A stretch of 64,000 nucleotides of DNA from Castellaniella sp. MT123 (GTDB lineage: Bacteria; Pseudomonadota; Gammaproteobacteria; Burkholderiales; Burkholderiaceae_B). Below are positions 1 through 64,000 of the stretch, piece by piece. Position 1 is the stretch's first letter; each line of letters opens with the position of its first letter. The translations under genes were made by a program, and so were the position numbers. The stretch is taken from NCBI RefSeq assembly GCF_039614765.1, contig NZ_CP154879.1, forward strand, positions 434,001-498,000, given 5' to 3'. The notes under the pieces were generated by a model that worked only from the letters and a program-made list of their open reading frames with translations, had not been told where the DNA came from and did no database searches.

Positions 1-368
1 TCCAGTACTGCAGACTCTCCACCGAACCGCTCTTTGCCCCCGACGGTCAGATCCGTGGGGATGTGAGCTTCGCCCAGCTGGCCGAATTTGTCTGGTTCGC
101 GGAAACCGGCGTCGGCTTTACGGGCACGGCGGACAGCCCGCTGCTGGGCACACACGAAGGCCGCGCGATCTATCTGCTTTACAACGGCATCCTCAAGGAT
201 CTGGCCCCACAAAGCGGCAACGTGCTCACGGCCACCGTGTTCAACCGGCTGCCCGTATTCAGCGGTCCTAAGGTCATCTATGCCGCCGCCAATCGCATGG
301 GGGCACGCGCTGCTCGCGAAGGCATCACCTTCCAGCAAATACCCTACGCGCTGGAGGTGCAGCCATGA
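1..368 (+). CDS. Type III restriction-modification methyltransferase (Mod), C-terminal end only
   Basis: The reading frame is open from base 3 and stops at 366-368, so the gene starts before the window. The last 121 codons include the stretches LYNGILKDLAPQSGNVLT and GPKVIYAAANRMGARAAREG, which I recognise as the tail of large adenine-specific DNA methyltransferases that pair with DEAD-box type III Res subunits. The catalytic NPPY-type and SAM-binding motifs lie outside the window and cannot be checked. The stop codon overlaps the start of the following res gene by four bases (ATGA), the usual arrangement of a translationally coupled mod-res pair. The inferred role is N6-adenine methylation of the recognition site that protects host DNA and gives specificity to Res. 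Identity rests mainly on context plus the conserved tail. Confidence 0.7.
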   Translation, partial: QYCRLSTEPLFAPDGQIRGDVSFAQLAEFVWFAETGVGFTGTADSPLLGTHEGRAIYLLYNGILKDLAPQSGNVLTATVFNRLPVFSGPKVIYAAANRMGARAAREGITFQQIPYALEVQP

Positions 369-3073
369 ACGCCTACACCCCCAAGATCTATCAGCAGCAG
401 GTGCTCGATAGTGTCCAGGTCTATTTCGAGGCCTGTCAGGAACAGGGGTCGGCTTCGATCGCCTACATGACCACCACTGAAGCACTCTGGGGCCGGGCAA
501 GCGCCTACCAGTCGCTTCCCGGGTTCGAGCCCGACATGCCGTACTTCTGCCTGCGCGTGCCCACAGGTGGCGGCAAGACCTGGCTTGCAGCCAAAAGCGT
601 TGCACTTGTGAATACCCACCTGCTTCGGTCCGAGCACAGCACCGTGCTGTGGTTGGTACCCAGCAAGCCGATTCGCGAACAGACCCTCAAGGCGTTGAGA
701 AGCCCCGAACACCCCTACCACGCAGCACTGCGCGAGGCGGGGCCCGTGGCAGTCATTGATCTGGACGAGGCCAAGGGCATCACGCGAGCCACGCTCGATA
801 CCACCACCGTCGTAATCGTCGCCACCCGCCAGGCCTTCCAGGTGGAGGACGAGGAGTGCCGTAAGGTCTATCAATCGAATGGCGCGCTGATGCACCATTT
901 TGAACATCTGAGCGCTGAACAGCGGGCGGAATTGCTCACCGAAGGGGAAGGTGTGGATCGCACCACGCCGTGTTCGCTTGCGAATGTCCTGCGCCTGCGC
1001 CGTCCCTTCGTGGTCGTCGACGAGGCCCACAACAACCGTACCGAGCTGGCTTTTGAGATGCTCGCCCGGCTGCGTCCCGCTGGAATTCTGGAGCTCACCG
1101 CGACGCCCGATACGGAGCGCACCCCCAGCAACGTTCTGCACAGCGTCTCAGCAGCCGAATTGAAGGCCGAGGAGATGATCAAGCTGCCGGTGCTGCTCGA
1201 AACCCAGCCCGACTGGCAGCAGTGCCTGGCCGACGCCATCGCCCGGCGTGACGCGTTACAGGCCTTGGTCACGACAGAGTACCGTGCGGGCGGCCCCTAC
1301 CTACGGCCCGTCGTGCTGATCCAGTCGCAGCCGCGCAGCGCCACCCACGAAACGCTGGATTACGACCGGGTGCGTCAGGAGCTCACCACCAATCATGGGA
1401 TTCCGGCCGAGGAAATTGTCGTTGCCACGGGCGATGAAAGGGGCCTGGAAGGCGTAGACGCGGATTATGCGCAGGGTATTTCGGATCCACGCTGTCCGGT
1501 GAAGTTCATCATCACCCAGAAGGCGCTGGCCGAGGGCTGGGATTGCCCGTTTGCCTACATTCTGGTGAGCCTTGCGTCCCTGTCGTCTTCGACCGCCGTG
1601 GAGCAGTTATTGGGCCGCGTGCTGCGCCAACCCAACGCTCGGCATCTGAGCGCACCGGAGCTGAACCGTTCCTACGCCTTCGTCGCCTCGCGCGATTTTG
1701 CGGAAACTGCCAACGCGCTGCGCGACCGACTGGTGGCTGGCGCCGGCTTCGAGCGGCGCGAGGTGGCGGAATTCATCGCTGCCGCACACCCCGAGCAGCA
1801 GCGCCTCGATCTGGAAGGTCGGCCGGGGCGCATTGTCATGCACCCAATCACGGTAACCCTATCTGAAAAGCCGGACCTGAAAGCGGCGCCCAAAGCAGTC
1901 CGCGACAAGGTGCGGTGGGACGGGAAGCTCAATACGCTCACCCTGCACGCGCCCCTGACCGAGACCGAAACGCAGTCCCTTGCCGCGACGGTAAGCGCGC
2001 CGGCGTCGGCGCAGGCTATTACGCAGGCGGCCGCGCAAAGCCGCACGAGCGCCCTGGAGTTCTTTCAGACCCCGGCGGAGCTGGCCGTGCGATTTCGGGT
2101 ACCGCAGCTGGCGCTGCGAGTGCAGGGCGAACTGCAGCTCTTCGACGATCCCGAAGTTCTGGAGTACCCCTGGGATCTGTCTCGCTATGAAGCGGGCCCG
2201 CAGGGCAATGACTGGGCAGCGCTGCGCGCCGCCTGGACCGTCTCCGATTCAGGTGAGATCGATATTGAAGCTGGCACCGGGAAAGTCATCTCGCGCTTTC
2301 TACCGGAGTTGCAGCGTGACCTGGGCTTGGCGTATCAGCCCGAGCACTGGGACGACGTGCGACTGGCTGCCTGGCTGTGTCAGAACGTCTTTGAGCCGTC
2401 GCTCACCCATGAGAGCAAGCGCGCTTTCGTCGCTTCCTGGGTGGGGCACCTGCTCGCGCGAGAAGATTTCACCCTGGCGCGAGTCAATCAGCAGAAGTTC
2501 GAGATCCGCAAGCTCATCGAGGCGCGGATCCGGGCGCTGCGCAAGGAGGCGATCAGTCGGGCCTATCAGCGGACGCTGTTTGCCGATGATGCCGCCTCAC
2601 ACGTAGCAGTCTCGGACGACTTTTCTTTCACATTCAACCCCCAGGCCTACGCGCCCAGCCGCGATTACGACGGGCGGTTCGGCGTGTTCGATTTTCGCAA
2701 ACACTACTACGGCCGTATTGGGGACTTTGATAGCAAGGAAGAATTCGAGTGCGCCTGCCACCTGGATATGCTGGCGCAGAAAGGTCGCATCCTTTTCTGG
2801 GTGCGCAACCTGGTGCGCCGCGAGGGCAGCTCATTCTTCTTGCAGAAGGCAACTGATCGCTTTTACCCCGATTTTCTTTGTCAGCTCCCCGGCGATGGCG
2901 CGATGCCTGGCCCCATTCTGGCCGTTGAATACAAGGGCAAGGATCGCTGGGAGTCGGCCAAGGACGACCGCCTAATTGGCGGCCTGTGGGAGAGGCTCTC
3001 GGCTGGCAGCAGGTGCCGCTTTGTGATGGTGACCGACAAGAGCTGGAAAATGATCGAGGAGCGGCTCGGATAA
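365..3073 (+). CDS. Type III restriction enzyme, Res helicase-nuclease subunit
   Basis: This 902-residue protein is a superfamily 2 ATPase fused to a nuclease. PTGGGKT at about residues 66-72 is motif I, VVVDEAHNN at about 217-225 is motif II and LTATPD follows as motif III. The helicase C domain contains QLLGRVLRQPNA near residue 420. Near the C-terminus, YPDF (about 834) and AVEYKGK (about 853-859) form a PD...ExK nuclease motif. Res subunits hydrolyse ATP to move or signal along DNA and cut when two unmodified sites are engaged, in complex with Mod. The start ATG overlaps the stop of the upstream mod by four bases. The length suits this Res branch. The gene is intact and is followed directly by a hairpin terminator. 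Confidence 0.88.
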   Translation: MNAYTPKIYQQQVLDSVQVYFEACQEQGSASIAYMTTTEALWGRASAYQSLPGFEPDMPYFCLRVPTGGGKTWLAAKSVALVNTHLLRSEHSTVLWLVPSKPIREQTLKALRSPEHPYHAALREAGPVAVIDLDEAKGITRATLDTTTVVIVATRQAFQVEDEECRKVYQSNGALMHHFEHLSAEQRAELLTEGEGVDRTTPCSLANVLRLRRPFVVVDEAHNNRTELAFEMLARLRPAGILELTATPDTERTPSNVLHSVSAAELKAEEMIKLPVLLETQPDWQQCLADAIARRDALQALVTTEYRAGGPYLRPVVLIQSQPRSATHETLDYDRVRQELTTNHGIPAEEIVVATGDERGLEGVDADYAQGISDPRCPVKFIITQKALAEGWDCPFAYILVSLASLSSSTAVEQLLGRVLRQPNARHLSAPELNRSYAFVASRDFAETANALRDRLVAGAGFERREVAEFIAAAHPEQQRLDLEGRPGRIVMHPITVTLSEKPDLKAAPKAVRDKVRWDGKLNTLTLHAPLTETETQSLAATVSAPASAQAITQAAAQSRTSALEFFQTPAELAVRFRVPQLALRVQGELQLFDDPEVLEYPWDLSRYEAGPQGNDWAALRAAWTVSDSGEIDIEAGTGKVISRFLPELQRDLGLAYQPEHWDDVRLAAWLCQNVFEPSLTHESKRAFVASWVGHLLAREDFTLARVNQQKFEIRKLIEARIRALRKEAISRAYQRTLFADDAASHVAVSDDFSFTFNPQAYAPSRDYDGRFGVFDFRKHYYGRIGDFDSKEEFECACHLDMLAQKGRILFWVRNLVRREGSSFFLQKATDRFYPDFLCQLPGDGAMPGPILAVEYKGKDRWESAKDDRLIGGLWERLSAGSRCRFVMVTDKSWKMIEERLG

Positions 3074-3077
3074 AAAC

Positions 3078-3101
3078 GGCGGGCCTGAGAACGGGCCCGC
3101 C
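3078..3101. terminator. Hairpin between convergent genes
   Basis: The arms GGCGGGCC (3078-3085) and GGCCCGCC (3094-3101) pair perfectly around an 8-base loop, just after the res stop. A run of A at 3072-3076 gives a U-tract for transcripts arriving on the minus strand, so it suits the convergent gene ending at 3125 best and may act in both directions. Confidence 0.7.
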
Positions 3102-3124
3102 TAAAAGGATTTCAATTCATTGTC

Positions 3125-3919
3125 TTACAGCCACGACGGATGCTGCGGAAATTTTTCCTCGCACTGCGCACGAAACTGCAGACCGACGTAATTTGACAGG
3201 TGCTGCAGGGCGGGCTTGGTAAAGTGATAAAGTGTCCAGTCCTGATGACCATCCTTCTCCGCAAAATACCGACTTGCGCCCACCTCCAGAGCACGAGCTG
3301 CTTCCGCAGCGCGCGCGTAGTCGAGCATCATGGGGGTGAAAATTTTGGTAATGACATCACGTCCATCAAACTGCTCTCCCCACCACTCATCGGGCACGGT
3401 AGGCATGGGTCGATTATCTGACCCCGGCTCCCATTCGAAAACGGCAACGGCCGCCGAAATCCTACCCCATGGGATACCGTATGCGGGCCCCTCGGCAAGT
3501 TGTCTCTTTACTCGCGGGTGGATGCCCTCGGTGCTGGCCCAGCCTAGAAAGTGCAGATCCTCGCCAGGGTCATTCATGCCAGGCTCAGCGGTGGGCAGCG
3601 TAAAAAACTCGTCACGCTGCGGGTAGGGTTGTGGCAGGAAGCTCCCGTTGCGGTAACAGCGGGACGGATGCACACAGAGAAGGACCGGGGCAGCGATGAG
3701 CTGCGTGCCTGCGCTCGTACGGTTTATGTAGGTGCTGAGGCACTCGACGAACGCAGCGTGGTCTTCCCTTGGGCAATAGGACATCAAAACTTTAAGCCCC
3801 CAAAGCCCGAAAAACTCCAGATCCCATTCCAGCACACCAATCGCCCCCTTGGAGTCACCGCTTCGTATCATCGCAATGGCCTCCTGGGCGAGTATTTCCC
3901 AATAATCTTGTGTCCTCAT
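3125..3919 (-). CDS. Hypothetical protein, 264 residues
   Basis: I do not recognise the family. The protein is soluble, without a signal peptide or membrane segment, and is rich in aromatic residues (for example DEWWGEQFDG and WTLYHFTKPALQHLSNY near the C-terminus). The start chosen is the ATG at 3919, preceded by AGGAAAC at good spacing. A start 16 codons upstream at 3967 is open but has no comparable ribosome site. It converges with the res gene and shares the hairpin at 3078-3101. It may be cargo of the left mobile unit. No function is proposed. Confidence 0.6.
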   Translation of the reverse strand: MRTQDYWEILAQEAIAMIRSGDSKGAIGVLEWDLEFFGLWGLKVLMSYCPREDHAAFVECLSTYINRTSAGTQLIAAPVLLCVHPSRCYRNGSFLPQPYPQRDEFFTLPTAEPGMNDPGEDLHFLGWASTEGIHPRVKRQLAEGPAYGIPWGRISAAVAVFEWEPGSDNRPMPTVPDEWWGEQFDGRDVITKIFTPMMLDYARAAEAARALEVGASRYFAEKDGHQDWTLYHFTKPALQHLSNYVGLQFRAQCEEKFPQHPSWL

Positions 3920-4048
3920 GATTGTTTCCTCGTTGCGCCTGACGCCGGATGCGTCAGCGATCGCCACCGTGTATAGCGATGCGAGGCTGGGAATCCTGAA
4001 TTTAGATGCAGTCCGCCACAGTGATAAGCTGCATGGGACGGGGGGGTT

Positions 4049-4249
4049 ATGGTGGACGAGGCATTCCGGTGGGTCATGCTATCGATAGTGCTGGCCTTGA
4101 TCGCCGCAGGCGTGATGTGGGTCGCGACGCGGCCCACAGCACCAAGCGACCGAGACCGGCTGAATGGACGGGAGTGCGCGGTAGTGCGCGGGCGGGCTAA
4201 ATATCATGCATCGCGTCCCATGAGGTTCGCACGCAGGGTTCGGCTGTAG
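4049..4249 (+). CDS. Possible small membrane protein, 66 residues
   Basis: The ATG at 4049 follows a run of seven G (4040-4046) that could serve as a ribosome site. The N-terminal third contains one hydrophobic stretch, WVMLSIVLALIAAGVMWVA (about residues 8-26), long enough for a membrane helix, followed by a basic, Arg-rich tail. No homologue comes to mind, and the tail looks like chance translation. It could be a real single-pass protein truncated in its tail, or not a gene at all. Confidence 0.25.
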   Translation: MVDEAFRWVMLSIVLALIAAGVMWVATRPTAPSDRDRLNGRECAVVRGRAKYHASRPMRFARRVRL

Positions 4250-4520
4250 ACGTGTCACATGCAGCAACGGTTTTCAGAACCCGGAAATTCCGGGCACTCA
4301 GAATGAGGTCTGTTGTGAGAGATAATTCAATTGGGAAAAGCAAGAGCCCGCCGGGAGACGCGTCATGTCCGGCGGGTTTCTCAGCAGTATCCGCTGCGGC
4401 CCTTGCGCACGGCCCAAGTGCAAAGTAGGAAAATCGGGCTCCTGAGGGCGTGCGTCTCCGACTCACCCACCTATGCGAGAGAATTGATGCCTCGCCAGCA
4501 TTGGCCTGACAGCGGGAGTT
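4250..4520. other. Gene-free stretch
   Basis: Nothing here looks coding on either strand. A minus-strand reading frame at 4197-4466 has no plausible composition or ribosome site. The only structure I see is the terminator-like hairpin at 4347-4376. Confidence 0.5.
4347..4376 (+). terminator. Rho-independent terminator-like hairpin
   Basis: CCCGCCGG (4347-4354) pairs perfectly with CCGGCGGG (4369-4376) around a 14-base loop and is followed by TTTCTC. It lies about 100 bases after the possible small gene at 4049-4249. Confidence 0.6.
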
Positions 4521-5357
4521 TCAGCGCTGAAATTCGACGCTGCCAATCCTGTATAGCGCTGTAGAGAACCTGAGCAGCATATTAATTTGTGCATGCGTCC
4601 AACCGATGGCCTGGAGATCGCGAGTCAGCTTTTTCTGAAAGGTTGGAGTACACACGAAAATTATCTGCCGCCAGTGCATGTTTTTGCCCAGGAGTGTGCT
4701 ACCGCCTGGGGTGAGGGCGTCGCGGCGTACGGTAGTGAGCCATACGAGCAGGCGCTGGTAGTCGGGCACGTTTTTGCGGCTATGCTCAACCTCGACCCAC
4801 CAGATGTCGCTGCCCGTGCGGATTAGTGCGTCAGGGATTTTTCCAGCAATACCGTCTCGGCCGCCAATCCATCTGCCCTGTGCGGTCTCTCGCTCGGTGG
4901 AGATTTTGTATCCCTCGGTAAGGGCGGCGATCGCGACCTCGTTGGCGATTCGGCGGTGATGATAGTGGTCAAGGCTAAATTCCCGTATGGCGTCCTTACC
5001 TGTGGTGGCGTCGGCGCCTTGGGCCCGAAGGACACGTACACCGGCCTCCGCCAGTGCATAGATCCGACTGTAGTCCGGTGCACTAGCATGCAGCACCTGA
5101 CGTTTTTCGCGCAGACGAGCGAGGGTTTTCTGAGCCATGCGTAGCTCTGTAGCCGTCGGCTCTGGCGGCTGCAGACCGGGAACTGAGCCCAGGCCGGGCC
5201 TTGTTTCTGGGTGACGCCACACCAGCACCGCAATGTCGCGTGTGCGTAGCCAAGCGAACCGGCGGATGGCGCGTAGCACGCGCAGCTCGTTATCGAGCGC
5301 AATCACGCGTCCATCTTGTGCGGGTCTGGTTGTCGTGGGGGTGTTCTCTTTTGCCAT
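4521..5357 (-). CDS. Replic_Relax-like protein with winged-helix and nuclease-like C-terminus
   Basis: The N-terminal 120 residues (LRVLRAIRRFAWLRTRDIA, then LARLREKRQVL and YALAEAGVRVLR) look like the winged-helix region of replication-relaxation family proteins carried by plasmids and integrative elements. The second half has KIPDALIRTG followed by WWVEVEHSRKN (about residues 181-203), a D...ExE arrangement resembling a degenerate PD-(D/E)xK nuclease core. Such proteins often lie beside mobilisation or replication origins. Here the 5' side faces the 700-base hairpin-rich region at 5390-6095. The start ATG at 5357 lacks a strong ribosome site. The family call is by recognition of pattern, not by search; a mobilisation accessory role is inference. 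Confidence 0.55.
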   Translation of the reverse strand: MAKENTPTTTRPAQDGRVIALDNELRVLRAIRRFAWLRTRDIAVLVWRHPETRPGLGSVPGLQPPEPTATELRMAQKTLARLREKRQVLHASAPDYSRIYALAEAGVRVLRAQGADATTGKDAIREFSLDHYHHRRIANEVAIAALTEGYKISTERETAQGRWIGGRDGIAGKIPDALIRTGSDIWWVEVEHSRKNVPDYQRLLVWLTTVRRDALTPGGSTLLGKNMHWRQIIFVCTPTFQKKLTRDLQAIGWTHAQINMLLRFSTALYRIGSVEFQR

Positions 5358-5566
5358 ATTTCGTATAGCGTTCTGCCGTTCGTATGACTATGCGTTCCCC
5401 GGTGAACGGGGGAGGCGTGTGGGGGGCGCATGACTGCGACCCGGGGAGCACCGTGGCCTCCGGCGGGCTGGACGCCCGGTCGGCCACTCGCGCGGCTGGA
5501 CGCCGCCCGTGCTCAGGGAGGGGCGCCCCTCGCCTTCCGTGTCACGCCTTCGGCGCGCCACTCCAC

Positions 5567-5650
5567 GCGCGGGAAACCCACACGACCCTCGACGCTGGAC
5601 GCGTCGGGGCTGTGGTCTCGCTGCGCTCGACTCGTGTGAGTTTCCCGCGC
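5567..5650. repeat. Inverted repeat, 19-base arms
   Basis: Bases 5567-5585 and 5632-5650 are reverse complements with one mismatch in 19. The loop of 46 bases has further short self-complementary stretches. It is the strongest hairpin in the first half of the structured region. Confidence 0.8.
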
Positions 5651-5918
5651 CTACGGCGTGGGGCGCGGGGCTACGCCCCCCGGCTGACTGCCGGCCCGTT
5701 GGCGGGCCTCTCGCGGCTGGGGCCGCGAGCGTCATCCGGCTCCCCCCAGGCCCTACACCGACCGCGCTGGGGCGCGGTGCGGTTCCGGGGGCGGCGGGCC
5801 GCAGGCCCTAGCCCCACGCTGCGCCTGTGGCGCATCGCGGCGCCTGACTGTATGCACGCTCCCCGGTGAGCTGCGGCCTAGGTGAACCGTGTTCCCTGGC
5901 GAGGGGTCCACCGTCGTG

Positions 5919-6094
5919 TCGTCCTCGCCTCGCTGCCCATTAGCTGCGATCGTCGCTCAGGTCAGCCCGTCGCGCAAGAGCAGGTGCTGCGCACGCCGAC
6001 TCGCCCGGTCCCTACGGGCTGCGGCCTCGCCGGCGCCCTTGCGCGACAGGCTGACCTGAGCGCTCAGACGCCATGGACAGCGAGGTGAGGACGA
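5919..6094. repeat. Large nested inverted repeat (two-stage hairpin)
   Basis: The outer arms 5919-5940 and 6073-6094 pair over 22 bases with two mismatches. After short internal loops (13 and 10 bases) the inner arms 5954-5978 and 6038-6062 pair over 25 bases with one mismatch. The apical loop is 59 bases. All three imperfect positions are transitions that stay paired as G-U in RNA of one strand or the other. No gene is visible inside. Confidence 0.85.
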
Positions 6095-6217
6095 AAAACC
6101 CGTCTTCCGCTCCCCGAGCCAGGAAAGCAGTCGGTGCGGTTTTTCTTGATTCGGAGCAACTCGGTTGGCCTGCGCCTTCTCGGTGGTCGAGGGAGCGCCA
6201 CTTCACAGGAGATACAT

Positions 6218-6352
6218 ATGTACGAAATCAACCCAGCGACCGGCCTCCCGATGGTGGGCGGCATTGGCGGCATCGATGTGGGCGGCAGCCCCTGGGGTGC
6301 CGTCAACCCATGGTCGTCGTCGTACCCGACCGACAACGGATTTGACTGGTAG
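6218..6352 (+). CDS. 44-residue Gly-rich peptide upstream of a resolvase
   Basis: The ATG at 6218 has an excellent ribosome site, CAGGAGAT, seven bases upstream, the best in this part of the window. The peptide begins MYEINPATGLPMVGGIGGID and ends in SSYPTDNGFDW; it is acidic and aromatic at its end, rich in Gly and Pro, with no basic DNA-binding patch and no membrane helix. I recall similar short proteins near recombinases of integrative elements but cannot name a function. It lies between the large hairpin and the resolvase gene, about 140 bases from the latter, and may share its transcript. Confidence 0.6.
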   Translation: MYEINPATGLPMVGGIGGIDVGGSPWGAVNPWSSSYPTDNGFDW

Positions 6353-6488
6353 GTCCTGACCCGGGCCCGGAGCTATACAGGAGGCTCATTGAAGCCCTCT
6401 CGATGCGCCGGGCGCATATGAGTCCTGAACCGCAACGTGAGCTAGCCCGATACTGGGCGGCTCAAATGAATATACTCAAAGGAGCCGT

Positions 6489-7136
6489 ATGGACGAATAC
6501 CGAGAACCGAGCACGACAACCAGCCCTCGGATCGCGCGCGTGTACCTGCGCGTCAGCACGAATGCACAGGACCTGCAACGGCAGGAAGCCATCATCGATC
6601 AAGCGAAGATGGCCGGCTACTACGTCGCCGGCGTCTATCGTGAGAAGGCTTCCGGCGCACGCGCCGACCGGCCAGAGCTTCTACGCCTGATTGCAGATCT
6701 CCAGCCGGGCGAAGTCGTAGCAGCGGAAAGAATCGACCGCATCAGCCGGCTCCCAATGCCTGAGGCCGAGCAGTTGGTAGCATCCATCCGCGGAAAAGGT
6801 GCCCGCCTTGCCGTCCCCGGAATCGTGGATCTCAGCGAATTGGCTGCCGGCGCTGACGGAGTTTCGCGAGTAGTGCTCGAATCTGTGCAAGAAATGCTGT
6901 TGCGCCTGGCCCTTCAGATGGCACGCGACGATTACGAGACCCGCCGTCAGCGCCAGCGCCAAGGGATTGAGCTTGCAAAGGGCCGTGGCCGCTACCGAGG
7001 ACGTCGGCCAGATACACGACGGCACGCGCAGGTACTGGCGCTACGCACTGCAGGGCAAAGCATTGCCAAGGCTGCCGCAATGACCGGATACAGCCTGGCT
7101 CAGGTGAAGAGAATATGGGCGGAGAGGCTTGTCTGA
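6489..7136 (+). CDS. Small serine recombinase (resolvase/invertase family)
   Basis: This 215-residue protein has the resolvase fold: ARVYLRVSTNAQDLQRQE with the nucleophile Ser at about 23, AERIDRISRLP (about 81-91) with the conserved Arg residues, a long helix (QEMLLRLALQMARDDYE) and a C-terminal helix-turn-helix (AKAAAMTGYSLAQVKRIWAE). Such enzymes resolve plasmid multimers or cointegrates at a nearby site made of paired inverted subsites. The hairpin region just upstream is the natural place to look for that site. The start ATG at 6489 has AAAGGAG nearby. The N-terminus carries a dozen extra residues before the fold compared with typical Tn3-type resolvases. Confidence 0.85.
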   Translation: MDEYREPSTTTSPRIARVYLRVSTNAQDLQRQEAIIDQAKMAGYYVAGVYREKASGARADRPELLRLIADLQPGEVVAAERIDRISRLPMPEAEQLVASIRGKGARLAVPGIVDLSELAAGADGVSRVVLESVQEMLLRLALQMARDDYETRRQRQRQGIELAKGRGRYRGRRPDTRRHAQVLALRTAGQSIAKAAAMTGYSLAQVKRIWAERLV

Positions 7137-7331
7137 CGCCTTGTGTCATAGAATTGACTTGTCTAGATGTATCCTGGCCTACTAGTGTGCCCTAATGGAC
7201 AGTTTTTCTCGGTGCGCGATTTGGCCCTATCCCCCTGTCTTTAGGAGGGAGGCCGGGTTCGCCACGGGGCGCGCGGACGGCGTCTGTCGGCCAGAACGTC
7301 CTTCGCCCATGGCGCACAGGCTGTGGGTGCC

Positions 7332-7340
7332 TGTGGATAA
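7332..7340 (-). promoter_or_regulatory. DnaA box
   Basis: TGTGGATAA is the reverse complement of TTATCCACA, a perfect match to the DnaA consensus. A single copy can occur by chance, but it lies 120 bases from an AT-rich segment in a mobile unit that also carries a hairpin-dense region. Confidence 0.5.
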
Positions 7341-7512
7341 CGTGTGGCTCAATTCGATAAGGAGGCGCCGGGTGCTCGTTGTTCAGAGGGGGTAGAAGTC
7401 GTATGGCTGGGGGTTCCTACTGGATTGGCAGACGCTGTTTCGGTTGGGTTGTGATCCTGATCGATAAAGTAACAAATTGTTATTTTTACCAATGATTTTA
7501 GTCTCTCCCTAT

Positions 7513-7540
7513 ACATAGTCCCAAGGTAATCGGACTATGT
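7513..7540. promoter_or_regulatory. Operator-like inverted repeat before the small gene and serine recombinase
   Basis: ACATAGTCC (7513-7521) and GGACTATGT (7532-7540) are perfect 9-base inverted arms separated by 10 bases, one turn of DNA centre to centre apart from two. It ends four bases before the ATG of the 49-residue gene, so a bound protein would block its expression. It might alternatively be a recombinase core site. Confidence 0.55.
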
Positions 7541-7543
7541 GCC

Positions 7544-7693
7544 ATGCAGCAACAGGAAAGCTGTCAGCCGCCTCTGTCGGCAGCGGAGCTCCGGTTGATT
7601 GATCTCATCGCGATGATAGCTGCAAGGCAGTTTCTCGCAGAAGACTCCCAATCCGCCCAATCCAACGACAACCAGCAGGAGACCATCCATTGA
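7544..7693 (+). CDS. 49-residue protein overlapping the serine recombinase start
   Basis: The frame from ATG 7544 encodes MQQQESCQPPLSAAELRLID and continues with LIAMIAARQFLAED before a polar Gln/Asn-rich tail. The middle is an amphipathic helix with the pattern ELRLIDLIAxxAxxxF, which I associate with short proteins encoded just before large serine recombinases. Its TGA (7691-7693) overlaps the TTG start of the recombinase (7690-7692), so the two are very likely translationally coupled. A partner or directionality factor is a guess from position only. Confidence 0.6.
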   Translation: MQQQESCQPPLSAAELRLIDLIAMIAARQFLAEDSQSAQSNDNQQETIH

Positions 7694-9354
7694 AAGCCGC
7701 CATTTACACTCGTTACAGCACGGACAAGCAGCGAAACTCATCTACTGAGGATCAGGAACGCAACTGCTGCGGCTTCGCCGCCCGGGAAGGGCTCGAGGTG
7801 GTGAGCACCTTTAGCGATGAGGAAATATCCGGCACGATAAGGCAACGGCCGCAGTATGGTCTCATGCTGGAGGCCGCGCAGAGGCGTGACTTCGATGTAC
7901 TCCTCATCGACGACTTGAGCCGCCTGGCGCGAGATGCTCAGGAGCAGGGGCTCACGCTGAGGCGCCTGAAATTTCTCGACATTCGCGTGGTGGGTGTGTC
8001 CGAAGGGTACGACTCTGATGCGCCTGGCGAGAAGATTCACGCCACAGTGAAGGGACTAGTAAATGAATTGTATGTGGACAATATCCGCTTTCAGACGAAG
8101 CGCGGGCTCGAAGGCCGGGTGCTCAAGGGTCTGAGCGCTGGTGGCAAGGCCTACGGCTATGCGACCCAGCCGGTGGTGGAGGATGGGCAGGTCGTCGGAT
8201 ATGAGATGAAGCTGGTTGCCGAACAGGCTGAAGTCGTTCGGCAGATTTTTTCGCTCTATGCCGATGGCAATTCGCCGCTGGCCATTGCCAAGAAGCTGAA
8301 TGACGAAGGTATTTGCTCGCCGCGCGGTCATTCGTGGGCGCGTTCTGCAATCCACGGTGATCCGCGCGATGGCAGCGGCATCCTGAACAATTCGCTGTAC
8401 AACGGCATCTATGTGTGGAATCGCGCGCGGTTTGTCACGAATCCGGAAACTGGCAAGCGTACACGCAAACCGAATGACAAGTCGGCGTGGGTTACATGCG
8501 AAGTGCCACACCTCAGGATTGTGTCCGAGGAGATCTGGGATCGCGTGAAGGCGCGCCAACAGGAGGTCTCCCGAAGGAGTTTGGCCAAACAGGCCGAATG
8601 TGGCCCCAAAGCTCGTACTGGCGCGGGACCGAAGTACTTGTTTAGCGGTCTGCTCAAGTGCGCACTGTGCGGATCGAATTTCTCGATGGTAGATGGCTAT
8701 CGGTATGGGTGCGCCCGTCATAAGGATCGCGGCGAGACGGCATGCAGCAACAACGCCAAGGTCAGTCGGCGAGTGGTTGAGGCTGTGCTATTGAAGGCGT
8801 TGAAAGAGCGCCTTCTATCAGTGGATGCGCTCAAGCACTATGGGCGTGCTCTTGAGTCGTCTGTGGAGCAGCAGCTCAAGGGCCATTCTGTAAAGGGCGA
8901 GCTGGTGGCGAAGGAAGTGGGCGATGTCGAGAGACAGATTCGGCGCCTGGTTGAGAGCATCAAGGCCGGGATTGATCCGAGCCTGGTTCGTGATGAGATC
9001 AACCGTCTCCAGAAGCGGCGAGATGTGTTGGCTCGTGAGCACGCTGAATCTTGCGAGTCTGCACCGGTGGCGTCCGAGATCATTGCACGCGGTATCGCAC
9101 ACTATGATGAACTAATTGCGAATCTGGAGGGGGTGCTGTCCGGAGATGTCGCCGCTGCCAGAACCCTTTTGCGAGAGCTTTTTGGTGGCGAGATCACCCT
9201 CATCCCTGGGGACGACGGGACTCTAGACGCAAAAATGGCCAGCTCGTCGGCTGGCCTGTTTTCGCTGATTTCCAAGACTCCCGGCGTTTTCACCGAAAGT
9301 CAGATAAATGTGGTTGCGGGGACAGGATTTGAACCTGTGACCTTCGGGTTATGA
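7690..9354 (+). CDS. Large serine recombinase (integrase) whose 3' end lies in the tRNA repeat
   Basis: The 554-residue protein has a resolvase catalytic domain (YTRYSTDKQR with Ser at about 10, IDDLSRLARD at about 73-82), the Recombinase domain (KAYGYATQP, LAIAKKLNDEGICSPRG), a zinc ribbon (LKCALCGSNFSM with a second cysteine pair near residue 340-352) and a coiled coil (about 410-450). These enzymes integrate and excise elements. The start is TTG, overlapping the stop of the 49-residue gene. The final codons, VVAGTGFEPVTFGL, are encoded by the 45-base copy of the initiator-tRNA 3' part (9311-9355), so the gene ends inside the attachment sequence. The gene appears intact. It reads toward the tRNA, as expected of an integrase at the tRNA-proximal end of an older element. 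Confidence 0.85.
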   Translation: MKAAIYTRYSTDKQRNSSTEDQERNCCGFAAREGLEVVSTFSDEEISGTIRQRPQYGLMLEAAQRRDFDVLLIDDLSRLARDAQEQGLTLRRLKFLDIRVVGVSEGYDSDAPGEKIHATVKGLVNELYVDNIRFQTKRGLEGRVLKGLSAGGKAYGYATQPVVEDGQVVGYEMKLVAEQAEVVRQIFSLYADGNSPLAIAKKLNDEGICSPRGHSWARSAIHGDPRDGSGILNNSLYNGIYVWNRARFVTNPETGKRTRKPNDKSAWVTCEVPHLRIVSEEIWDRVKARQQEVSRRSLAKQAECGPKARTGAGPKYLFSGLLKCALCGSNFSMVDGYRYGCARHKDRGETACSNNAKVSRRVVEAVLLKALKERLLSVDALKHYGRALESSVEQQLKGHSVKGELVAKEVGDVERQIRRLVESIKAGIDPSLVRDEINRLQKRRDVLAREHAESCESAPVASEIIARGIAHYDELIANLEGVLSGDVAAARTLLRELFGGEITLIPGDDGTLDAKMASSSAGLFSLISKTPGVFTESQINVVAGTGFEPVTFGL

Positions 9355-9355
9355 G
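9311..9355. repeat. Left attachment repeat: copy of the 3' part of tRNA-fMet
   Basis: These 45 bases are identical to 37424-37468, from the CCA end through the anticodon loop of the initiator tRNA. After one mismatch the next four bases also agree, then similarity ends. It is not a functional tRNA because the 5' part is absent. The two direct repeats bound the island with the tyrosine integrase next to the intact tRNA, the standard product of integration into a tRNA 3' end. Confidence 0.92.
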
Positions 9356-9387
9356 GCCGAAAAAAGCCCTGATGAATCAGTGACTTA

Positions 9388-10763
9388 GGGAGTGTCAGAT
9401 TTTTTGTGGGCGGGGCGATTTGACATTGGTTAATCCCTGGCCTCAGTGAACCGTTCACCGAACAGAATGGCGAACTGGTTCATCGCCGCCTTCCAAGTGT
9501 GAACGGATCGGGATGGCTTGGCCAGGATGTTTCTGAGCGCCAGCCACAGCAGCTTCACAGCCGCCTCATCGCTGGGGAACTGGCCCCGGTTCTTGATAAT
9601 TTTACGCAGCTGCCGGTTCATGTTCTCGATGGCGTTGGTGGTGTAGATCACTCGCCGGATATCGGGCGGGAAGATGAAGAACGGCACCACATGCTCCCAA
9701 GCCCGTTCCCAGGCGGCCACAATGGTCGGGTAGCGGGTACCCCAGGGGCCATCGGCGAAGGCCTGCAGGGCCTCTCGGGCCTGCTGTTCGTTGGCGGCGG
9801 TATAGATGGGCTTGAGCGCGGCAGCGACCAATTTACGGTCCTTCCAGCCCGCGTAATCCAAGCTGTTGCGCATCAGGTGCACGATGCAGGTCTGCACCGT
9901 CGTCTTCGGGAAGACCGCGTTAATGGCCTCGGGCAGGCCCTTTAAGCCATCCACCACGGCGATCAGGATGTCCTGGCAGCCTCGGTTTTTCAGTTCATTG
10001 AAGACCTTGAGCCAGAATTTTGAGCCCTCGGTTTGTTCGATCCACAGCCCCAGCACGTCGCGTTCCCCGTTGGCGTCGATGCCCAGGGCCAGGTAGACGG
10101 CCTTGTTGACCACCAAACCATCAGTGCGGATCTTCACCCGCAGTGCGTCAAATAAGACGACCGGGTACATGCGCTCCAAGGGGCGGTTCTGCCAGGCGAC
10201 GGTCTCGGCCATCACCTCGTTGGTCACCTCGCTGATGAGCTCGGGCGAAACGTTCGTGCCATAGGTCTCGGCGAGAAAAGCCTGGATCTCGCGCACGCTC
10301 ATGCCACGGGCATACAGGGCAATGATGCGCTCATCGAACCCGGCGAAATGGCGTTCATGCTTGGGGATGAGCACCGGCTCGAAGCTGCCGTCGCGGTCTC
10401 GGGGCAGCTGTACCTGCACCGAACCGTGCTTGGTCAGCAGCGTCTTGGTGCTCACGCCGTTGCGCTCATCGGTCTGCGCGGCGGGCTTGTCCTCACCGGG
10501 GCGGTAGCCCAGGTGCACGTTCATCTCCGCACCCATGGCCCGCTCGATGACCGCGCGGCCGAAGGCATCGATCAGGTCCTCGACCTCCATGGCTGACATC
10601 GGGCCTTCGACCAGGCCGTCCAGTAGGTGCTCAGGCAGCTTGGGCAGCCGCGCCTCGCGGGCGGCCGCCTGCGCCGCGATGGATGGTTTCTTGTGTTTCA
10701 CGGGCATATCCATGATCGTTTTCTCTCATGTTATGCCTCGCCCACAAAATTCCGGACACTCTC
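9388..10763. mobile_element. IS256-family insertion sequence, copy 1 (1376 bp)
   Basis: The ends are GGGAGTGTC... and, reading inward from the right, GAGAGTGTC..., with TTTTGTGGGCG shared in both termini. The 8-base target duplication GTGACTTA is present at 9380-9387 and 10764-10771. It carries one transposase gene. It landed between the left attachment repeat and the arm-like repeat at 10838, adding 1.4 kb to that spacing. The second copy (13584-14959) has the same length but differs at many positions. Confidence 0.95.
9430..10713 (-). CDS. IS256-family (Mutator-type) transposase, copy 1
   Basis: This 427-residue transposase has the DDE triad in the expected contexts: Asp 189 in VVLFDALRVK, Asp 255 in IAVVDGLKGLPEA and Glu 363 in YTTNAIENMNRQLRK. 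The N-terminal part holds the DNA-binding region. The length is normal and there is no frameshift, so it may be active. The ends of the element lie 42 and 50 bases outside the gene. Confidence 0.96.
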   Translation of the reverse strand: MDMPVKHKKPSIAAQAAAREARLPKLPEHLLDGLVEGPMSAMEVEDLIDAFGRAVIERAMGAEMNVHLGYRPGEDKPAAQTDERNGVSTKTLLTKHGSVQVQLPRDRDGSFEPVLIPKHERHFAGFDERIIALYARGMSVREIQAFLAETYGTNVSPELISEVTNEVMAETVAWQNRPLERMYPVVLFDALRVKIRTDGLVVNKAVYLALGIDANGERDVLGLWIEQTEGSKFWLKVFNELKNRGCQDILIAVVDGLKGLPEAINAVFPKTTVQTCIVHLMRNSLDYAGWKDRKLVAAALKPIYTAANEQQAREALQAFADGPWGTRYPTIVAAWERAWEHVVPFFIFPPDIRRVIYTTNAIENMNRQLRKIIKNRGQFPSDEAAVKLLWLALRNILAKPSRSVHTWKAAMNQFAILFGERFTEARD

Positions 10764-10837
10764 GTGACTTATCCAATAAAATCAACGATGTGGCTTACCC
10801 TGACTTACCTCATTTTACCCCGGTTTACCGGGTGAAT

Positions 10838-10856
10838 TGCAGCAAAATTGCAGCAA
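10838..10856. repeat. Arm-like repeat near the left end of the island
   Basis: TGCAGCAAAATTGCAGCAA occurs here and, identical and in the same orientation, at 37347-37365 near the right end. Within it GCAGCAA is itself repeated. Copies near both ends of an integrase-driven island suggest arm-type binding sites of the tyrosine integrase or its excision factor. Confidence 0.65.
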
Positions 10857-10911
10857 TGCTGCAGCCGTGAACAGCCTAAAAAACACGTCAAGTAGGTCGC
10901 GGTAAATCGGT

Positions 10912-10953
10912 GGCTATACCGTAGGCAGTCATGTGATTGCGTACCGTATAGCC
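10912..10953. promoter_or_regulatory. Inverted repeat before the AlpA-like gene
   Basis: GGCTATAC (10912-10919) pairs with GTATAGCC (10946-10953), and the next bases are nearly symmetric too. It ends seven bases before the preferred ATG at 10960, a position suited to an operator for autoregulation. Confidence 0.45.
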
Positions 10954-10959
10954 ATACCT

Positions 10960-11235
10960 ATGGAAGCACTCCTTTCTCCGAAAACCCTTGCCGTTATGCT
11001 GGAACTCTCGGAGCAGACAATCTACAACCGCATCTGCACAGGTGGGAATCTGCCGACGTTCTTCAGGCTGGGCCGCCTGGTCAGGTTCCGACAAGGCGAT
11101 GTCGAAGTCTGGTTGGGGCAGCAAGCGCAACGCAGGTCTGTTCCTGTTGAGTCGCCGGTCAAGGTGCCGCCCCGCAGAGGCCGCCCGACAAAAGCCGAGC
11201 AGGTCAGGCGGCGGCAGATGGCCGTGCTTCGGTAA
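10960..11235 (+). CDS. AlpA/excisionase-like helix-turn-helix protein
   Basis: The protein (91 residues from ATG 10960) contains LLSPKTLAVMLELSEQTIYN followed by GGNLPTFFRLGRLVRFRQGD, the helix-turn-helix and wing of the MerR-like excisionase/AlpA fold, then a basic tail with a GRPTKAEQVRRRQ stretch. Members regulate prophage or island integrases and act as directionality factors. It is at the end of the island opposite the integrase. A GTG start at 10933 is possible but would lie inside the inverted repeat 10912-10953, so the ATG is preferred. Confidence 0.75.
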   Translation: MEALLSPKTLAVMLELSEQTIYNRICTGGNLPTFFRLGRLVRFRQGDVEVWLGQQAQRRSVPVESPVKVPPRRGRPTKAEQVRRRQMAVLR

Positions 11236-11252
11236 AAGCAGAAGACTCACCA

Positions 11253-12023
11253 TTATTTGCGAAACCAATGTTTTCGGTGCCAAGCCAGATAGGGCAGGTG
11301 GGCATCTGACAGACTATGCAGTGCTTCGTTCCCGTGCAGCCCCAGTGCTTTACGCTGCAGCAGTTGCAGTGATGGGGATACCTGGATGGCCCCCGAATCC
11401 AGGAACGTTATCCAGCCAGCGTCAAATAGGGCGTCGAAATGCGGTGCCAGCAGAAAGCCGTTGAACACATCCAGACGCTCTTCGTCGGTTTCGCAGCGGG
11501 CCCAAGGCTTGATATGAGAGGCACGTAACAGCTGCGGCTCATCCAGGCTCGTCAGGGCGCAGCGGCCTCCCCAGTACTCGATAAGTGTCGCTCGGAAGAT
11601 ATCTTGTCCGATGCGCTGGCGTACCAGGCGGCTGATTTCTGTGGCATCGGGTGGTGTGTGAGTGCGTTCCCGATAGTGCTGTAAGCCGATTCCGGCCATC
11701 ACCCGAAACATGTCGGCGGCCCGGTCTATACTGTGGTACAGCTTCTCGTAATCTGCGGCACCTTCAAGGCCAACACTCCAGGGTTCAGACTGGATTGATA
11801 CCTGCAATCCGAGTTCTGCCGCAATCTGCCTGCATACACTGGAGTCGGTCAGCCCGAGTCGATAGCCGCCCTGACTGGTGGCCGCTACCCCAAGCGCCTG
11901 CGAGAAGGCCGTGGACCGAAAGACTAGCCATGAACCTTCTTCCTGGGAGCGCAGGTCAAACCCTGCGTCTTGGGCAGCCTTTTCAAGCCGAGTGCGTTCC
12001 AGTAGCGGAATCGGTGAGTTCAT
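11253..12023 (-). CDS. HNH_2-type endonuclease-domain protein
   Basis: The C-terminal half holds an HNH domain: GGRCALTSL (about residues 151-159), RASHIKPWARC (about 166-176) and NGFLLAPHFDALFDAGWITF (about 188-207). The first 100 residues are a separate domain of unknown function. HNH enzymes of this type cut DNA and are common as restriction endonucleases. Its ATG (12023) overlaps the stop of the DUF262 gene (12020) by four bases, so it is the last gene of the defence operon. Whether the split of the gene above reduces its expression cannot be told from sequence; the IS transposase on the same strand may supply transcription. Confidence 0.8.
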   Translation of the reverse strand: MNSPIPLLERTRLEKAAQDAGFDLRSQEEGSWLVFRSTAFSQALGVAATSQGGYRLGLTDSSVCRQIAAELGLQVSIQSEPWSVGLEGAADYEKLYHSIDRAADMFRVMAGIGLQHYRERTHTPPDATEISRLVRQRIGQDIFRATLIEYWGGRCALTSLDEPQLLRASHIKPWARCETDEERLDVFNGFLLAPHFDALFDAGWITFLDSGAIQVSPSLQLLQRKALGLHGNEALHSLSDAHLPYLAWHRKHWFRK

Positions 12024-13583
12024 CGTGCTTGCCTATCCGATGATAGAGTGGTTGCTTCGTGTATTCCGGCTAACTTTTCGTAGCCCCGCCGAATCACTGT
12101 GGCAATCAGTGGGCGCCTTGCTACGAGAAAATCTTCATACGGCAGGTTTTGCCAGCCTTCAGGCAACGCGTGCCAGTTCATCATGTCTTTCAATTCTCTT
12201 TTGGAGAAACGGTCGGCGTATTGCGGCCAGTAGTCCTTGGGGGCGATATCAGAGATGGCCAGGTTGTCATCCCATTCGACCAGGGTGTAGTTTGCTATCT
12301 GGTTTGTTTCCCTGAGTTCACTGATGCCCAGTCCCTTCAGGTAGCTTTTGGGAAATATGTGATGACGTTCCAAAGGCTTCTTGTTCCCAATTGCGGGTGG
12401 GTCCAGGAGGTCCGCGACCTTCTGCTTGGAGAACAGGGCCTTGGCCTCGCACAGTACCAAAGCAGCGTAATAAGCAAAGAGGCTGGGGCCACGACTGGCG
12501 GAAGTGGCAAGTTCGAGGGGCAAGGTCTTTACCCAGTAATCATCGGTGAGGGTCGCAGCCTCGACCTCGGATAGTGCCTTCACAAATTCAGTAGGGTTCC
12601 TGCTGTCTGGCAGCAACTTGAGGTCTGTCTCGTAGCGAGACTCCGGTGAACTGGTATAGCGTCCGGTCAGAAGCGACATGTAGAGCCAGCGGGCTATGGT
12701 TTGCTTGAGCGTATAGGGTTCCACCCCATACTCTGTGCGACCAATCAGATAAAGCTGATAGGCAAAAATCAGCGCCCCTTCGGAGCTGATGTACCGCTGA
12801 TGGCGGTATCCTGCGCTGCGCACGACATTTAGAAAGTCTGCCCAGTGAGTCAGGTTCAGCACCTTGGCTTGGGCTGCTTTCAATTGGCCAAACTGCTTGC
12901 TGCGGAGTTCGGTCGAAAATTCACCGGTTCGCAGGTCTTTGCCGCGCAAGACGGAATACACATGTTCAAGGCGGCCCCTGCGAAAGGCGATGCCTACGCC
13001 TACACGCAGGAGCTGGTCCGGCTCGGGCCGGAAAATCGGATTCAGAGGGCTTGCCCCGTTGCCTGCTGTAGGTTTTCGGGTAGCAATGCTGAACTGCTCG
13101 AGGTCAGTGCGCCCTCCATCCCAATGGACGGACATCAGGGTCAGGATGAAATCCGATTGGTTCAGTTTTTTACCTTCGCTGTTGATACGCACAAAGATGT
13201 CAGCCACTTGCTCTTCATCGGCTGACTGCGTTAGTTCCAGTGCCACAAAGGGATAGTCTTTCAGTCCTGCCAGTCGACCGATAGCCTTGGCGATATGGCG
13301 CTCTTCGTCTTTATCCACTTCGCGCGTCTGACGAAGCCGGTCAAGATACTGAGAAATAGTCTCGTAGGAGTCTTGTGAGAAGACCTCCGAGATGTCGGTA
13401 ATGAATTCAGCCTGCCTCTGCGTGGTGGCATCTGGCACGGCAAATTCCCCTTTCAAGGGGTTGAAGGCAATGCGGATGCGTTCGTGCTCAAAGTTGTCCC
13501 GTAGCACTGGTTCCTTCATCACCACAGCATAGAGTGAGGTCAGGCGTTGCTGCCCATCGACAATCAGTAGCGATGGTGCCTTT

Positions 13584-14959
13584 GGGAGTGTCAGATTTTT
13601 TGTGGGCGGGGCGGTTTGACATCGTTTAATCCCTCGCCTCGGTGAACCGTTCACCGAACAGGATGGCGAACTGATTCATGGCTGCTTTCCACGTATGAAC
13701 CGATCGTGACGGCTTGGCCAGCACGTTTCGCAGCGCCAGCCATAGGAGTTTGACGGCCGCCTCGTCGCTGGGGAATTGGCCCCGGTTCTTGATGATTTTA
13801 CGCAGCTGCCGATTCATGTTCTCGATGGCGTTCGTGGTATAGATCACGCGCCGGATATCGGGTGGGAAGATGAAGAACGGCACCACATGTTCCCAGGCCC
13901 GCTCCCAGGCGGCCACGATCGTCGGATATTTCGTGCCCCAAGGGCCAGCCGCGAAGGCGGCCAGCGCCTCTCTGGCCTGTTGCTCATTGGCGGCGGCATA
14001 GATGGGCTTGAGGGCGGCGGCGACCAACTTACGGTCCTTCCAGCCGGCGTAATCCAGGCTGTTGCGCATCAGATGCACGATGCAGGTCTGCACCGTCGTT
14101 TTCGGGAAGACCACGTTGATGGCCTCGGGCAGGCCCTTTAAACCATCGACCACGGCAATCAGAATGTCCTGGCAGCCCCGGTTCTTGAGCTCGTTGAAGA
14201 CCTTGAGCCAGAACTTCGAACCTTCGGTCTGCTCAATCCACAGCCCCAGCACGTCACGCTCCCCGTTAGCGTCGATCCCCAGGGCCAGGTAGACCGCCTT
14301 GTTGACCACCAGCCCGTCGGTGCGGATCTTCACGCGCAGGGCATCGAAGAACACGACCGGGTACATGCGCTCCAGGGGCCGATTCTGCCAGGCCACCGTC
14401 TCGGTCATGACCTCGTCAGTGACCTCGCTGATGAGCTCGGGCGAGACATCCGTGCCATAGGTCTCAGCCAGGAATGCCTGGATCTCGCGCACGCTCATGC
14501 CTCGGGCGTACAGGGCGATGATGCGTTCATCGAACCCGGCGAAATGGCGCTCATGCTTGGGGATCAAGACCGGCTCGAAGGTACCGTCCCGGTCGCGGGG
14601 CAACTGAACACGCATCGAGCCGTGTTTGGTCAACAGCGTCTTGGCGCTCACGCCGTTGCGTTCGTCGGCTTGTTGGGCCGGCTTGTCTTCGCCGGCACGG
14701 TAGCCAAGGTGGGCGTTCATCTCGCCAGCCATGGCCCGCTCGATCACCGCCTTGCCAAAGGCATCAATCAGATCCTCGACCTCCATGGCCGACATCGGAC
14801 CTTCGACCAGGCCGTCCAGCAAATGCTCAGGCAGCTTCGGAAATCGGGCCGTACGGGCGGCCGCCTGGGCCGCAATAGATGGCTTCTTGTGTTTCACGGG
14901 CATATCCATGATCGTTTTCTCTCATGTTATGCCTCGCCCACAAAATTCTGGACACTCTC
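13584..14959. mobile_element. IS256-family insertion sequence, copy 2 (1376 bp)
   Basis: Same length, terminal sequences and gene layout as the copy at 9388-10763, with its own 8-base target duplication GTGCCTTT at 13576-13583 and 14960-14967. It interrupts the DUF262-HNH gene after about codon 78. The two copies differ throughout, so neither is a recent duplicate of the other. Confidence 0.95.
13626..14909 (-). CDS. IS256-family (Mutator-type) transposase, copy 2
   Basis: The 427-residue product matches copy 1 over its whole length with scattered substitutions (for example AGEMNAHLGYRAGEDKPAQQ against GAEMNVHLGYRPGEDKPAAQ). The triad contexts FFDALRVK, VVDGLKGLPEA and TTNAIENMN are intact. 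It is transcribed in the same direction as the gene it interrupts. Confidence 0.96.
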   Translation of the reverse strand: MDMPVKHKKPSIAAQAAARTARFPKLPEHLLDGLVEGPMSAMEVEDLIDAFGKAVIERAMAGEMNAHLGYRAGEDKPAQQADERNGVSAKTLLTKHGSMRVQLPRDRDGTFEPVLIPKHERHFAGFDERIIALYARGMSVREIQAFLAETYGTDVSPELISEVTDEVMTETVAWQNRPLERMYPVVFFDALRVKIRTDGLVVNKAVYLALGIDANGERDVLGLWIEQTEGSKFWLKVFNELKNRGCQDILIAVVDGLKGLPEAINVVFPKTTVQTCIVHLMRNSLDYAGWKDRKLVAAALKPIYAAANEQQAREALAAFAAGPWGTKYPTIVAAWERAWEHVVPFFIFPPDIRRVIYTTNAIENMNRQLRKIIKNRGQFPSDEAAVKLLWLALRNVLAKPSRSVHTWKAAMNQFAILFGERFTEARD

Positions 14960-15293
14960 GTGCCTTTTGCTTGGAGTCCTGGCCAATCCCCTTAGTTCCG
15001 CTATCGTCGGCGCCGGTTTGCCAGAACAAAAAATAGCCAACCGGGTAGCCTTTGTACATCGAATCAAACAGGTCACGAACCTTGGTGTTGGGCCAGACGA
15101 AGGGGCGTTGGATGTCCGGTAGGCCGATGACTCCCAATTTGATTTGGTTCAGCAACACGCCCAGAGTGTAATTGACTTCTTTGAACAGCCGTTCTTGCAT
15201 GACGTACTCAACCTCGCTTTCGATGTGTCTGATTATGGCAATCTATTATCTGGGTATGCCTTCAGTACCCGGGAGAAACCTTTCCTGTGCGTA

Positions 15294-17285
15294 TTATGCG
15301 AAACCCGGTAATTGGGGGAGCAGCTCCCGCTTGAACAGCAGCTTTTCTTCCTGGCCAGGCTCTAGCTCCAGCACGACATGAGGCTCTCCCTGAAGCGCTG
15401 CCGGTGGCGGTGAGGTCGTCGTCACGATGAACTGGAAGGGGACGCTATCGCCTTTCCCTAACTGAGCTGCGGCTTCGGATGCTGTCAGGAAGAACGACCG
15501 GTACAGGCCCTCACTCAGGTCTGCTTCCCTTGGGCAGTCGTGAACCAGAAAACCAGGATGGTTGCCAGATTCCGACGTTGCCGAGTCAAGTAGACAGACG
15601 ATATCGCCTAGCAGCACTTCCAGTACTTGAATAGCTTCGCCACCACGCGCGACCTCAAATGGACTATGTTCGTTGTCCGGTATGAACCGGGTGTACCCGG
15701 ATTCGCCCAGAAGCCGGGTGGAGATACAGGATGTCAATGCTTTAATAGCTTCCACGCGAGACGATTGTTGCGACTGTCGGTTTGTGATGTCAGCCTGCAG
15801 AACTCCGAGAGATGATTCAAGCTCTTGCTGCTGTTGTCGGGCCCCTATCAAATCCTCGGAGTCACGCCCTTCGGCTCGTTGAACGTGCAATGAATGGAGT
15901 TCATCCCAGGTACTCATTAAAAGGCTACGGGAGCTTTCGCTGGTGGCCGTACGTACCAGCAGCTGGTGCAATTCACTCCGTAATGCGGCAATAGCCTGAC
16001 TTTGTTCCGTAACGTCGGCTGCTATGCTTCCCAAGGCGGACTGACGGATGGACAGCTGCTGTCGAAGCACAGTTTTATTCGCTTGCGATTCTTGCGTGTC
16101 ACGGTACCGAGTCATATTGGTTGACCGTATTTGTTTTTGAACGTGTTCACATGCCAAGAAGTCGATATTTCCGGGTTTGCATCGTTGACCACCCAATCCT
16201 TCCAGGGTAGCGCGTTGGGTTGTCAGTTGTTCATATGCCTCCTCGTTTCCATCCACGAGTGACTGTGCGATGTCCACATCCTTCTCGGCGAGTTGGTGCG
16301 ATTTTTCCAGTTCGACAAGCTGGAGCTGCTTCTGAGCCAGTTGTTTCTCGAATTCTTCGGCCTTCGCTGCCCACAGTTTCTCGTCTTGCTCTGCAGCTTC
16401 CAGAGATGCCTGGAACCGAGACTCGACGGACGTGCCGGTAGTGGTTTGGAATAGCGGTTCGTCTTTGTCGGCCCCCAGCCGGGCCCGTAGCTGATGGTCA
16501 GCCAGGTTAAGCCTGAATGTTGGCTCACGCTCCAGGTCGGAAATGCGTACCTTGACTTGCTCAAGTTCGGTTTGCTTTGAATCGAGCTCCTGAAGCAGTG
16601 CGTGCAACTCTGTATCCACAAGCCCGAGGACCGAGCGAACGAAGAGGGGAGGGTTGCGTCGGGACCTGGCGAAGCCAAGGCCGTCGCTATTTCGCCAATG
16701 GTAGAACCCATCGAAACGGGTCTTTTGGTCCCGCACGCACCAGGCCAAGAGATGGCGCCACTTCAGAGGTTGATTCATGCCTGGCAGTGACTGGGCAGGC
16801 AGACGGCCTATCGAAAACTGTTCCAGCGCGTCCAGGTATCCAGGAAAGTCATTGGGGTGGCTATCTTGTAGAAATGACTCCAGTGCCTCGTTCTGAGCTT
16901 GAATGGCCAGAGAGCGGCCATGGGCGCCGTAGGGACGAAAAACCAGCCATGTGGTTCCGTCTATATGCACTTTTGCTGCCACGCCCCCCTTGGGGAAGCA
17001 GCCTACTGCCTTATCGCGCAGCGTTATGATGTCGGAAGCCTCATCGCCCAGCACATAGCGCATGAGCAGACAAAATGATGTCTTTCCGACGCCGTGGCCT
17101 GCATTGGCCAAGCTGGTAAAGTCATCTGATGCCGGCTCTTTAGCCCAGACAATATTCAAGCCCGGATGCAATGGAATGGGTCGGGTCAGCGCCACAGGCT
17201 CACGGGACTCGACCAGCCAGAGGGTTTCGACCCAAAGTCTGGGCAGTTCGCGTATTGCTGAATGGCCTGCCAGCCAGTCTGTCAT
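15294..17285 (-). CDS. SMC/Rad50-like coiled-coil ATPase of the defence operon
   Basis: This 663-residue protein has a Walker A motif AGHGVGKTSFCLLMRYVLGD (about residues 62-81), a long Gln/Glu/Leu-rich coiled coil (about 230-520) and a C-terminal half-site with HPGFLVHDCPREADLSEG, which fits a Walker B, and QFIVTTTSPP. The overall plan, an ATPase split by coiled coil, matches DUF2326-like and other SMC-type proteins used in defence. In the middle of the coiled coil, about residues 367-380, is C-x9-C-x-H, a possible metal-binding hook. The gene follows the methylase by nine bases. Such proteins sense or thread DNA ends; the role here is inference. Confidence 0.7.
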   Translation of the reverse strand: MTDWLAGHSAIRELPRLWVETLWLVESREPVALTRPIPLHPGLNIVWAKEPASDDFTSLANAGHGVGKTSFCLLMRYVLGDEASDIITLRDKAVGCFPKGGVAAKVHIDGTTWLVFRPYGAHGRSLAIQAQNEALESFLQDSHPNDFPGYLDALEQFSIGRLPAQSLPGMNQPLKWRHLLAWCVRDQKTRFDGFYHWRNSDGLGFARSRRNPPLFVRSVLGLVDTELHALLQELDSKQTELEQVKVRISDLEREPTFRLNLADHQLRARLGADKDEPLFQTTTGTSVESRFQASLEAAEQDEKLWAAKAEEFEKQLAQKQLQLVELEKSHQLAEKDVDIAQSLVDGNEEAYEQLTTQRATLEGLGGQRCKPGNIDFLACEHVQKQIRSTNMTRYRDTQESQANKTVLRQQLSIRQSALGSIAADVTEQSQAIAALRSELHQLLVRTATSESSRSLLMSTWDELHSLHVQRAEGRDSEDLIGARQQQQELESSLGVLQADITNRQSQQSSRVEAIKALTSCISTRLLGESGYTRFIPDNEHSPFEVARGGEAIQVLEVLLGDIVCLLDSATSESGNHPGFLVHDCPREADLSEGLYRSFFLTASEAAAQLGKGDSVPFQFIVTTTSPPPAALQGEPHVVLELEPGQEEKLLFKRELLPQLPGFA

Positions 17286-17294
17286 TGGTGCCTC

Positions 17295-20200
17295 CTACAT
17301 AGTCCCCGTCGGCTTGGGGATGGATGGACGAGTGGCGTCGACTTGCGCTTGTTCTGTCGCCAGGCGCTGCGCTTCGGCCGCCACAAGTAGCCGTGCCATA
17401 TCGGCGTGTTCTGCCAACTCAGTAACGTCCCGAGTAGGCTCACCATTGCCGCGCTTGAACAAGGATTCCTTGCCGTAGATTTCCCGCACTAACGCTGGGG
17501 TTGCCTCAAGACGTTCAAGGATGCGGTGAACTTGGCCTAGCAGCTGCCTCAAACTCGAAGCGTGCTGTTGGCTTAAGAGGCTGGTCAGCAGTGCTGCGTC
17601 AACTGGCCTCAGGTATCGTGTTGCTACCTCTGCGTGTGCCAGAATGGATTGCAGCTCCGGCATTGTGCAGCCTTGGGGATGCTGTGCTACCAGCGCAAGG
17701 ATAAGCCCGGCAAGTTCGGCCTCCTCCCGACTTTGAATCATGCCCTGCCCTGAATAGTGAATGGGCGCTGGTGGTTCGTCGGTCGTGTGGTCTGTTGATG
17801 GAAGTGTGTCCAGCCTGTCCCAAGCCTCCAGGACGAGGCGCTGGGTGCGAAATTCCCCGAATTCACGCATCTCGTTATTCTTGAGGACTCGGAATGTTTC
17901 GCTCGGGTAGTCTTCGCCCATCACGTCGGATGGGTCGAGGATGTATCGCAGTTCGTTGCGGGTCAGGCCGTACAGCCTCGCATAGTAGGCATCCAGTTCG
18001 GCGCGGAGTAGCATGCGTCGTTCGGGATTCCACGGGAAAGGCTCGTCTTCATAGCCAAGGTCTTTCGCCCATGGCTTCATATCGAAACTTGTATAAGTCA
18101 GTTCGAGGACCTTCGGGACGATGAAGCTCAAATGAGCCAATGTGTAACTATCTGGGACCAATACTGGGAACTGCTTGAAGTACCCAAACGTCATGTTTGT
18201 TCCCCCAAGCTTTTGCCTGACTATGAAATCGAATATTAGAGATGACATGTTGGCCAAAAAAGCAGCAGACAGGCTAGGTGTGCCAGCTACGGAAAACAAG
18301 GGCATTGAATGACCGACAGCCACCTGGGGGATAAGTGAAGCGATAAAGGTTCGTTCATCCGTGCTTCGAGCAATATTGCGCCATCCCATCAGCCAATTCC
18401 GCCCCCAGCTCTTATCTGCAAGCCGAGCTTCCACCTCTGACGTATCCACCCAATACCGTGGCGTCACGCTGAAATCCGGGTCCATCTTCTGTTCAACAGC
18501 CACGTCTGCACAGGTACCGTCCGCCCCATAGCTGGCCCAGCGATGGTCGAACTGGTGAATCATCTTGGCTTCGTATAGCGGTAAGCTGCCTGGTCCTGGA
18601 TTGTCGGAGAACAGGTGGCTGTCGTTTGACATATGAATCATTGCCATGAAGCGGATACCCCACGGGTTGACCTCAGTATGCCCTTCATTGACAAGCACCG
18701 GGGCGGCGCGGTAGAGCTTCTTGGTCAACTCGGCGTCGCGTTCCGAGCGAAACATTGGGCAGGTCAGCGTGTTGGGGTTGATGAGTGCGAAATCTTCTGG
18801 CGACAACCGGAAACGGCGACGGGTATCGGCTAGTTGTGACACCTGAGTCGCAAAGCAGACAAACTGCGCTTCTGGAGCTGTCCCCAGGGTGAGCAGACAG
18901 AATTTATAACTGCGGTGGACCGATGGAAAAACGGCCTCCCGATTCTCTATATCGTAAAGGCTGACCAGTTTTCCTTGCTGGGTTTGGGTAGCAAAGAATG
19001 CCTTGGTGCTGTCGTCGGTGGCGATGCCAGTCGGTACGATAAAGCCCGCCCGCCCATTTGGGCTGACCAGTTGGGAGAACGTTTCTGCAAACAAGGCATA
19101 GGTATTGACATCTCCCACACCGGTCAGTGGGTAGCGCCCCGCGTCGTGAGCAAACAGACTGGTGGCTTCGGCCTGTCGCTTGGTCATCAGGAACTCGGCA
19201 TAGAGAGCCTGTTCTGCGCGATTAGGCGGCACCAGCCCCTGGGCAGCTTCGGTTTCCGGGTAGAGCGTGTGCAACAGCATGCCGTCCGCCAGGAGCGCGA
19301 TACGCCGCCCGCGTTCAGCTTTGTGAGGGGCCTCGGCCACGAGCGGGCTGCGTGTGGCAAAGAACTCTTCCTCTTGCAGCTTGATGCGCTCCCAAGGTGG
19401 ATTGCCTAGCAGCACGTCAAAGCCGCCCCTGGCGCGGATTTGCGGAAAAGCCTGCCACCAGTGGAAAGCCTGAGCGCTTGCTGCCACGGTATGGGCCTGC
19501 TCTGCAATGCCCGGCCGTGGGGTACCACCGTTCCGTACCAACCACAGGTCTTGGCTGGTCGGGACTAGGTGCTCCTGTTCGGGTGTCTTGGGAACGGCAA
19601 AAGCTGCTACAAAAAGGTCTGCAGCCAGACGTGCCTGGGACTGTTCCAGTTTGGTTTGGGCTGCCATCCAGGCAGCCCGTTTAGCTTCCACCGCGTCCAA
19701 CGTGTCGTCAGCCAGTTGTTCAACTGCTGCCATGTCCGACTCTTCGGCCAACGCCAGGGAAAATTGTCCGGTCGGAGTTTCTGCGCGCTCAATGGCCTTG
19801 CGGGCTTCGCGGTTGGCCTTCTTCAGGTGCTTGACGACTTCCTTGTCGTCACCCGACAAGGCATTGAAGGCCTTGTCCGGGATGCCGCTATCCAACAGGG
19901 CAGGGTCTAAGATACCCAGCAGCGCATCACCACAGCGTAAGTGCGAATCCAGAAAAGTCAGCGGCCTCTCTGGTGTATAGGCTTCCAGCCAGAGCGCTGT
20001 GCGGGCAAGTTCCACCGCCAATGCGTTTCTATCGACGCCATAGATGCAGCGGGCAATGACCTCACGCAAGGCCAACCGGTAGTCCGACGGCAGAGGATGG
20101 CTGTCTTTGGCATTCAGGCGAGCCACTTCCTCGGCAATCCGGCGCGCAGCAGCCAAAAGGAAATGGCCTGAGCCGCAGGCAGGGTCGCACACACTAAGCG

Positions 20201-21710
20201 AAAGTAAGGCCTGCACTGGCTGTTGAGGGTTCTCAGCCAGGGTACGCTCAATGACGGGTTCCAAGGCGCTTTTGATGAGCTCCTGTACAAGGCTGGTAGG
20301 CGTGTAGTACGAGCCGCTGAGTTTGCGGGCATTACCGCGAGTGGACTGAGCCGACTCATCGCCCACAAAGCCAAACTGTCGCACATGGCCTGAGAGCGTG
20401 ACCAAGGGCACCAGCTCCAGCAGGCTCTCGTAGACGCTGCCGAGTTCTTCGGAGTCCATGTCGCGGTAATTGACCCGTGACAGCGCTGCACCATCTCTGA
20501 AAAAGCATAGGCTGAATAATGCCGACAGCAGTGATGCATTATCCAGCTGGGCGGCATCCAGCGTTGGGCACTGCTCATGGTTGAACAACCCGCCCAGGGC
20601 GGGCAATCCCAGGGCAGGCTGGCCGGTGCCCAGGCCCGTCAAGGTAATAACCAGTCCCTGCCACAGGTCGGTATGCTGGTCGTGGCTGCGCCGCCTGGCG
20701 GCCATGTGTCGTAGGCGCTGTAGGCTATACCCGCTGAGATAGCGCTCCCTGGTTGACTCGTCCGCGCCTGGAGCGAACACCAGACCCCGGTCTTCGATGG
20801 TGGCCAGAAAAATGAAGCGGTACACCAGGCGTAGTAGTTGTTCGAAGTAGCCTTGTGTCGACAGAGCGCCTGCTTCAAGCCGTTGCCGTAATTCCGCGTT
20901 GGATGGGTGTATCAGAAATCCGGTACCCAAAGCCCGCAGCGCCTCGGCGACGCCCTCGCGTAGTCGGTCACGAGCACGGATGCCGTCTTCCTGTGCCGTG
21001 TTGCGCCAACGCTCCAGGGGGCAATTGGCGGGGTCCGCTCCGACCGCACCAAATCGAGAGGCATGGGCCAGCAGCCATAGCGTTGTGAAATCCGGGTATA
21101 GCCCCTCATTGAAAATGGCTTCCAGGTCCGCTTCAATATACGCTGGTCGGGTCAGGCTGGGGTTGTCGCGCAGGATGCGCAGCTTCAGACCGTTGGTGAC
21201 AATCGCCCATTGAGCATCGGGTGTGGCGTTCAGGTATTCCTGTGCCAGCAGAAATGGGGAACGGCGCCGTGAGCCGTCACCAAACCGTGCATCAAGCCTA
21301 TCGAGCGGTTGGTCGTGGCCTGCGACAACAATGGGCACACGTCCTGCACCTGCACTCAACTCGATGGGGAAGATGCGCTCACCCAGCGTGATTTGACCAA
21401 GTGTCCTGAGGTCGCCAAAGCCCAGTACATGCCGAAGCAAAGGCTCTAGAAAACGGTCGACTGTGAGTGCATGGGTATCCACATCTGTGCGTGTCTGCCC
21501 AGCTGAAAAATCTTGCCACAGATTCTGCGCAATTTTCCAGTAGCGACCAATCTCGTCGCGCAGCTTCAGGCCGCGTGGGGTGTCGTAGTCGGTTTCTGCC
21601 TGTTCGCCTGCTTCCAGATGAGCTATGCGGTTGAGGAAGTCGGGCGCAAGCAGGCCCCCTTCGATGGATAGGGCAGGAAAGGCTAGTTCGGTGTGATTGC
21701 GGCGAGCCAT
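17295..21710 (-). CDS. Large Eco57I-type adenine-specific DNA methyltransferase (DrmMI/PglX-like)
   Basis: This 1471-residue protein has the SAM-binding motif CDPACGSGHFLLAAARR (about residues 508-524) and the catalytic LLGNPPWERI (NPPW at about 770-773), the order of gamma-type N6-adenine methylases. The first 450 residues and the last 400 are probably recognition and partner-binding regions, with GSYYTPTSLVQELI just before the SAM site. No PD-(D/E)xK motif was evident, so it is unlikely to cut DNA alone. Proteins of this size and layout are DrmMI of class 1 DISARM and PglX of BREX. The start ATG follows GAGGAG. It begins 16 bases after the SNF2 helicase gene. The probable role is marking self DNA for the system. 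Confidence 0.85.
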   Translation of the reverse strand: MARRNHTELAFPALSIEGGLLAPDFLNRIAHLEAGEQAETDYDTPRGLKLRDEIGRYWKIAQNLWQDFSAGQTRTDVDTHALTVDRFLEPLLRHVLGFGDLRTLGQITLGERIFPIELSAGAGRVPIVVAGHDQPLDRLDARFGDGSRRRSPFLLAQEYLNATPDAQWAIVTNGLKLRILRDNPSLTRPAYIEADLEAIFNEGLYPDFTTLWLLAHASRFGAVGADPANCPLERWRNTAQEDGIRARDRLREGVAEALRALGTGFLIHPSNAELRQRLEAGALSTQGYFEQLLRLVYRFIFLATIEDRGLVFAPGADESTRERYLSGYSLQRLRHMAARRRSHDQHTDLWQGLVITLTGLGTGQPALGLPALGGLFNHEQCPTLDAAQLDNASLLSALFSLCFFRDGAALSRVNYRDMDSEELGSVYESLLELVPLVTLSGHVRQFGFVGDESAQSTRGNARKLSGSYYTPTSLVQELIKSALEPVIERTLAENPQQPVQALLSLSVCDPACGSGHFLLAAARRIAEEVARLNAKDSHPLPSDYRLALREVIARCIYGVDRNALAVELARTALWLEAYTPERPLTFLDSHLRCGDALLGILDPALLDSGIPDKAFNALSGDDKEVVKHLKKANREARKAIERAETPTGQFSLALAEESDMAAVEQLADDTLDAVEAKRAAWMAAQTKLEQSQARLAADLFVAAFAVPKTPEQEHLVPTSQDLWLVRNGGTPRPGIAEQAHTVAASAQAFHWWQAFPQIRARGGFDVLLGNPPWERIKLQEEEFFATRSPLVAEAPHKAERGRRIALLADGMLLHTLYPETEAAQGLVPPNRAEQALYAEFLMTKRQAEATSLFAHDAGRYPLTGVGDVNTYALFAETFSQLVSPNGRAGFIVPTGIATDDSTKAFFATQTQQGKLVSLYDIENREAVFPSVHRSYKFCLLTLGTAPEAQFVCFATQVSQLADTRRRFRLSPEDFALINPNTLTCPMFRSERDAELTKKLYRAAPVLVNEGHTEVNPWGIRFMAMIHMSNDSHLFSDNPGPGSLPLYEAKMIHQFDHRWASYGADGTCADVAVEQKMDPDFSVTPRYWVDTSEVEARLADKSWGRNWLMGWRNIARSTDERTFIASLIPQVAVGHSMPLFSVAGTPSLSAAFLANMSSLIFDFIVRQKLGGTNMTFGYFKQFPVLVPDSYTLAHLSFIVPKVLELTYTSFDMKPWAKDLGYEDEPFPWNPERRMLLRAELDAYYARLYGLTRNELRYILDPSDVMGEDYPSETFRVLKNNEMREFGEFRTQRLVLEAWDRLDTLPSTDHTTDEPPAPIHYSGQGMIQSREEAELAGLILALVAQHPQGCTMPELQSILAHAEVATRYLRPVDAALLTSLLSQQHASSLRQLLGQVHRILERLEATPALVREIYGKESLFKRGNGEPTRDVTELAEHADMARLLVAAEAQRLATEQAQVDATRPSIPKPTGTM

Positions 21711-21726
21711 CTTGTGGTAACTCCTC

Positions 21727-24573
21727 TCAGGCCGGAATCAGGACAAAAACGCCCATGATGTCCACGGGCAGGCTGGGACTCACACGGTACTCACCGCGTC
21801 CTTGGGCAGCTTCCCGCAAGCGGCGATGGTCTTCGAGTAGCTGCTGTGCCCGCTTGTGCGCCAACGCCTCCAGCGCAGGCTGCAGGCTGTCCAGTTGCTC
21901 AATCGCGCGCGTGATGTGTTGGTTGCGTAGCGGTGGCGGCATGTTGCGGGTGGGTTCGACATGCATCAGGCTGCGAGCTGCTTCATCATTCAGAAGTGGC
22001 GCATTTCCCTGGGCGGGGACACCCACGGCCAGTGTTTCTTCGCATAGCATCAGCCGGGACTGACCTCGATGGCTGACGGTGAGCTGGTGTCGCAAGCGCA
22101 GTAGCAATATCGTTGTGCGTAGCTGTACCGCATCGGTGAAAATGGCGCCCGCACGTGCCACGGCGTCCAGGGTAAGCGTGCTGTCCGATGAGCCGTCTAG
22201 CGCTGCTTCTAGCAGGTAATCCGCAAGGATGGCAATCAGCGGGTGGGTGCGGTGAATGAAGGTCGCGCCTTGCGCGGCAGGTTGATGAAAATCGACCCGA
22301 ATAGATTTGCTCAGGCCTTCGGCATGCAGCCGTTCTCGGACTGCCCCCGGTAGGCTTTCAGTGTGTAATTTCCAATGGGGAGAGCCACCTTTGGTGGTGG
22401 CTTCCAGTGGTGCACCCAACTGTTCGGTGGCCCGCTTGGCAAAGCGCTCCACATCATCTTCGCCACCCAGCACTGCCAGGGTTTTCTTCCATTCCGGCAA
22501 TACATCGTCGGGCTTTAGGCGTCGCTGGGCAAAGAGCGTACGGTTTTTGGCGGCCTTGTCTCGCGCTGACTGCCACGCTGTTTCGATGGCCTGTTCTGGG
22601 TCGCCGAAGTCCAACCCCAACTGTGGGGCGGTGCGAGTGGTCGTGCCTTTGCGGAGTAGCACGGCACCGACCAGCGCCTGGGTCAGCTTGCCATCGTCGT
22701 CGGGCATGGGTACCAGAACTCCAAGCTCCTTGCGGATGCGTTCGGCTTTTCGCAGGATGACCTGAAGTACCGCGCCATCGACCGGGTTGTCTTGACCAAA
22801 GAGCATGGTGCTGCGTACCTCTCGGGCTTTCTGGCCAAATCGGTCTACACGGCCTTCGCGTTGCTCATGCCTGGTTGGATTCCATGACAGGTCGTAGTGC
22901 ACCACTGCTGTAAACAGGTTCTGCAGGTTGATGCCTTCCGATAGGCAGTCGGTTGCTACCAGAATGCGCTGGTCGGCATCGGCCATGGCTTCTACTGCGG
23001 CTTCGCGTTCGGAAGGGGCCATTTCCCCTGTCACGGCAATCACCTGATGGTTGCGGAATGTCAGGCGTAACTGTTCGGCCACGTAATGGGCGGTGGCGAT
23101 GTAACGGCAAAAGACCACAGGCTGAAAGCCGTCACCTGTAAGCTCTCGCAGATGCTCGATAAGCCGCTTGAGCTTGGGGTCCTTTGAACTGCCGGTAAGC
23201 GCAGCGGCCCGCTCGGTCAATGCCGTCAGCCAGTCGCTGTCTTCCGTGTTGGCGGCAGGCTCGATATCCTGGGTAGAGAGCGCGTCGTTGACACCATCCA
23301 GCACTCGGTCGCGACCATTCTCATCGGCTTCTTCGAGCGTGAGGGCGGTTTCGCCGGGGGAGCCCTCGGAGAGGCTGCTGCTCTGCAGGCGCGTGCGTAA
23401 AGCATTCACCGCTGCCGCTGGCGAAGACGAAATGCAGCGCAACAAGGCCAGCGCGGCCCACCAGGACATACGCTGGCGCATCAAGTCCAGACCTTCGGTT
23501 CGTTCGACCAGTGCCCGAGCATAGGACAGCACGTCGTCAAAGAGCTTGCCCCAGTCGCCAGTAAGCTTATAGGTGATTTCCGTTGAATAACGTTGAGGAA
23601 ACACGCTGTTGTCGTGCCACTCGTCGATATCTGGTCGGCGGCGTTGTACGAAATGGTTCGCCAGCTGCTCGCGCAAAGGACGTCTGCCGTCTGCCGGTGC
23701 GTCCTTGAGTTCCTTGAACTCTGGTTGCAAAAGCCCTAGCAAGTTGTAGAACGCTTCATCGTCGCCCGAGTGTGGGGTGGCGGTTAGCAAAATCATGTGC
23801 CGCTCGGTATCGTCTGCAAGGCCTTGAAGCAGGGCGTAGCGCTGTTGCTTGCCCTGGCCGCTATGGGTGCAGGTATGTGCCTCGTCGACAATCACGCATT
23901 CTGGGCAGGCCCGCTGGAACTCATCACGCCGTCGGTCGGACTTGATGTAGTCCAGGCTCACCACCGTAAACGGGTAGGCCTCGAAGATGGACTGATTGGC
24001 AGGTAGTCCACGTTCAAGCCGTGCAACGGTCGTGTTGCGGACCACCACAGCCTGGATGTGGAAGCGGTCGTGTAGTTCTTGCTGCCATTGCTCACATAAG
24101 TGCGGTGGGCACAGAACCGCTATGCGGGAAATCTCGCCTCGGTCCAGCAATTCGCGCACAATGAGGGCTGCCTCAATGGTCTTGCCGATACCTACGTCAT
24201 CGGCAATCAGCAGGCGCACCACCTCTTGCTTGAGCGCCATGAGCAGGGGTACAAGCTGGTACGCCCTGGGCTCTACGGCGATACTGCCAAAACTGCGAAA
24301 CGGACCCGCACCGGAGCGTAGCTTAAGCTGCAGCGCGTCGAGCAACAGTTGTCCCGCCGCGAAGTTTGCAGCCTGTTCCACCGTGGGCGTCGGGAAGCTC
24401 GCTGGCCCCACAGTGCCGAGTTCGATGGGCAGGTAGATGAGTGTGGCATCATCCTCTGCAGCTCCCAGCGGTCGCAGATGCAGCGTGTCCTCGGAAGATT
24501 CTGGCAGCACTATCCATTCGCGGCCGCGCGCAGAGACGAGACTTCCTGGTTGGAATGAAGTTTGCAGAGTCAT
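21727..24573 (-). CDS. SNF2-type helicase (DrmD-like)
   Basis: This 948-residue protein has the Snf2 ATPase motifs IADDVGIGKTIEAALIVREL (about residues 122-141), VDEAHTC (about 227-233) and LLTATPHSGDD, and a helicase C domain with DCLSEGINLQN and HEQREGRVDRFGQ (about 545-585). The segment RQRMSWWAALALLRCISSSP and the long C-terminal region are what I recall from DrmD, the SNF2 helicase of class 1 DISARM. Its ATG overlaps the stop of the giant helicase gene by four bases. The enzyme would translocate on double-stranded DNA using ATP. The assignment to DrmD rather than a general RapA-like enzyme is by pattern and by the neighbouring large methylase. Confidence 0.8.
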   Translation of the reverse strand: MTLQTSFQPGSLVSARGREWIVLPESSEDTLHLRPLGAAEDDATLIYLPIELGTVGPASFPTPTVEQAANFAAGQLLLDALQLKLRSGAGPFRSFGSIAVEPRAYQLVPLLMALKQEVVRLLIADDVGIGKTIEAALIVRELLDRGEISRIAVLCPPHLCEQWQQELHDRFHIQAVVVRNTTVARLERGLPANQSIFEAYPFTVVSLDYIKSDRRRDEFQRACPECVIVDEAHTCTHSGQGKQQRYALLQGLADDTERHMILLTATPHSGDDEAFYNLLGLLQPEFKELKDAPADGRRPLREQLANHFVQRRRPDIDEWHDNSVFPQRYSTEITYKLTGDWGKLFDDVLSYARALVERTEGLDLMRQRMSWWAALALLRCISSSPAAAVNALRTRLQSSSLSEGSPGETALTLEEADENGRDRVLDGVNDALSTQDIEPAANTEDSDWLTALTERAAALTGSSKDPKLKRLIEHLRELTGDGFQPVVFCRYIATAHYVAEQLRLTFRNHQVIAVTGEMAPSEREAAVEAMADADQRILVATDCLSEGINLQNLFTAVVHYDLSWNPTRHEQREGRVDRFGQKAREVRSTMLFGQDNPVDGAVLQVILRKAERIRKELGVLVPMPDDDGKLTQALVGAVLLRKGTTTRTAPQLGLDFGDPEQAIETAWQSARDKAAKNRTLFAQRRLKPDDVLPEWKKTLAVLGGEDDVERFAKRATEQLGAPLEATTKGGSPHWKLHTESLPGAVRERLHAEGLSKSIRVDFHQPAAQGATFIHRTHPLIAILADYLLEAALDGSSDSTLTLDAVARAGAIFTDAVQLRTTILLLRLRHQLTVSHRGQSRLMLCEETLAVGVPAQGNAPLLNDEAARSLMHVEPTRNMPPPLRNQHITRAIEQLDSLQPALEALAHKRAQQLLEDHRRLREAAQGRGEYRVSPSLPVDIMGVFVLIPA

Positions 24574-27500
24574 GCATGGGTTCCTGCGACACGGCCGGGA
24601 CCAAATAGGTCGGCATGTGTCTTGAAAATGTCGGCCCAGCGGGCGCTGTCCTTGGGGAATCGGACCACATAGTAACCAGCGGCTTCCAGGCAGTTGGTGA
24701 TGGCCTGGTCTTTTGCGGATTGTGCGGCGGCATCATGATGAGGGCCGTCAATGAAAACAGCGGCTTTCCAGTCAGCATAAAAAAAGTCTGCTGATGTTTT
24801 GCAGCGGTCGATAGTGTGTTGCCCTTCATCAGGTTGGCGATAGCCGTGCTGCTGAACGTATTCGAGCCATGCCTGCTCCAGAGAACTCCCTGCAACGCGC
24901 TCAAGCTCGGCCTGCTGTTCGCTGGGGCTACGTCCGAAGGTGCCGACCGAGCTGTGGGAGCGCGTCAGCTGGCACAGAATGTCCAATGCCTTTCCGTCAT
25001 TGTCTGCATCCCTACGGTCGATATGGAGATGGTCGGGCTGGTTGTAGTACGACAGCAGGCACCGGTAGCAGCCTGCCTCACATAGGGGTTGGCCGTCAGC
25101 TTCTCGGTCTTCGGTGAGATGTGCTGCGTCCCAGCGACCATCCTTGGGACTTTGGTAATGCATGATGGAGAGGGCCTCTGTCGCCACAAGCGCCAGAGCC
25201 TCGGGCTCGGTGGCAATGCGGGTCAGCACTCCGGCACCGCCTTCGGCAGATTCATAAAAGAGGATGGAACGGCGTAGGTCTGCTTTGGGCAGGGGTTCAG
25301 CCATCAGTTCACTTTCTTCGAGCTGGTATACGGCTTCCATGCCGCGCTTGAGCGCGTATTGCAGGGTCGCCATGGTCTTGATATCCAGCGCTTCAAGCGG
25401 ACGCACGATAAGAACGTTGCGCCGGTCTTCCACATACGGGACGATGCGCTGGGGCGGTGTCTTGTCTGGGGGCGTATCGGTATCAGGCTCGTCCTCTTCA
25501 TTGGCGCCGCCCATCCAGTGGCCCGTGACCGGATTGATTTTGAACCCAAGCAGACTTTTTTCCTTACGCCGACGCCAACCCAGGTTCATGCGCCAGACCG
25601 TGGCGGACTGCCCGTACTGCAGCTCCAAGACCGGGGTGTCAGCATCCATGAGCAGTGCCCGCATGACATGGAGTTTGCCCTCCTGCTCGCCAAACTGAAT
25701 GGTCGTCTGCATTTCGTAGCCCTGACGCACCCGTTCTTCCTCGTTGGCGCTGATGCGCTCCGCCCGCTTTGTGGACACGTTTTCGATGCGGTAGAGGTTT
25801 TGGACGGCCACAGCCTCGGTCAGCGGTGCATTGCAGGAGACACAGCGGTCGGCATCACGCTGATTGCGGAAATGTCCATAGCCGCATGCTGGGCAGATGC
25901 GCGCCACGTCGGTGGTCAGTTTTGCACCGACGGAGACTTGGTCGTTGGCACCAATCGAGAGCATGGCACGTGTGACGCGATACTGGCTGCCTTCGTGATA
26001 GATGAGGCTATAGGGCCCAAACTCCGAGAGCGCCAGGAAACGCGGGCGTGATAAAAAGTTCTCCCTGCCAATCTTGCCGCGGCGTGCCGGTATGTAGGCC
26101 ATGAGCGGCAGGCGTGGGAAATTGTAGCCAGGCAAGAAACCCTGGCTTGCCAGATAGCGATAGGTATAAAAATCCGAATTGGCCGAGCCGGATTCTTGCA
26201 GCAGCAATGACTGCTGGCGGAATGCTTCGTCGTGGCGCTGCTTGGCGTCGCGGCGCTCTCGTTCGCTGGCGGCTGGGTTGTTCATCACCTTCTGGTTGAT
26301 TTCCATCTGGCGCTTGGTTGCGGAAAACAGGTCGCGCCAGCGGTCTAGTGCGTTATCAAAGGAGGCGAAGGCTTGACTAAAGACCTGCTCTGCAAAGCGC
26401 TCGGAGTACCAGGGGGCTTTCTGGGGCGTCAATTCGCCTTCCAGCATGGTCAGTATTCTCAGGCCTCGTCCGTGAGCACGTTTTTGTGGTGCGTCGGCGT
26501 CCATCTGCTGCCGATAGTCCTCGGTGAGTGCCGCCTCGGGGTCGCTCATGTCCAGCAAGCCGCGCACACTGTTATCGAGCTTCTTGCCTGTTTCCGCAAG
26601 CCAGACGGCATGCAGGTGGCTCTGTATGAGTTCACGGTTTGCGAGGTCAAGCGTGGGCGGATTGACTTGACCATGCACCATGCGCACGGGGTCGCGGAAG
26701 AAATATTGGTCATGCGGTGATTGCGCTGCACAATATGTGATGACCAGGGCCGGTTGGCCCGCTCGGCCCGCTCGGCCGCTACGTTGTGCATAGTTGGCTG
26801 GTGTTGGCGGGACATTGCGCATGTACACCGTGTTCAATGACGCGATGTCTACGCCGAGTTCCATTGTCGGCGAACAAAAGAGCACGGGCAGCCAGTCTAG
26901 CGGCCTGCCAGTTGCTACCAACCAGTCCGCACGGTCTTTTTCGGTAAAGCGGAAACGTGCTTCGCGCTCAAGTCGGTCATCTTGTTCCACCTGAGCTGTG
27001 TGTTCTCGGGCTTCGAAATCAAAGAGGCGGTGAACAGGGTTCGAGAGCAGTCCGGCGATGTTACGGTACAGGCTGCGGAAAAACGAGTTGTCATGCGCAC
27101 CACGACTGCTCTGGCCGTCACCCAGCGTCCAGAGCAGGCTGGTGCCATTCAACTGATAGCCTGTCACACCAAATTCGGTCTCTTCCGATACGACCAAGCC
27201 ATAAGTCTTGGCGGCGTTCAGTAACGCACGAATGATGGCTTCGCACTGCTCGTCCTTGATTTTTCCGGCGTGCGGGTTGTCGCTGCCATCGGCCTCACGC
27301 CAGGTGCTGGCCCTTTTTATCGCTTTGCCCAAATTTGAACGAGGGCTACCAGAGACCAGGTAATCAACATTACGGCGGTCTTCGTCTCGTGGACGTGCGC
27401 TGGTGATGAACCAGTTAGATGGGGCGGGCGTTTCGTCTTCAGTAAATCCCCAGGGTTCACGCAGATTGGCGTAGCTCGAGGTTTTGAGCCGGTCGAGCTC

Positions 27501-29891
27501 GGTGCGGTCAAGATAGCGTGTGGCTAGGCATAGTCCTTGGCGCATCGCATCGAAAAGGGCGATGAGCAGGCGCTTTCTGACGTCGGGAGATGCGCTTTGC
27601 AGCACTGCGGGGATGTCTGCAGGCCAGGATTCCGCGTCAGTAGCGAGGTCGTCGAGGTCCTGATACGCAATACGAAGCAGACCTAGTTGTTCCAGGTTGG
27701 GGTTGTTGAAGCGCCATCCGTGGCGCAGGTCAAAGTACGCCCGATAGCCCAGGATGGTGCGCATGATGTCTTGTACCTGGCGTCGTGCGTTCCCCTTGAT
27801 GTCGGGGTCTTGCATGTATTCGGCACGCACTCCATGGTCATCACGGTCAAAGCCCAGGGCCTTGAAGATGGCATCTGATACCTGGGCCTCGCTAAGGCTG
27901 CCACCTGCCTGGTCAACGGCGGAAAAGAGTGCGGCACGAAGCAACACGACTTGGAGGAAATCGTTAAAGTGGCCAACCTGAAGTGCCGCATCCTGTCGGT
28001 TGTCCGTGAAGCCCAACACCTTTTTGGCTTCTGCTTTCAGTTGCGTGTCGTCTTCATAGAGATAGCGTAGCGCTGAGAGCGTCAACATCGTGGTGGCGGA
28101 GCTGCGCCCTTCGCCTGACAGCCCCATGAGCCTCAGCGACTCCTTGCCCGCCGTGCTGTGCGTCACACCACAACGCAGACAGAATCCGAAGTTGCCAGGC
28201 ACAAACCAGCCAGGCGTACCATCGGCAGCGAGCCGGCCTTCCGTATTGATGCGAATGTGGCGAGGTTGGCGTTTCTTGTAGTTGGACTTGAGCTTCAGGT
28301 CGCCATTGGCGCGTGGTTCAACCCACGTTTCCGGATACAGGTCGAGGGTGTCCTCCCAGATGCCCGTAGTATCCGGCATGAAGTAACCACTTCGGGTGTC
28401 TTCATCATCGTGATTGCGCTCGTCAATGCCGCGAGGGCTGAACGTACGCCCGGTGCTGCCGTTCTCATCCCAGACTGGTGCATACTCTTGCCCGCATTCG
28501 CGACAAAAGTGCAGGGTATACAGGCGTCGGGAGCGGTCGCCTGGTACGAACTGCGCACCTTCGAGGGTCAGATAACGTTTGCCTTCAGGTTCCAGTGTCC
28601 CATACACCTTGCTGCCGCCGGAGATGAATTGGTGCAGTTTGAACGCAAAAAGGCTGCGCCCCCCTTCTTCCACTGGTTTGTCAGTCGTGTGGTACGCGAG
28701 CAGAAGAAAGTCAGCCAATGTCCGGCGTGCCAATTCTTCATCGGTCTGTCCATCGTGGGCTAACTGTCGGGCAGCGGCCTCGAGAGTCATAGGCTGTGCC
28801 CTATGCCATTTGCCCTCATTGCGAGTCAGACCCAGTGTCAGTTCCACCCAGATGGCCAGAGGGTGCCGGGCAAGCTCTGCAAATGTGGCTGAGCGCGGCA
28901 GTTCCTTCTGAACTGCCTGCGTAAGTTCTGGCCGTATGTGTTCTATCAGAAGGTCTTCGGGAGTAACGCGCTGAAGTGTCTCGGTGATGACGTTAGCTGC
29001 CGAGAGGGCCTGGCCAAAGAGCCGACCAGCCACTTCAGCCACCTTGGTGTTTTTTTCTTTTTCACTGCCCTCGGTGGCCATGGTGGCCGAGGTGCCGATG
29101 CATTGCAGCTCATCTGCCAACGCCTCACGTACACGGCGTACCAGCAGAGCCACATCGGCCCCCTGGCGGCCGCGATACGTGTGCAGTTCATCTAGTACTA
29201 GAAAGCGCAGCCCCTTGGCGTGGCGGATGACAGCCTTGTCTTTGTCATCCTGGCGCGTCATCAGGAGCTCGAGCATCATGAAGTTGGTGAGCAGGATGTC
29301 TGGTGGGTTCTTCGCCAGGTACAGGCGTTCTTCCTCACTTTCCTGGCCCGTATAGCGACCGTACGTAACAGGTGGATGGTCGCCATAGTCAGAGAGGAAC
29401 TTGCCAAGCTCCTCCAGTTGGCTATTGGCCAACGCGTTCATGGGATAGATGACGATGGCCCGGGTCCGTTTCTCGGGGTCTGCCATCTTGGCCTTGAGGA
29501 TGGCATCCACCAGCGGGATGAAATAAGCAAGGGACTTGCCCGACCCTGTTCCGGTCGTGAGCACATAGCTTTGACCGTTCTGCGCGAAAGTTATGGCCTC
29601 TTGCTGGTGCTTGAAGAGCTTGAGCGAAACGCCGGGGTTCGTCGCAGTCTTGCCCGCCCGGAAAATCTGCGCACATTCGGTGTGCAGTACGCCTTGAGCA
29701 ACCAAGTCTTCAATTGTGTTGCCAGTCTGAAAGTTCGGGTTGACCTGCACCAATGGGGCAGGCCAGTAGTGGCCCGATTCGTACGCTGCGTCGACGTAGC
29801 GGCGGATGTCAGGCGCATGGATGCGAGTGAAGCTGCGCGTGAACGCTGCGTAGTCAGAGACGAGCTTTGTGCGGAATTCAAAAACGTCCAT
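24570..29891 (-). CDS. Giant DEAD/DEAH helicase with DUF1998 and nuclease-like C-terminus (DruE-like / DrmA-DrmB-like)
   Basis: From the ATG at 29891 (with AGGAAGGACAAAGGAAG upstream) the protein has 1773 residues. An open extension to 29993 lacks a ribosome site. The helicase motifs are TGTGSGKSLAYFIPLVD (about 112-128), LDELHTYRGRQG (about 235-246), GTSATMA, SPTMELGVDI and QRSGRAGRAGQP (about 1040). Cysteine pairs CRECG, CLRCG, CPACG and CVSC suggest zinc knuckles. DUF1998 (MZB) lies near 1570-1625 with ESAEGGAGVL and GCYRCLLSYYNQPDH. The last 100 residues (SLEQAWLEYVQQHGY, SADFFYADWKAAVFIDGPHH) resemble a Vsr/DUF559-type nuclease. DruE of Druantia joins helicase and DUF1998 in one chain; DISARM splits them into DrmA and DrmB. 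It is the first gene of the operon. Confidence 0.85.
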   Translation of the reverse strand: MDVFEFRTKLVSDYAAFTRSFTRIHAPDIRRYVDAAYESGHYWPAPLVQVNPNFQTGNTIEDLVAQGVLHTECAQIFRAGKTATNPGVSLKLFKHQQEAITFAQNGQSYVLTTGTGSGKSLAYFIPLVDAILKAKMADPEKRTRAIVIYPMNALANSQLEELGKFLSDYGDHPPVTYGRYTGQESEEERLYLAKNPPDILLTNFMMLELLMTRQDDKDKAVIRHAKGLRFLVLDELHTYRGRQGADVALLVRRVREALADELQCIGTSATMATEGSEKEKNTKVAEVAGRLFGQALSAANVITETLQRVTPEDLLIEHIRPELTQAVQKELPRSATFAELARHPLAIWVELTLGLTRNEGKWHRAQPMTLEAAARQLAHDGQTDEELARRTLADFLLLAYHTTDKPVEEGGRSLFAFKLHQFISGGSKVYGTLEPEGKRYLTLEGAQFVPGDRSRRLYTLHFCRECGQEYAPVWDENGSTGRTFSPRGIDERNHDDEDTRSGYFMPDTTGIWEDTLDLYPETWVEPRANGDLKLKSNYKKRQPRHIRINTEGRLAADGTPGWFVPGNFGFCLRCGVTHSTAGKESLRLMGLSGEGRSSATTMLTLSALRYLYEDDTQLKAEAKKVLGFTDNRQDAALQVGHFNDFLQVVLLRAALFSAVDQAGGSLSEAQVSDAIFKALGFDRDDHGVRAEYMQDPDIKGNARRQVQDIMRTILGYRAYFDLRHGWRFNNPNLEQLGLLRIAYQDLDDLATDAESWPADIPAVLQSASPDVRKRLLIALFDAMRQGLCLATRYLDRTELDRLKTSSYANLREPWGFTEDETPAPSNWFITSARPRDEDRRNVDYLVSGSPRSNLGKAIKRASTWREADGSDNPHAGKIKDEQCEAIIRALLNAAKTYGLVVSEETEFGVTGYQLNGTSLLWTLGDGQSSRGAHDNSFFRSLYRNIAGLLSNPVHRLFDFEAREHTAQVEQDDRLEREARFRFTEKDRADWLVATGRPLDWLPVLFCSPTMELGVDIASLNTVYMRNVPPTPANYAQRSGRAGRAGQPALVITYCAAQSPHDQYFFRDPVRMVHGQVNPPTLDLANRELIQSHLHAVWLAETGKKLDNSVRGLLDMSDPEAALTEDYRQQMDADAPQKRAHGRGLRILTMLEGELTPQKAPWYSERFAEQVFSQAFASFDNALDRWRDLFSATKRQMEINQKVMNNPAASERERRDAKQRHDEAFRQQSLLLQESGSANSDFYTYRYLASQGFLPGYNFPRLPLMAYIPARRGKIGRENFLSRPRFLALSEFGPYSLIYHEGSQYRVTRAMLSIGANDQVSVGAKLTTDVARICPACGYGHFRNQRDADRCVSCNAPLTEAVAVQNLYRIENVSTKRAERISANEEERVRQGYEMQTTIQFGEQEGKLHVMRALLMDADTPVLELQYGQSATVWRMNLGWRRRKEKSLLGFKINPVTGHWMGGANEEDEPDTDTPPDKTPPQRIVPYVEDRRNVLIVRPLEALDIKTMATLQYALKRGMEAVYQLEESELMAEPLPKADLRRSILFYESAEGGAGVLTRIATEPEALALVATEALSIMHYQSPKDGRWDAAHLTEDREADGQPLCEAGCYRCLLSYYNQPDHLHIDRRDADNDGKALDILCQLTRSHSSVGTFGRSPSEQQAELERVAGSSLEQAWLEYVQQHGYRQPDEGQHTIDRCKTSADFFYADWKAAVFIDGPHHDAAAQSAKDQAITNCLEAAGYYVVRFPKDSARWADIFKTHADLFGPGRVAGTHA

Positions 29892-30269
29892 TCTCTTCCT
29901 TTGTCCTTCCTGTTCACGGCTGAGATTGCTCGGGCGGACACATTCTGTGACGTGTGGCGCTCCCCACGATTCTACCCGCATCGAGAGGGACAACTCACCG
30001 TGGGCGTGAGGGCGGGGCCAGCCGGGTGAGCGCTTGAGGTCAAAAGTCTGTCGCTATACGAAGGGCGAAGACACTCCTTATCCTCCCCATTTTTCGAGCG
30101 AAATCCGATACCTGCATACCCACCATCCTGTAACCAAAAGGGTGGTACGGCTAACGGCCGTGAATCATCTGATAAATCAGATGGTTATGAATCCTGCAGG
30201 TACTTCGTTCCGGCGTCTTTACTTGCTTCGCAGACGCCGCAAAAAGGAGGAAAGGCATACCGGAAGAAA
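29892..30269. promoter_or_regulatory. Divergent promoter region of the island
   Basis: About 380 bases between the defence operon (leftward) and the recombinase-initiator pair (rightward). It contains the palindrome CATCTGAT-AA-ATCAGATG (30166-30183) and the longer-range pair TACCTGCA (30109-30116) and TGCAGGTA (30195-30202), which frame it. No clear -35/-10 pair was picked out. The repeats may be operators shared by both directions. Confidence 0.45.
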
Positions 30270-32198
30270 ATGCTTACCCCTACGTCTCTCACATATGAAT
30301 ATCTGCGCGATGAACAGCGACGCAATGCCCAACTGTCGGTTGTCAGCAAGCAGACGGTCGCCAATCGCTTGACAGCGTTAAATTTATTTTTACGAGCGAA
30401 CCACCTGCATGAACAGGATGTCGTGGGCGAAGAGTTTCGCGCTGGACATGGCGCCGCTATTGAGCCCTTGGTTGCTGAGCTGCGTCGTGAAGGGCGTTCT
30501 GAGCGTTCGATTGGCAATACGCGCTCCGCGCTGATGGCGTTTAAGAAAGCTGTAGTGGTATTCGATACGCAATTGGCGGTTGCTGGTGCTGATATTTCGC
30601 CGTTCCATAAGAGGATTAAAGAGGTTCTGAGTGCATATCCAATCAGGAGAGTTGCCAAGCAGTGTGCGATACCGCCGGATATGTTATTTGGGTGGAGAAA
30701 TGGTAAGTGGCCTCGCATCAGCAGCATATGTCATTTGCGGCGGCTTGAATCTTTTTTTGGCTTGGAGCGTGAGAGCCTGGTGTTTCTGGCTGGTTTCCAG
30801 GATGGTAAACATATTGAGCAGAGAGTGGGGGATGCTGCGACGATTGAGTATCGTGTGGGTCTGGCCCGTCGCAGCAAAGAAAATTACTGGCTTCGCGTGC
30901 CCTGTGACTCTGAATTGGCTGAGCAGTGGCGGGCGTTACTCGAGTATAAGACAGCCGCGGTGCCGTTTTTAGAACGTAGCGGAAACGGTCGTTGGACCCT
31001 TGCTCCGCTTGCCGCAGCTCGTGAAACGAGTGGTAGTTGGTGGGCCTTTCTGGATGGGAGAGAAGTACCATCGGCGAGGATGGGATGGGCACGCGTTGCA
31101 AGCTACCTTGGTTGGCTATCTCTTCCCGCAAAGGAGGGCGGCGGCAATGTGCCAGTTGTAGATGCCCAGACGCTCGCTTGGTTTGCGGTACCTGAGTTCA
31201 TTGAAAAATTTTTGGATTGGATGAAAGCTCGGGCAGGTGGCAAGCATACGGGCACGACACGAGAGTTTTTGGCAATGGTGCGCTGGCTGTGTCGCCCAGG
31301 TGATGGCTATCTTTACCAGATGCCCCATTTGGTTGAGACTTTACCAAGGAGCTACCGTGGACACGATTGGAAGGCTCTTTGTGAACGACAGCACAAATAT
31401 GCCGGCCAGTTGAATCGAATATATCAACCGGAGATGGCGGCGGGTCGTGACCCTTTTGAGCCGATTACTACGCTTGTGAATTCACAAGAACCGATGCAAT
31501 ATATGATGGATATGGTTGCCAGAATGCGTGCCGACAGGCCTATTGGTCGAAGTCTGAGGGCGCAGGCGGTGTGGGCTCGTGATTTATTCGTCGTAGAGCT
31601 TTTGCTATCAAATCCCATTCGCTTGCGGAACCTTGCTTGTTTGCAATGGCATGGAGAAAAGGGCAGTAGAGGTTCGGATAAGGATGGGGTTTTATATCAG
31701 CGCGATGATGGCTCTTGGTGGATATATATTCCTAAGCGTCTGCTGAAAAACCGTGCATCGACGGCTTCAATAAGAGACTATCACGCACCGGTGCATCGGG
31801 CTGTTTGGCCTGACTTGGAACGCTATATATTCAAATTCCGGCCTGTACTGCAGCGTGCGCCGACCAACCTTGTCATCCTTACGCTGAACGGCGGTCGCGC
31901 TGCTACGCGCGCTCGCGAAAATGGGCAGCACGTGCATTTACCATATATGGACATAGGACGGACAGTTTTTCGGCTGACTCGCAAATATTTGTGGAAGTCT
32001 GATGGCATTGGGCCGCACGCCTTCCGCCATATTGTTGCAACGGCGATTCTGAAGGCCCCTGGCGGGGATGTGAAGACTGCAGCTCAGGTCCTGAATGACA
32101 AAGAGACGACTGTCGAGGAGCACTATGCTTGGCTAAGCAGTGGGGATGGCAGCCAGAGGATGGCCGAGCTTTTAAAAGACTCATTCTCGCGACTATAA
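30270..32198 (+). CDS. Divergent tyrosine recombinase, 642 residues
   Basis: The C-terminal 200 residues carry the tyrosine recombinase residues: Arg in LLSNPIRLRNLACLQW (about 448), HAFRHIVATAIL (about 582-593, H-x-x-R) and the Tyr of VEEHYAWLSSGDG (about 618). The first 420 residues are not typical: they begin with a helical region and include AKQCAIPPDMLFGWRNGKWP, which could be a helix-turn-helix. It is nearly twice the length of a phage-type integrase and is not next to the tRNA, so it is unlikely to be the island integrase. The next gene, a TrfA-like initiator, starts six bases after its stop, implying one transcript. A plasmid-resolution or transposition role is possible. Confidence 0.75.
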   Translation: MLTPTSLTYEYLRDEQRRNAQLSVVSKQTVANRLTALNLFLRANHLHEQDVVGEEFRAGHGAAIEPLVAELRREGRSERSIGNTRSALMAFKKAVVVFDTQLAVAGADISPFHKRIKEVLSAYPIRRVAKQCAIPPDMLFGWRNGKWPRISSICHLRRLESFFGLERESLVFLAGFQDGKHIEQRVGDAATIEYRVGLARRSKENYWLRVPCDSELAEQWRALLEYKTAAVPFLERSGNGRWTLAPLAAARETSGSWWAFLDGREVPSARMGWARVASYLGWLSLPAKEGGGNVPVVDAQTLAWFAVPEFIEKFLDWMKARAGGKHTGTTREFLAMVRWLCRPGDGYLYQMPHLVETLPRSYRGHDWKALCERQHKYAGQLNRIYQPEMAAGRDPFEPITTLVNSQEPMQYMMDMVARMRADRPIGRSLRAQAVWARDLFVVELLLSNPIRLRNLACLQWHGEKGSRGSDKDGVLYQRDDGSWWIYIPKRLLKNRASTASIRDYHAPVHRAVWPDLERYIFKFRPVLQRAPTNLVILTLNGGRAATRARENGQHVHLPYMDIGRTVFRLTRKYLWKSDGIGPHAFRHIVATAILKAPGGDVKTAAQVLNDKETTVEEHYAWLSSGDGSQRMAELLKDSFSRL

Positions 32199-32204
32199 AA
32201 TAAG

Positions 32205-33074
32205 ATGACTACACATCTGTCTGTTTGTCAAGATAACTTTAGGGGTTGTGTGCCACATATTCATCTCTTGCCGATGGCCTCGGGTGGTGCTATTTCGCGC
32301 ATCACATCGCACGGGAACGACGTGGAAGACACCTTTCCTGTCGTCCCAGAAGGGTTTTCTATGTTGCCGTCCGAGCTATTGCGTTCCGGGTTCTTTGGGC
32401 TTTCGACGACACTATGTGATGACGATATCTCTGAATCGTACCCAGTCTACGATTGGGAGAGTGTTGACGTTAAATTGCGTGACCAGTGTTTGACCTTGAA
32501 TGGACCTTCGCTGAATCAATACCACAAACGGATTTTGCTTGGGCTGATTTCGCGGGTATCAGGTAAAAAAGTTGATGCTACGGTTGCCATTAATCCAGCG
32601 GAGTTTCTTGAGTTTATAGGGAGGTCACCCTGTTCGAGGAACGTCGCTGCGCTAAAGCGCGCCTTGGTGCATCTTTCTCGTGCGCAAGTGAGCATCAAGC
32701 GGTATGCCTATGACGGTCGAAATCGGTTCACATTTCTTCGCTCTGCATCCATGGAAGAGGGGCGAGTTGAGATTCAGATGTCGCCCGGTTTCGCGGATGT
32801 CTTGCGATGGAGAGGCTCAACCCGTATTCCGCTGTCTTCACATTTGAGAGTGCCTGATGGCGTATCGACTGCGTTGGTAGACTTATTCCGTGCGTGTCGT
32901 ACCCATGTGTATTACATATCCGCACTAGGCCAGGTTTGGCAGCGGGAGCCAGTCCAGTTTGGCCGCGAAATCACACGAACAATGAAGGCGCTTCATGCGG
33001 CAGGACTCCTGGCTTCCTACGACCGACGACGTGGGAAAATTCTGGTTGTGGCAAAGGAACCTTGGCAAGTTTAA
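32205..33074 (+). CDS. TrfA-like replication initiator
   Basis: The 289-residue protein aligns by eye with the TrfA family of IncP plasmids in order: PSELLRSGFFG (about residues 51-61), a segment of the form VKLRDQCLTLNGPSLNQYHK (about 88-107) in place of the TrfA GMQLDQGDLDVWE block, AALKRALVHLSRAQVSIK (about 145-162), VEIQMSPGFADVL, and a second winged-helix ending in DRRRGKILVVAKEPW. Such proteins bind iterons and open plasmid origins. I did not find clear iterons beside it. A start further downstream at MLPSELL is possible. Its presence suggests that the island descends from, or can behave as, a plasmid. Confidence 0.6.
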   Translation: MTTHLSVCQDNFRGCVPHIHLLPMASGGAISRITSHGNDVEDTFPVVPEGFSMLPSELLRSGFFGLSTTLCDDDISESYPVYDWESVDVKLRDQCLTLNGPSLNQYHKRILLGLISRVSGKKVDATVAINPAEFLEFIGRSPCSRNVAALKRALVHLSRAQVSIKRYAYDGRNRFTFLRSASMEEGRVEIQMSPGFADVLRWRGSTRIPLSSHLRVPDGVSTALVDLFRACRTHVYYISALGQVWQREPVQFGREITRTMKALHAAGLLASYDRRRGKILVVAKEPWQV

Positions 33075-33128
33075 AGAAATCTGCATCGACCTAAGCCGGG
33101 CGGCGATGTCGGGCCTCGCTTACCACTC

Positions 33129-33152
33129 AGGTCTTTTTCATTGAAAAGACCT
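33129..33152. terminator. Hairpin after the initiator gene
   Basis: AGGTCTTTT (33129-33137) pairs with AAAAGACCT (33144-33152) around a 6-base loop, 55 bases after the TrfA-like gene and 55 before the antitoxin. It could be a terminator or the operator of the toxin-antitoxin pair. Confidence 0.5.
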
Positions 33153-33206
33153 ATTTATAGTGCTAACATAAGAGCTTCTAATGATGCTTTTGTGAGGACT
33201 TTTCAC

Positions 33207-33455
33207 ATGGCCCACACTGTTCTTGCCGAAACGACGGCTAGCGTCTCTGAGCTCAAACGAAACCCCATGGGCACCGTAGCGGCGGGAGAAGGGTGGCCTG
33301 TGGCCATCCTCAACCGCAACGAGCCCGCGTTTTATTGCGTCCCAGCAAAGGCCTATGAAGCCTTGCTGAACCGCCTGGAAGACCTTGAGCTGAACGCCAT
33401 CGCCAATGCCCGCCAAGGCCAGGCGGAAATCGAGGTCTCCCTGGATGACCTATAG
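33207..33455 (+). CDS. RelB/StbD-type (Phd/YefM superfamily) antitoxin
   Basis: The start ATG at 33207 follows GTGAGGA. The 82-residue product has the Phd/YefM beginning LAETTASVSELKRNPMGTVA and the middle WPVAILNRNEPAFYCVPAKA that are typical of StbD/RelB-like antitoxins, and an acidic end. It would bind the toxin and repress the shared promoter. The toxin start lies 11 bases inside its 3' end. Confidence 0.88.
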   Translation: MAHTVLAETTASVSELKRNPMGTVAAGEGWPVAILNRNEPAFYCVPAKAYEALLNRLEDLELNAIANARQGQAEIEVSLDDL

Positions 33456-33726
33456 GCTGAAGTTCAAAGACGAAGCTTTGAAGGAGTGGCACAAGCTCGA
33501 CAACACGCTGCGCGAACAATTCAAGAAGAAGCTCACGGAACGTGTGCAAGACCCACGCGTGCCCGCTGCCAAGCTGTCTGGCCACGCCGACCGTTACAAA
33601 ATCAAGCTCAGGTCCAGTGGCTACCGGCTGGTCTATGAGGTACGCGATGCGGAGGTCGTCGTGGTCGTCGTCGCCGTTGGCAAGCGTGAACGCAATGCAG
33701 TTTATTCTGCGGCGGACAAGCGCTGA
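33445..33726 (+). CDS. RelE/ParE-family toxin
   Basis: The 93-residue protein MTYRLKFKDEALKEWHKLDN... has the compact RelE fold pattern, with VPAAKLSGHADRYKIKLRSS and YRLVYEVRD followed by a hydrophobic strand and KRERNAVYSAA. RelE-type members cut mRNA on the ribosome. ATG 33445 overlaps the antitoxin stop by 11 bases, the standard coupling. It helps keep the island in the cell. Confidence 0.9.
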   Translation: MTYRLKFKDEALKEWHKLDNTLREQFKKKLTERVQDPRVPAAKLSGHADRYKIKLRSSGYRLVYEVRDAEVVVVVVAVGKRERNAVYSAADKR

Positions 33727-33775
33727 TTCTTCGGAATGAAGCAAGCACTACGTGGGCTTTATTGTTTGCCATAGC

Positions 33776-34060
33776 TCACCAATTTGGACTGGCTGACGGT
33801 TTTGGTGCCTCTGGAGTTGGTGGGTGGCGCAGCACCATTTCGACGCCCAAAAGACTCAGGAGCATCAATAATCTGTCTGCACTGACTTTTTGCGCATTGC
33901 GTTCTAATGCCGAAAGCGTCTGCTGAGTGACCCCCAATCGCTTTGCGACCTCAGTTTGAGTCAGGCCCGCTTGCTTTCGAAAGGCTTGAAGCAACAGTGG
34001 GAGGTGCTGTGCAGTACGAACTGTGAATTCTGGCATACAAAATTTAGGCTGTATTTTCAT
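33776..34060 (-). CDS. HipB-like XRE-family regulator
   Basis: The helix-turn-helix QAGLTQTEVAKRLGVTQQTL and SALERNAQKVSADRLLMLLS are of the XRE/HipB type. No hipA kinase gene follows on either side, so it is either an orphan regulator or the remnant of a toxin-antitoxin pair. Starts at 34060 (MKIQPKF), 34036 (MPEFTV) and a TTG at 34093 are open and none has a strong ribosome site. The Pro-rich tail (PPTPEAPKPSASPNW) is not part of the fold. Confidence 0.75.
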   Translation of the reverse strand: MKIQPKFCMPEFTVRTAQHLPLLLQAFRKQAGLTQTEVAKRLGVTQQTLSALERNAQKVSADRLLMLLSLLGVEMVLRHPPTPEAPKPSASPNW

Positions 34061-34207
34061 TTTACAAACTGCGAGCTGTGCGATAAAGAGCAAACCATTT
34101 AAGGTGTTCGCGTTTCGTATATGAATTTTTGAGAAATAGTGGAATAAGATAAAAATAAAAAGTGTTTCATTATTTTGAGTGAGCCTATATCCTGTCCCAG
34201 GAAGTAT

Positions 34208-34561
34208 TTAAACGTCATTGGGCGGTTCATCGAGCAGTTGCGTGAGGCGTTTCATAATCCACTGCTGCTCATCGGGCGTAATATCCCACTGGGAGCTACG
34301 AACTTTGGTTTCTATGCCCTTGCCGATACGGGATAAATTGAATTCTCTCGTCCATTCCGGGTGCTCGCGTTCTTTGCGTTGGCCGTATTTTTTGAACTGC
34401 TGAGCGAGGTCTTCTGCATTTTCGTAGGCCTGGAGATGCTCAGTGTCATCCACATAATTCGAATACTGGCCGTCAGCTGTTTTCCGAACTGCAAGTTTTG
34501 GCGCTTTTCCTGCGACTGAGCTCATTATTTTTCTGCGGGGAAAATTATCTGGAATTTCCAT
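34208..34561 (-). CDS. Hypothetical protein, 117 residues
   Basis: I do not recognise it. It is basic and charged, without membrane segments, and the end (WIMKRLTQLLDEPPNDV) is helical. The frame may start at 34561 or at the internal ATG 34525 (MSSVAGKAPKL), which is neater because it omits an odd PRRK leader. It sits in an AT-richer part of the island than the operon. Confidence 0.55.
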   Translation of the reverse strand: MEIPDNFPRRKIMSSVAGKAPKLAVRKTADGQYSNYVDDTEHLQAYENAEDLAQQFKKYGQRKEREHPEWTREFNLSRIGKGIETKVRSSQWDITPDEQQWIMKRLTQLLDEPPNDV

Positions 34562-34861
34562 GGCTTCGCTTTCCGCTAAATTGAGTCGTGTGAGTTGTGA
34601 TTTGTTCTGTGGGATGAAATATTATGATGTAGATTATTTTTATTTAATCATAATGAATTTTTCAGACCGTGCAATCTGCCACGTTGGATGACTGAAGACG
34701 CTTGCGCTGTGAGGGTGTCTCAGTATCACGCTTTTCTTTTAAAGAGCTTTATATAAAGAGTTTCATATAAAGTAGAGCTCTATATGGAGAGTGCCGGGCG
34801 TTACCCGAGAAGGCAGTTGCCAATGGGTTTTGGGGAGAGGCTTTTCAGGTAGTGAGCTTTT
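34562..34861. other. AT-rich gene-free stretch
   Basis: No gene is seen. The base composition is more AT-rich than anywhere else in the window. ATATAAAG is repeated at 34751-34758 and 34765-34772 next to two AGAGCT sites, which might be promoter or iteron-like elements. Confidence 0.4.
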
Positions 34862-35476
34862 TTATTTTTTATGATGTTCTTTTGCTTTTCTGTATGGGGT
34901 AACTACCTGTGGGACATATCCCATCACCCGCAGTTGCTCAAGCAGTGCTGCGATAACAAGTTGGTCTGGTGGCATGTCAAAGGCGTCTGGTGCATATTTG
35001 GCGTCATAGCGTTGCGTTGTGTCGCAAATGTATGTGGCTGCCCAGATGTGGTTTTTATGACGTTTTATTTTCATTTTGAATTTTGGTAGAGATGGGCTGG
35101 CATCGCTGTGATGCAATATTTGAATTGTTTTCCAGTCTCTACGTGGTGGGTAAGGGAAGTCTTCTTGGTGAGGACTAAATGCCAATGTGAGCATATTGAT
35201 GATTTTTTGCTCGTATGGTGATGATGCATCTACAGCCATTGCGTATATTGAATGCTGTTTTTCCCTCTGGCAATGAATAAGGTAGGGGTCGGGGAAATTT
35301 GTATCCTCTTCGCTTTGTGGATGTCCTGAGGCAAGAACGCTCCAGCTCATGATGGTCCGATGCGCCTTGACGCGAATCTGCAGTAGACACTCATGCCTGG
35401 GACAGTCCAGGTTGGCATCTGCCCATCTGAATGCTGAGGATATGCCTAACGGGGTGCAACTAGTTTTTGAGCTCAT
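34862..35476 (-). CDS. Hypothetical protein, 204 residues
   Basis: I do not recognise it. From the ATG at 35476 (MSSKTSCTPLG) it encodes a soluble protein with many His, Lys and aromatic residues (KFKMKIKRHKNHIWAATYIC) and a basic end. The frame is open 20 codons further upstream, to 35536. Base composition is low in GC relative to the core, as expected of cargo recently acquired. Confidence 0.5.
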   Translation of the reverse strand: MSSKTSCTPLGISSAFRWADANLDCPRHECLLQIRVKAHRTIMSWSVLASGHPQSEEDTNFPDPYLIHCQREKQHSIYAMAVDASSPYEQKIINMLTLAFSPHQEDFPYPPRRDWKTIQILHHSDASPSLPKFKMKIKRHKNHIWAATYICDTTQRYDAKYAPDAFDMPPDQLVIAALLEQLRVMGYVPQVVTPYRKAKEHHKK

Positions 35477-35676
35477 GTTGGGCTTTTGTGCGTTGTTGAG
35501 TCGATTGTTATCGCAGCAACGCACATAAACACGCAATACTCAGAAAGCTATCTGTGACTTGATGTCGGCCAAACGCGCTCCGGTTATTCGCTCCTCAATT
35601 CGCAGGCAATGCGCCCTGACGGTCGCTATACGTCGCAAGCAGCGACGTGCTGCGAAAGGATATGGATGGATAGGTT

Positions 35677-36165
35677 ATGGAATCTGAACGACCAGTCCGT
35701 ATGGATGAACCGCTCATTGAACTGTTGCTCAGGCGGGCTGCTCAAAATGGACATTCATTGGTGCGGCTTTCGAGTGAAATTGGAATTTCGTATCAGCGCC
35801 TTGTTCAGTACCGGCGCGGCGAGGCGAGGTTGGCCAGTGCGCGACGGCTGACGTTAGAAAATATTGGGGCCTACCTGCAGATTCCTGTCGTGCTCGTCTT
35901 GCTCATGGCGGGGAGCATTGGAATGAGAGACCTGACGTGGCCCGGAGAGGCAGAACGTCACCGGGTGGCAATGGCATTGGCGCTGATGCGTCAAGACATC
36001 CATGTGGGACCGCTGGTGCCAGGGGGGCTGGAAGGTGCGTCAGCTGAGGTCCAGCACTTTGTGGTGTTTTTGTATGAGCAGCTTGTTGGTGTGCGCTGCG
36101 GGGGCGAAAGCGCCTACATGAAGGAGTGGACGAACATGCTCGCGCAGCTCTCGGCTCATCCCTGA
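35677..36165 (+). CDS. Helix-turn-helix regulator-like protein, 162 residues
   Basis: Residues 15-70 (LLLRRAAQNGHSLVRLSSEI, then SYQRLVQYRRGEARLASARR) form an XRE-like helix-turn-helix. A hydrophobic segment (YLQIPVVLVLLMAGSIGM) follows, and the remainder is unassigned. It faces the integrase gene tail to tail across a terminator. A role in controlling the island is plausible but unproven. Confidence 0.6.
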   Translation: MESERPVRMDEPLIELLLRRAAQNGHSLVRLSSEIGISYQRLVQYRRGEARLASARRLTLENIGAYLQIPVVLVLLMAGSIGMRDLTWPGEAERHRVAMALALMRQDIHVGPLVPGGLEGASAEVQHFVVFLYEQLVGVRCGGESAYMKEWTNMLAQLSAHP

Positions 36166-36254
36166 AGGGGTTAGGCTGCTTGAGATGTGTGGGAATGAAG
36201 GAGAAGGGGGCCAGCGACTGTGGCTGCCCTTTTTGGCTTGAATGATTCTGAACA

Positions 36255-36276
36255 AACGGCCCCAACTGGGGCCGTT
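36255..36276. terminator. Terminator between convergent genes
   Basis: AACGGCCCC (36255-36263) pairs perfectly with GGGGCCGTT (36268-36276) around a 4-base loop and is followed by CTTCC. It separates the regulator (ending 36165) from the integrase (ending 36300). Confidence 0.75.
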
Positions 36277-36299
36277 CTTCCGATGCAGGCAGTCAGCCG

Positions 36300-37298
36300 T
36301 CAGGCCACTTTTCTGATGGCGTCTACGAGTTCGTTGGCTGTCGGATTGTAGTAGCGCATGGCCATTTGCAAAGTTTTCCAGCCCATGATTTTTGCAAGCG
36401 TCGTCGGTGGCATTTTCTTGGAGAGCCGCGAGGCCGCTTCGTGCCGCAGGTCATGAAAGCGCAGCCCTTCAATGCCCGCGCGCTCACACGCCCTCGCAAA
36501 TGCGGCGCCAAGCCCATTGGAGTCGTGAAAGCTCATGAGCCGCCCGCCGTGCAGCGGACGTGGCAGCGAGAGAAGGGCTTCTTCTGCGGTCTCTGAGAGT
36601 GGCACGATACGTCGCTCGCCGTTCTTGGTGTCTGCCGCGTCGAGCCGGATGACTTTGTTTTTGAAGTCAACTTGGTTCCATGTCAGCAGTGCTATTTCCC
36701 CTCGGCGCATCCCCGTTTCAATAGCCAGAATAACGCAGGTACTCAGTGTCGACGCACGGGCGTCACTTGTGGCGGCAAACAGTCGCGCCTCTTCGTCGTC
36801 CTCAAGTCGGCGCTCTCGTCCGGGAGGCAGCTTAGGCTTGCGGATGTTGGCGATAGGGTTGCTAATGGGGATGGACCAGTCCTTGTTCGCGGTTACGAGG
36901 ACAGACGACATCAGCGATAATTCGAGATGCACCGTCTTTGGGGCGACTTCTCCCAGCCGCTCGTCGCGGTACGTCGAGAAGTCGACGCTACGCAGGCTCG
37001 CTAATGAGCGTAGGGCAAGCGGGTGTTTTTGCAGTTGCTGCAGCCGAGCGCGCTCTGCGGGTGCGCCTTTATGCGTGGGGGTGACCTCGCGCTCATAGCG
37101 CTTCAGGACTTCGCCGAATGTTGTGCGCTCGGCCTCGGAAAGGTCTACAAAGACTTTCCTGGCCATCTTCGACTCGACAGTAGCCGACCAGGCCTCAGCT
37201 TCACGCTTCGTTTCGAAGGTTTTGGTCTGCGTGGGATAGCCACTTCGGCGGATGGTGGCTTGGTATTGATACGAGCCGCGCTTTGTGATGCTTGCCAT
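36300..37298 (-). CDS. Tyrosine integrase of the island
   Basis: The 332-residue protein has a DNA-binding N-terminus (SITKRGSYQYQATIRRSGYP), a core-binding domain and the catalytic residues in AIETGMRRGEIALLTW (Arg), FHDLRHEAASRL (H-x-x-R) and AMRYYNPT (Tyr). The start ATG at 37298 follows GGAGCAG; a longer frame to 37385 has no ribosome site and crosses the arm-like repeat. The gene lies 126 bases from the tRNA 3' end, transcribed away from it. It should integrate and excise the unit at the 3' end of tRNA-fMet. Confidence 0.93.
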   Translation of the reverse strand: MASITKRGSYQYQATIRRSGYPTQTKTFETKREAEAWSATVESKMARKVFVDLSEAERTTFGEVLKRYEREVTPTHKGAPAERARLQQLQKHPLALRSLASLRSVDFSTYRDERLGEVAPKTVHLELSLMSSVLVTANKDWSIPISNPIANIRKPKLPPGRERRLEDDEEARLFAATSDARASTLSTCVILAIETGMRRGEIALLTWNQVDFKNKVIRLDAADTKNGERRIVPLSETAEEALLSLPRPLHGGRLMSFHDSNGLGAAFARACERAGIEGLRFHDLRHEAASRLSKKMPPTTLAKIMGWKTLQMAMRYYNPTANELVDAIRKVA

Positions 37299-37346
37299 GT
37301 TTTCTGCTCCAGACAGAGAGTGGTTGGAGTCAGGTGTAGCGACAAG

Positions 37347-37365
37347 TGCAGCAAAATTGCAGCAA
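37347..37365. repeat. Arm-like repeat near the right end of the island
   Basis: TGCAGCAAAATTGCAGCAA, identical to 10838-10856. It lies between the integrase start and the tRNA, 59 bases from the attachment repeat, the usual location of attP arm sites. Confidence 0.65.
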
Positions 37366-37384
37366 AAACCGAATTTAGAAAGCA

Positions 37385-37415
37385 CAAGGGCTTACCGAAA
37401 TTCGGTAAGCCCTTG
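37385..37415. terminator. 31-base palindrome beside the tRNA 3' end
   Basis: Arms of 15 bases (37385-37399 and 37401-37415) are perfect complements around one central base. It sits eight bases beyond the tRNA 3' end inside the island, and is followed on the plus strand by ATTTTATTT. It probably ends tRNA transcription and may insulate the integrase. Confidence 0.75.
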
Positions 37416-37423
37416 ATTTTATT

Positions 37424-37500
<77 letters not shown>

Positions 37501-37513
37501 TCTGAAGAACATA

Positions 37514-37542
37514 ACTATAGCAAGTCTGCGAAAATAATGCAA
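37514..37542 (-). promoter_or_regulatory. Promoter of the initiator tRNA
   Basis: On the minus strand TTGCAT (37542-37537) and TATAGT (37519-37514) are separated by 17 bases and lie 14 bases before the tRNA. The -35 overlaps a direct repeat AATGCAAGCAA (37536-37546 and 37548-37558). Confidence 0.65.
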
Positions 37543-37579
37543 GCAAGAATGCAAGCAAACCTTCGGAGTTCACGATAAA

Positions 37580-38266
37580 ATGACGGAAACGGAAATCCTG
37601 CGAGTACTGGAAACCGCGTTATTGTGCGCGGACGCCCCTTTGCCGGTGGCCCAGTTGCGCAGCCTGTTCGAAAATACGATTTCCGGGGATGATATCCGCC
37701 GTCATCTGGCTGCGCTGCAGCTGGACTGGCAGGAACGGGGGCTCGAACTGGTGCAGCTGGCTAACAGCTGGCGCTTCCAGAGCCGCCCTGACATGCAGCG
37801 TTACCTGGCGCGCCTGAGCCCGGAAAAACCGCCCCGATACTCTCGCGCCGTTCTGGAAACCCTGGCGATCATTGCCTGGCGCCAGCCCGTGACGCGAGGC
37901 GACATCGAGGACGTTCGCGGGGTTACCGTGTCGGCGCAGATCATCCGCACCCTGGAAGACCGGGGCTGGATCGAAGTGCTGGGTTATCGCGATGCGCCAG
38001 GTCGCCCGGCTTTGCTGGGAACGACGCGCCGATTCCTGGAGGATCTGGGTCTGAAGGCGCTCGACGAATTGCCTGAGCTCGATTCGGCGGAATCGGAACA
38101 GATGCTGGAAACCCTGCCGTTTGCGTCAGCGAACACGGGCCGGACCGAAGATGGCGTTTTAGTCGAGCCGGATGCGGAACCGGCATCGGGCGCGGCCGAA
38201 CCTGTGCCCGACGCGACCGATGATCGTCTCGGGCAGGCGCCGGATATCGCGCAAAACGGACCTTGA
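37580..38266 (+). CDS. scpB: Segregation and condensation protein B
   Basis: The 228-residue protein has the two winged-helix domains of Scp[21 protein letters not shown] at the start and [28 protein letters not shown] and [20 protein letters not shown] from about residue 92 to 165. The acidic, Ala/Glu-rich tail is variable in the family. ScpB forms the Smc-ScpAB condensin for chromosome segregation. scpA is not in the window; here scpB directly precedes rluB, a common pairing in betaproteobacteria. It is the first core gene after the tRNA. Confidence 0.95.
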
Positions 38267-38315
38267 GCCGTGCACCACTCAATATTGGAATTATGTGAAG
38301 GAGTCATTGAACCCC

Positions 38316-39953
38316 ATGACAGCAGAACTCGAAACGAAGCCACAACCCGCAAGCGACAGTCTGGCGGGGGCGCAGCCAACTGATTCGGAAGCCCGCACCG
38401 CGCCAGGCCGCGCCCGGGGTGGTCGCAAGCTGCGCACGCCGTTTCGTCGCCGTCGTGGGGATGAAACGGCCGCAGCCAAACCGGCTGACGATTCACCGGT
38501 GCCGGATGCCGGATCCGCCGAGGAGGCCGACCGGGCGCTGTCCTACCTGAGCAAAACCCATGCGACCGCTCAGCGCCTGGATCGCTACCTGAATAGCGAC
38601 GCGCTGATGCCCAAGCTGCATAAGGTGCTGGCCGAGGCGGGTGTCGGGTCGCGCCGCGACATGGAAGAACTCATCGTTGCCGGCCGGGTCTCGGTCAATG
38701 GCGAGCCCGCGCATGTGGGCCAGCGCGTCGGCCCCGATGATCAGGTGCGCGTCAATGGGCGGCTGGTGTCGCGGCCGAGGGCCGGGAAATTGCCGCGTGT
38801 GATCCTGTATCACAAGCCGGCCGGTGAAATCGTCAGCCATGACGACCCGGAAGGGCGTGCGACGGTGTTTGCGCGTCTGCCGCGCATCCGCAGTGGCAAA
38901 TGGCTGTCGGTGGGGCGTCTTGATTTGAATACCGAAGGCCTGTTGATCCTGACGACGTCGGGCGAACTGGCCAACCGTCTATCGCATCCCCGTTACGGTT
39001 CCGAGCGCGAATACGCTGTGCGGGTGTTGGGCGACCTGGATGAGCCGAAGCAGGCTGAACTGACCTCCGGCATCCAGTTGGACGACGGTCCGGCGCAGTT
39101 CAATTCGCTCGATTATCTGGGCGGCGAGGGTAGCAACCGGTGGTACCGGGTCACGCTGTCGGAAGGCCGTAACCGGGAGGTCCGGCGCATGTTCCAGGCG
39201 GCGGGGGTCACCGTCAGCCGGCTGATCCGCACACGCTTTGGCGATGTGATCCTGCCGACCAATCTGCGGCGTGGCCGGTGGGAAGAACTGGATTCCCCGC
39301 TGGTCGGGGCGTTGATGGTGCAGTTGGGGTTGATTCGCGCCGCGGGCGATGAAGATGAGGATCAGGTCGAGCGCCAGCCGCTGTCGCATGCCAGCGCCTT
39401 GCCGCCGGGGTTCGGGACGCCGGGTCAGAATGGCCAGAATGGCGCACGTCTGAATCGGCGCGGCCGCGTCTCCGGGGGGCGCAAAAGCGCCATCGACCCA
39501 TTCACGACGGGCCTGTTGATCAGCGGTGGGCTCGCAAACGGGCATCCGGACGGTGGTAGGGCGCGTCCTGCGTCGAAGCCCGGTCGTGGGACGGCAAAGC
39601 CGGCCCGGTCGGCCAGGCCGCCCAAGGCGGCTGAGTCGCCGCGCACGGGCAGGCCGCGCAAGCCAGCCCCAGAGGGATCCCAGGCGCAGGATATGGGCGG
39701 ACAGGTCGCCAAGGGGCATGCCGGAAAGGGCCGCGGCGGCAAGGGGCGCGCTGGCAATGATCATGCCGGAAAGGGGCATGATCGTCCCGCCGGAGAGTCC
39801 GCCCGTTCCCGTGCGCCGAAATCCGGCCAGCCCGCGGCACCGAAGACCGACCGTCGTTCGGCCAAGCCGCGCAAGCAGGGCGGCGGTGAACACCAGCCTC
39901 AGGGCGCGCATGCGCATGAGTCCCAGTTGGGCCGCCTGGGGCGGGGGCGTTGA
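38316..39953 (+). CDS. rluB: 23S rRNA pseudouridine(2605) synthase with long basic tail
   Basis: The protein (545 residues from ATG 38316; AAGGAG lies at 38298-38303 and a TTG at 38307 is an alternative) has an S4 RNA-binding domain (about residues 105-155, [20 protein letters not shown]) and the synthase domain with the catalytic Asp in [12 protein letters not shown]. It modifies helix 89-90 region uridine in 23S rRNA. The last 190 residues are low-complexity Lys/Arg/Gly/Ala/Pro, with [11 protein letters not shown] repeats, as in other betaproteobacterial RluB proteins. It follows scpB by 49 bases. Confidence 0.92.
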
Positions 39954-39990
39954 TCGGATTTCTCCGATTTCGAAAGTCAGGAAAATGCCC

Positions 39991-40016
39991 TTTACGACAG
40001 TGAATGCTGTTATAAT
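39991..40016 (+). promoter_or_regulatory. Promoter of the rimP-nusA-infB operon
   Basis: TATAAT (40011-40016) is a perfect -10. The best upstream hexamer, TTTACG (39991-39996), is spaced a little short at 14 bases, so the -35 is weak. The transcript would have a leader of about 190 bases containing the hairpin at 40180-40196. Confidence 0.55.
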
Positions 40017-40179
40017 CTAAGGCTTTACAGCATCTTTGTGCTGTGTCCACCGGAAATTTCGCGCACGGAAGTGCGACTGGTCTGTGGCACGTGCAGCTGG
40101 TCTTTAGCCAGTTGCAATGCTGCGATCAGGATTTTCGGCGGTTCCTGAATTCACCTCGGGGAATGCCGAGGCCAACAGA

Positions 40180-40206
40180 GGGCTGCGGGACAGCCCCTTT
40201 TTTTTG
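40180..40206 (+). terminator. Intrinsic terminator in the rimP leader (likely attenuator)
   Basis: GGGCTG (40180-40185) and CAGCCC (40191-40196) enclose CGGGA and are followed by C and eight T. This textbook terminator ends just before the rimP ATG at 40213, after the operon promoter, so it can only be a conditional stop. NusA made by this operon acts at such hairpins, which gives a plausible feedback. Confidence 0.65.
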
Positions 40207-40212
40207 GATTTT

Positions 40213-40683
40213 ATGGCGGACATATTTGCGGTCACCCAGCAGGCTCTGCTGGGTTTTGGTGTTGAACTGGTCGATGTGGAACGCGCGCCTCTTGGAGTTT
40301 TGCGTGTGGTGATCGATCGCCCCGAAGGGGTGCGCATCGAAGACTGCGAGCAGGTTTCGCGCCAGTTGTCGCATGTCTTCGAGGTCGAAAACATCGATTA
40401 CAAGCGACTGGAGGTCAGCTCGCCGGGCGTGAACCGGCCGCTGCGCCGCCTGGCCGATTATGTCCGCTTTGCCGGTCAGCGGATCGAACTGCGTCTCCAT
40501 GAGCCGGTCGAATCCCGCAAGGTCTTTACCGGGACGTTGCACGTGACGGAACAGGAACCCCCCGCCCTCAGTCTGGAATACGAAGACCAGACCGGGGGGC
40601 TGCGGACCCTGCCGTTTTCTTTTGACGATGTGGATCGGGCTCACCTGGATCCTGTTCTCGATTTCAAGGGTAAGAAGCGATGA
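40213..40683 (+). CDS. rimP: Ribosome maturation factor RimP
   Basis: From ATG 40213 the product has 156 residues, the family length. It contains [37 protein letters not shown] and the C-terminal SH3-like segment. RimP is needed for 30S subunit maturation. The frame is open further upstream to 40117, through the terminator, and that part is not coding. Its stop overlaps the nusA start by four bases. Confidence 0.95.
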
Positions 40684-42164
40684 GTCGCGAAATTCTTCTA
40701 TTGGTCGACGCCCTGGCGCGTGAAAAAAACGTCGAACGCGAAGTGGTGTTCGGCGCGCTCGAAAGCGCGCTGGCCTCGGCCATGAAAAAGCGCTTCAAGG
40801 AAGACGTGGACATTCGCGTGGCCATCGACCGTCAGACCGGCGAACATGAAGGCTTTCGCCGTTGGCTGGTGGTGCCCGACGAGGCGGGCCTGCAGGAACC
40901 CGATGCGCAGGAACTGTACACGGATGCCCAGGACATCGTCCCCGGCATCGAGGTCGGCGAATACATCGAAGAGCCGCTCGAGCCCATCGAATTCGGTCGC
41001 ATCGGTGCACAGGCGGCCAAGCAGGCGATTCTGCAGAAGATCCGCGATGCGGAACGCGAACAGGTGCTCAACGACTTCCTCGATCGGGGGGAAAGCATCG
41101 TCTCCGGCACGGTCAAACGCCTGGACAAGGGCGATGCCATCATCGAGATCGGCAAGGTCGAAGCCCGCTTGCCGCGCACCGAGATGATCCCGAAGGAAAA
41201 CATCCGCTCGGGCGACCGTGTGCGCGCCTGGGTCCTGAAGGTCGATCATGCCGCGCGTGGCCAGCAGGTCATCCTGTCGCGCACCGCACCCGATTTCATC
41301 CGTGAACTCTTCGAAAACGAAGTGCCGGAAATCGAACAGGGTCTGCTCGAAATCAAGGCCGCTGCGCGCGACCCCGGCGTGCGTGCCAAAATCGCTGTCG
41401 TGGCGTACGATAAGCGGATCGATCCGATCGGCACATGCGTCGGCATGCGGGGGTCCCGCGTGACGGCCGTGCGTAACGAACTCGGCGGCGAACAGGTCGA
41501 TATCGTCCTCTGGGCCGATGACCCCGCCGAATTCGTGATCGGCGCCCTGGCGCCTGCGCACGTCGAATCCATCCTGGTGGACGAGGACAAGCACGCCATG
41601 GATGTGGTGGTGGATGAGGAAAACCTCCCCAAGGCGATCGGTGCGCGGGGCCAGAATGTGCGGCTCGCGTCCGAACTGACGGGGTGGCAGATCAACATCA
41701 TGACGCCCGAGGAAAGTCAGAATCGGCAGGATACCGAGCGCGCCGCCCTGCGTCATACCTTCATTACGAAGCTGGACGTGGACGAGGAAGTCGCCGATAT
41801 CCTGATCGACGAGGGCTTCACCGGGCTCGAGGAAGTCGCCTACGTGCCCTTGCAGGAACTGCTGGACATCGAGGCATTCGACGAGGAAACCGTCAACGAG
41901 CTGCGCACCCGTGCACGTAATGCCTTGCTCACCGAAGCAATCGCCAAGGAAGAACGCGTGCAGACCGCCCGCGACTTGCTGGAGATCCAGGGCATGGACG
42001 CGTCGCTGGTCGCCAAGCTCGCCGAGAACGACATCACCACACTGGATGATCTGGCCGAGCTGGCGGCCGACGAGCTGGCCGAATTGACCGGTCTGTCCGA
42101 GGAAACCGCCAGCGACATGATCATGCAGGCGCGGGCCCACTGGTTCGAGGACGACAAAGCCTGA
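40680..42164 (+). CDS. nusA: Transcription termination/antitermination protein NusA
   Basis: The 494-residue protein has the N-terminal RNA polymerase-binding domain, an S1 domain (about 135-200, [15 protein letters not shown]), two KH domains (about 230-345, [20 protein letters not shown] and [18 protein letters not shown]) and two acidic C-terminal repeats ([40 protein letters not shown]), all as in the E. coli protein. It modulates pausing, termination and antitermination. Confidence 0.97.
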
Positions 42165-42219
42165 TTGCTTTGTCGCATCGTTCCATACCGCCCCTTAACG
42201 TAGTCAAAGAGAGAGTCGA

Positions 42220-45174
42220 ATGCCGAGTAACACCGTCGCCCAATTCGCCGAAGAACTGAACATGCCCGCCAACGTCCTGCTGGATCATTTCCGCTCGGCC
42301 GGTGTCCAGATCGATTCGGTGAACGCGGACGTGACCGAAGCAGACAAAAGCGCCTTGCTGGAGTCCCTGCGGCGTTCGCATGGCTCCGACTCGGGCAAGA
42401 AGGTCGTGCTGACGCGTCGCAAGACCTCCGAGATTCATCAGGCCGACAGCTCCGGGCGTTCGCGTACCATTCAGGTCGAGGTCCGCAAGAAACGGGTCCT
42501 GGTCAAGCGCGATCGCGCCGATCTGGTGGAACCGGCGCGTGCCGAAGCCGCCCAGGTCATCGCGGCGCAGCAACCTGCCGCCCTTGAACCGTCCGTCGCG
42601 GCGGCGCAGCCTGTGCCGGAACCGGTAGCGCCCCCGGTGACTGTGCCCGTCACCCCAGAGCCGCTGGCCGCTGCGGCGCCGATGGAAGACCAGGCCGTTG
42701 CCGAGGCGCAAGCCACGTCACCGGAAGCTCCGGTCAGTCAGCCGGCTGCGGCTCCCGTGGTGGAAGCACCCGTCCAGGCTGCCGCCGCACAGGCCGAAGC
42801 CGCCCCCGAGGCTGTCCAGTCCGCGACCGGGTCGGACACACCGTCCATTGAGATCAAGCAGGAAATCGTGAGCGAAACCCCTGTCGTCGAGTCGCAGGCC
42901 GCGCCTGCCAAGACGTCTGTCCCCTCCACACATTCACATGCGCGCTCCGATGCGGGATCGCCGCGTCAGGCTGCTGCCCGTCATGACACGACGATGCCCG
43001 TCGCGGCACCCGCCGCGACGCCAGGCAAAGCGCGTCGTGCGCCGGCCGACTCGGACCGCGAGCAGGCTCGCCGTGCCGCCGAAGCCGAAGCCGCCGCTTT
43101 GCGCGAGATGATGCGTCAGCCCCGCAAGGTCCTGCGCGCTCCCGAAACAGAAGAGCCCGCCGCCGCCAAGACGCTGCACAAGCCCGCAGGCAAGCCTGCG
43201 CCAAAAAAGGAAACCGAAGGCAAGAAGGTCATCAAGACCGCCGACGTTTCGTCCAGCTGGTCCAACGATGGCCGCAAGAAGCAGCCCTCCAAGGCCGACA
43301 CGCTGTCGGCGGGGGCGGGCGAAGCCTGGCGCGCCGGCGGTAAGGGCCGAGGCGGCAAGGGCGGTCGCAGGCAAGGGCGCCGTCAGGCGGACCACCACCA
43401 GGAACCGCAACAGGCCGAGTTCATCGCGCGCGAAGTCCATGTCCCGGAAACCATCTCCGTGGCCGATCTGGCGCACAAGATGTCCGTCAAGGCCGCCGAG
43501 GTCATCAAGCAGTTGATGAAGCTGGGCCAGATGGTCACCATCAACCAGATTCTGGACCAGGAAACGGCGATGATCGTGGTCGAGGAACTTGGCCACAAGG
43601 CAATTGCGGCCAAACTCGACGACCCCGAAGCCTTCCTGGCCGATACCGAGATCACCGAGGCGGAAGCCTTGCCGCGCGCGCCGGTCGTCACGGTCATGGG
43701 CCACGTCGATCACGGCAAGACCTCGCTGCTGGACTACATCCGCCGCACCAAGGTCGCCACCGGCGAGGCGGGCGGCATCACTCAGCATATCGGGGCCTAT
43801 AGCGTCAAGACCAGCCGCGGCATGGTGGCCTTCCTGGATACCCCGGGCCACGAGGCCTTTACGGCCATGCGGGCGCGCGGTGCGCAGGCGACCGACATCG
43901 TCATTCTGGTGGTCGCGGCTGACGACGGCGTCATGCCCCAGACGCGCGAGGCCATCCACCACGCCAAGGCGGCCAATGTGCCGCTGGTGGTTGCGATCAA
44001 CAAGATCGACAAGCCCGAAGCCAACCCGGAACGCGTCAAGCAGGAACTGGTTGCCGAGGAAGTCGTTCCCGAGGAATACGGCGGCGACGTGCCCTTCATC
44101 TCTGTGTCCGCGAAGACCGGCCAGGGGATCGACGAACTGCTGGAAAACGTGCTGTTGCAGGCCGAGATCCTGGAACTGAAGGCGCCGGTCGACGCACCCG
44201 CCAAGGGCATCGTCATCGAAGCCCGGCTGGACAAAGGCCGTGGTCCTGTGGCCACGATTCTGGTGCAAAGCGGCACCTTGCATCGCGGCGACGCGGTGCT
44301 GGCCGGCGCGGCCTTTGGCAAGGTGCGCGCGATGCTGAACGACACCGGCAAGCCGACCAACGAAGCCGGTCCTTCGACGCCGGTCGAGATCCAGGGCCTG
44401 ACCGAGGTACCGGCCGCCGGTGACGAGGTCATGGTCCTGACGGATGAGCGCAAGGCCCGCGAAATCGCCTTGTTCCGCCAAGGCAAGTTCCGCGACGTGA
44501 AGCTCGCCCGCCAGCAGGCCGCCAAGCTCGAATCCATGTTCGACAACCTGGGCGAGGGTGTGCGCACGCTGCCGTTGATCGTCAAGACCGACGTGCAGGG
44601 CTCTCAGGAAGCCCTGGTGCAGTCCCTGCTCAAACTGTCCACAGACGAAGTCCGGGTGCAGGTGGTACACGCCGCAGTGGGCGGCATCTCCGAAAGCGAC
44701 GTCAATCTGGCGATCGCATCGGGTGCGGTCGTCATCGGTTTCAACGTGCGTGCCGACCAGTCCGCCAAGAAACTCGCCGAGACCAACGACATCGATCTGC
44801 GTTACTACAACATCATCTATGACGCGATCGACGACGTGAAGAATGCGTTGTCGGGCATGCTCGCGCCGGAAAAGCGCGAAGAAGTCATCGGCATGGTGGA
44901 AATCCGCGAGATCTTCACGGTCTCCAAGGTGGGCAACATTGCAGGTTGTATGGTCCTCGAAGGGGTGGTCAAACGCGATTCGCAGGTCCGCCTGTTGCGC
45001 AATCACGTCGTTCACTGGTCCGGCCACCTGGAATCCCTGCGTCGCTTCAAGGACGACGTCAAGGAAGTCAAGTCCGGCTTTGATTGCGGTATCACGCTGC
45101 GGGGCAACAACGACATCCAGATCGGCGATCAGCTCGAAGTCTTCGAAATCAAGGAAATTGCCCGCTCGCTCTGA
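42220..45174 (+). CDS. infB: Translation initiation factor IF-2
   Basis: The 984-residue protein begins with the IF2-N domain ([20 protein letters not shown]), then a low-complexity Ala/Pro/Glu/Gln linker (about 95-260) and a second IF2-N-like domain (about 405-470). The G domain starts at [18 protein letters not shown] (about 488-505), with DTPGHEAF and NKIDKPEA. The C-terminal domains that bind fMet-tRNA are complete. It brings initiator tRNA, whose gene lies 5 kb upstream here, to the 30S subunit. Confidence 0.97.
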
Positions 45175-45190
45175 TGGCGTGGCTTGAATC

Positions 45191-45601
45191 ATGGGTCGTC
45201 ATAAATCCAAACCGAATCCCGGCCGCAATACGCGCCTGGCCGACCAGATCCAGCAGGATCTGGCGGCCCTGGTGCAGCGCGAGCTCGATGTGGCGCGCGC
45301 GGGCCTGATCACGCTGACCGGCGTCGATCTGTCGGCCGATTATGCGCATGCCAAAGTGTATTTCACGGTGCTGGGTGCCGAACCCGACGCCGCAGCCCAG
45401 GCCCTGAACGAAAAGGCCGGCTGGCTGCACTCGCAGCTCTTCAAGCTGCTGCATATTCACACGGTCCCCACGCTGCGATTCGTGCACGACGTGCAGCTGG
45501 CGCGTGGGATCGAACTCACCCAACTGATTGATCGGGCCAATCGTCCCCAGGCGGGCGCATCGGAAATTCCCGAGCTCGAAGACCCGGACGGCCAGCCCTG
45601 A
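45191..45601 (+). CDS. rbfA: Ribosome-binding factor A
   Basis: The 136-residue protein has the RbfA KH-like fold: [34 protein letters not shown] and [17 protein letters not shown]. It acts in 16S rRNA 5'-end maturation, especially in the cold. It starts 16 bases after infB and precedes truB, the order found in most proteobacteria. Confidence 0.95.
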
Positions 45602-45636
45602 CAGGGCGGTCGTCACTCATCTAAACGGATTGAACG

Positions 45637-46392
45637 ATGGCTTCCCGACGCGGGCAGTTGCTCGACGGTGTCCTGTTGCTGGACAAACCCGAGGGCCTGT
45701 CCAGCAACCATGCGCTGCAGCGCGCCAAACGTACCGTGGATGCCCGCAAGGCGGGGCACACGGGTACGCTCGACCCGTTCGCCACGGGCCTGCTCGTCTG
45801 CTGCTTCGGCCGGGCGACCAAGATTTCGGCGGCCATGCTGGAAGCCGACAAAATCTACGAGGCCACGCTGACCTTCGGCGAGGAAACCGACAGCGGCGAC
45901 CTGACCGGGCACGTGGTGGCGCAGGCGCCGGCCGATTTTGCGGATGTCCCGGACGATGCGCTGGAAGCGGTGCTGGCGGGGTTTCGTGGCGAGATCGATC
46001 AGATCCCGCCGATGGTGTCGGCACTCAAACGCGACGGCAAGCCCTTGTACGAATACGCGCGCCAGGGCATCGAGCTGGATCGCCCGCCGCGCCGGATCAC
46101 CATCCATGCGCTCGAACTGCTGGCCTGCAACGGCAGGACCGCGCAGCTGCGGGTCCATTGCAGCAAGGGGACGTACGTGCGCACCCTGGCGCAGGACATT
46201 GGCCGCCGCCTGGGCTGCCTGGCGCATCTGTCGGCGCTGCGGCGCACCCAGGTCGGTCCCTTTTCCATCGAGCAGGCCATCGGGCTGGAAGCCCTGCAGG
46301 CCATGGCGGCGCCACAGACGGCGCTTATCCCTTTACACGCCTTGCCGGACGGTCTGCGTCCGGCAAGTGTTTCAACCGAGGAAATCCTATGA
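45637..46392 (+). CDS. truB: tRNA pseudouridine(55) synthase
   Basis: The 251-residue protein has the catalytic loop [16 protein letters not shown] (Asp at about 47), [13 protein letters not shown] and the second RNA-contact segment [19 protein letters not shown]. It makes the universal pseudouridine in the T-loop of tRNAs. The C-terminal PUA domain is short. Its stop overlaps the typA start by four bases. Confidence 0.95.
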
Positions 46393-48209
46393 AGCGAGCT
46401 TTGCGCAACGTGGCCATCATTGCCCACGTGGACCATGGCAAGACCACTCTCGTCGACCAACTGCTGCGGCAGTCCGGCACATTCCGTGACAACCAGCAGG
46501 TGTCCGAACGGGTGATGGACTCCGGCGATATCGAACGCGAGCGCGGTATCACGATCCTGGCCAAGAACTGCGCCGTGGAATACGAAGGCACGCACATCAA
46601 CATCATCGACACCCCGGGCCACGCCGATTTCGGGGGCGAGGTCGAGCGCGTGCTGTCCATGGTGGACGGCGTCCTGCTGCTGGTCGATGCTGTCGAGGGG
46701 CCCATGCCCCAGACCCGCTTCGTGACCCGCAAGGCGCTGGCACTGGGTCTCAAGCCCATCGTCGTGATCAACAAGGTTGATCGTCCCGGCGCCCGCCCCG
46801 ATTATGTGGTCAACGCCACCTTCGACCTGTTCGACAAGCTCGGCGCGACCGAAGAGCAGCTGGATTTTCCGGTGATCTACGCGTCCGGCCTGGCGGGGTA
46901 CGCCGGATTGACGCAGGACGTGCGCTCGGGCACCATGCGGCCGCTGTTCGAGGCGATTCTGCAGCACGTACCACAGCGCGATGACGACGCAGATGGGCCC
47001 CTGCAGATGCAGATCATTTCCCTGGACTACAGCAGCTACGTCGGCAAGATCGGCATCGGCCGCATCAACCGGGGACGCCTGCGCTCCGGCCAGGATGTTC
47101 TGGTGAAGTTTGGCCCGGAAGCGGAACCCTTCAAAGGCCGCGTCAATCAGGTCCTGAAATTCCAGGGGCTGGAGCGCGAGCTGGTGGACCAAGCCGAAGC
47201 CGGCGACATCGTGCTGATCAATGGCATCGAGGACATCGGCATCGGCTGCACCCTGATGGATCCCAATACGCCGGAAGCACTGCCGATGCTGCGCATCGAC
47301 GAGCCCACGCTGACCATGAATTTCATGGTGAACACGTCGCCCCTGGCCGGGCGCGAGGGTAAGTTCGTCACCAGCCGCCAGGTGCGCGACCGTCTGGACC
47401 GCGAACTGAAATCCAACGTGGCGTTGCGCGTCAACGACACCGCCGACGACACCGTGTTCGAAGTCTGTGGCCGGGGCGAACTGCACCTGACCATCTTGCT
47501 GGAAAACATGCGCCGCGAGGGCTACGAGCTGGCCGTGTCGCGTCCGCGTGTGATGTTCAAGGACATCGATGGCGTGCGCTGCGAGCCCTTTGAGCTGCTG
47601 ACCGTGGACGTGGAAGACACCCATCAGGGCGGTGTCATGGAGGAACTGGGCCGTCGCAAGGGCGATTTGCAGGACATGCAGCCCGACGGGCGCGGCCGCA
47701 CGCGTCTGGAATACCGTATTCCCGCGCGGGGTCTGATCGGCTTCCAGAGCGAATTCCTGACGCTGACGCGCGGCACAGGCGTGATGAGTCACATTTTTGA
47801 CGATTACGGCCCGATGCGCGAAGGCGGGGTCGGCGAGCGCCGCAACGGCGTGCTGATCAGCCAGGACGACGGTACGGCGGTCGCTTATGCGCTGTGGAAG
47901 CTGCAGGAACGCGGCCGCATGTTCGTGTCGCCCCAGGATCCGGTCTACGAAGGCATGATCATCGGCATTCATTCGCGCGAGAACGACCTGGTGGTCAATC
48001 CGATCAAGGAAAAGAAGCTCACCAATGTGCGCGCCTCAGGCAAGGACGAACACATCGATCTGGTGCCGCCCATCGCCTTGAGCCTGGAATACGCGGTCGA
48101 ATTCATCGCCGACGATGAACTGGTCGAAGTCACGCCCAAGTCCATCCGCCTGCGCAAGCGCTACCTGCAGGAGCACGAGCGCCGTCGCAGTCTGCGCGAA
48201 TCGGCCTGA
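46389..48209 (+). CDS. typA: Translational GTPase TypA/BipA
   Basis: From ATG 46389 the protein has 606 residues. It has G1 [20 protein letters not shown] (about 11-30), the switch [30 protein letters not shown] and [10 protein letters not shown], then domains II, III and V and the BipA-specific C-terminal domain (VFVSPQ-like [36 protein letters not shown]). It binds ribosomes under stress and helps 50S assembly. Being coupled to truB at the end of this operon is a betaproteobacterial arrangement. Confidence 0.95.
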
Positions 48210-49124
48210 TCAGCGCGTTTCGGCCCGGATCACGATGGCCAGGCCGGCCAGTAGCGCGGCCAGGCCGGCGTAAGCCAGTGCGGCGGGCCGTTCGCCTACC
48301 ACGATGAGGGCCAGCAGGAAGGCGGTGACTGGCTCCATCAGGGCCAGTGACACGCCACTTGCGGCGCTGATGCTGCGCAGGCCGGTGCTGAACAACAGGT
48401 AGGCTGCGCCTGTGGCAACGATGCCCAGGAAGCCGACCACCAGCCAGCCTGCGGTCGTGATCGTCAACGGCCCCGCGCCGAACCAGGCAGCGGGCAGCGC
48501 TAGGACGGCTCCGGTGAAGAAGACGCCCAGGGTGGTGACGGCTGGTGCCGACCGGTGCACCAGCCGTTTATTCAGGATGGCGTAGACCGCGTATGCGAGC
48601 CCAGCCGCCAGGCAAAGGGCAATGCCCAGTGGATCGGCCTGGATGTCGCCGCCGCGCCCGAACACCAGCAGTACGCCGCCGGCCACCGCCAACAGCGTGC
48701 CTGCCCACCAGCCCGCGCCGGGCCGCGTGCCGCCGGCCAGTTGCAGCAGGCCGGCCCAGATCGGCCCGCTGCCGATGGTCAGCGCCGTGCCGACCGCCAC
48801 CCCCGTGATCTTGACGCCCGCGAAGAACGTCAGGTTGTAGCCCGCCATGCAGGCACCCGCCCAGATCGCGCGGCGCCAGTCCAGGTCCGCCAGCTGACGG
48901 ATCAGATGGGATAGCCCGTTGATCGACCCGGCATAGATCAGGAAAAAGAGGGTCGCCACCAGCAGGCGCAGGGCGCCTACCCAGTAGGGCGACAGGGTGC
49001 CGTCGGAGAAACTCTGGGCCGTGCCTGTGGTGCCCCACAGCATGCCGGCGCCCAGCACCAGCAGGATGCCGTGCAGGGGCCGGAGCGAGGGCGCGGTCGG
49101 CGAAGGATTCGATATCGTGCTCAT
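48210..49124 (-). CDS. EamA-family exporter (DMT superfamily)
   Basis: The 304-residue protein has ten hydrophobic segments in two EamA repeats, beginning LHGILLVLGAGMLWGTTGTA and GIALCLAAGLAYAVYAILNK. Family members export amino acids or metabolites in exchange for protons; the substrate here is unknown. It converges on typA with no gap: the stop codons are adjacent. It is transcribed in the same direction as the AraC regulator upstream, which may control it. Confidence 0.88.
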   Translation of the reverse strand: MSTISNPSPTAPSLRPLHGILLVLGAGMLWGTTGTAQSFSDGTLSPYWVGALRLLVATLFFLIYAGSINGLSHLIRQLADLDWRRAIWAGACMAGYNLTFFAGVKITGVAVGTALTIGSGPIWAGLLQLAGGTRPGAGWWAGTLLAVAGGVLLVFGRGGDIQADPLGIALCLAAGLAYAVYAILNKRLVHRSAPAVTTLGVFFTGAVLALPAAWFGAGPLTITTAGWLVVGFLGIVATGAAYLLFSTGLRSISAASGVSLALMEPVTAFLLALIVVGERPAALAYAGLAALLAGLAIVIRAETR

Positions 49125-49259
49125 GCCACCATGATGGCAGGCACAGCTGCGGATCTCTGTCGAGAAACGCTTGTGCTACGGTGGTGCGGCGTATTCATGC
49201 GGCCTTTGGCAACCGATAAGCGAACCTGGATGCGTTCCTGTCGTCGGAAGCGGGAGCGA

Positions 49260-49934
49260 TCAGGAGACGCGCTGTCGAATCATCCGGGCGCCGGTACCCC
49301 GGTCACGCCGCAGGGCGTAGGCCAGGGCGCTGCCGGACCGGTAGCCGACCCGGGCGGCGGCGACTTCCAGTGTTGTTCCTTGCATCAGTGCCGCGCTGGC
49401 ATGTTCCAGCCGCAGGGCGCGCAGATAATCGCCCGGCGTGCAGCCGGCCAGTTCGAGCAGGCGGGCATGGAATCGCTGGGGACTGAGATGAAACAGCCGC
49501 GCCATGCGGGCCGTCGGCCAGGGCTCGTGCAGCGCCTGTGTCAGGGCGGCATCCAGGCGCGTTAGATCCAGGCCCCGGCGCGAGGACAGGATGGCAGGCA
49601 GGCCCAGCAGAAGTGCCAGTTGCCGCCCGGCATCACCCTGGCTGTCCAGTGTGCGGCAGGCCGAGGTCAGCGCAAAACGCCGCAGCCGTTCGAGGCCGGC
49701 GAATTCAGGCGTGTCGATCACCAGGATGCGGGTGCCGGGTTGCGCATGATACGCGTGCCGGGCGCCAGCGGGGATAAGCATGCCGCAGGACGGATCCGTG
49801 AACAGCGAGTGCCCCGAGACTTCCAGTTCCATGCGTCCGGCCAGCGGCACCATGACCTGCGCATGGTCGTGGACGTGCACGTGTGCTGTTCCGTCATAGG
49901 TACGCACGGCACTGGTCGGCTGAAGAATCGACAT
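49260..49934 (-). CDS. AraC-family transcriptional regulator
   Basis: From ATG 49934 (MSILQP) it has 224 residues: a small cupin N-domain (HVHVHDHAQVMVPLAGRMEL, GMLIPAGARHAYHAQ) and an AraC-type helix-turn-helix pair (ARMARLFHLSPQRFHARLLE, LEVAAARVGYRSGSALAYAL). The cupin domain is typical of regulators of efflux genes. It lies before the EamA gene on the same strand and divergent from catalase; the former is the likelier target. Confidence 0.87.
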   Translation of the reverse strand: MSILQPTSAVRTYDGTAHVHVHDHAQVMVPLAGRMELEVSGHSLFTDPSCGMLIPAGARHAYHAQPGTRILVIDTPEFAGLERLRRFALTSACRTLDSQGDAGRQLALLLGLPAILSSRRGLDLTRLDAALTQALHEPWPTARMARLFHLSPQRFHARLLELAGCTPGDYLRALRLEHASAALMQGTTLEVAAARVGYRSGSALAYALRRDRGTGARMIRQRVS

Positions 49935-50080
49935 GATATGGTGTGAAAACGGCGGCAGCAATGCGTTGATCTTAGCGCAGTCCTGTCAGTTGATGACCTG
50001 GATGGCCGTCTGTCTTTTAGGCGGAACTCTGGCTTGCAGCATTCCGGATACCGATTGACCCCCTGATCAGGAGAACGCTC

Positions 50081-51517
50081 ATGAAGAAACTGACCACTGC
50101 CGCAGGTGCCCCTGTCGTCGATAACCAGAACATCCTGACCGCCGGATCGCGCGGCCCGGCGCTGCTGCAGGATGTCTGGCTGCTCGAAAAATTGGCCCAT
50201 TTCGACCGCGAGGTCATCCCCGAGCGCCGCATGCATGCCAAGGGAGCCGGGGCCCACGGAACTTTCACCGTCACCCACGACATCACCCGCTACACGCGGG
50301 CTGCGATCTTCTCGAGCGTCGGCAAGCAGACACCGATGTTCCTCCGCTTTTCCACGGTTGCCGGTGAACGCGGTGCTGCCGATGCCGAGCGTGATATCCG
50401 CGGCGTGGCCATGAAGTTCTACACGGAGGAAGGTAACTGGGATCTGGTCGGCAACAATACGCCGGTCTTCTTCTTCCGCGATCCGCTGAAATTCCCCGAC
50501 CTGAATCATGCCGTCAAGCGCGATCCGGGAACGGGCCTGCGCAGTGCCCAGAACAACTGGGAATTCTGGACTGGCTTGCCAGAGGCCCTGCATCAGATCA
50601 CCATTGTCATGAGCGATCGGGGCATCCCGTCCGACTACCGCCACATGCATCTGTTCGGCAGCCACACGTTCAGCTTCATCAATGCCGCTCAGGAACGCTT
50701 CTGGGTCAAATTCCATTTCAAGTCCCGGCAGGGCATCCGCAATCTGACGGATGCCGAGGCGGCGGAACTGATCGGCCGCGATCGCGAAAGCTCGCAGCGT
50801 GACCTGTACGACAGCATTGCCCTGGGCCGCTTCCCCAGCTGGACTTTGTTCGTGCAGATCATGCCGGAGAAGGAAGCCGGCAGCTATCACCTGAATCCCT
50901 TTGACCTGACCAAGGTCTGGCCGCACAGCGACTATCCGATGATCGAGGTCGGCACGCTGGAATTGAACCGCAACCCCGATAATTTCTTCGCCGAAGTGGA
51001 GCAGGCGGCTTTCACACCGGCCAATGTCGTGCCGGGTATCGGCTTTTCGCCGGACCGCATGCTGCAGGCCCGCCTGTTTTCCTACGGTGACGCGCAGCGC
51101 TACCGCCTGGGGGTGAATCACCACCAGATCCCCGTCAATGCGCCGCGTTGCCCCTTTCACAGCTATCACCGGGACGGTGCGATGCGGGTCGACGGCAACC
51201 ATGGCAGCCTGACCGGCAATCAGCCCAATCGTGTGGGAGAGTGGGCCGAACAGCCGGAATTCCGCGAACCGCCGCTGAGCCTGGAAGGCGCGGCCGACCA
51301 CTGGAACCATCGCGAGGACACCGATTATTTTTCACAGCCCGGCAATCTGTTTCGCCTGATGTCGTCCGCTGAGCGGCAGGCGCTGTTCGACAATACCGCC
51401 CGCGCCATCGCTGGCGTGACGCCGGACGTGCAGGCGCTGCACGTCGAACATTGCACACAGGCAGACCCGGCCTATGGAGCGGGCGTAGCGGCCGCGATCC
51501 GCGCTGTGCAGGGTTGA
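50081..51517 (+). CDS. Catalase, small-subunit heme type
   Basis: The 478-residue protein has the catalytic His in [17 protein letters not shown] (about 53), Asn in [13 protein letters not shown] and the heme-ligand Tyr in [14 protein letters not shown] (about 333-346). Length and motifs place it in the small monofunctional (clade III) catalases. It decomposes hydrogen peroxide in the cytoplasm. CAGGAG precedes the ATG by eight bases. It probably forms a transcript with the YqiA-GNAT gene five bases downstream. Confidence 0.95.
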
Positions 51518-51521
51518 TTTC

Positions 51522-52562
51522 ATGATCCTCTATCTGCATGGGTTTCGTTCTTCTCCGGACTCATCCAAAGCACGTCTGATGGCGGCTGCGCTGGCCGAGC
51601 GCGGCCTGGGGGATGCCTGGTGTTGTCCGCAGCTGCCGGCCAGCCCGGCGGCTGCGCTGCGGCTGGCTCTGCGCCTGGCAGAGGAGGCACAAACAAGCGA
51701 CCTGACCCTTGTCGGTTCCTCGCTGGGCGGCTTTTACGCCACCTGGCTGGCCGAGCGCCTGGGCTGCCGCGCCGTGCTGCTCAATCCCGTCGTGCATGCG
51801 GCGCGCGATCTGGCGACACAGGTTGGCTCGCATCGTACCTTTCATGGCGACGATCCCTTTGAGTTTCTGCCGGACTATGTGGATGAACTTGCGCAGGCCG
51901 AAGCCGAAATCCCGGTGTTGACGCACCCCGACCGTTATTTCCTCGTCGCCGCCACCGGCGACGAGGTCCTGGATTGGCGCGAGATGCAGGCGCGGTTCGC
52001 GGGCAGCCGTCAGCGCATCATCCAGGGCAGCGATCACGGGATCTCCGACTTTGCCCGTTGGTTGCCCGAGGTCCTGGATTTCGCGCTGGCCGATGCCCCA
52101 CAAAAAGTGACGTCGGCCGACCCGAGCCGGAGAGGCGCGCGGGTTGCGACGGGGAGCTGGGCCGAGCTCGGCACCGAGGCTGCCCGAATCCGCTTCGAGG
52201 TCTTCGTCCAGGAGCAGCGGGTGCCCCCGGAGGAAGAACTCGACCCCATGGATGGGCAGTGCGTGCACGCGATCGCCTATGCCGCCGACGGCCAGGCTGT
52301 GGGCACGGGCCGCCTGCTGCCCGATGGCCACATCGGCCGCATGGCCGTGCGGCAACCTTGGCGTGGCCAGGGCGTTGGGTCGCTGCTATTGGCGGCCCTG
52401 ATGGACGCAGCCAGGCAGCGTGGCGACCGGGAAGTTGTTCTGGCTGCCCAACTGCATGCGCGGCCCTTCTACGCCCGCCATGGCTTCGCGGAGGAGGGCG
52501 AAACCTTCATGGATGCGGGGATTCCCCACCGGTTGATGCGATATTCTTTCGCGGCTCGATAA
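51522..52562 (+). CDS. Fusion of YqiA-like esterase and GNAT acetyltransferase
   Basis: Residues 1-190 form a small alpha/beta hydrolase like YqiA/UPF0227: MILYLHGFRSSPDSSKA, nucleophile GSSLGGFYATWLAERLG (about 66-82), ATGDEVLDW and the His of IQGSDHGISDF. Residues 205-346 form a GNAT domain like ElaA: RFEVFVQEQRVPPEEELDPM, IGRMAVRQPWRGQGVGSLLL with the acetyl-CoA loop RGQGVGS, and HARPFYARHGFAEEGE. The linker is about 15 residues and the frame runs through without break. The two parts are separate proteins in most bacteria. Substrates are unknown. Confidence 0.85.
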   Translation: MILYLHGFRSSPDSSKARLMAAALAERGLGDAWCCPQLPASPAAALRLALRLAEEAQTSDLTLVGSSLGGFYATWLAERLGCRAVLLNPVVHAARDLATQVGSHRTFHGDDPFEFLPDYVDELAQAEAEIPVLTHPDRYFLVAATGDEVLDWREMQARFAGSRQRIIQGSDHGISDFARWLPEVLDFALADAPQKVTSADPSRRGARVATGSWAELGTEAARIRFEVFVQEQRVPPEEELDPMDGQCVHAIAYAADGQAVGTGRLLPDGHIGRMAVRQPWRGQGVGSLLLAALMDAARQRGDREVVLAAQLHARPFYARHGFAEEGETFMDAGIPHRLMRYSFAAR

Positions 52563-52760
52563 GCGGATGCGGAGGGTACCTGCCCGCCGGTCCCATTCGG
52601 TCAGCGCCGGGTGCTACCGTAGGGAATCGGGGGGCTCTCGGCGGACGTGTTTGCGCTGCGAAGCAGCGAGTTCGTCCGCCGCCCCGATGGACGAGGTAGA
52701 CCCGGGAAGTCCGAAGGACCGCTGATCGTGGGCCGGCGGGCAGGTACCCTCCGCATCCGC
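52563..52760. repeat. 198-base element with perfect 28-base inverted ends
   Basis: Bases 52563-52590 and 52733-52760 are perfect reverse complements. Inside are further nested hairpins: CGGACG/CGTCCG arms near 52642-52647 and 52673-52678 around CGCTGC-GAA-GCAGCG, and CGGGG/CCCCG flanks. No gene is seen within. The position, after the YqiA-GNAT stop and 57 bases before the convergent ABC gene end, also suits a bidirectional terminator. Confidence 0.85.
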
Positions 52761-52817
52761 AGCGTGCCAGAGAGAGGCCTTGCCGATGTCGTCCTGACCT
52801 CGACGGGGTCATGGGAC

Positions 52818-53585
52818 TTATTTCAAGTTCCCTGACAGAAACTGCCGCAGCCGCGGGCTTTGGGGATTGTCGAAAATATCCGCCGGGGCGCCGGTTTCTT
52901 CCGCCACACCCTGGTGCAGGAACATCACATGCGATGCCAGGTTGCGCGCGAAACCCATTTCGTGCGTCACCACCAGCATGGTGCGGCCTTCCTCGGCCAG
53001 CTTCTGCATGACCTTCAGGACTTCGCCGACCAGTTCCGGGTCCAGCGCGGACGTCGGCTCGTCGAACAGCATGACTTCCGGTTCCATCGCCAGCGCCCGT
53101 GCGATCGCCACGCGCTGCTGCTGGCCGCCGGACAAGGACGACGGATACTGGGTTTCCACCTTCGGGTCCAGGCCTACCTTGGCCAGGTAGTGGCGGGCGC
53201 GCTCCGTGGCCTCGGCGCGGCCGAGCTTCAGTACCTGGATCGGGGCTTCGATGACGTTGCCTAGCACGTTCATGTGCGCCCACAGGTTGAAGTGCTGGAA
53301 CACCATGGCCAGTTTCGAGCGCAGGCGGCGCAGCTGATCCAGGTCGGCGGCGTGTGGCTCGCCGTGTTTGTCGTGGACGATCTTCAGCAGTTCGCCGTTG
53401 AGCGACACGGAACCCTGATTCGGCTTTTCCAGGAAATTGATGCAGCGCAGGAAGGTGGATTTTCCCGAGCCGCTGGAGCCCAGAATGCAGATCACGTCGC
53501 CGGCATTGGCCTGCAGGGACACGCCTTTCAGGACCTCGTTGTCGCCGTAGCGCTTGTGGATGTTGAGTACGTCGAGTTTGGACAT
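52818..53585 (-). CDS. Polar amino-acid ABC transporter ATP-binding protein (HisP-like)
   Basis: The 255-residue protein from ATG 53585 has Walker [11 protein letters not shown], the Q-loop [12 protein letters not shown], signature [19 protein letters not shown], Walker [15 protein letters not shown] and the switch His in [29 protein letters not shown] is an insertion shared with HisP and the arginine transporters. It energises the two permeases encoded immediately upstream. An open extension to 53630 is not used. Confidence 0.93.
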
Positions 53586-53589
53586 GGTC

Positions 53590-54300
53590 TTATCGGTGAT
53601 GGCCCAGATAGGCCAGCGTGCGGCGTTCATACAGGCGAAACAGCCCGATCAGTGCAAATGACAGGCACAGGTAGAGCAGGGCGGCGATGCCGTATGAAGC
53701 AAAGGTCTGGTAGGTGGCCGAATTCGCGTCGCGGGCGATCTTGAGGATGTCGGGGACCGTGGCGGTGAAGGCCAGCGAGGTTGCGTGCAGCATCAGGATG
53801 ACCTCGTTGCTGTAGGCGGGCAGGGCGCGCCGCAAGGCCGAGGGCAGGATGATGCGCCGGTACAGGGCGAATCGCGTCATGCCGAAGGCGCGCGCGGCCT
53901 CGATTTCCCCGGCGTTGGTGGCGCGGATGGCGCCGGCGAAGATTTCGGTCGTGTAGGCGACGGTATTGAGAGTCAATGCCAGCACCAGGCAGTTGAAGCC
54001 GCTCTGGAAAAACGTTGCCAGACTGGGGGTGTTCTTGACGAAATCCAGGCTGTAGATGCCGGCGTAAATGAACAGGATCTGCACGTACAGCGGGGTGCCG
54101 CGAAAGACGTAACTGAACGCCCACAGCGGGACGGACAGCCAGCGGCGCGACGACACGCGGGCAACCGCCAGTCCGATCGAGGCGAAAAAACCGATCGACA
54201 CGGACAGCACCAGCAGCCAGAGCGTGATGGCCATGCCCGACAGGCTGCCATTGCTGGAATACAGATAGGCGCGCCAGAACTGGTCCAGGACGTCCATCAT
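53590..54300 (-). CDS. Polar amino-acid ABC transporter permease (HisM-like)
   Basis: The 236-residue inner-membrane protein has five hydrophobic segments and the EAA loop [20 protein letters not shown], which contacts the ATPase. It starts with a four-base overlap with the HisQ-like gene and ends four bases before the ATPase start. Confidence 0.93.
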
Positions 54301-55010
54301 AGGGACACCTCGCGCACGCCGACGCTATAGCGTTTGTCGAGCCAGTACAGGATGCCGTTCGACAGGGTGGTCAGGGCCAGATAAATCAGGCCGGTGATGG
54401 TGATGAACAGGAACACGCGGAACGTCACGTTGCCGGCGTCCTGGGCGACCTTCACCAGATCCGTCAGGCCGATCAACGAGACCAGCGCGGTGGATTTCAG
54501 CAGCACCTGCCAGTTGTTGCCGATGCCCGGCAGGGCGTGGCGCATCATCTGCGGAAATAGGACGCGGCGGAATGTCTGGAATTCGCGCATGCCGTAGGCG
54601 GTGGCGGCTTCCATCTGCCCATGAGGGACGGCCATAAAGGCGCCGCGGAATGTTTCCGCGAAGTAGGCGCCGTAGATGAACCCCAGGGTCAGCACGCCGG
54701 CGGCGAAGGGGTCGATGTCGATGGGGTCGATGCCCAGCAGGTCGGTGAAATCGTTCAGGTAAATCTGCAGGCTGAAGAAGATCAGCAGCATCAGCACCAG
54801 GTCCGGGACGCCCCGGATCAGGGTCGTGTAGGCCGTCGCCAGCAGACGGGCGCCCCAGGATGTGGACAGTTTGGCCCAGGCGCCCAGCAGCCCCAGTCCC
54901 ACGGCGACCGCCAGGGACAGGAGGGCAAGCTGGATGGTGACCCAGGTCCCCTGCAGCAGCAGGGGACCGTAGCCGTTCAGGAACATGATGATCGTGTCAG
55001 GCCGCGCCAC
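54297..55010 (-). CDS. Polar amino-acid ABC transporter permease (HisQ-like)
   Basis: The 237-residue permease has the EAA loop QMEAATAYGMREFQTFRRVL and pairs with the HisM-like gene. The start is drawn at GTG 55010, but ATG 54986 (MFLNGYGPLLLQG) gives a more usual N-terminus. It follows the binding protein by 15 bases. Confidence 0.92.
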   Translation of the reverse strand: MARPDTIIMFLNGYGPLLLQGTWVTIQLALLSLAVAVGLGLLGAWAKLSTSWGARLLATAYTTLIRGVPDLVLMLLIFFSLQIYLNDFTDLLGIDPIDIDPFAAGVLTLGFIYGAYFAETFRGAFMAVPHGQMEAATAYGMREFQTFRRVLFPQMMRHALPGIGNNWQVLLKSTALVSLIGLTDLVKVAQDAGNVTFRVFLFITITGLIYLALTTLSNGILYWLDKRYSVGVREVSL

Positions 55011-55025
55011 AGGGCGCGGATAGGG

Positions 55026-55817
55026 TCATTGGGCGGGAAACTGGATCAGGTCCTTGGCGAAATATTTTTTCGCGAAGCCCTGGATGGTGCCGTCGGCCAG
55101 CATGGCCTTCAGGGTCTTGTCGACTTCGGTTCCCAGTTTCGTGTTGCCTTTGCGCATGCCCATGGCGATGGGTTCGTTCAGGATGGGATCCTTCAGCGTC
55201 ATGGAGGCCAGCTCGTAGCCGGCGCCTTCGGGTTTGCTGAGGAAACCGTCGACCGCGCTCTGGGCTTCCTGGAATGTGGCGTCCAGGCGGCCGGCCTTCA
55301 TGTCGACGTAAGCATTGGTGTAGCTGGGATAGGCGATGACCTGGACCTCTTTGGGTGCCCAGTGCTTGCGTGCATAGGTTTCCATCGTGGTGCCCTGTTG
55401 CACGCCGACCCGTTTGCCCTTCAGGGATTCGGCGGTCGGTTCCAGGCCGCTACCCTTTTTCACCAGCAGCTTGACCGGCACGATGTACATCGGCGTGGAA
55501 AAGTCGATGACTTTCTTACGGGCCTCGGTGGCCGTCATGGTGGAATTGGCGAGATCGAATTTGCGGGCCTGCAGGCCCGGGATCAGGCTGTCGAAGGACT
55601 GGTCGATCCAGACGCATGTGCGTTGCAGGCGCTTGCACAGCTCGTTGCCGATGTCGATGTCAAAGCCTTCCAGCTGGCCGCTGGGATTGCGGTATTCGAA
55701 CGGAGGGTAGCCTGCCTCGGTGGCGATTTTCAGTTCCGGGGCGTCGGCGGCCGAGCCGATGGCGGGAATGAAACCGGCTGCGATCAGCAGGGCGGCGCCC
55801 AGCAAGGTGGTTTTCAT
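55026..55817 (-). CDS. Periplasmic basic amino-acid binding protein (ArgT/HisJ-like)
   Basis: From ATG 55817 the 263-residue protein has a signal peptide (MKTTLLGAALLIAAGFIPAI, cleavage near GSAAD), then LKIATEAGYPPFEYRNPSGQ, FDIDIGNELC and LIPGLQARKFDLANSTMTAT, which are the ligand-binding segments of lysine/arginine/ornithine/histidine binding proteins. GGAGATTCCCTCG precedes the ATG. It delivers ligand to the downstream permeases; the exact amino acid cannot be told. Confidence 0.93.
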   Translation of the reverse strand: MKTTLLGAALLIAAGFIPAIGSAADAPELKIATEAGYPPFEYRNPSGQLEGFDIDIGNELCKRLQRTCVWIDQSFDSLIPGLQARKFDLANSTMTATEARKKVIDFSTPMYIVPVKLLVKKGSGLEPTAESLKGKRVGVQQGTTMETYARKHWAPKEVQVIAYPSYTNAYVDMKAGRLDATFQEAQSAVDGFLSKPEGAGYELASMTLKDPILNEPIAMGMRKGNTKLGTEVDKTLKAMLADGTIQGFAKKYFAKDLIQFPAQ

Positions 55818-55951
55818 CGAGGGAATCTCCTGTGGAGCCGGAAACGGGGTCCTCCGCCCGGCGGTAACAAGGCGTGATGTTAACTCAGGTGGGCACCGGG
55901 GCGCATCGAGCATTACCCGAAGGAGTGCCGGGGGCTTGGTCCTGCTGTCCC

Positions 55952-56623
55952 TTATTCCGGAAGCACGGGTTCGCGGTCGGGTTCGATCTGGACGGCTTCC
56001 TGGATGTGGCGGATGACCTCGTCCAGATCGTCGGTGATCACCAGCAAGTCCGCGTCGTAAGGCCCGATCATGCCGTTGGGGGCCAGTTGGTCGCGGATCC
56101 AGTCGATCAGCCCCGACCAGAAAGCGGTGCCCACCAGGATGATGGGGGCCGGCGGCTGCTTCATCGTCTGGATCAGTGTGACGGCCTCGAAGAGTTCGTC
56201 CAGGGTGCCGAAGCCGCCCGGCAGCACCACGTAGGCCAGGCTGTGCATGAAGAAGGACGCCTTGCGTGAATTGAAGTATTCGAAATGCAGGCTGTCGGTC
56301 TGGTAGGGGTTGTTGGTGGTTTCGCGCGGCAGGCGGATGTTCAGCCCGACACTGCGGCCGCCGGCGCTGAAGGCGCCGCGGTTGGCGGCTTCCATCAGGC
56401 CCGGGCCACCGCCGGCGATGACGGGAACGCCCAGTTGGGCGATCCGTGCCCCCAGTTCCAGGCCCAGATCATAGAAAGGGTGGCCGGGAGGGATGCGTGC
56501 GCTGCCGAAAATACTGACGCCCATGCCGATTTTCTGAAAAGCGGCGGCCGCGGCGCGCATCTCTGCAATAATCGTGGGAATTTGTTGTTCTGCCGAAACT
56601 CGTTTCGTCTTGTTGTTCGTCAT
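55952..56623 (-). CDS. LOG-family protein (nucleotide 5'-monophosphate phosphoribohydrolase type)
   Basis: The 223-residue protein has GGGPGLMEAANRGAFSAGGR and PGGFGTLDELFEAVTLIQT, the two motifs of the LOG (Lonely guy) family, which splits N-glycosidic bonds of nucleoside monophosphates. Its ATG (56623-56621) overlaps the polA ATG on the opposite strand (56622-56624) within CATG. A start at 56560 (MRAAAAAFQK) would avoid the overlap and is possible. Confidence 0.88.
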   Translation of the reverse strand: MTNNKTKRVSAEQQIPTIIAEMRAAAAAFQKIGMGVSIFGSARIPPGHPFYDLGLELGARIAQLGVPVIAGGGPGLMEAANRGAFSAGGRSVGLNIRLPRETTNNPYQTDSLHFEYFNSRKASFFMHSLAYVVLPGGFGTLDELFEAVTLIQTMKQPPAPIILVGTAFWSGLIDWIRDQLAPNGMIGPYDADLLVITDDLDEVIRHIQEAVQIEPDREPVLPE

Positions 56624-59342
56624 GAAAAAAACCTTGTTGCTCGTGGATGGGTCCAGCTACCTGTACCGCGCCTATCATGCGATGCCCGATCTGCGCAATG
56701 CGCGGGGAGAGCCCACCAGTGCCTTGTATGGCGTCATCTCCATGTTACGGAGGCTGATGCACGATTACAAGGACGCGGCGCAGTATGGCGCCTGCGTGTT
56801 CGATGCGCCGGGGGGGTCGTTCCGCGAAGCGATCTATCCGCGGTACAAAGCCAATCGCCCCTCGATGCCGGATGATCTGCGGGCGCAGATCGCGCCGATC
56901 CACGAGGCGGCCGCCGCCCTGGGCTGGACTGTCATCTCGACGCCGGGCGTCGAGGCGGACGATATCATCGGCACCCTGGCGCGCCAGGCTACCGAAGAGG
57001 GCTTTTATACCATCATTTCGACGGGCGACAAGGATCTGGCGCAGTTGGTGAACGATCAGGTCGAACTGATCAACACCATGTCCGGAGAGCGTCAGGACCG
57101 CGAGGGTGTGATTCGCAAATTCGGCGTGCCCCCCGATCGCATCATCGATTACCTGATGCTCACGGGCGACACCGTGGACAACATTCCGGGCGTGGACAAG
57201 GTCGGCCCCAAGACGGCCGCCAAATGGCTGAACGAATTTGGCGACATCGGCACGCTGGTGGCGCGGGCCGACGAGATCAAGGGGGTGGCGGGGGCCAATC
57301 TGCGCGCCGCGATCCCGAACTTTCCCATGACCCGCGAGCTGCTGACCATCAAACTGGATTGCACGTTGCCGCCGGAACATGAAGTCCCTGGGCTGGCATT
57401 CCGCGCGCCCGATCAGGAGACGCTGCTTCGACTGTACGAGACCTATGGCTTTCGGACCTGGCTGCGGGAAGCCACCGGGGACCCCGAACGGATTCCGCTG
57501 CAGGATGGACGGGTCGAGCCGGTGGCGCAGGAACGGCCGCAGGCCCTGCAGTACGAAACCATCCTGGACCGGGACCATTTTGCCCGCTGGATGGCGAAGA
57601 TCCAGGCGGCGTCGCTGGTCGCGCTGGATACGGAAACCACCAGCCTCGATCCCATGGCCGCCCGGCTGGTGGGCCTGTCCCTGGCGATCGAGCCCGGGCA
57701 TGCCGCGTATATCCCGGTTGGGCATCGCGCGCCTGGAACGCCCGAACAGCTCGATCGGGCCTGGGTGCTGGACCAGTTACGCCCCTGGGTCGAGAATCCG
57801 GACGCGCCCAAGCTGTTGCACCATGCCAAATACGATGCCCATGTGCTGGCCAACGACGGGCTGACGCTGCGGGGCGTGCGGCATGACACCATGCTGCAGG
57901 CCTACGTGCTGCAGTCCCACCGTCGTGTGAACCTGCAGGATCTGTGCATCCAGTGGCTGGGCCTGACCGGCACCACATACGAGGATCTATGCGGCAAGGG
58001 AGCCCGTCAGATCGGCTTCGAAGAGGTGGATCTGGAACGCGCAGCCCATTACGCAGCCGAGGACGCGGATTTCACGCTGCGGCTGCATCAGGTCCTGCTG
58101 CCGAAGGTGCAGGCCGAAGCGGGTCTGCGGCGGATCTATGAACTGGAAGTGCGCACGTCCGATGTGCTGACGCGCGTCGAGCGCAATGGCGTCGCCATCG
58201 ACGCGCAGGTGCTGGCGCGGCAGAGCCACGAACTGGGCCAGCAGATGATCGACCTGGAGGCCCAGGCGCATGCCCTGGCCGGCCAGCCGTTCAACCTGAA
58301 TTCACCCAAGCAGTTGGGCGAGATCCTGTTCGAGCGGATGCAGCTGCCGGTATTGCGCAAGACCGCAGGCGGTGCGCCTTCTACAGACGAGGAGGTCCTG
58401 ACCCGGCTGGCGGCCGACTATCCGCTGCCGCGTCTGTTGCTGGATTACCGGGGAATCGCGAAGCTGAAATCCACCTATACCGACAAGCTGCCGCGCATGA
58501 TCAATGCCCGCACCGGGCGGGTGCATACGCGGTATGCGCAGGCGGCGGTGGTCACCGGGCGCCTGGCGTCCTCGGATCCGAACCTGCAAAACATCCCTGT
58601 ACGCACCGCCGAGGGCCGGCGCGTCCGGACCGCTTTCGTCTCCAGCCTGGGCAGCATCGTTTCGGCGGATTATTCCCAGATCGAATTGCGCGTGATGGCG
58701 CACGTGTCGGGCGATGCCAACTTGCGCCGCGCGTTCGCCGAGGGCCAGGACATCCACCGCGCCACTGCGGCCGAGGTCTTCGGCCTGGCACTGGATCAGG
58801 TCGATGCGGAACATCGACGCGCGGCCAAGGCGATCAATTTCGGCCTTATCTACGGGATGGGGGAATTCGGCCTGGCCTCGAACCTGGGCATCACCCGCGC
58901 GGCGGCGAAATCCTACATCGACCGCTATTTCATGCGCTATCCCGGGGTAGCCGACTACATGGACCGCATTCGCCGGCAGGCGCGCGAGCAGGGCTATGTG
59001 GAAACGGTTTTCGGGCGGCGCCTGTATTTCCCGGAACTGGCTGGCGCGAAGGGGCCTCGTGCGGCTGCGGCCGAGCGCGCCGCCATCAATGCGCCGATGC
59101 AGGGCACGGCGGCGGATCTGATCAAGATGGCCATGGTGTCGGTGCAGGACTGGTTATCGGCCGAAGGCCTGCGCAGCCTCATGGTGATGCAGGTGCACGA
59201 CGAATTGGTGTTCGATGCGGTGCCCGACGAGGTCGAGCGTCTGCGCGAACGGGTGCCGCAGCTGATGGCCGGGGTGGCGGAGCTGGCGGTCCCGCTGGTG
59301 GCCGAGGTCGGCGTGGGCCGCAATTGGGGCGAGGCGCACTGA
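56622..59342 (+). CDS. polA: DNA polymerase I
   Basis: From ATG 56622 the protein has 906 residues. The 5' nuclease domain starts LLVDGSSYLYRAYHAMPDLR and has GVEADDIIGTLA. The 3'-5' exonuclease keeps its acidic motif LDTETTSLDPM (about 343-353). The polymerase domain has SADYSQIELRVMAHVSGD (motif A), KAINFGLIYGMGEFGL (motif B) and VMQVHDELVFD (motif C). All three activities should be present. It fills gaps in repair and Okazaki processing. Confidence 0.97.
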   Translation: MKKTLLLVDGSSYLYRAYHAMPDLRNARGEPTSALYGVISMLRRLMHDYKDAAQYGACVFDAPGGSFREAIYPRYKANRPSMPDDLRAQIAPIHEAAAALGWTVISTPGVEADDIIGTLARQATEEGFYTIISTGDKDLAQLVNDQVELINTMSGERQDREGVIRKFGVPPDRIIDYLMLTGDTVDNIPGVDKVGPKTAAKWLNEFGDIGTLVARADEIKGVAGANLRAAIPNFPMTRELLTIKLDCTLPPEHEVPGLAFRAPDQETLLRLYETYGFRTWLREATGDPERIPLQDGRVEPVAQERPQALQYETILDRDHFARWMAKIQAASLVALDTETTSLDPMAARLVGLSLAIEPGHAAYIPVGHRAPGTPEQLDRAWVLDQLRPWVENPDAPKLLHHAKYDAHVLANDGLTLRGVRHDTMLQAYVLQSHRRVNLQDLCIQWLGLTGTTYEDLCGKGARQIGFEEVDLERAAHYAAEDADFTLRLHQVLLPKVQAEAGLRRIYELEVRTSDVLTRVERNGVAIDAQVLARQSHELGQQMIDLEAQAHALAGQPFNLNSPKQLGEILFERMQLPVLRKTAGGAPSTDEEVLTRLAADYPLPRLLLDYRGIAKLKSTYTDKLPRMINARTGRVHTRYAQAAVVTGRLASSDPNLQNIPVRTAEGRRVRTAFVSSLGSIVSADYSQIELRVMAHVSGDANLRRAFAEGQDIHRATAAEVFGLALDQVDAEHRRAAKAINFGLIYGMGEFGLASNLGITRAAAKSYIDRYFMRYPGVADYMDRIRRQAREQGYVETVFGRRLYFPELAGAKGPRAAAAERAAINAPMQGTAADLIKMAMVSVQDWLSAEGLRSLMVMQVHDELVFDAVPDEVERLRERVPQLMAGVAELAVPLVAEVGVGRNWGEAH

Positions 59343-59347
59343 TCGTC

Positions 59348-59370
59348 CGGGCGCGATGGCCCCGCGCCCG
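59348..59370. terminator. Hairpin after polA
   Basis: CGGGCGCG (59348-59355) pairs with CGCGCCCG (59363-59370) around a 7-base loop. It lies between the convergent polA and Na/Pi symporter genes. There is no clear T-tract. Confidence 0.5.
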
Positions 59371-59404
59371 GCCCGTCCGCATCGTCGTTCGCGATCCGGT
59401 TGAT

Positions 59405-61063
59405 TCAGCGCGCCTCGCGTAGCCGGTTGGGGCGCAGTTCGCCGAAGCGCGCCAGGATCGGATAGGCGGCGGCATTGACCAGATAGGCGTTCACGCCGCC
59501 CGCGTCGCGCAGGATTTCCAGATAGAAGGCCCCCACGTCGGCCGCATCGATGCGGCCGAGCTTGAGGCGTTCCAGGTGGCGTTCGGCGGCCTTGGCCTCC
59601 AGATCGCGAAAAACGTCCTTTTCGAATGCCAGCGTGCGGGCGGCCTGGCGGTCGGCGGATACGAACAGGGCTGCTGTCTGCCGCAGATTACGCTGCAGGC
59701 GGTCCAGCGTCTCGTTGAGTTCCGCCTGCTGTTCCGCGTCCAGTGCCCAGTGTTTCTTGTTCAGGTGGCTGGCGTGGCTCAGCAGGCCAGTCCCCAAGGC
59801 ACTGGCTGCGTGGGCGACGTTCGTGGAGAAGGTCAGGATGGACTTCAGATACTGTTCGTCGTCCGGACTGAGGCTTTCCTGGTCCTGGGTCGCCAGATAG
59901 GTGGTGATGGACTGGTCCAGCTGCCCGATGGCGCCATTCAGATAGCGCGCGCGAGCGACCGCGGCGTTGTCCTCGTGCAGCAGGGCGCGCTGGGTCAGTT
60001 GCAGGGATTCACGCAGCAGGTCCGTCAGGCGCAGGGCCTCGCGCGCCGCCTGCCCCAGGGCGACGGCCGGGACCTCGTGGGCGGATTCGTCCAGGTAACG
60101 AGGGCGGGCCGGATCATCCGGATTGATGCGCTGCGGCAGAAAGCGCTGCAGCAGGTGGGCGTAGGGCTTCAGGGCCGGCATGAAGCAGGCCGCCACCACC
60201 AGGTTGAAGATCAGGTGAAAGTTGGCCACCCCGTGGGCAGGGTCGCTGCCCAGCGCATTCATGATGTCTTTTGACCAGGGCAGCAGGATCATGCCCACCA
60301 GACAACCCGCGATGCGGGTACCCAGATTGCCGATCGGCAGACGCCGGGATGCGGGGTTGTCGTCGTGGTCGCCTTCCAGCACCGGATTGATGGCGGTCCC
60401 CAGGTTGGCGCCCAGCACCAGGGCATAGGCCAACTGCGGGTCCGCCAGCCCGTGGTGCGCGAGCGACATGATCAGCACCACGACGGCGACGCTGGAATGC
60501 GAGGCCCAGGTCAGAGCCGTGCTGGCCAGCAGCGCGATCAGCGGCGTGTCGCCCAGGGCACCCAGCGCCGTGCCGAGCATGGGAGCGCTTTTCAGCGGCT
60601 CGAACATGGTGACCAGTTCGTTCAGAGACAGCAGCACCAAGCCCAGGCCAATGAAGGTGCGCCCCAGGTCGCGCGTGCGCCCCGGGGCATAGTGGCGGAA
60701 CATCCAGACCCCGGCCAGCACCAGGCCGGGCGCCAGAGCGGTGGGGTTGAAGGACAGCGCCTGGACGATCAGGGTCGTGCCGACGTTGGCGCCCAGCATG
60801 GCCGCCAGGCCGGGCACCAGCGACACCAGACCGTCGATGGCGAAGCCCGTGATCATCAGTCCGGTGGCGGTGCTGCTCTGGATGGCGGCCGTGATCACCA
60901 GTCCGGTGCCGAAGGCTTTCGGCAGCGAGCCCATGGCGCGCCCCATCCAGAGGCCCAGCGACTTGCCGAAGGCACGCTGGACGCCAGTCTGGACCATGTG
61001 GACACCCCACAACAGCAGCGCAATGAAGCCGCTAAAGGCGAGGATGACCTGAAGTTCACGCAT
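59405..61063 (-). CDS. Na/Pi cotransporter family protein with PhoU-like domain
   Basis: The 552-residue protein has two Na/Pi-cotransporter repeats, with ITAAIQSSTATGLMITGFAI and TWASHSSVAVVVLIMSLAHH (the QSST and S-S-S motifs of the family), then about 230 cytoplasmic residues of PhoU-like helices. Members such as YjbB export or import phosphate. Start at MRELQVIL. It ends 62 bases from polA, tail to tail, and is followed in transcription direction after htpX by 15 bases, so htpX and it form one operon. Confidence 0.9.
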   Translation of the reverse strand: MRELQVILAFSGFIALLLWGVHMVQTGVQRAFGKSLGLWMGRAMGSLPKAFGTGLVITAAIQSSTATGLMITGFAIDGLVSLVPGLAAMLGANVGTTLIVQALSFNPTALAPGLVLAGVWMFRHYAPGRTRDLGRTFIGLGLVLLSLNELVTMFEPLKSAPMLGTALGALGDTPLIALLASTALTWASHSSVAVVVLIMSLAHHGLADPQLAYALVLGANLGTAINPVLEGDHDDNPASRRLPIGNLGTRIAGCLVGMILLPWSKDIMNALGSDPAHGVANFHLIFNLVVAACFMPALKPYAHLLQRFLPQRINPDDPARPRYLDESAHEVPAVALGQAAREALRLTDLLRESLQLTQRALLHEDNAAVARARYLNGAIGQLDQSITTYLATQDQESLSPDDEQYLKSILTFSTNVAHAASALGTGLLSHASHLNKKHWALDAEQQAELNETLDRLQRNLRQTAALFVSADRQAARTLAFEKDVFRDLEAKAAERHLERLKLGRIDAADVGAFYLEILRDAGGVNAYLVNAAAYPILARFGELRPNRLREAR

Positions 61064-61078
61064 GGCCGGTCAGGTGGT

Positions 61079-61954
61079 TCAACCTTGTTGACGGCGCAGG
61101 GCCTCGATGCGTTGTTCGATCGGGGGATGCGAGGCAAAGAGCGCACCGATCGCGCCGCCTGTGATGCCGGCGGCCTGGAATGATTTCGGCAGCTCGCCCG
61201 CTTCGACGCCACCCAGGCGCGCCAGCGCGCGAATCATGGGTTCGCGGGCGCCCAGCAGATGGGCCGAACCGGCATCCGCCCGGAATTCCCGCTGGCGGGA
61301 AAACCAGGCCACGATGATCGAGGCGATCACGCCGAACAGGATCTCGCAGACGAAGACACTGATGTAATAGCCGATGCCGACATCGCGTTCGTTCTTCAGG
61401 ACGGCCCGGTCGATGAAATATCCGACCGCGCGTGAAAGGAAGATCACGAAGGTGTTGACGACGCCCTGGATCAAGGTCAGGGTCACCATGTCGCCGTTGG
61501 CGACGTGGGCGACTTCATGTCCCAGCACTGCCGTGACCTCTTCTTCGGTCATGGATTCCAGCAGGCCGGTCGAGACGGCGACCAGGGCCTCGTTGCGGAA
61601 TGCCCCGGTGGCAAAGGCGTTGGGTGCGCCTTCGTAGATGGCGACTTCAGGACGGCCGATGCCGGCGCGATCCGCCAGCTGGTGCACGGTTTCCACCAGC
61701 CATGCCTCCCGCCGGCCGCCTGGTGCCCTGGGGTCGATGACGTGGGCGCCGGTGCTGGTCTTGGCCATCCATTTGCTCATCAGCAGAGAGATGAAGGAGC
61801 CTCCGAAGCCGATCACGGCCGCGAAGATCAGCAGCTGCGCCGGGTTGATGCCGTTGGCCGTCAGGTAGCGGCCGACGCCCAGCAGGTTCATGGTGATGCT
61901 GAGCACCAGCATCACCGCCATATTGGTCACGAGAAACAGAAAGATTCTTTTCAT
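61079..61954 (-). CDS. htpX: Membrane zinc metalloprotease HtpX
   Basis: From ATG 61954 the protein has 291 residues: N-terminal membrane helices ([20 protein letters not shown]), the zinc site [14 protein letters not shown] (HExxH), then two more helices and the third ligand Glu in [13 protein letters not shown]. It degrades damaged membrane proteins under heat or envelope stress. The frame is open far upstream to 62266, but that part overlaps the divergent EamA gene and is not used. Confidence 0.95.
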
Positions 61955-62042
61955 TTGAAAGACGGCTCCGCGAGTCGGGTTTTCATGTGCCCAAAGTGTA
62001 TAGTATCGGCTTTCCGGGCGGTTCCTTGTTGTGGTGACGAAC

Positions 62043-62963
62043 ATGCAGTCTTTGTGGATGTTGCTGGCCTGCGCAATGTTCGCCACGATGGGGGCTTTCG
62101 TGAAGGTGGCGGCCGACCTGGGCGCCACTCTCCCGGAAATCGTCCTGTTTCGCGGCATTCCGTCCGTCCTGTTGCTGTTCTTCTGGGCGCGCTCCACCCG
62201 GCGGACGATCCGGCCCCCCAGCTGGCGCCTGCACGTCTGGCGCAACCTCAGTGGGATCACATCCATGTGGCTGGGGTTCTACGCGCTGTTTTATTTGCCG
62301 CTGCCCACTGCTACCAGCCTCAATTACACGGCACCTCTGTTCATTGCCGGATGGCTGTTGTTCTTTGGCGGCGCCCAGCGCGATCCGGTGCGGGTGCTGG
62401 CTGTTCTCGCCGGCTTTTTGGGGGTGCTGGGCATCCTGCGGCCCAGTATCGAGCACGATCAATGGTTCGCCGCGCTGATGGGGCTTGGGGCGGGCTGTCT
62501 GGCCGCGATCGCCATGATGCAGATTCGTCAGCTGGGCCAGATCGGTGAGCCGGAATGGCGCACCGTGCTGTTGTTTTCCACCGGGGTGTGCATCAGCGGC
62601 ATTGTGGGCATCGCGTTTCAGGGCTGGCACACGTCCAACCCCCTGGCCCTGCTGGCGCTGACCGGGCTGGGCCTGGCGGGCCTGGTGGGGCAGCTGACCA
62701 TGACACGGGCGTTCGGACTGGGGTCAACCCTGTTGACGGCGGCGCTGCAGTACATGACCATCATCTTTGCCGCCCTGATTGGCATCGTGTTTTGGGGTGA
62801 TCGACTGGCGCCGCTGGCCTGGACCGGCATCGCGCTGATCATCGGCTCCGGGCTGCTGTCGGTCTGGCGCACGCACTCCGAGTCCCGTACCCTGCGGGGT
62901 CGGGATGCGGCTGCGTCACAGTTAGGGATTTCGCAGACGACCCAGGAGACCAATCCATCATGA
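62043..62963 (+). CDS. EamA-family transporter (DMT superfamily)
   Basis: The 306-residue protein from ATG 62043 (GTG 62031 is possible) has ten hydrophobic segments in two EamA repeats; [14 protein letters not shown] and [19 protein letters not shown] are characteristic. Substrate unknown. It overlaps the sulfurtransferase start by four bases (ATGA), and both may be expressed together. It is divergent from htpX with 88 bases between starts. Confidence 0.87.
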
Positions 62964-63826
62964 CCGACTTACTGATTCAAGCCGAAACCCTGCGCGATCG
63001 TCTGGCCCGGCCAGGTTGCCTGGTTTTCGACGTGCGCCATGATCTGGCGGATCATCATGCCGGCCGTCGGGCCTACGAGGCGGGCCATATTCCCGGCGCC
63101 TTGTATCTGGATCATGAAACGCAGTTGTCCGCGTTGCGTACGGGTCACAACGGTCGTCATCCTTTGCCCGATCGGGCGGATTTGGCGGCGTTGCTGCGCG
63201 CTCAGGGACTAACGGCGCGTTCGGACGTGGTCGTCTACGACGCCAGCAACAGCATGTTCGCCGCGCACCTGTGGTGGATGCTGCGCTGGCTCGGGCATGA
63301 CTCCGTGTCCGTGCTCGATGGTGGCTGGGCCGCGTGGCAGGCTCTGGGCGCAGGCATCGAAACCGGGGTGCGGACCGCCTCGGTCAGCGAGGCGCAGGCC
63401 GTGCAAAGCCTGGCGTCATCGGGCAAGCCGTCCATGCCGGTGGTCGATGCGCGGGCCGTGCTGGCCAATCTCGACGAACCCCGCTTTACCGTGCTCGACG
63501 CCCGGGCGCCGGATCGCTACAGCGGCGAGGCCGAGTCCATCGACCCCGTTGGCGGGCATATCCCTGGTGCCGTGAACCGACCCTTTGCCCTGAATGTCGA
63601 ACCTGATGGGCATTTCAAATCACCGGCCCGCCTGCGCCAGGAATTCGAGTCGTTGCTGGGTGACCGGCTGGATCATGGCATCGTGCATCAGTGCGGATCC
63701 GGCATCACTGCGTGCCATAACGTGTTTGCGATGGAACTGGCCGGCCTGCGCGGCTCGGCCCTGTATCCCGGATCCTGGAGCGAATGGTGCAGCGATTCCA
63801 GCCGGCCCGTGGCGCGCGGCAACTGA
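62960..63826 (+). CDS. Thiosulfate/3-mercaptopyruvate sulfurtransferase
   Basis: The 288-residue protein has two rhodanese domains: an inactive N-terminal one (FDVRHDLADHHAGRRAYEAG, VVVYDASNSMFAAHLWWMLR) and an active C-terminal one with the catalytic Cys in VHQCGSGITACHNVFAMELA (about 236). CGSGxTA is the loop of 3-mercaptopyruvate sulfurtransferases. It transfers sulfane sulfur to thiol or cyanide acceptors. Confidence 0.9.
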   Translation: MTDLLIQAETLRDRLARPGCLVFDVRHDLADHHAGRRAYEAGHIPGALYLDHETQLSALRTGHNGRHPLPDRADLAALLRAQGLTARSDVVVYDASNSMFAAHLWWMLRWLGHDSVSVLDGGWAAWQALGAGIETGVRTASVSEAQAVQSLASSGKPSMPVVDARAVLANLDEPRFTVLDARAPDRYSGEAESIDPVGGHIPGAVNRPFALNVEPDGHFKSPARLRQEFESLLGDRLDHGIVHQCGSGITACHNVFAMELAGLRGSALYPGSWSEWCSDSSRPVARGN

Positions 63827-63843
63827 TCCGTGCAATGCGCGGG

Positions 63844-64000
63844 CTACGCCTGCAAACCGTCAATGCTGTTCATCATCCGGCGGTACCAGGCATGGAAGTG
63901 CGCCATGCCGTCTTCCAGCGGACTTTGGTAGGGTCCGCATTCGCTGGTGCCGCGTTCCATCAGGGCGCGGCGCCCGGCATCCATCCGTTCCCCGATTTCG
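63844..64000 (-). CDS. C-terminal end of a gene entering from the right, possibly a ring-hydroxylating oxygenase
   Basis: On the minus strand the frame is open from the window edge to a TAG at 63846-63844. The last 51 residues include ERGTSECGPYQSPLEDGMAH followed by FHAWYRRMMNSIDGLQA. The combination of a short polar loop, PLEDG and an aromatic tail resembles the end of Rieske-type aromatic oxygenase alpha subunits, but the diagnostic iron-sulfur and iron motifs are outside the window. The identification is tentative. Confidence 0.35.
   Translation of the reverse strand, partial: EIGERMDAGRRALMERGTSECGPYQSPLEDGMAHFHAWYRRMMNSIDGLQA

What the first reader, a model, noticed from the sequence alone, without database searches (positions are those of the whole stretch)
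11253..29891. Six-gene DISARM/Druantia-like hybrid defence operon
Six minus-strand genes run with gaps of 16 and 9 bases, one gap of 93, and two 4-base overlaps: giant DUF1998 helicase, SNF2 helicase, 1471-residue adenine methylase, SMC-like ATPase, DUF262-HNH, HNH_2. Class 1 DISARM has an SNF2 helicase (DrmD) and large methylase (DrmMI) but separate DrmA, DrmB and a phospholipase-type DrmC. Druantia has the one-chain helicase-DUF1998 (DruE) without this partner set. Here the two plans are mixed and three further proteins with nuclease or SMC architecture are added, with no DrmC, PglZ or BrxC. Seen: order, overlaps and motifs. Inferred: that they act as one system.
Basis: partly seen in the sequence, partly recalled or inferred. 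Interest (0 to 1): 0.8.

Follow-up and report, generated by a model that had tools for sequence, protein, structure and literature searches.

The report
Phage-defence operon with plug-in DNA sensor
A mobile island in a bacterial genome carries a recently named phage-defence system whose DNA-marking enzyme has an extra tail that was seen only where an SMC-like sensor gene comes next, and the same tail-plus-sensor pair turns up in two other defence systems, which suggests a transferable sensor module.

Summary
The six genes are real. The first three (one-chain YprA/DUF1998 helicase with a C-terminal Vsr-type nuclease region, SNF2 helicase, adenine methylase) are not a new DISARM/Druantia hybrid: they match ARMADA Type I, named in a September 2025 preprint. 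The last three are separable. The HNH gene usually closes the operon. The DUF262 gene is one of many alternative cargos in the slot before it, and here it is cut in two by an IS256-family insertion.

What looks new is the fourth gene, a LmuB (Lamassu)-like SMC ATPase, coupled to a 102-243-residue C-terminal tail on the methylase. The tail lies just upstream in 95 of 97 SMC loci (the other two contigs lack that sequence) and in none of 43 stretches without SMC, 20 of which hold a whole methylase end. The SMC label switches at least 6 times on the helicase tree, and tail divergence follows the SMC more than the methylase core. Homologous tails precede the same SMC in two DISARM class 1 and two type III R-M loci. 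I infer a portable docking domain plus DNA-structure sensor. The operon sits between 45-bp repeats at tRNA-Met. Docking and function are untested.

The parts
24570..29993 (-). YprA-family helicase, DEAD + Helicase_C + MZB/DUF1998 on one chain with a C-terminal DUF559/Vsr-type region; ARMADA Type I first gene (start probably 29891)
21727..24573 (-). SNF2/RapA-like helicase (BrxH/DrmD/DpdE-type)
17295..21710 (-). DrmMI/PglX/Eco57I-type adenine-N6 methyltransferase, 1,471 aa
17295..17813 (-). C-terminal tail of the methylase (about 173 aa), in the loci compared present only when the SMC-like gene follows; inferred SMC-docking domain
15294..17285 (-). LmuB/Rad50-like SMC ATPase, 663 aa, two invariant cysteines (369, 379) between the coiled-coil helices, C/S at the presumed Walker B catalytic position
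14922..15200 (-). N-terminal piece of a DUF262/GmrSD_N gene (HEC-05/PDC-M55C-like), cut by an insertion sequence
13584..14959 (-). IS256-family insertion sequence (transposase 13626-14909) inside the DUF262 gene; 8-bp target duplications 13576-13583 and 14960-14967
12020..13654 (-). Remainder of the DUF262 gene (open frame begins within the insertion sequence)
11253..12023 (-). HNH endonuclease, VcaM4I-type HNH domain with a possibly MotA-like N-terminal domain; usual last gene of the operon
36300..37385 (-). Tyrosine integrase next to tRNA-Met
37424..37468 (.). 45-bp direct repeat (3' part of tRNA-Met 37424-37500), one inferred end of the island
9311..9355 (.). Identical 45-bp direct repeat, other inferred end of the ~28.1-kb island

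Best explanation
This is an ARMADA Type I anti-phage operon (helicase-nuclease, SNF2 translocase, adenine methylase) carrying a plug-in sensor: an undescribed C-terminal domain of 102-243 residues on the methylase plus a LmuB/Rad50-like SMC ATPase encoded right behind it. Proposed mechanism: the methylase marks host DNA as self; the SNF2 and YprA motors act on unmarked phage DNA and the Vsr-type nuclease cuts it. In ARMADA Type II all genes are needed and protection is non-abortive; marking and cutting are inference. The tail holds the SMC on the complex; the SMC clamps DNA ends or folded replication intermediates, as has been proposed for LmuB, and licenses attack. The HNH protein is a second nuclease, perhaps for modified DNA. 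The slot between SMC and HNH carries exchangeable standalone defence genes; here DUF262, broken by an IS256-family element. Shown: anatomy, tail-SMC linkage, host switching, flanking repeats. Inferred: docking, sensing, licensing, mobility.
For: Trio = ARMADA I layout; the window helicase groups with ARMADA I-like rows, apart from rows with ARMADA II, Druantia-like, MrfA-size and DrmA layouts. Residues after the conserved methylase end block: 102-243 in 79 of 79 SMC-adjacent loci measured (75 distinct) against -10 to 8 in 11 of 11 measured loci without SMC. Tail profile just upstream in 95 of 97 SMC loci and in none of 43 other stretches, 20 of these with a whole methylase end. In 399 genomes of the order the tail profile hits 5, all before SMC. 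At least 6 label changes on starred branches among 28 ARMADA I rows. Partial rank correlation tail-SMC given core 0.74 (0 of 999 permutations as high), tail-core given SMC 0.30. Tails linked by profile comparison across ARMADA I, DISARM and type III. LmuB link: profiles for 9 of 10 members, 7 of the top 8 Foldseek hits. Methylase-to-SMC gap <=60 bp in 70 of 71 measured.
Against: No interaction or phage test. The window SMC itself scores only E 0.015 against LmuB models; sequence search of PDB gave only coiled-coil-region matches; Foldseek TM-scores to LmuB are 0.35-0.45 and the top hit is a YydD-YydB model. The tail shows no similarity to LmuC and no known family, so its role rests on position and linkage. 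Tail homology is a chain: 4 of 10 group pairs score above 97%, the other 6 at most 6.4%. Neighbouring genes inherited together could give part of the correlation. 72 of the 97 SMC loci supplied tails to the profiles later searched. The SMC and helicase trees contain long branches.
Confidence: 0.68

Rival explanations
1. Plain ARMADA Type I followed by unrelated embedded cargo: the SMC gene is one more swappable defence gene and the methylase tail is a by-product (fusion or specificity domain) with no partner role.
For: The slot does hold many standalone defence genes, and SMC is dispensable: the 11 SMC-less loci measured have neither tail nor SMC.
Against: Tail found in every SMC locus with upstream sequence and in no stretch without SMC, also in DISARM and type III hosts; tail divergence tracks SMC better than its own protein core. 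I did not test whether any other slot gene is tied to a host-protein domain.
Confidence: 0.2
2. The SMC-like gene plus HNH gene form a Lamassu-like system of its own (LmuB-like sensor, HNH effector) merely placed behind ARMADA.
For: LmuB-like fold; HNH follows SMC in 45 of 75; an SMC+HNH pair without the trio in the 20 kb upstream exists in Paracoccus pBEN, L026.
Against: HNH also occurs without SMC (L109, L112, L114-L118) and SMC without HNH (30 of 75, 13 of them with 10 kb downstream). No LmuA or LmuC among the listed PADLOC hits of the window proteins, whereas 7 of 8 Lamassu-like LmuB loci have a 160-194-aa gene directly before LmuB. The pBEN pair keeps a tail remnant upstream.
Confidence: 0.12
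3. A new hybrid of DISARM and Druantia that acts as one six-gene system.
For: All six genes are co-directional with short gaps; the exact order recurs in two Massilia genomes.
Against: The trio is a named class (PMC12458937); each of the last three genes is optional; the DUF262 gene is broken here.
Confidence: 0.05

Closest known systems
ARMADA Type I (Bell et al. 2025 preprint, PMC12458937)
   Same: YprA - SNF2 (BrxHII-like) - PglX-like methylase order; one-chain DUF1998; C-terminal Vsr-type nuclease
   Different: Main text names no SMC, no methylase tail, and HNH only in a reference; supplements and figure drawings not seen
Lamassu (LmuA-LmuC-LmuB)
   Same: Rad50-type SMC of about 650 aa with apex cysteines and an altered Walker B catalytic residue; a 160-240-aa element directly before it
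   Different: No LmuA or LmuC seen; the element is fused to a methylase or Res and not detectably similar to LmuC; Walker B position is C/S, not the Q reported for LmuB (PMC10586767 passages); the SMC lies outside eight LmuB rows
DISARM class 1 (DrmD, DrmMI, DrmA, DrmB)
   Same: SNF2 helicase and large adenine methylase; two DISARM loci (L100, L102) carry the same tail+SMC
   Different: DrmA and DrmB are separate genes there; here one chain
Druantia DruE
   Same: Best PADLOC models for the helicase are DruE1-DruE4
   Different: No Druantia partner seen; helicase falls outside Druantia-like rows
VcaM4I-type HNH restriction endonuclease (PDB 6yex)
   Same: HNH domain, profile E 4.7e-38 and Foldseek E 1.5e-9
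   Different: N-terminal domain most resembles the T4 MotA C-terminal domain (prob 0.99, TM 0.6 by target, but E 0.066); that VcaM4I's reader is EVE-like is recalled
Hma-embedded candidates and guilt-by-embedding (Payne et al. 2024, not held; known from passages)
   Same: Standalone defence genes embedded inside another system's operon; the window DUF262 C-part matches a HEC-05 model (8.3e-22)
   Different: Host operon here is ARMADA I; slot lies between SMC (or methylase) and HNH

Membership tests
ARMADA Type I | Gene order YprA, BrxHII-like, PglX-like | tested here: met
   definition read
ARMADA Type I | Helicase and OB-CON-DUF1998 on one chain | tested here: met
   DEAD 128-306, Helicase_C 992-1079, MZB 1544-1646 in one ORF
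ARMADA Type I | C-terminal Vsr-type nuclease on the helicase | tested here: met
   PF04480 DUF559 at 1735-1782, E 1.9e-4, 21.7 bits against a cut-off of 20.6; that DUF559 is Vsr-like is recalled, active residues not tested
ARMADA Type I | Helicase in the Type I clade | tested here: inconclusive
   Own tree separates it from ARMADA II-layout rows with full support; the paper's reference protein was not available
ARMADA Type I | Anti-phage activity | not testable with these tools
   the experiments read were on Type II
ARMADA Type II | SNF2-methylase-YprA order with a GajB-like helicase last | tested here: not met
   layouts that fit Type II seen in L131-L135
DISARM class 1 | Separate DrmA and DrmB | tested here: not met
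   one chain; NCBIfam DrmD 356 of 610 bits needed
Druantia | DruE with DruH or other Druantia partners | tested here: not met
   no such partner among the listed PADLOC hits of the 18 window proteins scanned
Lamassu | LmuB-like SMC ATPase | tested here: met
   9 of 10 family members match LmuB PDLC03859, best 1.3e-22; the window copy reaches only 0.015 against one LmuB model; fold match with TM 0.35-0.45
Lamassu | LmuA effector and LmuC middle component | tested here: not met
   none among the listed PADLOC hits; tail vs LmuC-like profile hhalign probability at most 0.3%
BREX | PglZ and BrxC | tested here: not met
   none among the listed hits of 18 window proteins
GmrSD/DUF262 type IV | Intact DUF262-HNH protein | tested here: not met
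   gene split by an IS256-family element

The most novel reading that the evidence does not exclude
A portable immune sensor: an undescribed docking domain grafted onto the C-terminus of a host enzyme plus a LmuB-like SMC gene, moved as one unit among at least three different restriction/defence systems (ARMADA I, DISARM class 1, type III R-M), giving methylation-based immunity a second, DNA-structure-based trigger.
Probability: 0.5. Interest if true: 0.8.

Novelty: new variant of a known kind. Interest (0 to 1): 0.64.

Why it matters
If the tail+SMC unit is a transferable sensor, defence systems that differ in their cutting machinery share a common add-on for detecting phage DNA structure, and the tail gives a direct handle to find and test it. 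It would also suggest what an SMC does next to R-M-like systems, and link Lamassu-type sensing to methylation-based immunity.

Tried and rejected
Reading the six genes as one obligatory hybrid was rejected because each of the last three is optional. Hma was considered (helicase, methylase, ATPase): the SNF2 matches HmaA (9e-59) but DpdE and DrmD models better, and the window SMC has no HmaC hit (for the other members the list was cut at 25 of 39 families). Dpd was considered because the SNF2's best PADLOC model is DpdE PDLC02853 (2.1e-214); NCBIfam DpdE stays far below cut-off (214 of 500 bits). The tail as LmuC was tested and not supported. A first regular-expression measure of tail length missed 45 loci and was replaced by a profile. 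Sequence search of PDB with the SMC profile gave only coiled-coil-region matches. The viral scan gave two loci. Rows dropped: from the tail-length counts L119 and L120 (SMC-less, end block not recognised), L113 and L143 (methylase cut), and SMC loci L017, L024, L026, L057, L066, L076, L078, L081, L086, L088, L092, L099-L102, L105, L106 (end block not recognised, or no upstream sequence); L087 was set apart because a gene lies between. Literature: no description of the tail+SMC pairing was found in searches. Krishnan et al. 2020 and Payne et al. 2024 are not held and were not read, and the Bell et al. supplements could not be opened, so a prior description there is possible.
Full report
Observation. 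Six minus-strand genes between 11253 and 29993 are present as described. Pfam and PADLOC confirm a one-chain YprA/DUF1998 helicase, an SNF2 helicase, an Eco57I/DrmMI-type adenine methylase, a DUF262 gene in two pieces and an HNH_2 protein; the SMC-like protein has no hit at E 0.01. The DUF262 gene is interrupted by an IS256-family element with 8-bp target duplications on both sides; 13 related transposase matches lie in this genome, five identical in protein, this copy included. The operon is the main cargo of an inferred ~28.1-kb island bounded by exact 45-bp repeats, one being the 3' part of tRNA-Met beside a tyrosine integrase. No empty site was looked for.

What the trio is. A 2025 preprint names ARMADA. 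Type I has the YprA homolog first, then a BrxHII-like helicase, then a PglX-like methylase, with a Vsr-type nuclease on the helicase C-terminus (PMC12458937: outline and abstract, parts 1-3 of 8 of the text, sections 11, 12, 14 and 26, and passages). The window fits each of these points, the nuclease only by a weak DUF559 match. In a tree of 32 helicases the window falls among 19 ARMADA I-like rows (SH-aLRT 100), apart from four ARMADA II-layout rows, Druantia-like rows, MrfA-size rows and DrmA. The comparison labels are mine, from gene layout and size. The tree is a quick one with long branches, and one Druantia III-layout row (Dru3_G290) did not group with the others.

Recurrence. The SMC alignment found 241 relatives in public genomes; the best 80 gave 75 distinct loci. 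Of the 75, 57 show the whole trio upstream by similarity (some with split methylase frames, such as L052, L079, L090, L104), 9 are cut by the contig end but show the methylase (one also the SNF2), and 9 are other: two DISARM class 1 loci (L102 by DrmA and DrmB profiles, L100 by similarity to it and with a RES-type gene between SMC and DrmA), one type III R-M locus (L101), two SNF2-methylase loci without a YprA hit (L076, L081, same assembly), and four contigs that begin within 1.3 kb of the SMC (L057, L066, L078, L092). A viral contig, L105, also has a type III Res followed by SMC. HNH follows in 45 of 75: within 400 bp in 21, further off in 24; of the 30 without it, 13 have 10 kb of downstream sequence. 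The exact six-gene order with nothing else in the slot is in 2 of 75 (L032, L033); DUF262 shares the slot with other genes in L034, L040, L044 and L048, and appears as fragments in L043 and L045.

The slot. Representatives of the inserted genes match known or candidate standalone defences: DRT1a reverse transcriptase, PDC-S39, HEC-03B and an RNA ligase-like gene, Mokosh-like kinase-helicase and PLD genes, RES/HEPN, Schlafen AlbA, and UvrD-type helicases; a UvrD-McrB-McrC-like set follows SMC in L013. Embedding of defence genes inside other systems is known (passages; BREX backup effectors, PMC12839542 abstract and passages).

Without SMC. Searching with the helicase, not the SMC, gave 17 of 399 genomes of the order and 9 of 369 of the class at E 1e-100, the window's own included. 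I fetched 20 stretches plus the earlier G294 locus; four places at contig ends were not fetched. SMC is present in six (L107, L108, L110, L111, L123, G294), absent in eleven (L109, L112, L114-L122), and L113, L124, L125 and L126 are uninformative. HNH is present after the methylase in L109, L112 and L114-L118 although SMC is not. Among the 15 informative loci of the order, the window included, HNH is in 12 and SMC in 6. The trio also stands alone (L121, L122; L140, L141).

The tail. L114 and L115, both SMC-less, are near-copies. Loci not measured are listed under Tried and rejected. Five tail profiles find the tail just upstream of SMC in 95 of 97 SMC loci (92 distinct; L017=L101 is the fifth pair); the two misses, L057 and L106, have no sequence there. 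None of 43 stretches without SMC has a tail; 20 of these hold a whole methylase C-terminus (13 ARMADA I, 5 ARMADA II-layout, 2 DISARM), the rest lack a methylase end (L143, listed as whole, ends four bases from the contig end and is not counted). The profiles were built from 73 tails, the window and 72 of these loci; 23 of the 95 hits are outside that set, 18 of them distinct loci not otherwise in it. In an open search of 399 genomes of the order a tail profile hit five, all in the methylase before SMC; a sixth SMC-bearing genome known from that sample (G682) was not recovered. The Paracoccus pBEN SMC+HNH pair, which lacks the trio, still has a 76-aa tail remnant upstream (E 1.2e-27).

Switching and co-travel. 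On a quick tree of 28 ARMADA I helicases plus four outgroup rows the SMC label needs 8 changes, at least 6 forced by well supported branches. G294 and G603 share 76% helicase and about 80% SNF2 identity; their methylases align (69%) to the last residue of the SMC-less one, while the other runs on for 173 residues. Over 58 rows, rank correlations of distances are tail-SMC 0.83, tail-core 0.61, SMC-core 0.58; partial tail-SMC given core 0.74 (0 of 999 permutations as high), tail-core given SMC 0.30. The stop of the methylase or Res lies within 60 bp of the SMC frame in 70 of the 71 loci measured of 75.

Other hosts. Profile-profile comparison links the five tail groups only as a chain: Burk-GamA 99.1%, GamA-GamC 99.1, GamA-Delta 97.1, Delta-Alpha 97.7, the other six pairs at most 6.4%. 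It ties them to the C-termini of type III Res L017 (Delta 99.1%, 5.5e-19), Res L105 (Alpha 98.5%), and DISARM methylases L102 (Delta 97.9%) and L100 (Delta 94.6%); 15 controls reach at most 0.9%. Of six DISARM-like stretches without SMC, two had a comparable methylase: L148's, 52% identical to L102's, ends 30 residues after the shared part where L102 has 201 more, and L150's (in two frames) ends at about the same point. The L105 Res runs 193 residues past its match to a nearly complete REase_III profile. On the SMC tree these SMCs form one side of a branch (98/95) against eight LmuB rows, and the DISARM and type III hosts each appear at two separate places among ARMADA hosts; several branches are long, and rows whose contig ends before the helicase (such as L071 and L103) were labelled ARMADA I.

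The SMC. Nine of ten members match a LmuB profile (best 1.3e-22), the window copy only another LmuB model at 0.015. The predicted model (mean pLDDT 86.4) resembles solved Lamassu SMC chains (7 of the top 8 Foldseek hits, E 6e-13 to 4e-10, TM 0.35-0.45; the top hit is a YydD-YydB model); a sequence search of PDB gave only coiled-coil-region matches. Two cysteines are invariant in 44 of 44 rows, in a low-confidence loop between the coiled-coil helices, and the residue after the presumed Walker B aspartate is C (22) or S (22) (motif assignment recalled). LmuB is described as ~650 aa, Rad50-like, often with a zinc hook and an altered catalytic residue, and may sense DNA secondary structure (PMC10586767, passages). 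In 7 of 8 Lamassu-like loci fetched (of 9 places) a 160-194-aa gene directly precedes LmuB; the tail occupies the same place but shows no similarity to it. No Pfam family matches more than 2 of 46 tails (the window's only EutK_C at 0.0076, under its cut-off) and no PADLOC family any.

The HNH protein. Model pLDDT 92.7. The C-terminal part matches VcaM4I; the N-terminal part resembles the T4 MotA C-terminal domain (prob 0.99, but E 0.066), so a DNA-reading role is a suggestion only.

Verdict. The core is a known class; the tail+SMC unit is, as far as my searches reach, an undescribed variant and a candidate transferable module. Prior mention in works I could not open remains possible.

Noticed in passing
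30270-33074 (+): A 642-aa protein with weak tyrosine-recombinase similarity followed by a Rep3-like initiator; relatives of the first lie beside several ARMADA+SMC loci (L043, L044, L045, L048), hinting at a recurrent mobile carrier.
   Followed up: partly
6489-9354 (+): Two serine recombinases at and outside the island's lower repeat (the second overlaps the repeat), with a Replic_Relax gene at 4521-5357, suggesting a second element next door.
   Followed up: no
9430-10713 (-): Second IS256-family copy just inside the island end, with its own 8-bp duplication; 13 transposase matches in the genome.
   Followed up: partly
L017/L101 and L105: Type III Mod-Res systems whose Res carries the tail and is followed by the LmuB-like SMC; L105 is a viral contig.
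   Followed up: yes
L100, L102: DISARM class 1 loci with the SMC gene between the methylase and DrmA (a RES-type gene also intervenes in L100).
   Followed up: yes
L076, L081: SNF2-methylase(tail)-SMC without a YprA hit within the fetched 10 kb upstream: possibly a fourth host system.
   Followed up: partly
21727-24573 (-): PADLOC model DpdE PDLC02853 matches this ARMADA SNF2 over nearly its full length (2.1e-214), while NCBIfam DpdE is far below cut-off: the model may be an ARMADA helicase filed under Dpd.
   Followed up: no
L072, L074, L077, L110, L111, L112: Distant DUF262-like genes sit after, not before, the HNH gene.
   Followed up: no
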